NCBI RefSeq assembly: GCF_000003605.2
Contig: NW_003125913.1
Span: 54,862-96,398, forward strand
Reading direction: 5' to 3'
Source of the DNA: Saccoglossus kowalevskii
Taxonomy: Eukaryota; Hemichordata; Enteropneusta; Harrimaniidae
DNA length: 41,537 nt
This document shows, piece by piece, positions 1-41,537 of this stretch; position 1 is the stretch's first letter; every line of letters begins with the position of its first letter. Below the pieces are notes generated by a model. The model was not told where the DNA came from, searched no databases, and saw only the letters and a list, made by a program, of their open reading frames with translations. Made by a program: the position numbers and the translations under genes.

Positions 1-1013
1 TTTACAGATTTAACACTACAAGTGTGGGGTTTACAGATTTAACACTACAAGTGTGGGGTTTGCAGATTTAACACTACAAGTGTGGGGTTTACAGATTCAA
101 CACTACAAGTGTGGGGTTTACAGACTTAACACTACACGTGTGGGGTTTACAGACTCCTTACATCTAAGTTTACAGTCTTTACACAACAAAGTGTTACCTG
201 GTAATCTGCATACAGCAAAGTGTGGGGTTTACAGTCTTCATACAGGTGTGGGGTTTTATCTCCATAAAGCAAAGTGTGGGGTTTACAGTCTTCATACAGC
301 CAAGTGTGGGGTTTACAATCTGTGTACAGCCAAGTGTGGGAGTTACTGTCTTCAAACAGCCAAGTGTGGGGTTTACAGTCTTCAAACAGCCAAATTTGGG
401 GTTTAGTCTCCATACAGCCAAGTGTGGGGTTTACAGTCTTTATACAGCCAAGTGTGGGGTTTACAGTTTTCATACAGCCAAGTTTGGGTTTTACAACCTT
501 CATACGGCGAATGGTGGGGTTTAATCTCCATACAGCCAAGTGTAGGGGTTACAGTCTCAATACAGCCAAGTGTGGGGTTTACAGTCTTCATACAGCCAAG
601 TATGGGGTTTACAGTCTTCATACAGCTAAGTTTGGGGTTTACAACCTTTATACAGACAATTGTAGGGTTTAATCTCCATACAGCCAAGTTTAGGGTTTAC
701 AGTCTTAATACAGCCAAGTGTGGGGTTTAGTCTTCATACCGCCAAGTATGGAGTTCACAGTCTTCATGCAGCCAATTGTGGGGTTTAATCTCCATACAGC
801 CAAGTGTGGGGTTTACAGTCTTCATACAGCCAAATGTGGGGTTTACAATCTCCGTACAGCCAGGTGTGGGGTTTACAGTCTTAATACCGCCAAGTATGGG
901 GTTCACAGTCTTCATGCAGCCAATTGTGGGGTTTAATCTCCATACAGCCAAGTGTGGGGTTTACAGTCTTCGTACAGCCAGGTGTGGGGTTTACAGTCTT
1001 TAAACAGCCAAGC
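1..1013. repeat. Minisatellite, 29-bp units grading into 30-bp units
   Basis: Positions 1-145 are five near-perfect 29-bp units built on TTTACAGATTTAACACTACA followed by AGTGTGGGG. After a transition at about 146-210, the array continues to about 1013 as diverged 30-bp units built on CAGCCAAGTGTGGGG and TTTACAGTCTTCATA. The array runs off the left edge of the window. Because 30 is a multiple of three, stop-free frames persist on both strands and produce apparent ORFs of 70-130 codons. Their proteins are just the repeat translated, so I do not call genes here. Confidence 0.97.
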
Positions 1014-3869
1014 TGAAGCTTTAAATTATCTTTTATCTTGATGCATGTTTGAAATCTATATTTGACAGTGCAAGTTCAGATACAAACCCAGTTTTGGTCA
1101 GAGTTAAATAATATTGTCTGAAACAGAGTGCAATTTACTCTGATCAAAACAGATGTAAACCCACACTGTCCTATGGCGTTTCTAACATTTACATGAGAGT
1201 ATCACAGTTTGTCTACACAAAGACAGTTTACACATGTTCATACATACAATTTTTTTTTATTAAAAGCATCTAAAATAGACATATCAATACAATACAAGAC
1301 TAATAACAAATGGATTAAGTAGAACATACTGGAATTTATAATCTACATTTTATCATCATGTCAATAACTGAATAATCCTGTAGGATTAGCTTCTATAAAA
1401 TAATAACCAGGTGATCCAAAAATCAGCTGGGTTCTAAAAGCAGATTGCATATACTCATAATTGTATACTGTAAATGCATCTTAAGTGATTAGGTGTTTGA
1501 TGAATGTCACTTGCAGAAGGAATTTGTGGACGATAAAATGTGCATATTGTGTTTGTTAAACAAAGGAAAACTTTTGAATATTATTCCACAAAGTCACAAA
1601 GAATAAGGTTAAGTTGAAATCACATTAGTGACGATTGCACGATCACAACTGACTCGTGTGGAATATTTCCTGAATGATAATAGTGCATACAAGTCTTAGA
1701 ACAAGTCTAAGAACCACTCTATTAGACTAGATGCCGTCTATGATCGTAAGAATTTCTGGGCAAGTGGTGTGGGCGGGCCTTGCATACAAGTCAGTCTGCG
1801 CATACAAGTTCCCATGGTAATGTACGGAAGTCATGGAGACAGTCAATCAGGGAAGACACATAATTCTGTGCCGACTACATACCGGTAATTACATTACATA
1901 GTGATTCAACAGACCATTCTTGAGTGTAATCAGAATGGCTAGATTCTGGCTAGACTATAAATGATACAATTTCTTCAATTTATATTAAAACACAGAATAA
2001 CCTTAATTCCTACCAACTGACCAAACATTAACAAACAAGAGTAGTACAGAAAACACAAATATGACTTTACCTGTAGCCGAGATATACTGTTACAATCAAT
2101 ACAGAACATTGCAAAATATCTTTTACCTTATTTTTTGGCCATTCTCGTATTTGGTTGACAACTATTGGGAGAAAGGCTGATCCATGTACAAAATGAGTAA
2201 AATTGCACACTAAAAGTTTTATCCATGTATTGGTATGCTACATGATTAGAAATACAGACTACAGTACAGTCTGGGCATAACTTGACTACTGATACCAAGC
2301 TGGCTATCAGCTGACTTTGCCTTTGAGTGAGTATCAATAATTTTAACTTTTTGTTCTTAGTTTTTACTTATGTTACTAATTTGAGACACATTTACATGTA
2401 GACAGATCACTCTGCACACTGTAGATATACATGTATGACAGTTTTGAGAAATAAGCTAAATGTTAAGTTATTCTCAGACTGCATCAATCCTTACAGTTTT
2501 CATTTCAATTTTTCATCAAATCAGAAATGTAATTCAGCATAATATCTGCCATATGCATTTAAAGTACCGGGGGTACTCTAGTATATTTTTTTTCATATTC
2601 TCTTGACACAAAATTGGTTTTTGAATTACCATAGCCAGAGAAATTTTGATTAGCAGTGATATGCAAACTGCAGGCGTAACCAAGCATGATTGTTAGTAAC
2701 AAATCTGAAAATATCAATGGTAATATAATCAGAATGCAAATTTAAATTACCATTCACTTCATTTGATGTAATTGGGCAAGTGACCAAGAGAAAGTTTCTA
2801 CACTCACTCTGAATTAACTTAAAAAGACGCAACTACAGTAAATGCAAATGAAAGCCACATATCTGGAAAATAGACACATGGTGAATAAGTAGGCAGGAGG
2901 AGTACAATAATCAACATTAAAGACTGATAATGCAAAGCTTTTTTAACAGATATGACATTCCACCAATGATAGTACTATTATAGATATACCGACTTGCTCT
3001 ATCAGTCATGCATGCACTAACGTAAGTTGCAGAGCTGTTTGTATGGTCAAAGTAAATAATATTTTAATAATTCACCACACAACAATGCAATTTTTTGGTT
3101 TATATGTGCTTCTATTAGAGATGAGCTTCTAATATAAAACTGTTAAGCAGATACAGTATTTTGGTTTATGCCTTGGGTTTAGCATGGACTACTCACATGC
3201 AAGTGTAGGGAGGCAGTATGTCACCACCTTGGATGCCATACTCTATACAGTGAGCAATAAAGTGTAGTATCTGAATCTCCAATAGAAGCGCATGTGAGAC
3301 AACAGTTGCATTTGATCATATACTGGATCATTAACTGACCTAGTTCTACCATACGATTCACCTCCGCTATTTACTCAAGCACATACACTACCAATAGAGC
3401 AACTACAGTATAATTTTAGATATTCAGTGCCCTCAGAGTCTGGATTGCAATGTTACGCAGCTTTGCAGATATTGGGGTAGTCATTGATAACAAATGATTT
3501 TTGTTAAAAGACGATCCTTGACATTCTTAAATTCCAGTGTTTTAAAGTCATCACATAGCAATGAAAATTGATATATGTGAGCAGTGAATACACTGTCAAA
3601 GCTGATAAAATCAACCAACATAGATTGGTTCCAATACAACTAAAATGACGAGGCAATTCTGTCAAAATTATGTACATGTAGATGGATAAAATCAAGGTTC
3701 AAAGCAACATCTGTGTTTGGTTGTAGAGCAATTCATCATTTTACAGTTATTTTTTTTATAGATAGACAAGTCTACTACAGACCCAAAAAAAACAATACTG
3801 CTGTGAACTTACACCTATGTTACAGAAGTACTTCGTCACTGATAGTAAAGGTATATTGGAGATGAGCTT
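1014..3869. other. Gene-poor interval downstream of RNF146
   Basis: No ORF here resembles a known protein, and the longest are under 70 codons. The stretch is AT-rich and probably holds the RNF146 3' UTR at its right end, plus intergenic DNA. The only structure I see is the inverted-repeat element at about 3105-3292. Confidence 0.6.
3105..3292. mobile_element. Short inverted-repeat element (MITE-like)
   Basis: TGTGCTTCTATTAGAGAT at 3105-3122 is nearly the reverse complement of ATCTCCAATAGAAGCGCA at 3275-3292 (16 of 18 match). The roughly 190-bp body has no ORF. A third fragment of the same end, ATTGGAGATGAGCTTCTAAT, occurs at about 3855-3874, and GAGATGAGCTTCTAAT is also present next to the left end at 3118-3133. 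I infer a non-autonomous DNA element. No target-site duplication is clear. Confidence 0.45.
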
Positions 3870-4063
3870 CTAATCAACAAATACAGTAGATATTATGCAG
3901 TATTCCTCATCACTGCTCTCAACATCACCATCATACCGATACTGTGCTGATCTAGTAGTACTGGTGTCTTGGTCAGACCCGGGAAGCGTCTCTGATTGAG
4001 ACACCAAGTATTCTTGCCTACTCATTGTATTACTAGCATACACCATCTCCGCTGTCTTAGTCC
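3870..4063 (-). CDS. RNF146: Proposed RNF146 C-terminal exon
   Basis: Minus-strand open frame of 63 codons ending TAG at 3870-3872, after a candidate acceptor GTGCTACCACAG|GG. It includes SRQEYLVSQSETLPG and then RYDGDVESSDEEY. From memory of human RNF146, this resembles its C-terminal segment TQQRLLVSNANQTVP in order and spacing. Two stop codons separate it from exon 2 in this frame, so it needs an intron (about 122 nt if the donor is at 4185). The final residues overlap a fragment of the inverted-repeat element seen at 3105-3292. The exact splice sites are inferred. Confidence 0.6.
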
Positions 4064-5443
4064 CTGTGGTAGCACAGTGCCATTATCACGTTGCAAAGCA
4101 CATGTCCTCATGCTGGCCAATGACTTGATTGGCTTAGTACACTATTAGTATGACCCTCCCACAGCTCCTGGTGCCTGGTCTCCACTTGAATTTTCAGATG
4201 AATTTTGTTCGTCAGTTAGTAAAACTAAATCTTCTTCTTCTTCTTCTCTATTTTCACCTACAGTCATTGCACTAAAACGTGTTGCCATAGTATCAACATT
4301 ACCGGATCCCGGTTTCCTCTGCACTTTTTTTCCCTTAGGTGCTTGGCCACTGGTATCTTCAGTCTCCTCATCTCCATCACCTTGGCGATCATCAGAACTA
4401 TTTTTTTCCGATGGGAAATATTTGATTCCTGCGATTCCCTTCTTTGGTGCATTACGCAAATCACGTTTGATTCTTCGTCGCCGAGTTGGATCATTACGCC
4501 TAATTTGAATCATGTTCTCAAAATCAATTACATACAAGAAGCCTGCTATAAGTAACTCTATACATCTATTTTTACTTTTATATGCGTCTTCTAGTTCCAC
4601 ACTAGCACGTTCATCATACTGCCACCAACCATTGCGTCCCTCATAGTACCACTGATAACCCTCCTCCAACTCTACCTCTGGCTCTGGCTCTATTTCATCT
4701 TTGCAAGACTTTACCAGTACAGGGCAGTTTAGAAACTCTATTGGGATCTCTTTTCGACACAATGCACAACGTTTGCTCTGATTCGCAACACCTTTGACAC
4801 AGAGAAAGCAAAATATGTGTTCACATGGTAGCTTGACTGGTTGAATACAGCTTTGCAGGCATACAGCACATTCAAGAGGGATATCGACATCTGTTAAAAT
4901 GTTTTCCTCTGTCTCCTGGGTTTGGACATCTGTAAAATAAACAAAAACAAATGAAAAACAATTCAATACATGTACACCCAGGTATAATCACACACAAAAA
5001 GATGGCCAGACGATTGCAGGTAGCTGAATTTCTAATTAATCATATACACAAAAAGACAATGCTACACCTAGTTTGTGAATGATTTTAAAAAATAAATCTC
5101 AATTAATTGTACATGTATTACATATGTACGACTACGAGGCAAGATCACGTGGATACAGGCGACCACGACGCCAATGTGCATGTAGCGTTCGCATGAATTT
5201 ATTTGGAATTGAATATTGATATTTTTGTGCTTCATGGACAATTTAATTTGTTTTACTGCTATGTCGGTAAATGTTAAATTTTGAAGTGAAAACACACCAG
5301 ACTAAAAAACGATAACACAACCAGACACCACAGAATGAAATGTGCTTACCAGATTTTTTTCTTAATTTCGATTTTTTGTCTTTCTTCGCACGGTCCGTCT
5401 GTGCGCCCGCCAACACAGGTCGATTATACTCCTTCTCAGCCAT
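3870..5443 (-). CDS. RNF146: RNF146 (Iduna) E3 ubiquitin ligase, whole gene
   Basis: RING-type ubiquitin ligase that recognises poly-ADP-ribosylated proteins through a WWE domain. In vertebrates it destroys Axin and tankyrase and so promotes Wnt signalling. Exon 1 is 5350-5443. Exon 2 lies within 4145-4929. A further C-terminal exon is proposed at 3870-4063. Exons 1 and 2 join in phase 1, making a GAT codon. Reading exon 2 to its own stop gives 292 residues. Visible features: lysine-rich N-terminus, C3HC4 RING at residues 52-89 (C52, C55, C67, H69, C72, C75, C86, C89), and WWE at about 112-189 with the YYEGRNGWWQYDER core and the basic RRRRIKRD end. An acidic, Ser-rich tail follows. Vertebrate RNF146 is about 358 residues; adding the proposed last exon gives about 343. 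EIF3E starts divergently 552 bp away. Confidence 0.93.
4145..4929 (-). CDS. RNF146: RNF146 coding exon 2 (RING + WWE)
   Basis: The acceptor is TTATTTTACAG|ATGTCC. This exon carries the complete RING and WWE domains and the motif FSAMTV, which corresponds to the vertebrate FAHLQL segment, then an acidic stretch. An open frame runs to TAA at 4145-4147 (ending GAVGGSY). If the downstream exon at 3870-4063 is used, this exon would instead end near 4186 (TCAA|GTGGAG, phase 1) or at another GT close by. The upstream Met in the open frame (MNCFSF...) is intronic and is not the start. Confidence 0.9.
5350..5443 (-). CDS. RNF146: RNF146 coding exon 1
   Basis: ATG (MAEKEYNRP...) followed by a Lys/Arg-rich stretch ending KLRKKS, 31 codons plus one base. 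The donor is TCTG|GTAAGCAC, phase 1. Joined to the acceptor at 4929, the split codon becomes GAT (Asp), which restores the frame of the RING exon. The basic stretch could act as a nuclear localisation signal (inference). Confidence 0.85.
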
Positions 5444-5995
5444 GGTTCGACAGAAATTTAATAGATCACCAACTCATGTTTCGGAAAACAGTTTTGTTTT
5501 GGTTGTAGTACTTTGTTTTGATCGGAGTCGCCGAGTCTAAACGGAACCTAGCCGAACCACTAACGACACTACCACGGCGCAGAAGAAATACTCCCCTAAA
5601 TTTGAGCTAAATAATTTTTCTCGAAAAACAGAAGTATGTCACACAAGTATTTTATCCAACAAAAATAGAGACTTGTTTCTTAGAAGGCCACCTTTCTCAC
5701 TTCAGTGACAATATCCTACATCACAGATGGCCACTGGCACAAAATCATCCGCGCAGATAAAAATTTAGTTTCGTCCTATCGGTTAGAGGGTTGCTAAGTT
5801 TTTGAATACTGATATAGATGTATTACCGAGATAAGCATTAAATAGTGAAAGCATATTATTGAAGAATGAACAAAATTACACCAAGTGTAAAACTATGTCA
5901 GGTTTAATGAAAATAATTGAATTGCCACCCCTATCATAAAGTGAACGCTACCACTTCCTTGTCGCAAGGGAGTGTGGTTAATTGCTCAATTCAAA
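5444..5995. promoter_or_regulatory. Divergent promoter interval, RNF146 / EIF3E
   Basis: 552 bp separate the two start codons, which face away from each other, so both 5' UTRs and core promoters must lie here or overlap the first exons. No TATA box is obvious near either start. CACTTCCTTGT at 5953-5963 holds an ETS-like core (ACTTCC) and a pyrimidine tract. This interval is inferred from gene layout, not from a recognised promoter motif. Confidence 0.6.
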
Positions 5996-6085
5996 ATGGC
6001 GGAATTTGACTTAACTTCGCGTATTGGCCAATATTTAGACCGACATCTGGTTTTTCCTTTGTTGGAATTTTTGTCGGTGAAAGCC
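5996..6085 (+). CDS. EIF3E: EIF3E coding exon 1
   Basis: Residues 1-30. The start is TCAAAATGG, a favourable context, and MAEFDL matches the family N-terminus. Donor GCC|GTAAGT, phase 0. The open frame continues into the intron to 6271, but those codons are not part of the protein. Confidence 0.97.
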
Positions 6086-9000
6086 GTAAGTATACATCAC
6101 ATGTTTTCTCCTCAATGTGTTGTTTTTTTAATATACATATGTGCACATTTAGCGTATTTACTACATAGGTTCTCTGCTGTCACACGTGATTGCCAGATTG
6201 GTGCTGCTGGTTCCATGTGTTTTATGCATATGGACAATCTATCGATGTTAGTTGAAATAAAAATACAATAAATCTATCGCTGGCGACAGTACGTCATTTC
6301 TCTAACTGGCATAATTATCCTATATATGCTGTTGAGTTATAGAGACATTTTTAATTTGACCCCGACTTAGGTCATAAATACATTATAATAAGGAGTGAAC
6401 CATTCAGAAGCAGGGCGAGGGATAACGTGGCTATGCAATCCCTGTGTTTGCCCCAGTGCATCATGGGAAATGTTACCCCTCATGGGTGAGATTTTTCAGC
6501 GGATCCGCGGATTTCTAAGCCCCAGGGATCGATTTTCTGAAACATCTAAATCCAAAAAGAAAATTTTAGGGGGGTAAGAATACAAATCATTCACTGGAAG
6601 TAAACACGCTCTCGGGTCATTGTTGTCAGCTGCAAGAGACGTGTATCAGTGTATGGTCAAGGGTAGACAACTCGCGGTGTCTCAAATGCGGAATACTCAC
6701 AACTCTTTTCATCAGTGCAATCGTGAAATCCGAAGTGTTCAAAGTAATATGTAACGATTAACATGATTGGCTGGGTGTGTTCTGACGGGCAAATCAGTGA
6801 AGAGCTTTCATTTTTCTTTTTACCAGCGGCGCCATTTTATTGTTTCAATTGTTAGCTGCGTTGAATCGTTGTACAAGTTTTATGCAGCGTTAATGGTGAA
6901 ATTGGTTACAAAAGACAACCAGTCAGCTGTGCGAAAGATCGATAAAGACATTAGGAACAAATTTCATAGGGCATAGCTTGACAAGAAAGTGACTTTGACC
7001 GTGCGAATCGAGAAGAAAGATGAAGTGGTAACTGAAAAATTGAGTGACTTCATCGGCAAGTGCGAGGTCCCTTGAAAGGCGCAGTGTCTGTATTGTAACG
7101 ATTTGATCAACTACAGTTCTCGGACCTCGGCGACTTTACTTTCAGCTGAAAATTCTCATTCTCATCCCTGTACCCCCTACGTATAGTCCTGTTGTGTTGA
7201 TCAAGAATGTCTCTACACATAGCCCAATACACTAGCATAAATGACCAGCACAGCTGAAACAGATTCAACACCCCAAAAATGATTGACATGTTGTAACACA
7301 TAATGTCATGTGATAAAAATGCATCCAACAAACATCAAACAGAACAAAATATACAAACAAATTTCATATTTAGTTGATTTTCTTATAGATGTGTCCTGGT
7401 CATTCACTCCAGTACATCAAAGGAAGTAAATGAACAGAATCATAATTTGTTGGCTCAATTATGGCGAATTTGCATCACAAATAAAATGGAAATTGGCTAA
7501 TTTGCATACAAAATAAAATAGAATTTTAATTTATATAAAATATGTTTTTGTTTCACTAAAAATATGGGTAGGCAGGGTTATCATAAACAAAATTGTTTTC
7601 TTGTCATAGCATGTCAATCAAATCTCACCATTTCATAGCATGATGTAGGTTGGTGTGTAGGATTAAGAGATACCTATTAGAACTACGGTAAGTATATTTT
7701 TTGCTTGGGTACACTGATGCATGTTATGATTAACTTTTAAACTCACTTTTCGAAATGAATGTTATAATCACTATAGTCTCGTCCGTTTCTGTAAGTGAGT
7801 CACTATTCAGTTGTCAAATTGATCGCCATAATTTTCTCAAAGCTTTTGTGCATCATTTTTTAGCTCCGCTGTCGACTTTGTCGAGCGGAGCTTATCATAT
7901 GAGTGATTGTCCGTCGTCGTCCGTCGTCGTCGTCCGTGTCAATGTTTTACTTTTTCGACTTCTTCTTGAAAACTACAAGCCTGAATGCTTTGATACTTGG
8001 TGTATATGTACCTTGGGTAGACCTCTCTCAGATTTGTTCATTTGTAATGATATCTTTAATTCTCTAATTTTGGTGAATATTTTGTCATTTTTGGTAAAAA
8101 GTGATATTTTCGACTTCTTGTTGAAAACCGCAAGTCCAATTGCTTTGATATTAGATATATAGGTACTACATGTCGACCTCTCTCAGATTTGTTCATTTTG
8201 TAATGATATCTTCAATTCTCTAATTTTGGTGAATATTTTTGTAATATTTTTGGTAAAAAGTGATATTTTCGACTTCTTGTTGAAAACCGCAAGTCCAATT
8301 GCTTTGATATTACATATATAGGTACTACATGTGGACCTCTCTCAGATTTGTTCATTTTGTAATGATATCTTTAATTCTCTAATTTCGGTGAATATTTTTG
8401 TAATTTTTGGTAAAAAGTGATATTTTCGACTTCTTGTTGAAAACCGCAAGTCCAATTGCTTTGATATTACATATATAGGTACTACATGTGGACCTCTCTC
8501 AGATTTGTTCATTTCATAATGATATCTTTAATTCTCTAATTTTGATGAATATTTTTGTAATTTTTGGTAAAAAGTGATATTTTCGACTTCTTGTTGAAAA
8601 CCGCAAGTCCAATTGCTTTGATATATTATACATATAGGTACTACATGTGGACCTCTCTCAGATTTGTTCATTTTCTAATGATATCTTCTGTTCTTTAATT
8701 GCCATGTGCATTGCTAACAGCGGAGCTATCTCAGCCGACAGGCTGCTTGTTCTATTTTTATGTATGTATGCATTCATTTATTTTTTAATTTTGGGTCAGA
8801 TGAACAAAATCTCTTGAAATTTTCGGTGTAAAAAGTCATGATGTTGTCTAAAGTTTATTTGTTGCTCAAAAGGTTAATTTCAAATGTATTGTTTTGTTAC
8901 AGATTTATGAGGAACAGGAAATGCTGCAAGGAAAGCTTGACCTGCTCAGTGAAACAAATATGGTAAGTGTGTATATATGTGTTGTCGTAAACTGAAAATA

Positions 9001-12000
9001 ACGTCCTGTCTGCTATAAAATGTTGCATAATATGGTAGAATGCACGTGGTCTCAACCTGGCCTTTGTTGGGTATGGATGCATTACAAGATAATAGCAGAT
9101 AATACTAGTTGCTGACAACTTTTTTTATATTTACAATTTAGGTCGATTTTGCCATGGATGTCTACAAAAATCTTCATCCGGAAATAGAAGTGCCCCTACG
9201 TAAGTAGAAATAACCAATCTGCAAGTACTCCTAGATAAGTAGAAATAACCAATCTGCAAGTACCCCTAGCTAGGTAGAAATAGCCAATCAGCAAATTGTA
9301 CAGAATTCATCAAGTGTTGTAAAACAATATCTCACGTCAAAGTTTACATTAATTCCATGAATTATCCAAAGGGTGCATATCATTCTCATAGTGCTGGTGA
9401 ACATGTGACGTTCTTGCTCTATCCTCTGAATGCCCTCTGCAATTGTTTATCTCATGACCAAAAATTTATGTTGCCCAAATATGAGTAGTATTCCTCATAT
9501 TCGTTTTGAGCAGAGCGACAGGCTCCAATAGTTCCTGCTATTCCTATGGTCTTTGTCGGTATCCACGTTTTGAAGAGCAATTAGTTGGGTCATTGATGCA
9601 ATAAGTCCTGGATTAAATATTTGCTGAAATAATCAAGTTTCTTTTCATGTCCTTCGATATGGTGAGTTGGTCCTGGAGGTGGCCCACCAAAGTGGTTAAA
9701 AATATTGCCTAGTGCACGTAATTCGTCTTGGCCTTTATTCCCAAATATGCTAGACAGCTTTACGCCAAAGTACTTGTACTTCACTTTACTAGTTCATTCG
9801 TTTTATCTTCATTACATCATTGTATGTGAAGCCCTGAAAATCAAATTCTGTGTCGGTGATTGAGAAGTGAGATTCAGTTATTATCACTGCAAGTAAAGAA
9901 AGAAAACATGACAATTGTAGAGAAAGTTTGCTCATCAAATCAGAGCCATGCCATTTTATTACTCAAGTTAAAAAAAAAGAATTCAGCAATAATTGTTTTT
10001 AATGTTCATCTGAGGTTTCTCAACTGACATGGGTTTTGTATTTTGTGTGTTATAGAGCTGAGAGATAAAAGGCAAGAAGTTGTGTCAGAGTTGAAAAAGT
10101 TGCAAGGTGAAACAGAACCAATTGTAAAGATATTTGATGACCCCGAAGTGAACACTCAAGTGCAGAATACAAGAGATGGGAGACAGTTATTTGATTATCT
10201 TGCAAAAAGTCATGGTGTAAGTAATCTAGTATACATAGTCCCTGTGTTAAAACAGTTGCTTTGGACATACTTGGCATTGTGTTATATACTGTCATTTAGT
10301 GAAATGTTTGTATCAAGTCATGCATGGGCTGCACACTGCTTTGATTGGTGAAGCGTGAAGTCCTACATCAAATACAAAACTAATTTATTACTATTAAATG
10401 CATTGTATGCAGGGTTCTCCACAGATATTTTATTCACTGTATTGCATTGTGTGGAAGGTAAGACCCAAATGTCTGTTGTAAAAATTTAGTTATTTGATTT
10501 GATTTGAATTTATTTGTTTATTAATGCTTAATCTCAAAATTACAATCTTTCAGAAGAAAAAAATGGCATTGAGATGTCTTTACTCAGTCAAAATTGACCA
10601 TCTTCAAATGTGTATAGCATATTACCTAACCACAAATCTACTTGTGAATTACATGCCTTCATTTTTGATAAACATTATAGCATAGCATAACAGTGAATAC
10701 CATAGTGATTACCATATTCTAGACTTGTGCATTTTAGCAATGGCATTATGTTATTATCTTGAGGTGATCCCTGTCTATGGTGACAGGGTTCACTGTATAT
10801 GGTCTATGTAAGTGCATAGAATCCTTTGATTTGTTCAGCATATTGACATGTTCTTTTTTTTTTTTTCAGTTTGTACCAGAGATGTTAGACACGTTGTATA
10901 GATATGCCAAATTTCAATACGAGTGTGGGAATTATTCTGGGGCTGCTGAGTATCTATATTTCCACAGAGTGTTGGTGAGTGGTGTAAAACATCTCTAAAA
11001 TTATTGCTCATATTACTCTATTGTACTTTAGCTTGTTGAATTCCATGAATTTTTCACAAAAAATTTTTAGTGCATCATTCTTTGCACATTTTTATTTATT
11101 TTCAACAAAGGTTCTTCCCAATGATAAGAATGCATTGAGTTCATTATGGGGCAAGTTGGCGTCGGAAATACTGATGCAAAATTGGGAAGCAGCGTTAGAA
11201 GATCTTAACAGATTAAAAGACGTTATTGATTCCAATGTAAGTATTCACTACAAAATGATGTACAGATGTATTAGCGTATAAGAAAAAGTTTTCACTGTGT
11301 TGAATTTCATTGAATTTGATGTTAGAAGAATATTCACTAGGTAAAAAAACCAAATAGATTGGTAATTCTGAATATTTATTGAGTGTTACAGCTGAGTACC
11401 TCTAAAATCAGTTAAACGAAAGTGACGTAGTTTTGGTGCGCCAGGCAATCCATTTCCATCAATAAATAGCCAAATAATTTCATCATGTGTTTATAAATTA
11501 CTATGCCTGGACATATATTGCTAATCCAATTTGTGTGCTGTATGCAATTGTCATACATGTAGGTGAAAAAAAACACAGAAAATTATGTTAGAATACTGTG
11601 GAATACTTTATTTTCGCTGGAATTAATTTTCGTTTTGTATGGAATTTATTTTCACTGATTTTTGATAAGTTTAATGTGAAATATAGGAAAAAAAGTATAT
11701 TCACTGGATTTTATTTTCACGGAATCATCCCTTCAGCGAAAATAAATTCCAAGCGAAAATAAAGTATTCTACAGTATAACAATTGAACATGGAGGTGCAA
11801 TTAGTCCCTCTTCTCAAAGTACATATACTGTCATTGTTTGTTGTAATTCAGCATCCATGTATGTTTTTGAAGATATATATAATATAAAATAAAAAGATTG
11901 AAAGATCAATATCAACACATATTTAATGTTACATTCGTGTTCAAGTTTTGTGCATTTCGTCACACAAAAATTAAATATTATTCACAATGAGTGGTGCATT

Positions 12001-15000
12001 GATTCACCAGCTGTAGTATCTATGTGTGTGTTATGTACATGTTTTGCAGTCACTTGTAATCTAACCGTTCAGTGAAGGTGATGTTGTTGATGTTGCAAAC
12101 TAGCGAGACAAGTAGTTGACTGATTAGGGATGTTCAGATATGTTGTGCCTAGTGGTGTTAATAACATTTAGCAATCAGTAAACTAAAATAAAACAAGTAT
12201 TTGCTTGATGTTTTGATTTTCTGCGAAAAAAACAGGTGGTGTTCCTGGCCGGATACGTCTGTATGGAGGACAAAAGTTTGTTTTATAACACATTTAATGA
12301 GTCGGTGGCATCACTATATTGTTCATAGTATTTGTAGTGAGTGCTACGAATGAGCAATTATGATTGTGTAGTGTACAACAGTTTTTGATGTATTGATAAT
12401 AAGCTGCCAATAAATTGCCTTCAGTAGCATTCAGTCAATGAGTGAGATTGAAGTTCACCAAATACTCATTGATCAATTTATATTAAATGTATTAACACTT
12501 CATTTACGTAAGGTTGCCTTATATTATCTTTTGCAGGCATTTGTCACTCCCTTACAGAGTTTACAGCAGCGTACATGGCTAATCCATTGGAGTCTGTTTG
12601 TGTTTTTCAACCACCCTAAAGGAAGAGATGCTATCATTGATCTGTTTCTTTATCAACCCCCGTAAGTAATACTTATCTGGAACATGGGTATGGATACCAA
12701 GATGACACGCTTTCTGTTTTTTGTCTATTTCATTTGCGTGTGATATTTCATGATCGCCCCAATAGACAATTTTCGAGTTCCTTCGTTACCATAAAAACTT
12801 GTATGCTCTGATGTAAAAACATTTGATTTCGCTGCATAAACATTAGCTTATTGGGAACAAGGGAAATCAGTGAATAGTTGGCACAAGCTGAAAATCGCAC
12901 ACCCTTTCTCATACAGAATCAAAATCTTCGTATGTTTAGATGGTCCAATTGAAAATAATTCTGTTGCTTTGTACCATTGTATTAAAAGCTGCTCTTCTAA
13001 TACAGATTTTACAGTAATTCATCTTGATTGTTGATGGAGCATAGTGTCATAACAGTCAGAAATAGTCAGAAACTCGTACTGATATTATTTTTTTATAGAT
13101 ATCTTAATGCTATACAGACTTTATGTCCACACATACTGCGGTACTTGACCACAGCGGTGATCACAAATAAGAGACGACGAACCGTCTTAAAAGACCTTGT
13201 TAAAGTCATACAGCAGGAATCCTACACATACAGAGATCCCATCACAGAATTCCTAGAGTGTCTCTACGTCAATTTTGACTTTGATGGAGCCCAGCAGAAA
13301 CTAAGAGAATGCGAGACAGTAAGTTTGTTTTTGGTGTTTCATCTTGTACTACACTACACTATGCTGATGGTGTATTCCTGTACTACAGATAAACTGAATT
13401 GTAATCCTGAACGTCTACATGTTTTTTTCAATCTTAAAGGATTTGATGTTGCACGCATAGGTTTTGAATTGGTTTGTAAAGGAAACATTACATTTTTAGT
13501 GCACCGATTAATGTAGCGACCAGGGAACCTACCCAGTGAACTCATCTTTAATTAAATTTGTATATGTGAATTGTTAATATAGCATCCAAATGCCATTTCT
13601 ATTCTTGGGACTGTGAATAGGCAAGTCATATTTGTATTTGACATGTTCCTGTTTCAATACTTTCACTACATTGGCATCACCCCAATGAGTAATAGTCCCA
13701 TAAACCAATGAATGTTATGATGTTATCTCATCATTGTCTTTCATCACTGCTTTCTGTTTTACAGGTTTTAGTGAATGATTTCTTCCTGGTTGCGTGTTTG
13801 GACGATTTTATTGAGAATGCCAGGTTATTTATATTTGAGACATTTTGCCGAATTCACCAGTGTATTAGCATAAAGTAAGTGTATAGTGACCACCTCTATA
13901 TAAGGATCTCCTGCCTATAGTGACCACCTCTATATAAGGATCTCCTGCCTATAGTGACCACACCTATATAAAAACTTCCTGTCTATAGTGACCACTTATA
14001 GGTAGTTTCATGGCATACGTGAGAAACATGTGTAATAAAGACCACCTTGTCTTTTGTAACCACTCAGCAATATTTTTTGCAGATTTGCCTCTGTTTATAG
14101 ACAATAATAATTTAATAATACAATTTTTTTTTTCTCAAGCCAAACTTAATAAATTTTGATCAACTCAAATAAATGTGTTTTTGTTACAACAGTATAATCT
14201 CATTATATTATATCAAATGTATGAGTTGGTGATCCATAAAAAAATAACCAAAGCCCCATATAAAGATCACCTGTCTCCATAAAGACCACCTAAATAAAGT
14301 CCCTGGGGTGGTTGCTGTATGCAGACTCGACTGTACTTCCTACTTTTTGTACTTCTTACTTGAATATTGACAGTTGGATAGTTTTAAAAAAAAACAGGGA
14401 TAGAAATTAAGTTTTGCATTATTAATAAAAAATAGTATTCTGGGTTTTTTTGCATTTTGTATTCATTCAGAGTTGATCAAAAAATAAGAATGATATTGAT
14501 TTATTTCTATTTTCTTTCTATTTTCAAGTATGTTAGCTGAGAAATTGAACATGAGTCCCGACGAAGCTGAGAAATGGATTGTGAATTTGATTAGAAATGC
14601 CAGGCTAGATGCAAAGATAGATTCCAAACAGGTGAGTGTTCACCACTATCCTTACATAGGATGCCACACTGGTTTATGTTTGATGTGCATATGTATGCCC
14701 AGAGACTGGTTAGATAAAATTCTGTTGTATGCAGCCAAAGATAAAATAATGGCAATGTTTGCTGCTGGTGTTACTAATTATTACATGTATTGCTCTCTGT
14801 TGATAAAACAACTCATGGGCAATGTTGTCACAGTAGATCATGAACTAGTGCTGATCAGTGTACAGCATTTTTTTTTTTATCAGACATTCGTATGCTTGTT
14901 GGCAAAAATATAAAAAAATGACCTGACAGGAATGTGACAGGAATAAGACATGTGTAGCTTCCATAGACAAAAAAAATGGTTGATTTAAAATTAACAATAA

Positions 15001-16953
15001 CATTTCCCTTTCTATTTATATCATAAATTTCCTCTAGTTTAGACACATGTATAGGCAGTCAATGTTGAAATATGTTGTTGTTTCTTCTGAATTCCTTACC
15101 TGCTAATTGCACATGCTACTGATACACACAGATTATCTTGTTTGCCACATGCATTATATTCCACGTTTGTGTGGTTGAACTCAAGTACCTGCGAATTATG
15201 GCTTTCCCTGTCATAAATGAATGAATCTCTGGCATATTTTCCCAGAGTCAACTCGTCTCGGATTTGAAAACATTACTTTCCCAGGGGTTTTTCTAGAAAA
15301 AAACTGCAAGAGAGAGCACTGTAATTCAGGAGCACCACCAAGTGCGGGAGATAGGGTTCTTTCTACCAGGGTGTGGAGTTTTTGATAATTTTAAGTTAAA
15401 ATGGAGCATTCTATGACTTCCTTGGGGCCAAAATTACTATCAGGCAGGTCACAGTTGAAGACTGTGGCCACATGTGATCCCTGGTCATTCAGAATTTTAT
15501 GGTAGCCAGAGAATCTGTTCCTCAGAGTAAGGGGGCACATGGCCATGACATGAGGTCACTGCGCCCCTGTTCCCATGTTTAAAAAAATCCCTGATTTCTA
15601 ATAAGAGTGATTGCTCCCCATCGGGCTTTTAGTCAGCCGCCTGTCCACCTGTCATTTTAGACAGGCAAAGTATTTACAAATCTATCCAATTTTCATTAAA
15701 AATTACAAAATAACAATAAATAATCAACAAATAATCAACAAAAAATAAACTATAAGTCTATGGCTGCAGACTAGCAACTGTTGTTTTTCATTTTGATAAA
15801 GTTTTTAGACAAGCACTTTTCTGGCTTTAACCCTGCTTCCAGCACTTATCACACTCCCAATTCATACCATTTTGATAAAGTTTTTAGACAAGTACTTTTC
15901 TGGCTTTAACCCTGCTTCCAGCACTTATCACACTCCCAATTCATACCATTTTGATAAAGTTTTTAGACAAGTACTTTTCTGGCTTTAACCCTGCTTCCAG
16001 CACTTATCACACTCCCAATTCATACCATTTTGAAAAGTTTGTAAAAGCATATCTCCACTAATCACTCATGTTACTGTGTTCAAAAGTGTCAGTCACAGGT
16101 CATTTTTCCAACAACTCCACAACCATATAGGTAACTGATGTATTGTTTATTACAGGGCCATGTAGTGATGGGTACGCAAGCGGTATCGCCATACCAACAA
16201 GTCATCGAAAAAACAAAAGGATTGTCCTTTAAAAGTATAAATATGGCCATGAATATTGAGAAGAGGGAAGCAGCAAAACAACAAACTGCAGCGGGGGTGA
16301 GTAGTGATTACATCAGCAGATTACTGTGTCAAACCAAGGATTTATGCAACAAAAATAACCAAGTACAGTGATAGCGATTTCATTCTACATGTCAATCAAA
16401 CGTATCTCTTCCCATTGGTGATACAGAACACAGTGGATGTTTAGAATAGGTTTGCTTGCATAAACAAAAATAAGCGAGATATGTTTCTGCATTTGAAAAC
16501 GCAAAATTGCATGTATTGCATGCTTTTTTTTATCATTACTAAAAACAATCTTATTCATTTCTTTCACAGTCTCAATAATTTGCGTTAAAATTTATTCATG
16601 CGATTCTGTGATCATTTTACGATTTCAGTTTGAGCGAGATTTTTATATTGTATATCACATTGTAAAACTTAATTAATGACTGAGTTTTTATGTTTGTTCA
16701 TTTTACTGACAACTAAAATGCTTAATTAAAACCCAGTGAAGGTAACAATATAAATGTATTGTTCCCTTCACAAATAATTGTGAATATATATAAATAAAAT
16801 CTATCAACGTGACCTTAGACCTTTAGTATTAAATCAGAAATTTGTATACAGTTGTATATGCCCCTCAAGAGGGAAATGTTCAATTAATTGAATTCTCTTC
16901 TTCTGTTACAGATACCACAATGGGGAACGCCAGAACTTGGCGCCGGATACTAA
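5996..16953 (+). CDS. EIF3E: EIF3E (Int-6), eukaryotic translation initiation factor 3 subunit e, whole gene
   Basis: Subunit e of the eIF3 complex, which binds the 40S ribosome and promotes mRNA recruitment in the cytoplasm. Coding exons: 5996-6085, 8903-8962, 9142-9199, 10056-10216, 10870-10974, 11111-11236, 12537-12661, 13099-13318, 13765-13874, 14529-14631, 16156-16296, 16912-16953. They sum to 1341 nt, or 446 residues (human 445), and every junction is GT-AG with matching phase. The N-terminus ([25 protein letters not shown]) and most of the body are nearly identical to vertebrate eIF3e. The C-terminal half is the PCI domain (about residues 220-396). Between ITNK and VLKDLVK it has four residues where I recall seven in human. 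The C-terminus [13 protein letters not shown] replaces the human APNWATQDSGFY-type end. Confidence 0.98.
6893..7140 (+). pseudogene. Degenerate zinc-finger-like ORF, probably transposon-derived
   Basis: From ATG 6893 one frame reads [20 protein letters not shown], then [18 protein letters not shown], then [18 protein letters not shown]. It is interrupted by TAG at 6974-6976 and TGA at 7073-7075. The CLYC motif with following basic and aromatic residues resembles the N-terminal zinc-binding part of transposon-derived proteins. Two in-frame stops and the position inside an EIF3E intron indicate a dead fragment. The exact family is not identified. Confidence 0.5.
7861..8728. mobile_element. TIR element with internal 157-bp tandem array
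   Basis: TAGCTCCGCT at 7861-7870 is the exact reverse complement of AGCGGAGCTA at 8719-8728. TA at each outer edge could be a target duplication. Next to the left end is a hairpin (7862-7892, AGCTCCGCT against AGCGGAGCT) and a GTCGTCCGTCGTC simple repeat. The body from about 7945 to 8704 is about five copies of a roughly 157-bp unit containing TTTTCGACTTCTTGTTGAAA. The first copy is the most diverged and the last is truncated. A frame stays open across 7755-8162, but its product is repeat translation. This is a non-autonomous DNA element by structure. Confidence 0.75.
8903..8962 (+). CDS. EIF3E: EIF3E coding exon 2
   Basis: Residues 31-50, [20 protein letters not shown], matching vertebrate eIF3e after the VK of exon 1. 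Acceptor TTGTTACAG, donor ATG|GTAAGT. Phase 0 at both ends. Confidence 0.97.
9142..9199 (+). CDS. EIF3E: EIF3E coding exon 3
   Basis: Residues 51-69 plus one base, [19 protein letters not shown]. Acceptor ACAATTTAG, donor CTAC|GTAAGT, phase 1. Its last 10 bases and its donor lie in the first copy of a 35-bp triplication (9190-9294). Confidence 0.96.
9190..9294. repeat. 35-bp tandem triplication spanning the exon 3 / intron 3 boundary
   Basis: Three direct copies: 9190-9224, 9225-9259 and 9260-9294. Shared core AAGTAGAAATAACCAATCTG (third copy AGGTAGAAATAGCCAATCAG). Copy 1 carries the functional donor ACGTAAGT. At the same place copy 2 reads AGATAAGT and copy 3 reads AGCTAGGT, so neither retains the GT. 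Confidence 0.92.
9590..9886 (-). pseudogene. Antisense exon relic of an unidentified gene inside EIF3E intron 3
   Basis: On the minus strand a strong acceptor (TTTCTTTCTTTACTTGCAG|TG) is followed by a protein-like frame, [20 protein letters not shown] then [10 protein letters not shown]. It meets TAG near 9790. A one-base shift restores a second frame, [20 protein letters not shown] through [20 protein letters not shown] to DLLHQ and stop at 9590-9592. The composition, Gly-Pro motif and His/Glu motifs look like a real folded protein, but I do not recognise the family. An intact acceptor means the copy arose from genomic DNA and not from mRNA. It could also be a real nested gene with a sequencing error. 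Confidence 0.5.
10056..10216 (+). CDS. EIF3E: EIF3E coding exon 4
   Basis: Residues 70-123. LRDKRQEVV, then [13 protein letters not shown], then [16 protein letters not shown]. The split codon CAG forms with exon 3. Donor GGT|GTAAGT, phase 0. Confidence 0.97.
10870..10974 (+). CDS. EIF3E: EIF3E coding exon 5
   Basis: Residues 124-158. [20 protein letters not shown] is nearly invariant in eIF3e. The acceptor has a long T-tract (TTTTTTTTTCAG). Donor TTG|GTGAGT, phase 0. Confidence 0.97.
11111..11236 (+). CDS. EIF3E: EIF3E coding exon 6
   Basis: Residues 159-200. [20 protein letters not shown] matches the family. Acceptor TTCAACAAAG, donor AAT|GTAAGT, phase 0. Confidence 0.97.
11593..11777. 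mobile_element. Palindromic MITE with TA flanks
   Basis: The left end (11593-11620) reads TACTGTGG then AATACTTTATTTTCGCTGG. The right end (11749-11777) is its reverse complement with few differences (CCAAGCGAAAATAAAGTATT then CTACAGTA). Total about 185 bp, no ORF. CTGT...ACAG ends flanked by TA suggest a Tc1/mariner-type non-autonomous element. It lies in EIF3E intron 6. Confidence 0.75.
12537..12661 (+). CDS. EIF3E: EIF3E coding exon 7
   Basis: Residues 201-241 plus two bases. [20 protein letters not shown], then [17 protein letters not shown]. Acceptor TTTTGCAG, donor CCCC|GTAAGT, phase 2. Its first residues (AFV) differ from the vertebrate SVS at the same place. Confidence 0.96.
13099..13318 (+). 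CDS. EIF3E: EIF3E coding exon 8
   Basis: Residues 242-315, the start of the PCI region. [20 protein letters not shown], then [20 protein letters not shown], then [17 protein letters not shown]. Acceptor TTTTTATAG, donor ACA|GTAAGT, phase 0. The ITNK-RRRT stretch is three residues shorter than my recollection of the human protein. Confidence 0.97.
13765..13874 (+). CDS. EIF3E: EIF3E coding exon 9
   Basis: Residues 316-351 plus two bases. [20 protein letters not shown], then [14 protein letters not shown]. Acceptor GTTTTACAG, donor AAA|GTAAGT, phase 2. A repeat begins seven bases after the donor. Confidence 0.97.
13882..14335. repeat. Dispersed GACCACC repeat with a 34-bp tandem left end
   Basis: 13882-13997 holds three full copies and a partial copy of a 34-bp unit (TATAGTGACCACCTCTATAT...). 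After AT-rich DNA, 14255-14335 has AAAGATCACC, AAAGACCACC and then the opposite-orientation ending GGTGGTTGCTGTATGCAGAC. The mix of GACCACC and GGTGGT blocks is typical of a dispersed palindromic element. Exact ends are uncertain. Confidence 0.55.
14529..14631 (+). CDS. EIF3E: EIF3E coding exon 10
   Basis: Residues 352-386. [20 protein letters not shown], then [13 protein letters not shown], the winged-helix end of the PCI domain. Acceptor CTATTTTCAAG, donor CAG|GTGAGT, phase 0. Confidence 0.97.
15282..15593. mobile_element. Possible short inverted-repeat element
   Basis: CAGGGGTTTTTCT near 15282 and AAAAAAATCCCTG ending at 15593 are approximate inverted ends about 310 bp apart. No ORF lies between them. 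The match is short, so this is a weak call. It lies in EIF3E intron 10. Confidence 0.3.
15789..16025. repeat. 79-bp tandem repeat, three copies
   Basis: Copies begin at 15789, 15868 and 15947 with CATTTTGATAAAGTTTTTAG and are almost identical. A fourth start at 16026 is truncated and diverged. The near-identity implies recent expansion. The array lies about 130 bp upstream of EIF3E exon 11. Confidence 0.93.
16156..16296 (+). CDS. EIF3E: EIF3E coding exon 11
   Basis: Residues 387-433. [20 protein letters not shown], then [20 protein letters not shown]. Acceptor TTTATTACAG, donor GGG|GTGAGT, phase 0. Confidence 0.97.
16736..16771. repeat. Perfect-type hairpin in EIF3E intron 11
   Basis: GTGAAGGTAACAATA (16736-16750) pairs with TATTGTTCCCTTCAC (16757-16771), 14 of 15 positions, with a six-base loop. 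It may be the remnant of a small MITE. Confidence 0.6.
16912..16953 (+). CDS. EIF3E: EIF3E coding exon 12 (C-terminus)
   Basis: Residues 434-446, [13 protein letters not shown], then TAA at 16951-16953. Acceptor CTTCTTCTGTTACAG. Trp and the aromatic last residue match the vertebrate C-terminal pattern (NWATQDSGFY), which supports this small exon. Confidence 0.92.
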   Translation: MPQWGTPELGAGY

Positions 16954-17130
16954 CAAGGAGCCAGCATTTGGAATTATGTCATTCATTATGTACTACACAA
17001 ACTGGCCATAAAATCTGTGACTTTTGTCTCTAGAGGGCGCTCTGCCATGATAGTGATGTCTCCACGAGTTTGAAGCTTGCAAACAATCCTGATTATTGGA
17101 CTTGCATATTATACACATCACTTAAAGGGA

Positions 17131-17552
17131 CATATGCTGCAACTCAATGATTATTTTGTTAAAGTGATTTTTTTTTTTTCCAAAAACATTTAGATTTGTA
17201 ACATGTCTAATCTGTGTGAAACGTGTGTGCTGACATCTCTAACATGTAAATTAATTTTAGGTACGTACCTAAAAGTAGATAGATTCTATATAACAACACA
17301 GAGTCACTATGGATCTTTGCACAGGGGGGTTGCCACCATTTTGCTTGGTTGTAAAAAAATGAATTGTCAACCATCTTGACAGACAAAATAATAATGGGGG
17401 TCATAGAAAACACCGACTTTGCCAAATTTAACATTGTGGCTTATAAACAACACCGTAGTTATGTATGAAAACGTGATACTAAAGTATGTTTTTATATAAT
17501 TATTTATTGTACTCCACAGTTATAAAAAATATATCCAGAGTTGCAGCATATG
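17131..17552. mobile_element. MITE-like element with 15-bp inverted ends in the EIF3E 3' region
   Basis: CATATGCTGCAACTC (17131-17145) is the exact reverse complement of GAGTTGCAGCATATG (17538-17552). The 420-bp body has no convincing ORF. It sits between the EIF3E stop and the first AATAAA, so it is probably transcribed as 3' UTR. Confidence 0.65.
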
Positions 17553-17664
17553 ACCCCCTCCCTCTGTGTTTGAAAGTTACATCCTGTCCCAATACATCAT
17601 CACCTGTAATATTGGTACAATGTATCACAAGTTTATCTTTTATGGTGTTCTATGAAGATCCCAG

Positions 17665-17670
17665 AATAAA
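17665..17670 (+). terminator. Candidate EIF3E polyadenylation signal
   Basis: The first AATAAA after the EIF3E stop, in CCAGAATAAAAAAATG. It would give a 3' UTR of about 0.7 kb that includes the MITE at 17131-17552. A (TTTG)5 microsatellite follows at 17705-17724. Confidence 0.45.
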
Positions 17671-19615
17671 AAAATGACATAAAGTAATATAAGATGGTGT
17701 AAAGTTTGTTTGTTTGTTTGTTTGTCTATCCTTTACTCATTAGCTCATTAGTCTGCTGCTCAGAGCACACCCAGATATGGGATCACATTTTATGTCTATG
17801 TTCACGTAGCATGGTATCCCTGTATGCTGTATAATTCTGATTTTTGTCTTGATATATTTCACGTGTCTATTTTCGTATGTTTTACCCGGTGTCCATTTTA
17901 ACTTTATTCTGAAACAGCATACAAGATCCCTGTCTGGCACCAGTTGATCTGTTAGCAATCTCAGAAGCGTATCACCAATATTCGTCGTTTTTAAGTGCAT
18001 GTTCTACTAATAGAGAAAATACTGTATATTGAATTGCGACTGCTTCAAATATAAATTACACAATTTTTCTTCATAGGCCACACCGACTTAAGTTTATGGA
18101 TGACATCCTCGCGCGCATTAGTTTTCGCCTGTTCTCAACAACAACAAAATCTCCAACGACGAGTCTCCACAGATCGGTTTTCTGTTCGGAACATGCCGAC
18201 TCGTATTGTCGCAAAGCGCCGGCTTGTCGTAAAACTCGTTTTGGACTACCTCAAAACGTGCAAATTTTGTTCGTAAATAATCTTCTGCACATGCGTATTG
18301 CGTTGCCGGAAATTCCAACATGGCAACCACCGACACCAAAATACGTGCGCATAAAAGTTCAGAGGAAAAACGTAGGGATTGTTGTAGACTTGTACGCAAT
18401 TGACGTCGGCTAGGGAGATGTGACGTTTACACAGCTATACGAGATGCTTTCTAATTGTGAAGAACGAGAAAGTATATTGTATATGTGTGTGTGCGCCCTC
18501 AGTGGTGAAATGAGGCACATTTAAGAATTATATGGAAATCCATACACTGTGAAATGATTAAAACCCGCCGTATCAGAATGTTTCATTGCAGGACTTTATA
18601 TAACGCTGTTATTTTGAGTGACTTGTTTTCAAGTCAAGGATTTGTATACAGATCACGTGACATAAATGACGAAACTTTGATAAAGTTTCACTGTCAGGTG
18701 TTAATAAGATAACTCACAGTTTGGGCTCAGAGTTCAAACAGCGGTCATTTTGAGACGCGCTGCCTATCGAGGTGTATTCGCCCCCCCCCCCCCCTTACGT
18801 ATTACGAATTTCGTTAAATGACATCAAAAGTGCGAACATCTAACCTAAATATATACTGATTTGAGACTGGGGTTTACTCATACTTTTTGTATTTAAAGCC
18901 CCCACACCCGTTTTGCATATAAATATGTTTAGATAAACTTTGGCGTAGTCAAACCCTCAGACTTTTTTTAGTCACTACAGTAACACTTTGAACAAAATCT
19001 TGTCTCAGATGTTCATGTACTTCTAAAGTTGGTTTATTACTTACTAGTACTAGCGAATTTATAAAAATTGCCGTGATTGTTATCCGAGTTTTGAAACAGT
19101 CAAATCCGTAGATAAATTAAACCTTGCGTGACAGCGTGCTTAGATGATCAACGTCTGTAAAACAGGACAGGCTAAACAAAGTGGTAATGGTTGAATATCC
19201 AGTTGTCCATAACATCGCGATCTCCCTCTACCAAAAATCGAGAGCACCGGGTGCTTCACCGAGAAACATTTTTAACTATTTGGGGGGACCGTCAATCCCG
19301 GATACACTTGACAACAGGTTCTGTGTTACTTGCATGGCATGGATTTCGGCGGCATCTTGCCTTCCCTCGGCGTGACAGCAGACACAATGTGCTGATTATC
19401 GATGATTCGTCAAATCAGTGCAATTGTTGAATATTGTAGTTTAACAAAGTTTCTTTGAAATCTTGTGTCCAATCTTTGTTTTGGTCGCACATGATTGTGT
19501 AGCGACACTTGCAATATTCTTTTTTTTTCGGTATATAGTCTCAATACTTGAAAACGTGTCCACGTATTTTGTTGATATAAAACTTAGTTTGAATTTCTTT
19601 CAAATATATGTCCGT
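17671..19615. other. Gene-less interval, part 1
   Basis: No recognisable gene. A more CpG-rich patch at about 18090-18420 has open frames on both strands (105 and 93 codons), but neither resembles a known protein. A C14 run lies at 18781-18794. Confidence 0.5.
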
Positions 19616-19618
19616 TTA

Positions 19619-20092
19619 GGCCAGACTTTTTTTATTCCTCAAGTTGTTTCTCGAGTTTTTATAAGGCAATTTTTTTGAGGGCGGAAAGAAAATAAAATTA
19701 ATTCTTTTTTTCCATTAGATTTGTGTGATTCTCAAAGAATTGTAAGTGAGATCATTGATCGGAGAGAAGAAATGAAATAATTTTTTATTCCATGTATAAC
19801 CTTGTTTCTCATCTTGTTTCTCATCTGATATTAACAAAGAAATTATGATTGTGCACTCAAGGCAGATGAGAAACAAGCACAAAGTTTGGTACTTTGATCA
19901 TGATACTCCCACGAAAATGCAACTTGGGTTTGTTATGCGGCGGGCGAAAAAAAAAGTTTTTTTAGCAATTTTTTGCACTTACAAGTCGGCGGGCGCGAGA
20001 AATTACGCTGAAATAAAATTTTATTTTTATTTCATTTTCGGCTCCTGTTCATTCGGCGGGTTCGCGAAACAAGGGATAATAAAAGTCTGGCC
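19619..20092. mobile_element. TIR element flanked by TTA (PIF/Harbinger-like MITE)
   Basis: GGCCAGACTTTT at 19619-19630 is the reverse complement of AAAAGTCTGGCC at 20081-20092. The adjoining sequence (TTATTCCTCAAGTTGTTTCTCG against CGCGAAACAAGGGATAAT) is also inverted with gaps. TTA occurs at both flanks (19616-19618 and 20093-20095), the target duplication expected of PIF/Harbinger elements. No transposase ORF is present. Confidence 0.65.
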
Positions 20093-20095
20093 TTA

Positions 20096-23000
20096 GTTTT
20101 CTTGTGCAATTCAATGTGCTGTATGACATGATTGTGACACCCCGTGGAACCACCTGTTCTACGGTCTAAACTACTATGTAAGCTGTGGATTTTGAAACAC
20201 CCGGGTTGACTGCATTTGAAATCTTGTTAAATGATTTTCCATTCAATCAAATCTGTGTAGACAGATGGTCATAACACCAAACCAGAACCCAAAAACGGTT
20301 GCAAGTCAAATTAGACAAGTAACGTTTATATAGAGGCTTGAGACTTGTAATTTGCATTAAGACTGCCCAATGGTGATCGCAATGAGAACAGTTTCTGCAT
20401 ATGAAGATGACTACACACAGGTTTGACTGTATATTGTCTGGCCAATTCATTACTCAAATGCTCGGGGAGATAAGGGTCTGGTATACACTTCCACGTCTAC
20501 CGAGTATTGAAGAGTACTGTGACACAAACTTTTTCGGGTACTTTCCTCGCAATGATACATGTGTACTTCCAGGTCTGTGTGTATGCTGAAAATGGTTCCA
20601 ACATAGTCGGAATCCACAACTCATCTTCAGCGAGTGTTCCTTCACAAATCAATGAATATAAATCCCTTTGAATATCCGATCTGCGTCATAAACTCCACTA
20701 AAATTACATCCAGTAAATATTCATCTTTCTACAGTGTCGACTTATTTTTTTCCAATTCTGCGTATTCTGTCATTCAGTCGGTCATTCAGGGAAATTGCTA
20801 GAGGGCGCACTGTTGGAAAGCTTCATAATACTGCGCCGCGCCTTGCCAGGTGTTTCCTTTCATACCCCTCTAACTACAACCATTGTCAACGGAACATAAT
20901 TTACAGCATATCACATCACCGAAATAACTGACGTTAGCTTTCGTTTCCTTCTTTGAAATGTCACCGTAGCGTGTTCACACGGTATGGGTTGGCCTATTGT
21001 GTTTTTTCACCGGGGAACGAAACTCAAGTATGTGTGTCTGCAAACACTGAAAACTGCGAAAACAGAACAAGCTGTCCTTCTTTATATGGGAACCTTCACC
21101 GACCTGTTTCTGTCGATACTTCCCACACAATAAAGAAAACTTTGAGGGGGTTGGTCACTTCATTGTATGGATGAGGGGGCGAACTAATAGTGTAGTTCAA
21201 TTTTCCGTATAACCACTAACAGGACTAAATTCAACTTGGTGGCCGCGCTGATTGAAATGCAAAGTTAGTTGAGATCGATGTACTATGTTCATGAAACTCT
21301 ATCTGTTGGCATTGCCTGAAACAACAACCGATTAACACAGTCTCGATTCGCCAATAACCAATATGCCCACGCTTTCACTCAGTATTACGGGCCCACTCTC
21401 AGAGCAGTCTATCAACCGATATGACGTAGCTTACGGTAAAACGATACTAAAAAATACAACCAAAATGGTATATAGTACTTTAGTTCGCAAGGTAACACTG
21501 AGAACTGTACAAATTAAGTTTTTATTCAGAAAAAACGGACGGACGGAAAATGCTGAGACACACTTGCATTATCTTGACTGCACTATACTCGTATGAACAA
21601 GGTCCCATTCTACTTGGCCACGTGTAGCGCGCCGACGACGGATTAGGATTGGGGGTAATATTACCCTGATATGCGACACTGCAAAAATACATGCGATATG
21701 GTAACCGAGCAGTATTCGACTGCAACAGAGCGTATTTCAAAGCCTGGTAATCCGATTGGTCGTCTCGCTGTTGTGACGCTTTGATATTGACATTTAATTT
21801 ATGGTATGTATAAATTGTATGTAGATGCATTGTATGTAGTATACAGGTGCATGCGCAATAGCGTACTAGTCGTACGTTTTCTTACTCACCCAGCCTAACA
21901 TATCTATGATTATGACTTGAGTTCTGAACTCCAAGTTTAAAATTCTATTTGTCATTACACATTGAGGAGGCTTTTATATTCCCCCTTATATGATTCGTGT
22001 AAATGAACAATTGTCGAATCATTGTGGTTTCCAGTCTCATTTTACAAAGATTTGAAAACCTGATCGGGGTTGACTCTTTTGTCGGTATATTACCTGCAGC
22101 GTACTTGACCTAGTTTTGAGAAAATATTCACCGTGACACCGTGTTTTCGTCATCGAAGTCTGAAAGCATGGGACGTAAAACGCATAATTTAACAATTGTG
22201 GCCCAGTGTGATTGTACCGAACACAGTGTTTACACGTTCTTTTAAGAAGCGGCTCAGTTTACCGTTACAACCAATCCAAATATATAACGAATATACTTTT
22301 AAATCTTCACCGAAGTGCGCTACTGGTTACTACACCGGGAATCAACGATGTGCTAAAAAATACTTGGGAATTAATTACACTAGTGCATGTTTTTTTTGTG
22401 AAAATATGCAGGAATTCAGTTAAAATAAATTATACCAGGTTTGTCAGTCAATCATGATAAAGTCATATATTATTCACTACATCTGAACTACGTCTAGAAT
22501 AAACCACTTATTCCAAAGGTCGCATATCCCGTTCCTGTAGAATCCTTATATATGTTAAATAGAAATCAGACAAGACTATTTAAGGATCGTTGTTTTCAAT
22601 CGGGACAACGAGCTAATAAGCCCCCATCTCACATGGCCGCAATGATCGTTCATCGACCATTCAATTTGAGAGTGGCCAAAGATCGCTGCTATGCATTCGT
22701 AATTTTACGACCCTAATTCTATTCTGTATCCACCCGCATACAAATACAAACATTCATGGCTGTTGCTTTGTTGAATACAGTGCGAGTGTAATGTTCCCTT
22801 TCACGATCATGTTTATTCTGCACAGAGCCGCTGTTTACAAATCGAACTACGCTGTTAGTAGGATGAACAGCAAACACTTGTTGGCTTTTACCGTATTTAG
22901 AAACAAACATGTTCAACAATCATACCCCCAGCTCAGCTTCACCCCGCATTCAACGCACAATTGCACGCTCCAGTGAACAGCATAGATCAATTCCAGCCCC

Positions 23001-25365
23001 TCCGGTCACGTGACACACCCATCATCGAGCAGATGACTGCCTCTTCTCATTCCCCATCACCACCGACGACCCGACACAGTCTCCACGGTTCAGTTAGAGC
23101 CAGGTGTTTGCGAGTGAGGAGGCGTCCAATAATCACCCCCCCCCCCCACAGTGTGTCGTGACAGCCGTCGCAATTCGTACCAATAATAATTATTAAGAAT
23201 TGGCCATGTAATGTTACAGTAGCTCCTGGAAACCGTACTTTATACTTTTGCTACTCGTATGGCCTGCTTAGAATGTTTATCGGTTCTCGGGTACGCATAC
23301 CAGAAAACTAGAAAGAGAGAAGCGACATGTGTAGTAACGACCATGAAGCCTGCCTGGGAAAAAACTTGTTGTATAAAGACACGTAAGACTCCGCCATTGT
23401 GCCGGTGCAATTGGGCGAACAGAAACGTAATTAGAAAACAGCAGCAAATGATGACTTCTTCAAAAGTGATTGTTGAGATAGGATTAAGCAATTCTTCCGT
23501 GTGTGCTACACTCTTTTCAAAGCGAATCAACAGGTGAAAAGATCGCTTTAAAAACGCCTGGTGGCAACATCTCATACCATCAACGCCGGTAATCGTTGCT
23601 GATGTCTTCAAGAGCCCACATTGCAAACTATTCAACCTTGTTTTCCTAGCACTTTCAACGCGTTAGGGTGGCGGCATTAACAGTCAGGTGAACACAGTGT
23701 CATATTGTAGTGTTAAAGGGCGGTGGCCGTCGACGCGTCGTGTTCAATTAATAAGGGTCCCGTGAGACGTAAACGAATTTACACCTCACTTTAACGGCGT
23801 GTCTGGCGACTTTTATTGTACAGAGCGCATGTCTTCAATCTTCGGGCTTTTCACGGCATATTGGCCTCCATACTTTTAAGCCCCATTGCAACTTGGTGAA
23901 ATGTCAGTTTCATTCCATCGCCACCTTAAATATGTTCGTCGTACTAAATACAAATTTCTGAAAACAAAAATGAAATTAGATGCGTTAGTGTCGTTACCCA
24001 TAATTCATTGCAGAAATGACGCCCTGAGTAATAGTCCACATGAGACACACATGAGGCAGAGCATTAATTGGACACAGACACTATAACTTCGTTTTCAAAT
24101 TAGGAGATTTTCCAAAACGCCTAAAACAAGATATTCCTTCTGGTGGTAGCTTACCTATTTTGTTTATTTATTATTCCGTTTTTCTGGCGAAGAAAATATA
24201 AAATCGCTGATATTATATTTGCCAACTGCTATGTAATACTGTAACATTTAAAGTTTATTTTCCGGGTAATAGTTGAAACGTATCTTAGAAAACTAACAAC
24301 AAGCCGACGATAGTAACGGTGGTAGATGTTGTGTGATATATGTTGTAACATTACAAATCTCTCCTGTGTGTATGTAAAATGTGTGTTACCACATTGTGTT
24401 AATCTTGAAGATGAGATAGCTCTAAAGTTTAATTAAAATTAAAGTAGCAATTCAAGGAATTTAACTTTTCGATTATGTTTATTTTTATGTATGTTTCTTG
24501 GCCCTAGTTTTGACGCCTGGACTGATGTGGCAGGTCGAATTAAATATATATCGTCGTTACCTATTATATTCCCACAGTTTTAAGGTTCAGTCTGCAGGAA
24601 AGTACTTAGAAATAGTAAAATACATCAGTGCCACCATGGCCATGATGTTTCCGAGGGATTACAGACAATTGTAAAACGGACGACGTGTGCGCACGGAATC
24701 GTGCTACTAAACGATTAGACATGAAACTAATTATATTCTCTTCAGCGGAACAGTGTCAGTTGTAGCTTATATCATTGCAGTCACTCACCCAGTCCGTCAG
24801 CCAGACGTAGGGTCTCATCGTCCCTCGGCTTCTCTGCATATTTTCTTTACCGTGATTGTTCCTGAAGAAAATGTGTTGAACAAGCTTTGTTGGCGAAAAT
24901 TGACCGTCATTGTGGCCGCTCTGTACGAATAGCTGCGCACAATGACGCGAAAATAAAAAGAAGGACTGGGAATCCAACCCCGAGGCGGGACACTGATTAC
25001 AAGTTGCATCTAGGGACATCACATAGAATAGTGTGTTTTATTTTACCGTTCGATAGAGTGCTGCCAACAACAGGTCGTACTCCCCTCAAGTCTGTACTGC
25101 GCAGGCTCCAGGGAGTTTCAGCGAATCACATTGTCTGGCACGAATCATCATATAATAATGTTTAATAAACATATTGTTATTGTGTCGTGTATTCTGTACG
25201 CTTCTATTTTGGCGAGTACTAGTATTTTAAAAACAATAGGCCTACCTTCACCAGCGAATAGAAATTATCTGTTCAAACGCAACCACTGACAGATTTTGTT
25301 TGTTATGGTTTATGTGTTGGATTAAAAACACTGACAAATATTCTCGGATAGACATCGTTTCTGAC
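20096..25365. other. Gene-less interval, part 2
   Basis: No ORF over 131 codons, and none looks like a known protein. There is a C12 run at 23136-23147. It may contain regulatory DNA for the R-spondin gene, but nothing in the sequence alone shows that. Confidence 0.5.
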
Positions 25366-25576
25366 TACTGTAAAAAGATTAATTATTCACTGGATTTTAA
25401 TTTTGCTTATTTCGCTGACTGGAAAATGCACTAAATTAAAACCCATTGAATATGTACAATTTAGCATAGAACACATTATCTAAATGATAAAACCATGAAT
25501 TTAAAACCCACTGAATATGCCTGAAATGCTAAATCAGTGAAATTTAAACCCAGTGAAAATTAGTCATTTTACAGTA
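25366..25576. mobile_element. Palindromic MITE with TA flanks, related to 11593-11777
   Basis: TACTGTAAAAAGATTAATTA then TTCACTGGATTTTAAT at the left is mirrored at the right by ATTTAAACCCAGTGAAAATT then AGTCATTTTACAGTA. About 211 bp, no ORF. It shares CTGT...ACAG ends, TA flanks and the internal TTCACTGGATTTTA with the element in EIF3E intron 6. Confidence 0.7.
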
Positions 25577-27078
25577 TTTTAATTGAATATTGAATAATTG
25601 AGGCCACTCACGGTGAGAGAGTTGGTGAATAACACACCCTCATCCGAGGTGGGCGATCTATGTTGTAAATTTATTGGCCCAGCCGGACAGACCATCATTA
25701 GATTAAACACTCGACTGTATACCTATACTTGCCTGCTTCGCTTTAGATTTGCCGCTCGGTGCTGCAAGAATTTACAAGAATTTATGATTGAAGTGATCTC
25801 TGCGCTGGTCACGTGGTGCAAAATGTTGAGTGTTGTAATCCAATTAACCCACTATAGAGGTGATTACAGCACTGTGACACTGGCTTATCTGAAGTACTGT
25901 CTATATATAAATTATAAATGTCGCCTACTTTATCGACATAAGATATGTCGTGTTATAGACTGGTCATAGGTGCGTTCCTATCATTCCAGTGTCGTCCGTA
26001 TGACACTGGGCACGTCTTGTCGTGTGATCGTGTGAATACGGCAATGTCAGGTGTTCTAAGTGAGTTCCTTATGTTTTAAACAAAGCACGTCTCATAATGC
26101 AATGGTCCTGTACACTGGAAATGAACAGCACTTGAAGAGAAATTACTGACGTCTTGTCAACACGTCACCCTGATACTCGATTACGATGAATTATGCCCGT
26201 ACTGCAAGCTTATGTAAGAAGTGCGTAATGACTCGGCTCTGATACAAAACGAAAGTACCCGAATATCCGACACCAGGCTGATGCTAAAGTGACAGTGTTC
26301 CATCGCAGCTGAGAACACAAGTCGTAAATATGTTATCAGCTTTCGGTAGTTGGGAAGCCAACTTGCCATTACGAAAGATTGTATGACAACAGACTGCCGA
26401 GTGACTGTTCTTACATGAGAAGAGTGCAAAATAGCACCCTGTGTCACGGTGTTGATTGCGTATGAGTTGGAGAGGGTCTTTATTTTTGAATCTCTTTTAT
26501 TTCTGAAGTAGAATGCGAATCCGACGCGAAGCCGAATTAGATGTTACAAATCGACGATTAAATCTACGTAATATTTCCATTGTAATGTTTTCCCGAGTCA
26601 AATATTGGGGGGGGCACATACTTTGTAATCGTGTCATACGTGATATAAGAGATCACATCGTACTTCTCGTCGAACACCGAACTTTAAGTACCATGACAAC
26701 GAACACTGATATCACGGTACGAACATGTAGTCCAGTTAGTGACGTACTAACCGGAAAAGCCGTTAAGTGGATCTCTTCCAGGCGCATCACCTGGGGCGGG
26801 GAGGTACACATTTAACGGCACAGCCATCTGCTATATCATTGTGTAGTGTATATAATCAGTTGCTCTGAAAACAACAATTGTTGGGCTTAAGAACTTTTGA
26901 CAGGAACTCTGAAAGCGTTATATTGTGGAATCGGGGTAGAGCAAGAGTACGAATGAACAAGTGAGTGCGATCCGACTTGCGCCGCGTTTTTCATGTCGCC
27001 CAGTCCATGTGTCATGAATTTGAGCGCCCGGCTGTCTTGATCCGAGAAGGTACGATTGATTCCTACGTGTACGTCGGT
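25577..27078. other. Gene-less interval upstream of the R-spondin start
   Basis: Should hold the R-spondin promoter and 5' UTR. TATATAA at 26849-26855 is the nearest TATA-like sequence, about 250 bp before the ATG. Whether it is used is unknown. No ORF here is recognisable. Confidence 0.4.
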
Positions 27079-27102
27079 TAGTTCCACTTCGTGGGAGTCG
27101 TC

Positions 27103-27202
27103 ATGGTTTTGTTAAAATCAGACTGGCTGTCCCTGTTCATGTGTCTCTGTCAGATACTTTCGTTGATTGGAAAGAACCACGTTAGCAGTGCAATTACTAA
27201 AG
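27103..27202 (+). CDS. R-spondin coding exon 1 (signal peptide, proposed)
   Basis: ATG with 33 codons: a short polar start (MVLLKSD), a hydrophobic core (WLSLFMCLCQILSLIG), then a polar segment ending SSAITK, with possible cleavage after SSA. An in-frame TAG at 27079 precedes it, so this is the first Met. The donor AAAG|GTAAGT is phase 1, exactly what exon 39948 requires (G+TA gives Val before CPRGC). There is no basic RxxR site between signal and first furin-like repeat, unlike many vertebrate R-spondins. Confidence 0.7.
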
Positions 27203-30200
27203 GTAAGTGAAATGTAAAAAAAGAAGTTCATAACATTTTTCCACCGGAGAAAAAAAAATGATGGCACATCCGAGAAAAAACAAACATTGCTTGGTTCCAC
27301 GCTTCAGCATTACGTACCGGCTACCTTGTAGAATATATACCTGTTTTTCTCATTAGTTGACGCTACGTGTGGGTATGCCTTCGTGAGACAAAATCTCTAT
27401 TTGTTCAGCGCGATTTGTCTATTTACCGGAGTCTTTTTTCTTAATGTAATTTGCTCACGCACCCATGTCTGCAACGAGTAGTGTTGTCTATTCATATTTA
27501 TTATCCACACAACATTAAGTACGTGCCCCAAATCTGGCTGTAAATTATTAAATTGCTTTGGTGGTTCGTGTAAAAATCCGATTCTTATCACCGCCTTTTT
27601 ACAACGATCGGCGCTTTTGATAAGGCGATGTGAGGTCGCCGATTAGTGCGAAGCCGTTGTAAATCGATCATTGCAGCGCACTTTCCATGTTGGCATCAGA
27701 TAAACGGGCGAGGGGTATATGGTCGCGTACTGCGCGGTTGCTAGTGCGCAGGTTCCTCACAGAGTGCCGAACTAAACTATTTCACTATTAACTCGTTCTT
27801 TGTCGTACTTTGTGGAACCGGGACTGCTTCAGTTCCACTTGGAATACTCTCAATGCTGTGAGTGATAGTCAGTGAATACTAGTTAAATGTAACAATCACG
27901 CGTCGCATGACTTCACTGCTTCCCCGTGACTCCGTGTTCTAACTTCGTACTTAATATAGATCATAAGATCAGACCAGTCTTCTCTATTGTACCAGTACTA
28001 TACACATATCAATATATAGATCATAAGATCACACCAGTCCACGCCATAGTACCAGTACCAGTACTATACACATACCAATATATAGATCATAAGATCACAC
28101 CAGTCCACGCCATGGTACCAGTACTATACACATACCAATATATAGATCATAAGATCACACCAGTCCACGCCATAGTACCAGTACTATACACATAACAACA
28201 TATAGATCATAAGATCACACTAGTCCACGCCATGGTACCAGTACTATACACATACCAATATATAGATCATAAGATCACACCAGTCCACGCCATAGTACCA
28301 GTACTATACACATAACAACATATAGATCATAAGATCACACTAGTCCACGCCATGGTACCAGTACTATACACATACCAATATATAGATCATAAGATCACAC
28401 CAGTCCAAGCCATGGTACCAGTACTATACACATACCAATATATAGATCATTAGATCGCACCAGTCCACGCCATGGTACCAGTACTATACACATACCAATA
28501 TATAGATCATAAAATCATACCAGTCCACGCCATGGTACCAGTACTATACATGTAGATCATAAGATCGCACCAGTCCACGCCATAGTACCAGTAGTATACA
28601 CATACCAATATAGATCATAAGATCACACCAGTCCACGCCATGGTACCAGTACTATACACATACCAATATATAGATCATAAGATCACACCAGTCCACGCCA
28701 TGGTACCAGTACTATACACATACCAATATATAGATCATAAGATCACACCAGTCCACGCCATAGTACCAGTACTATACACATACCAATATATAGATCATAA
28801 GATCACACCAGTCCACGCCATGGTACCAGTACTATACACATACCAATATATAGATCATACGATCGCACCAGTCCACGCCATGGTACCAGTACTATACACA
28901 TACCAATATATAGATCATAAGATCACACCAGTCCACGCTATGGTACCAGTACTATACACATACCAATATATAGATCATAAGATTACACTCTACTGACGTG
29001 ATATCATGCCACGATATTATAAATTATTATATATTATTATACATAGCGATTTACGACGTCGTATAGTTATCGATAGAAGGACGTAATTGGTAAATCTCTC
29101 CACCGAAAAACTTGATAAATACAGTAACATAACAATAACAAACTGGAATAAATATAGAATTTACAAAATAAAACTCTCTAAGATGCTATAATTGATTTAT
29201 TATAACTAAAGACATTATTGCTACAAAGATCTTCCATGGAAATTTGTTGGGTCTCTATTACTTGTATAAAGCGCAATGCATTGTAACACTCTGTATCCTT
29301 CGTTAGTATGCTTACAATGTAAAATATACTGATTTTCACTCCCCACTAAATAGGAATCATAGAGTATATATAACCTAATCTCTCTATATATGTACCCGTA
29401 TATCGACCCAGTTCAATACTTTAATTTTGCCAATCAGCATTTCTGTTTAAATAGAGCTCACAAACAAATTTTAAATATGTGACGAGCGATTAAAACTTAT
29501 TTTAACAATAATTTTATGCACTTAATGCCATCGACGTAATGCTTAACTTTTCTGGACTCGAAAAGCCCGGATGTGAAATGAAATGAAATGCAGCACGTGA
29601 CTCCAATCAACATGTGATGAAGCACGGAACGAATAATGTGTATCCTCGCTATTGTGCATCTATTGGGTCCGGAGTGCTTGCTCTACAAATGTTGTCTTTC
29701 GTCTTCTGCAATACATGCCATGTGTGACTGTATATCGATTTAAACATGAGCCTATCTTTATACAGATCACCTCTTCAGTTGCCAATATTAAGCATTTAAC
29801 CTATGTGTCATATGTCAGGCGTGTACTTTTAACGACTTTGAAATATTTTGTCATCCCTCGGTCAAATACTTTCTGCACCATAATTACCTTTGCCCTGCAG
29901 TTAATTGAATCACTCCCTTTTCAATGACCATCCTTTCAAAATTGATCTGCTCGTTTCAAAAGTTGTTTAGACTGCATTGATTACCACGTTCCTCCTACTT
30001 GGGGGCAAGTATTCTTGTTCATTTACTTGTGTGCATTGTTGTGAGGGGTGTTTTTAGTGTGTGTACTTTATATAAAGCTGGTGCACGTCTATGATCAAGA
30101 CATACTACAGAAAATAACAACAATAATAATATCAACATCGAATGATGTTGTATTTCAATGGGCATGGGCTTTGAACTTGAATCGAAAATGTAACATGTTC

Positions 30201-33200
30201 AGAGATCAATATTGACCAACTGTTGCAAATTGACATCTGATGCTGGTCAATTGCCACGTTGTCTTAACAAAGTTCTACCATGTGCACACAGAAGATGGGA
30301 GAACAAAGGCAACGGAAATTCAGGATGCTAATAAACAGATATGGATCGTTTGTGTATGTAACATACAACCAGGATAACAATATAAACACACTCGATGATT
30401 TCATTACGTAGTTAGCAAGGTATCGCTATGTTTGACTTTTGTTCTTGTCACTGGGAAAATCTCATGTGTAAGATACTAGAATGAGTGTACCCTCAGCTCA
30501 TGTCAATGGGGCACGGCAGTATTTTACTGTTTTATGGCAGCTCTGTTGAATGTGTGAAGAGCACTAAAACCTTTGTCAACACGAGTCGCAATAGTTCTGA
30601 ATGACCTTTTTTTTTCAAATGCAGTCTCATTGTTTTTGTAAATCGAAAAATCTAAAGTGGGGAAACTTTTCTAATCTACCGATCTCTTCAAAGAATTTCT
30701 ATTGGTTAATTATCCCCTTATATCTAGAATTGTTTACGGGGATTGAGTGAATGATATTTGTACAACATTTACGTAGGATCAACGCATCGAACTTTAACCC
30801 CTCGACGCTGTCCGATTTTGTTGGTGTTATGTATACCGTTCTATTGCTAAGCCGAGAAACAAGGTGTGTGACAGGGACAGGAAATTAAAAAAAATCCCTA
30901 TTACTATTATAAACTGACGACCTTCACGCATTGGACTTATTTGGGATAAAAGTGAGTGTCTAAGTACAGCAGTCACGTCGTAAATTTAAAGTGGTGTATC
31001 CCTTGTGGTGACCCACTTGGGACACAATCTGTCTCGTCAAATGTGACCAATGATTCACGAGTCTAGCCAGCTTACAAATTACCCACACAAAGTGATTCAC
31101 TCGTTGAACGCTGAACTATTCTAAACTTCGAGTTAGTTTATTGACCCCACCGCGTCTTACAACCAGGTTGGGACGAGCTGCGAACAGGGTCTCAAATAGC
31201 GGAGGGAGGTCAACCTCACGGTAGTACACCGCTGGTTTCCCCCCGGGCCCAAGAAGAGTAAAACCACAGATCAATATTGAATATTGTCAACAGAACCGAA
31301 CACAAAGCGGGAGTCAATAAAGCGAAAATATAAACCTACTTCAGTCGTTTTTACGATGCCTTATTTCGGTAATTCACAGCTAAGGTTTTATATCGTGGGT
31401 AAACATGGTATATCCACACATGGTTCGCCAACACATAGTTAATTAGACACTGCTGATAGATACGACTGAACATAAGTTGAAGAACACAGCACAATCGATT
31501 TATAGCTTTCATTATTGCAGATGCAGAGAAAATGAAGAAAAAAACATACGATGTAAAAAAGATTGGAGAAAACATGAACGCAATTCCGTTATAAATGTGA
31601 ATGAAGTATTTTCCCGGTGGCTATATATTTGTGATTATTTTGTCCTTCTAAAATGTTTACGATTTACCTGATTTTGGGGATCGATCTCCGTTAAATTGGG
31701 CATATCAACTTTAGTTGGGATTCTGTTTCAAATAGGGGTGTAAATATTTCGGAATGTGGAAGAACTGTTCACATTATTGCTCTCCTTCATTGTTTTTGTG
31801 CCAGATTTACTTCGTGAAGATATTGTTTTGTTTGTTTGTTTGTTTGTTTGTTTTTCTCTGTAATTTTGTTTCTGTATTTTTTCATCTGTGTGTAAGTCTT
31901 TGTTTTCTTCAAAATCATCTCTTCAGTTTCTAATGCTTAATCATTTTTTACAAAGTCATGGCAATGTGCTTGTATTCTGCCTTGATAGTAGCGGTATTGT
32001 CACTAGTCACCGAAATGGTTCGCTGAAATAACTAACCAATTAGCAACTGAGCACGTGTTCGCGTTCAACAAATCAAAATGCAATATGAACGTGTGTAGAT
32101 GAATATATTCGATTATAATTTCTCATCAACTAAAAGCCCAAGTTTTAGCTCACAGTTGAGTATTCGTTCCAAGAAACCGTGACATTTTAAGTTCTATTAC
32201 ATATGTACAATAACTGCTGTGATAGTCACAGCGCATGCGCATTAGTGACTTTCGTGTTCCACCAAACGAAAACAAACGCAAAAGCAACATGTTTAGTTTT
32301 TTTTGTTATAAATCATAATGCAATTTGGTCATAGACAACACTTGTTAACACTTTTCCCTGATACTCGAATTTGCGATACGTTACACCAGCACTGAATCGT
32401 AATGCGGAGTGATGTACAAGCAATCATCGAGAAATTGCTGGCCCGCATTGGATAAGTCTGCTGCGAGTATACGTTTCGTGATTACATATGCGGAGACGTT
32501 TCGAAGGAAAACGATACTTGTGGGATTCATGCTTTGCTGTGTGCATAGCTGACGTTAATGTGAATTAATGCCGACAGCTGTGCCGGTAACACAGTGGTTG
32601 ATACAATGCCATATGTTCTGAGGCCACGGCACACATCCCGTACTATGCTATTGAAATTGAATATCATGATCGCTATTCCAGAGCGAAAAAAAACTCGATC
32701 GGTCGTTGTGATTGAAAGTGAAAACTGTGGTAGGAATTTCTCGTTCAATAGGAGATGATCTATCTGGTCGGAAATATATGATATCATTCGATACAGCTAA
32801 TTTCTAAGATATGCTTGTTTCGTTTGCCGACAATCTCTAATGTAATGTAGTATCATCGAAATGTATTTGTGGCGCAGATGGTCACAATATTACAGTAGTA
32901 CACCTAACACTGACACCAAGCTATCATTGGATACGAACTACTAGTGAACAAAATGGTGGATATGATGACGTAATCTGACACATATATCATGTGACACAGA
33001 CGCACGGGGATGTTATTTTTGTGGTGCGTTTTTTTCGGAATATTAAAGGGTGGTGGCTACGATGATCGGGTCCCATGCTACATACAGCAATGGATATTTC
33101 TGACTGTAAAATGTGTAGTTTATTTACACATAATTAGAAGATACTGAACGCACGCGGTCGTGGCGAACACGGTATTCGAAAACAGGACACCACTTTTCTT

Positions 33201-36200
33201 AAATCAAGAATAACCGCCAGTGGCACTCATACATCAGTATCCTATAACCTCGCGCCCTTTAAGTCGTTTGTAACATTATTCAGTCAAGAAATGCTAAATT
33301 AATGTACGGTACTTACATGACCTTTGACATCCCTGTAGGTGATGAAGAATAGACGCGATCATCAGTGGAGATACGATGAAATAATACATCGTCACGCTGT
33401 GCAAACACTATGTACATAATTTTCAAAACCAGACAAACAAACACACAACTAATAATAATAACAATAACAACAACTATATACACACTCACAATATATATAT
33501 ATATATTATTATTATATTATAGTACAATTATTTAATGCAAACATTATATCCTGGAAAAGTACACTACGAACAAGCAAAATACCGCAGTTGCTCGTCCCTG
33601 CATTCTTTAATCAAACTTAAATCGCCTATGCTTTCTACCGACATATCACACATACTACCTCACATTATGAACTAGTCAACGGGTACACATTAGTTAGTCA
33701 TGAATATTTGTGGGCTTGCATTAAAAAAAAACTACAGCTTCATGGCAAATGAATATGGGCTGGGAGGGGAGTCGTATCTCGGGAAGGGGGATATCTTTCG
33801 CCTCCGACTCTCATACTGATTGTGCCAGGATCGATGGTGAGGGAGGTGGTGACGATGGGGTCACAATGAACTGTTCATCTTTGTGAAACGATTTGTGTTA
33901 CCCATGTCGCGTTGAACTATGTGTGGTCTGTCTCTAATATATAATGTCCTTCGTATTGAGGTGGGGTGTTTGACATTAACGTTACGATTGAAGGCTGTCA
34001 CGCTGCTGTTAGAACTAACACGGCAATACCAAGATTCCTTCGTCTCCAAAATAAACAATGCGCATAATATCATATCAACGTGATAGATGTGTTGACGTTC
34101 CTATTCAAGGCAAATAGTAGCAAATCACGTCAGTAATTAGGGGGTTTATCGCTACTAAAAACGCAGTGTTATCTGACAGCGGTTAACAGTTTTCAAAAGA
34201 ATTGGAATTCGTCCCACTCTCCAACCAAGTAGAGCGTACCATTTATTTCCCAAAGGTGGACAGGTGATACTTATTCAGAGAGTCGGGTAAAAGCTACCAC
34301 AGTGGAAACATGAAAGTCGAAAAGGAATGTTTTAGAAAAAAAAAACACACATTTTTGTACCGATAATTTGAATTGAAAGGGCTGATGAACCCGAAATTTG
34401 ACGAGCGTATTATATGATATTTATGGCCACAAGAACAAGGCGATTTTTATCGATCTGTTTTTTTTTTTTTTTGGCAACGTTCCACCCACCCGCCAGGAAG
34501 TCAGTTACCACTGTGGGAAACAACGCAGGTGTTGGAATAGGTTTATATGGTGAGACTGTTACAGTGCATGACACGTGATGTAATAATTAAATGTGTATTT
34601 GCGCATGCATTTTAGATTTCTGATACGTACTAATAAATCAAAAAAAGTCAGAGTTTGCGTGGTTAATTCTCAGCGAAACGACCACTGTTCAAAAAATCAT
34701 TCGCAATAATAATTCATGTGTGTGAACAAACATGGCGTCATAAAAATCGTCGTACAACTCTGTCAATTCTGTAATCTGTGGGTGCAAGGGTTATCGTGTT
34801 CTTACAAGTCATACAATTCATTCGTCACTGTTTAATCTAGTCTGTATCGTATATCAACGGGAAAAGACGTCACATGACTTATTGTCGAGAAGGTTTAATT
34901 ACCGACAAACGTCACTGATGTCCAATAAAAAAAATGGTTGACATTGAATACATGTACATAACCTGTACAGGCACATATCCCATAGGGCGCCACACATGGT
35001 ATGATATGTGTTTACCATAACGTAAATATGGATGCAATTTAAACGGAACGGCAGTTGACTAAAATGACAATGTGAAAATTTTTGTAGAAATACAATTCTG
35101 TGAAATCAATTGCTGTACAGACGGTATCCAATAGTAGCTGAGGGAAAGAGGGTGAGTTACGGATTACTGAATTACGGTGGTAAATTGCTGAAACTGGACC
35201 ACGAACACATAAGAAGGGTCGGTTTCGTACAAACTCGCACGTAACTGTAGTTTCACTGTGATGGCTCACACTCGCCACATGCCGTGTATGCATTGTCAAG
35301 TGAGCAAAACGTGTTGTGCTAAAAATATCTGGCGCAGAATACCGTATAGTGCCATACTATACCCATACCTACTTACAGTGTCACAAAGCATGTGAACACA
35401 TCGACTCACCCAGCGGAAACAATTTGCGACATTCGTCTGCTTCCACTCCCCGACTCAGCTTGTACTTGTAAAAAAAAAATAAAAAAAATAAAAACATTTT
35501 TGTGAGAGAGAAACTTTCCGGTATTGATTTCTTGCCGTACAATCGTGCCACAGAATCCACATTTCATTACGTATTGGTTTCAGGAAACTGTTTAGTTGTT
35601 GGGTTTGACTCAGTGCGGGATCCACTTTATCAGCATCGCTGTCTTCGAAGATTGTAACATCTTTTTATTGTATGTATGTACGATCACATGTTCCTTGTCT
35701 AGTATCTCGATATGAGGTAAATTTAATGTCACGTCATAATCTTATATAATTTGAAAATAGTTAAAGTAAAATACTAAGACATGTTTTATCTGCCACTTTC
35801 CTATGAATGTCGGGATAGCTCTGACAGGTGGTTGCCGACTGAATAATATTAATGTCACATCATTCGTATTTCACAAATTTAAATATGATTCCATTAACAT
35901 TTTAACTGTTATTCGGCCTTGTACGACGTCAAATCTGCACACCGTATGACGATTAACCAATCTCTCCACTGCCAAATCGACTCTTCTGCTGGTGCCGTGT
36001 TTCTAATACAAAATGTCCACACGATATTGTATGTGTTCGTGACACTACAATGCGGTTCATTTTTTGGCCTTGACTTGGCGCAGTAATTTGTTATCGCCAA
36101 CGCAATTAGGGATTACCCTCACATCGCCCGTAGTTTAAGAACTTGGCACATTCTTTGAAAGTTCCTGATTGTAGATTGCACATCGATGTCATGAACAGGT

Positions 36201-39200
36201 TTTTAAGGAGAATAATAAACACTAAACTAACGCAATACGTAATAGGCACTTCGCTATGTGTTTGAGTAGGGAAATGTGAGTTCGCAATTTGTAGTTTTTA
36301 TTTGAACGTCGTGTGACTTTGCAAAATACGAGAATACGTTTCCCATCAAACCTGGGCATATCGTCCGTAGTTTACTTACACTCTGAGAACTGTTTATGGG
36401 GCTTGTTACTAAACAAAAACAAAGGAACCACAGGGAAATACACCGCTAACAAGAAACAGCACTTTACAGCAAACTATAGCATTCTATTTATGAAATAAAT
36501 TGCTTCCAGGGGCAAGAAACCGATATTTGCCCGTTACAAACGAAATCCTAAGAGTCTATGGCTGGAACACAATCGAGGTCGACCACTGACCGAACTGAAG
36601 TATCGCAACAAGCAGTCAAATCCGTGTTTGTTAATTCTTTTCTCAAGGGCACACAAGGGGCATTGGATGAATTGAATGGACGAATCGTAATTCTATACCC
36701 CAACTCGCTCCATTATTTTGTTTGCTAAAAGCTAACATTTCAGTTGCTTCGAACCGTAACAAAGTTGTTGTCGTCCTCATTTTACTGTGCCAGATGATGG
36801 ATAGAGCGATGAGTGCTACTTAAACCTGCCCAACAGCGTTATCATATACTTTACCCACAATGGTATCATTCAGATCGAAAAAGCAGACTACAATTTCCGA
36901 CTGAAAGTTGTTAAAATAAAGTTTTTAAATTAAAACCTTGAAATAGATTGTACTAGCATCACAGTTATTAAAACATCTGACGATAGTTTCTGAACTACTT
37001 TGTACCAAGTCTCAGAAAGTACAATATAAAGTCATTTCAGGTTAATATACCAAACGTTTCACACGCAATTTGAAAATTGTATATTCTGTGCCTGTCCACA
37101 TTTGGTCCAATTCCTGAATGTCGTGAAATAGTTAAATCAAATATTTGTGCACGCCGTATCGCTATTGGACGATACAAGGACGCAGCAAGTACAACTTTTT
37201 CTCTCAGTAACAAGGTGTTTACCCATCAACATCTTGAATGTAAAAATCACGTATGTCAGCATTTTATGATATGCGTATGTGTGTTGGGTTTTTCATTACG
37301 TCCAGGCTGACCACTCGAGACGATAGATGTATGTCAAGTAATAATACCCAGTCAAATTTCAGTAGTCACGTGATCTGAAGTAATGTTTCTGTCTCATATA
37401 ATGTTAACTTGGATAGCTGCATCGGCAGACATATTATACAGTAGTTTTTATTTTTGCAATACGCATGAAAGAAACGCAAGGTGGTTTCTTGGAGTCGCTT
37501 GAAAGATAACACCGTGTAGAGATACTGGGATCGATCCCCGGGTTCGATCCCCAAGGAATACATATTACTCGTGTTATTTGAACTATTCTTGTGAATAATT
37601 ATCGTCCCTTTCCGTCAAGGGATTTGAACTAGTCACTATAGTGGAACTCTTTTTTTCAGTTTGACCAAAAAAAAACTAGATTAAAACTCAAAACCCGACA
37701 AATGCGCAACGCCACTGTAAGATGACGCGCTCCCTGTCACGCCACGTCGCACTGCGCCAAGAAATGACAGCTTCAGTGAACGCGCTCTTACAATGACTAG
37801 TTGGACAATATATTGTACGTCGAGATGATGGTTGCACGAATATTTCATTTTCCGGGTAACCCAATCCTTGACGAATTCACGAATAAGCAATGTACTCATC
37901 CCGATAAGCCTTACCTAGCCCAAGGGGTGATACCATCGTCTCGCGAGACGACCACCCATACACAAAATGGTGCCTTCAATGTCACACTTTGTGAGCGGAG
38001 GTAGTCGTCTCAATACCTTCACCATTCGGAATGTTACCACGAGACAGACAGCTGTCAACGTCGTTTCAGTTCAGCTGCTAACACCGTCAAAGTAAGTTCT
38101 AGTGTACATTACAGCTTGAGATGAGGGAGCCATACTCGTCTCTTCATCTACGCCCGAGTACCGATTAGACTCCCAATCCACGGCCCCTACGTTATAAAGT
38201 GATAGAAAATGGAATCATTGTCATGTCTGAATATTCACTAAATCATAGACGATCACAAAAAACCTATCTCAAGTTCTATATATATGCTAAATCCGCCTTT
38301 CCCATTTACATTGGATAGCTCGCACTTTTAAAAACAATTGAATTCCCCCCTCCCGTTTGAAAAAAACACACCTTTCTTTGAAAATGTAAACACAGGATTT
38401 TACAATAAAAACACAACAAGGTCAGCATAATGGTTCGTGTAGCTTTGTTCAAAGTTGACTCTAAAATGCCTGTCTGCGACTGTAATGCTTTGTCACAACA
38501 CTTGGCTGCTTTCTTATAATTCCTTTCTCTCCTTTTTCTTCAATTTGAGAGACCGATAAGTGATGTCATGACCTTTTACCGAGTAATACTGATCGAAATA
38601 ACAGGATCATCTCAGTTAACAATACGTTTCAAAATAGTCCAAATTCTTAGGGACGTTCACACTTCACTTAGTCCATTCTCAGCCTCTATTCTTCTGTTCC
38701 TCGATGATTGCACTGATAAAATGCCTGTCACAAAACCCAATGTTGAACCACTGTGTCATGCACGTTAATTTGTTAGCATCATTCAAGTTGTCAGACGTTG
38801 TACTTCAAGAACTGGCTGCTAAATGACACCACTTACACGCATGTTGCGACATAGAGGGCGCTCATTGCAGGACATTTTGGTGCAATGGCACCTGTAATAT
38901 ACATTGTCTATTAGTTATCTGTTGAGACGAAGTTCGAAAATGACGATTATTAATTCGAGCTACATCCTTTCGTGTGTGTCAATTTTGTTTTCGTTTTGAT
39001 AAATATGACCGTCCAGCGGCCATTTTTACTTTAACGAGACTACAACCGGTTCTGAGAGATGATCGAGTCGATTTCATTATGTTTTGGTATTTTATCAAGA
39101 TCCGATACATGATTGCTGATTGGTGGTAGTGATACGATATCAACCTAAGCTTGTTACATAATCTGATCTAATGTGGCTGTCTAGCGGCCATTTTGATAAT

Positions 39201-41280
39201 CAAAGCATTAAACACCAAAACTTGGGCCTGTCTGCAACCAACTGCATGAAATGACTCACCCTATTTTTATCGAACTTGGTGACAATATATATAAGGTTGT
39301 AGATATAGATGCACATTGTCATTTTTCGGGATCCAATTCGAAGACCGACTGACGGCAATTATTTGTCAATATGCTACTTTTTTCACTTGATCAACACAAT
39401 AGTGACTTCATATTCTACTATTGCCAGGGACTATGTCATTTACTTGTTCACAGGCAAGGGCGGACTGATTCTCTGTGCGTTCAGGAAAAATCCCACAGAA
39501 TGGCCGCCCGGTCTAAGGCCGTCGGGCTTCAGCACTAATTGTTCCAAACTGTAATAGCCAACATTCAGAATGACTACTCAGAGTAATTATTGGTGGCAAA
39601 GTCAGTTACAAATAACCGTAGTGTAGATATTTATGTATAAAAACAATGTCTAGATGTTCAGTTTTGTTTAGGAGATGCTAGTGATTTTTTAGTCGTTTTT
39701 GAATATTAGTGTTATTGAGGTCGGGAATAAACAATCATAAATACTAGTAGTTTATCTGCGTGGGATTTGTTATGACAGACAATGTAGCACTATTGCCCAT
39801 CCCCGGTTTTTGAGCGGGCCTATTGACGGGAAAGTCTACCGTCGTTCTTTTTTTTTGTCCCAGTCCCTCCCTAACGATCGTGTGTTGTGTGATGACAACT
39901 ATCATTTAACGCGCATTATACTAACAATATGGACATTATTTTTCTAGTATGCCCAAGAGGTTGTAAGACTTGTTCCACATTCAATGGTTGTATCACGTGT
40001 CGTCCAAGGCTATTCCTACTTTTGCATCGAAGTGATATGAAACACATTGGTATATGTACGCATGCGTGTCCTATTGGTTTCTATGGGCAACGAGGGGTGG
40101 ATATGAGCAGATGTTACAGTAAGTTGATGTCACTGTATCACCAATGACAATGATAGTTTGGATTCTCGCCGAACATAAACAAAGACAAGTTATGAAACAC
40201 AACATTCAGATTCCTACAAATTCCGACGGGAATTCAAGATGGCCGCCAATATAATAAATATTGATAAACTAGTTGCATTCGGTACCAGACAGCGCCCATA
40301 GCGGGGAATATATTCAATTATTCTTTTCGCCTTATACCAATAGTAATGTTACATTTTGTGTTTCTCTATTTGTTTTACAGGATGCCGTGTTGACAATTGC
40401 GAGGAGTGTTTCAGTCGAAATTTCTGTACACGTTGCAAGTCGCCATATTTTTTGTGTAATGGAGAATGTGTGGAAAGTTGCCCGGATGGAACGTACCCGG
40501 ATGAGAAAACAGGCGAGTGTAGACGGACAGGTAAACGATCACGCGCAAATGCCGCTAATATGCTTTGTAGTTTATAATTAGCTTTTAAAATATAACATTT
40601 TCATTAATGGTGTTATCATTTTCAAATTACAAATTACACCTCTCTTAACAGGCTGAGTCGCACCAAGCTTTATTAAAACACGCTTATGTTTCAATAGGTT
40701 TTGATGTTGATTTCATTTACAATGTCATGTAAATTTCACTAATTTACCGCGCACCTATCACACTATAGCATTGCATCAGCCACACAAGCCAGTCACCAAT
40801 CACATTTCTAAAATCAGTAATTTAGAGTATGGAAAATAAATGTGGTTTAAATTATCTTGCTTGATTGCAAAGCTCATACGGTTAAATGAGTTCCATAAAG
40901 ACAATTGCTTAAACTCTTCTAACACAGTCTAATACGGGTGTCGCCACCACACATATACATTAGCAGCTGTAATCATATGGGACATTCGACAAACTGCGAA
41001 AGTGTCTAGATTGACCACAATACATACAATGCCAGTATAATGATAGTAATAAGCACATCGTTTTAATTATTTCTCTGTCTTTGTTTATTTGTAGTTGACT
41101 GCGAAGTCGCCACATGGAGTGGTTGGGGAATGTGTTTAAAAATGGCTAAAACTTGTGGCTTTAAATGGGGACTTGAGACACGAACGAGAGAAGTGTTAAT
41201 TCAGCCAACTTTCAACGGAAGATACTGTCCGACAATAACAGAGTCAAGACAATGCCGAATGAAACCAAGACATTGTCCAG
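27103..41280 (+). CDS. R-spondin, secreted Wnt agonist (3' end outside window)
   Basis: R-spondins are secreted proteins that bridge LGR4/5/6 and the ZNRF3/RNF43 ligases, clearing the ligases and raising Frizzled levels. Visible coding exons: 27103-27202 (signal peptide), 39948-40118 (furin-like 1), 40381-40530 (furin-like 2) and 41095-41280 (TSP1). All joins are phase 1, giving 202 complete residues plus one base. The domain order and one-domain-per-exon layout match vertebrate RSPO1-4. The furin-like 2 hairpin CFSRNFC keeps both Phe residues that contact LGRs. The basic C-terminal tail and stop are missing because the window ends first. With one copy I cannot assign it to RSPO1, 2, 3 or 4. 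Confidence 0.93.
27950..28985. repeat. 60-bp minisatellite, 17 copies
   Basis: Unit: TATAGATCATAAGATCACAC, then CAGTCCACGCCATGGTACCA, then GTACTATACACATACCAATA. There are about 17 copies with high identity. Copy 2 has a small ACCAGT insertion, copy 10 to 11 a short deletion. The pairs at 28141-28260 and 28261-28380 are nearly identical as 120-bp blocks (sharing CATAACAACA and TAGTCC), a higher-order repeat. Units stay in frame, so ORFs of 89 and 118 codons appear, but they are repeat translation. Confidence 0.97.
31827..31850. repeat. (TTTG)6 microsatellite
   Basis: Six perfect TTTG units. A similar (TTTG)5 lies at 17705-17724. Confidence 0.95.
38940..39360. repeat. Degenerate dispersed repeat with GCGGCCATTTT blocks
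   Basis: GTCCAGCGGCCATTTTTACT near 39012 and GTCTAGCGGCCATTTTGATA near 39178 are about 170 bp apart in the same orientation. Each is followed by AT-rich DNA with a TTATCAAGATC or TTTATCGAACTTGG motif. This looks like two diverged units of a dispersed repeat. Ends are uncertain. Confidence 0.35.
39948..40118 (+). CDS. R-spondin coding exon, furin-like repeat 1
   Basis: Acceptor TTATTTTTCTAG, phase 1. CPRGCKTCSTFNGCITCRPR, then LFLLLHRSDMKHIGIC, then CPIGFYGQRGVDMSRCY. Cysteine spacing and NGC, LF..L, GxC and DM..C motifs match RSPO family repeat 1. The Arg that contacts ZNRF3/RNF43 (Arg66 of human RSPO1) is present in LHRSD. The partner Gln (Gln71) is His here (MKHIG). Donor TACA|GTAAGT, phase 1. 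Confidence 0.95.
40381..40530 (+). CDS. R-spondin coding exon, furin-like repeat 2
   Basis: Acceptor TTTGTTTTACAG. CRVDNCEECFSRNFCTRCKS, then FLCNGECVESCPDGTYPDEK, then GECRRT. FSRNF preserves the two LGR-binding Phe residues (FSHNF in human RSPO1). Donor ACAG|GTAAAC, phase 1. Length 150 nt. Confidence 0.95.
41095..41280 (+). CDS. R-spondin coding exon, thrombospondin type 1 domain
   Basis: Acceptor TTGTTTATTTGTAG. DCEVATWSGWGMC, then TCGFKWGLETRTREVLIQP, then YCPTITESRQCRMKPRHCP. The WSGW motif is a standard C-mannosylation site. TSP1 domains of R-spondins bind heparan sulphate. Donor CCAG|GTGAGT, phase 1, so at least one more exon follows to the right. Confidence 0.94.
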
Positions 41281-41537
41281 GTGAGTTAAAGTTAACCACT
41301 AGAAATCTCAATTATGCCCCAGGAAGTATTTACAGTTGGGTGAATGTTCAGATCGCATTAGGTGTTCATTCATGTGATTGCAATACATATACAAGCATAC
41401 TACTTTCCATGTAGGATTCGCAGGTTGCAATATTACTTAGTATGCACCAGAATACACTGACTTACACAATGGTATGTAAATACTCCTCAGTGACAATACA
41501 GTATGTAATTATAATTCACAAATGAACTGGATTACGA
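41281..41537. other. R-spondin intron after the TSP1 exon
   Basis: From the donor GTGAGTTAAAG to the window edge. No coding signal is visible; the tail exon must lie further right. Confidence 0.7.

What the first reader, a model, noticed from the sequence alone, without database searches (positions are those of the whole stretch)
3870..41280. RNF146 - EIF3E - R-spondin linked block, apparently the pre-duplication ancestor of two vertebrate loci
Seen: the three genes are consecutive. Established: in humans RNF146 lies near RSPO3 at 6q22.33 and EIF3E lies next to RSPO2 at 8q23.1 (EIF3E-RSPO2 fusions recur in colorectal cancer). Inference: one ancestral block was duplicated, and each vertebrate copy lost a different neighbour. 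RNF146 and R-spondin both boost Wnt signalling, so their tie across EIF3E may reflect shared regulatory DNA.
Basis: partly seen in the sequence, partly recalled or inferred. Interest (0 to 1): 0.85.

Follow-up and report, generated by a model that had tools for sequence, protein, structure and literature searches.

The report
Acorn-worm-like RNF146–EIF3E–R-spondin gene trio
Three neighbouring genes in what looks like an acorn worm genome join two gene pairs that humans keep on different chromosomes, so they probably preserve a gene order older than the vertebrate duplications, but no shared control of the three genes is shown.

Summary
RNF146 (minus, 5443-4145 or 5443-3870), EIF3E (plus, 12 coding exons, 5996-16953) and R-spondin (plus, three domain exons, 39948-41280, cut by the contig end) lie in a row. 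No Pfam domain was found in six frames of the EIF3E-RSPO gap. RNF146 and EIF3E are head to head, 552 bp between start codons. EIF3E lies upstream of RSPO on the same strand, as it does to RSPO2 in mammals. The 572-Mb genome is inferred to be ambulacrarian, probably an acorn worm. Each gene is single-copy in the searchable assembly. RSPO1-4 lie at 1p34.3, 8q23.1, 6q22.33 and 20p13, a pattern shared by three other families in the same published table. The pre-duplication-block inference is therefore likely but not proven: no second invertebrate could be examined. Shared RNF146-RSPO regulation is not supported: CpG content changes about 195 bp past the EIF3E poly(A) signal. A mini 'Wnt-operon' of PTPRK, RSPO3 and RNF146 is already suggested in print; the listings of eight open-literature searches showed no account of the trio.

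The parts
5350..5443 (-). RNF146 coding exon 1 (start codon at 5443, 31 codons + 1 base)
   Evidence: donor GTAAGC, frame joins exon 2
4145..4929 (-). RNF146 coding exon 2: RING and WWE domains, stop 4147-4145 in the 292-aa reading
3870..4063 (-). probable alternative 3' coding exon of RNF146, stop at 3872-3870; its donor in exon 2 is not settled
   Evidence: acceptor and 63-aa open frame; likeness to the human C-terminus judged from recall only
5444..5995 (.). 552-bp head-to-head interval, probable two-way RNF146/EIF3E promoter (CpG o/e 0.94)
   Evidence: transcription starts unknown
5996..16953 (+). EIF3E, 12 coding exons: 5996-6085, 8903-8962, 9142-9199, 10056-10216, 10870-10974, 11111-11236, 12537-12661, 13099-13318, 13765-13874, 14529-14631, 16156-16296, 16912-16953
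17665..17670 (+). AATAAA, the only such hexamer on the plus strand in 16901-18200; probable EIF3E poly(A) signal
17701..39947 (.). 22-kb interval between EIF3E and the first RSPO domain exon: no Pfam domain in six frames, CpG o/e 1.03
34423..34549 (+). candidate RSPO signal-peptide exon (hydrophobic N-terminus, phase-1 donor GTGAGA); unproven
   Evidence: one of 7 start codons that passed the filter; no Pfam match
39948..40118 (+). RSPO furin-like repeat 1 exon
40381..40530 (+). RSPO furin-like repeat 2 exon
41095..41280 (+). RSPO thrombospondin type 1 exon; the gene continues beyond the contig end

Best explanation
This is an ordinary chromosomal stretch of a non-vertebrate deuterostome, probably an acorn worm, that keeps an old gene order RNF146(-) EIF3E(+) RSPO(+). 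Shown: the order, the strands, the intact EIF3E and RNF146 frames, one copy of each gene in the searchable assembly. Inferred: the block was present before the vertebrate genome duplications; afterwards the RSPO2 copy kept EIF3E, in the same order and strand as here, and the RSPO3 copy kept RNF146. Inferred mechanism of the tie: RNF146 is held to EIF3E by a shared two-way promoter; EIF3E is held next to RSPO because RSPO has a long upstream regulatory domain that cannot be cut off without harm; RNF146 is linked to RSPO only as a passenger through EIF3E. The common Wnt role of RNF146 and RSPO need not be the cause.
For: Gene identities and order. No Pfam domain between EIF3E and RSPO, with working positive controls. 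Copy number: RNF146 has 4 hits, one at 9.2e-193 and three weak ones over the RING part; RSPO has 5 hits, 3 being the exons here and 2 read by eye as repeats of other genes; EIF3E has 11 of 11 hits on this contig. Ambulacrarian origin: mitochondrial AAA at Lys sites of ND1, ATA at COX1 sites that I recall as usually Ile, posterior Hox11/13-type homeodomains by recall. EIF3E and RSPO2 are head to tail in mammals, since a deletion between their first introns fuses them (PMC5508203 passages). RSPO3 and RNF146 lie in one 1.5-Mb interval (PMC6996932 passage) and at one duck locus (PMC12802297 passage). RSPO, NKAIN, KCNQ and RIMS, 4 of the 25 families of one table, each have members on 1p, 6q, 8q and 20 (PMC6585022). 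CpG domains.
Against: Only one non-vertebrate genome was examined, so ancestry and a lineage-specific gathering cannot be told apart by direct comparison. The human RSPO3-RNF146 order and strands (recalled) differ from the window and need at least one inversion. PMC6585022 rejects whole-genome duplication for this region and dates one RSPO duplication before the echinoderm split; PMC12111769 groups protostome RSPO with RSPO4, whereas the window copy is nearest RSPO2 in my small comparison (0.52 against 0.42-0.47; three of four vertebrate rows wholly or partly recalled). The left 54.9 kb of the contig is withheld and its right end cuts RSPO. CpG depletion also continues about 3 kb beyond the RNF146 stop, which I cannot explain.
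Confidence: 0.75

Rival explanations
1. The trio is held together by one shared regulatory landscape: RSPO enhancers in or near EIF3E also serve RNF146, a Wnt mini-operon. (Not exclusive with ancestry of the block.)
For: RNF146 and RSPO both raise Wnt signalling (recalled); a mini 'Wnt-operon' of PTPRK, RSPO3 and RNF146 has been suggested (PMC6996932 passage). A 22-kb interval without Pfam domains lies before the RSPO domain exons.
Against: CpG o/e is 0.41 in the EIF3E body and on the 3' side of RNF146 but 1.03 in the EIF3E-RSPO gap, with the change-point at 17,860, about 195 bp past the EIF3E poly(A) signal. This is the mark expected of broadly expressed methylated genes beside a separately regulated, unmethylated developmental gene; methylation itself was not measured.
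Confidence: 0.1
2. Gene order here is a coincidence or lineage-specific rearrangement: the resemblance to two human loci arose by independent moves.
For: Gene order inside chromosomes is heavily scrambled: comparison of two hemichordate genomes showed no apparent microsynteny (PMC11175523, legend of S3 Fig). Orientation of RNF146 to RSPO differs from human (recalled).
Against: Rough arithmetic, no tool result: with 20,000 genes in random order, EIF3E next to RSPO and RNF146 within two genes has odds near 2e-8, or about 1e-5 if all three are confined to one of 24 linkage groups. EIF3E-RSPO also agrees in order and strand with mammals.
Confidence: 0.1
3. The RSPO family had already split before ambulacrarians, and this copy is an orthologue of RSPO2 alone, so the block is not a single pre-duplication ancestor.
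For: PMC6585022 places one RSPO duplication before the echinoderm-vertebrate split. The window copy is most like RSPO2, and RSPO2 is the copy next to EIF3E.
Against: One RSPO in the searchable assembly; one r-spondin is listed as cloned in the hemichordate S. kowalevskii (PMC5786327 passages). Under this rival the tie of RNF146 to RSPO3 in vertebrates would be unexplained.
Confidence: 0.12

Closest known systems
Mammalian EIF3E-RSPO2 neighbourhood (8q23.1 in human)
   Same: EIF3E upstream of RSPO on the same strand
   Different: No RNF146 there, and the head-to-head partner of EIF3E is EMC2 in human (both recalled)
Vertebrate RSPO3-RNF146-ECHDC1 neighbourhood (6q22.33; duck chromosome 3)
   Same: RNF146 linked to an R-spondin
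   Different: No EIF3E there; RNF146 lies downstream of RSPO3 on the same strand (recalled), here upstream on the other strand. No enoyl-CoA-hydratase-type domain among the Pfam matches in 1-3869; beyond that the flank is withheld
PTPRK-RSPO3-RNF146 mini 'Wnt-operon' suggestion (PMC6996932, Discussion passage)
   Same: Wnt-acting genes kept close
   Different: Suggested for the RSPO3 locus; no PTPRK seen in this window; the CpG domains here speak against joint control
Conserved microsyntenic blocks of deuterostomes, such as the pharyngeal gene cluster (PMC11175523 passages)
   Same: Neighbours kept together since early deuterostomes or bilaterians
   Different: That case is compared over many genomes; this one over one genome and published vertebrate loci

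Membership tests
RNF146 | RING followed by WWE domain | tested here: met
RNF146 | tankyrase-binding motifs in the tail | tested here: inconclusive
   no match to a simple pattern in the 292-aa form or in the 3' exon; the splice model of the tail is unsettled and the pattern is recalled
EIF3E | eIF3_N, PCI and EIF3E_C domains over full length | tested here: met
R-spondin | two furin-like repeats followed by TSP1 | tested here: met
   (TSP1 over its Pfam cut-off, slightly under it)
R-spondin | signal peptide and basic C-terminal tail | tested here: inconclusive
   candidate signal exon only; the tail lies beyond the contig end
Pre-duplication ancestral block | each gene single-copy in a non-vertebrate | tested here: met
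   searchable assembly only, part withheld
Pre-duplication ancestral block | same linkage in several unrelated non-vertebrates | not testable with these tools
   no other animal genome held; scans of the viral and prokaryote collections for eIF3e gave no relative
Pre-duplication ancestral block | the vertebrate loci belong to one fourfold paralogy region | not tested
   taken from PMC6585022, Table 1, not computed here; that paper itself rejects 2R
Genomic regulatory block with bystander gene | conserved non-coding elements of one gene inside or beyond the neighbour | not testable with these tools
   needs a second related genome
Two-way promoter pair (RNF146/EIF3E) | head-to-head genes with transcription starts less than 1 kb apart | tested here: inconclusive
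   552 bp between start codons, CpG o/e 0.94 there; transcription starts unknown

The most novel reading that the evidence does not exclude
EIF3E and R-spondin form a very old fixed gene neighbourhood of a Wnt agonist: R-spondin control DNA spread over the 22-kb interval, and perhaps EIF3E introns, has kept the pair together since the deuterostome or bilaterian ancestor, and RNF146 came along through the EIF3E promoter. The same tie would set the stage for the recurrent EIF3E-RSPO2 deletions of colorectal cancer.
Probability: 0.25. Interest if true: 0.65.

Novelty: new member of a known kind. Interest (0 to 1): 0.42.

Why it matters
If the trio is ancestral it gives an outgroup map for the RSPO paralogy region: it explains why EIF3E sits beside RSPO2 and RNF146 beside RSPO3, predicts which neighbours RSPO1 and RSPO4 lost, and bears on the dispute over whether the RSPO family grew by genome duplication. 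It also offers a test of whether the EIF3E-RSPO tie is kept by R-spondin regulatory DNA.

Tried and rejected
Scans for eIF3e relatives in the viral and prokaryote contig collections, in the hope of stray animal contigs, found none. A hidden gene between EIF3E and RSPO: 0 of 12 six-frame pieces gave a Pfam family at E <= 0.01. Earlier, 14 of the 16 open frames of 90 aa or more that overlap the gap were sent (2, 10, 2; the two inside the 60-bp tandem array were not): two weak hits, Uso1_p115_head (E 0.0087) and DUF4233 (E 0.011), both far under their cut-offs. A DUF2715 match on the left end (E 3e-5, 24.4 bits, above its cut-off of 22) covers about bases 551-883, inside the 30-bp minisatellite, and is dismissed as a repeat artefact. 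RNA families and tRNAs: none. A second RSPO on contig C292 was considered and rejected: its frames read, by eye, as PCSK-type furin repeats. A lancelet origin was considered because of the rearranged mitochondrial genome and dropped: the published Asymmetron inversion runs from trnL(uag) to nad6 (PMC2034537 passages), and codons and Hox genes point elsewhere. Species name not reached. RSPO exon 1: 7 start codons passed my filter, one plausible, unproven. Literature: 8 of 10 searches used, judged from their listings. The most direct: (at least three of R-spondin, RNF146, EIF3E, synteny) listed 1 paper, on engineered cancer rearrangements; (four of RSPO3, RNF146, ECHDC1, RSPO2, EIF3E) 0; (microsynteny and EIF3E) 1, on spinach; (RSPO3 and RNF146) 10, of which I looked into 2. 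None listed names the trio in a non-vertebrate. What I saw of papers: PMC12111769 abstract, section 3.2 and a word search; PMC6585022 passages and the first part of Results; passages only of PMC6996932, PMC12802297, PMC5508203, PMC11175523, PMC5786327, PMC4244043, PMC7269912 and PMC2034537; all others only as listings.
Full report
What is in the window. The window is the right end of contig C1863 (54862-96398 of 96398) in an assembly of 572,110,611 bases in 4830 contigs. Three genes are present. RNF146 is on the minus strand: coding exon 1 at 5443-5350, exon 2 at 4929-4145 with RING and WWE, 292 aa; best PDB match RNF146 at 1.3e-58. A second possible 3' coding exon, 4063-3870, has a proper acceptor and a 63-aa open frame whose letters resemble the human C-terminus as I recall it; its donor is not settled. 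EIF3E is on the plus strand with 12 coding exons, 446 aa, no broken frame, and a PDB eIF3 subunit E match of 6e-238 over residues 1-443. R-spondin is on the plus strand with exons for furin repeat 1, furin repeat 2 and TSP1, 171, 150 and 186 bases, with phase-1 borders; the PDB match to R-spondin-2 is 1.3e-55. At the positions that I recall as contacts of human RSPO1, the copy keeps R66, F106 and F110 but has His at Q71 (read from the RSPO1 alignment).

Arrangement. The RNF146 and EIF3E start codons are 552 bp apart, head to head. EIF3E ends at 16953 and the first RSPO domain exon starts at 39948. No Pfam family was found at E <= 0.01 in any of 12 six-frame pieces of 17701-39947; the same read-through method on the EIF3E body and the RSPO exons found their domains. 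A gene of small exons or unknown family could still be missed. A candidate signal-peptide exon at 34423-34549 would put the RSPO start about 17 kb from EIF3E.

Copy number. RNF146: 4 hits, one at 9.2e-193 and three weak ones over the RING part. RSPO: 5 hits, three being the exons here, two read by eye as repeats of other genes. EIF3E: 11 hits, all here. Part of the assembly, the left 54,861 bases of this contig included, is withheld, so these are counts for the searchable part.

Which animal. The mitochondrial contig (17,037 bases) reads AAA at conserved lysine sites of ND1 and ATA at COX1 sites that I recall as usually Ile; TGA is read through in COX1, and COX1 lies on the other strand from ND1 and COX2. 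Of 36 homeodomain hits I read 10 frames out of the 14 best loci: contigs C132 and C2346 carry Hox genes, among them posterior Hox11/13-type homeodomains, and I recognised no protostome signature; these calls rest on recall. Together this points to an ambulacrarian, and AAA as Lys to a hemichordate rather than an echinoderm (code facts recalled). I put about 0.8 on an acorn worm.

Meaning of the order. Mammalian EIF3E and RSPO2 are head to tail, since a deletion between their first introns fuses them (PMC5508203); the window has the same order and strands. RSPO3 and RNF146 lie within one 1.5-Mb interval (PMC6996932) and at one duck locus (PMC12802297). Table 1 of PMC6585022 puts RSPO1-4 at 1p34.3, 8q23.1, 6q22.33 and 20p13, and NKAIN, KCNQ and RIMS also on 1p, 8q, 20 and 6q: 4 of 25 families with that pattern. 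A single block that was multiplied and then lost different neighbours is the simplest account. Against it, the same paper rejects whole-genome duplication here and dates one RSPO duplication before the echinoderm split, and PMC12111769 groups protostome RSPO with RSPO4. One genome cannot decide between these.

Is it more than chance? Rough arithmetic, not a tool result: with 20,000 genes in random order the two adjacencies have odds near 2e-8; within one of 24 linkage groups, near 1e-5. Gene order inside hemichordate chromosomes is otherwise well shuffled (PMC11175523, S3 legend).

Regulation. CpG o/e is 0.41 on the 3' side of RNF146 (1013-4900, most of it beyond the RNF146 stop), 0.89 over the shared promoter and EIF3E intron 1 (4901-8900), 0.41 in the EIF3E body (8901-17700), 1.03 in the gap to RSPO (17701-39947) and 0.86 over the RSPO exons (39948-41537); TpG and CpA are higher in the EIF3E body (1.37, 1.38) than in the gap (1.22, 1.20). 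The best single change-point after 8901 is 17,860, about 195 bp past the AATAAA at 17,665, likelihood ratio 188, not calibrated, tandem array included. In an animal with gene-body methylation this is what a broadly expressed pair beside an unmethylated developmental gene looks like (inference; methylation was not measured). It speaks for two regulatory domains and against one shared by RNF146 and RSPO. It leaves open that RSPO elements in the gap keep EIF3E in place.

Literature. A mini 'Wnt-operon' of PTPRK, RSPO3 and RNF146 is suggested in PMC6996932. The listings of eight searches name no trio in a non-vertebrate; most subscription papers and all supplements are outside what I could read, so this is weak evidence of novelty.

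Verdict. Observation confirmed; block ancestry likely (0.75); shared Wnt regulation not supported. The odds for the rivals overlap, since shared control and ancestry do not exclude each other. It is a new member of a known kind, conserved microsynteny, of moderate interest.

Noticed in passing
window 4901-41537: Sharp CpG domain structure: depleted in the EIF3E body and on the RNF146 3' side, normal at their shared promoter and through most of the RSPO side, with the switch about 195 bp past the EIF3E poly(A) signal.
   Followed up: partly
window 1013-3869: CpG depletion continues about 3 kb beyond the RNF146 stop although no Pfam domain other than a repeat artefact was found there; a long 3' UTR or an unseen methylated gene would fit.
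   Followed up: no
window 7861-8728: An 868-bp element in EIF3E intron 1 with 12-bp perfect terminal inverted repeats and an internal 157-bp tandem array. Of 1159 first-look candidates for its left 91 bases in the genome 40 were scored, giving 41 matches (this copy included), 40 of them full or nearly full length at 96-100% identity: probably a young, abundant non-autonomous element.
   Followed up: partly
window 1-1012, 15789-16040, 27954-28988: Minisatellite arrays with about 30-, 79- and 60-bp units; another array with translated repeats lies on C292 (L015).
   Followed up: no
L017, L048, L049 (G000:C4830): Mitochondrial contig with COX1 on the other strand from ND1 and COX2 and COX1 codons rich in G and T, so the inversion is probably not recent; a frame that I read by eye as ND2 lies upstream of ND1.
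   Followed up: partly
G000:C132 and C2346: Hox-type homeodomains on two contigs: five hits on C132 between 27 and 331 kb and two of posterior type on C2346.
   Followed up: no
window 39948-40118: The residue matching RSPO1 Gln71, a ZNRF3/RNF43 contact as I recall, is His here, while the two LGR-contact Phe residues (in the next exon) are kept.
   Followed up: no
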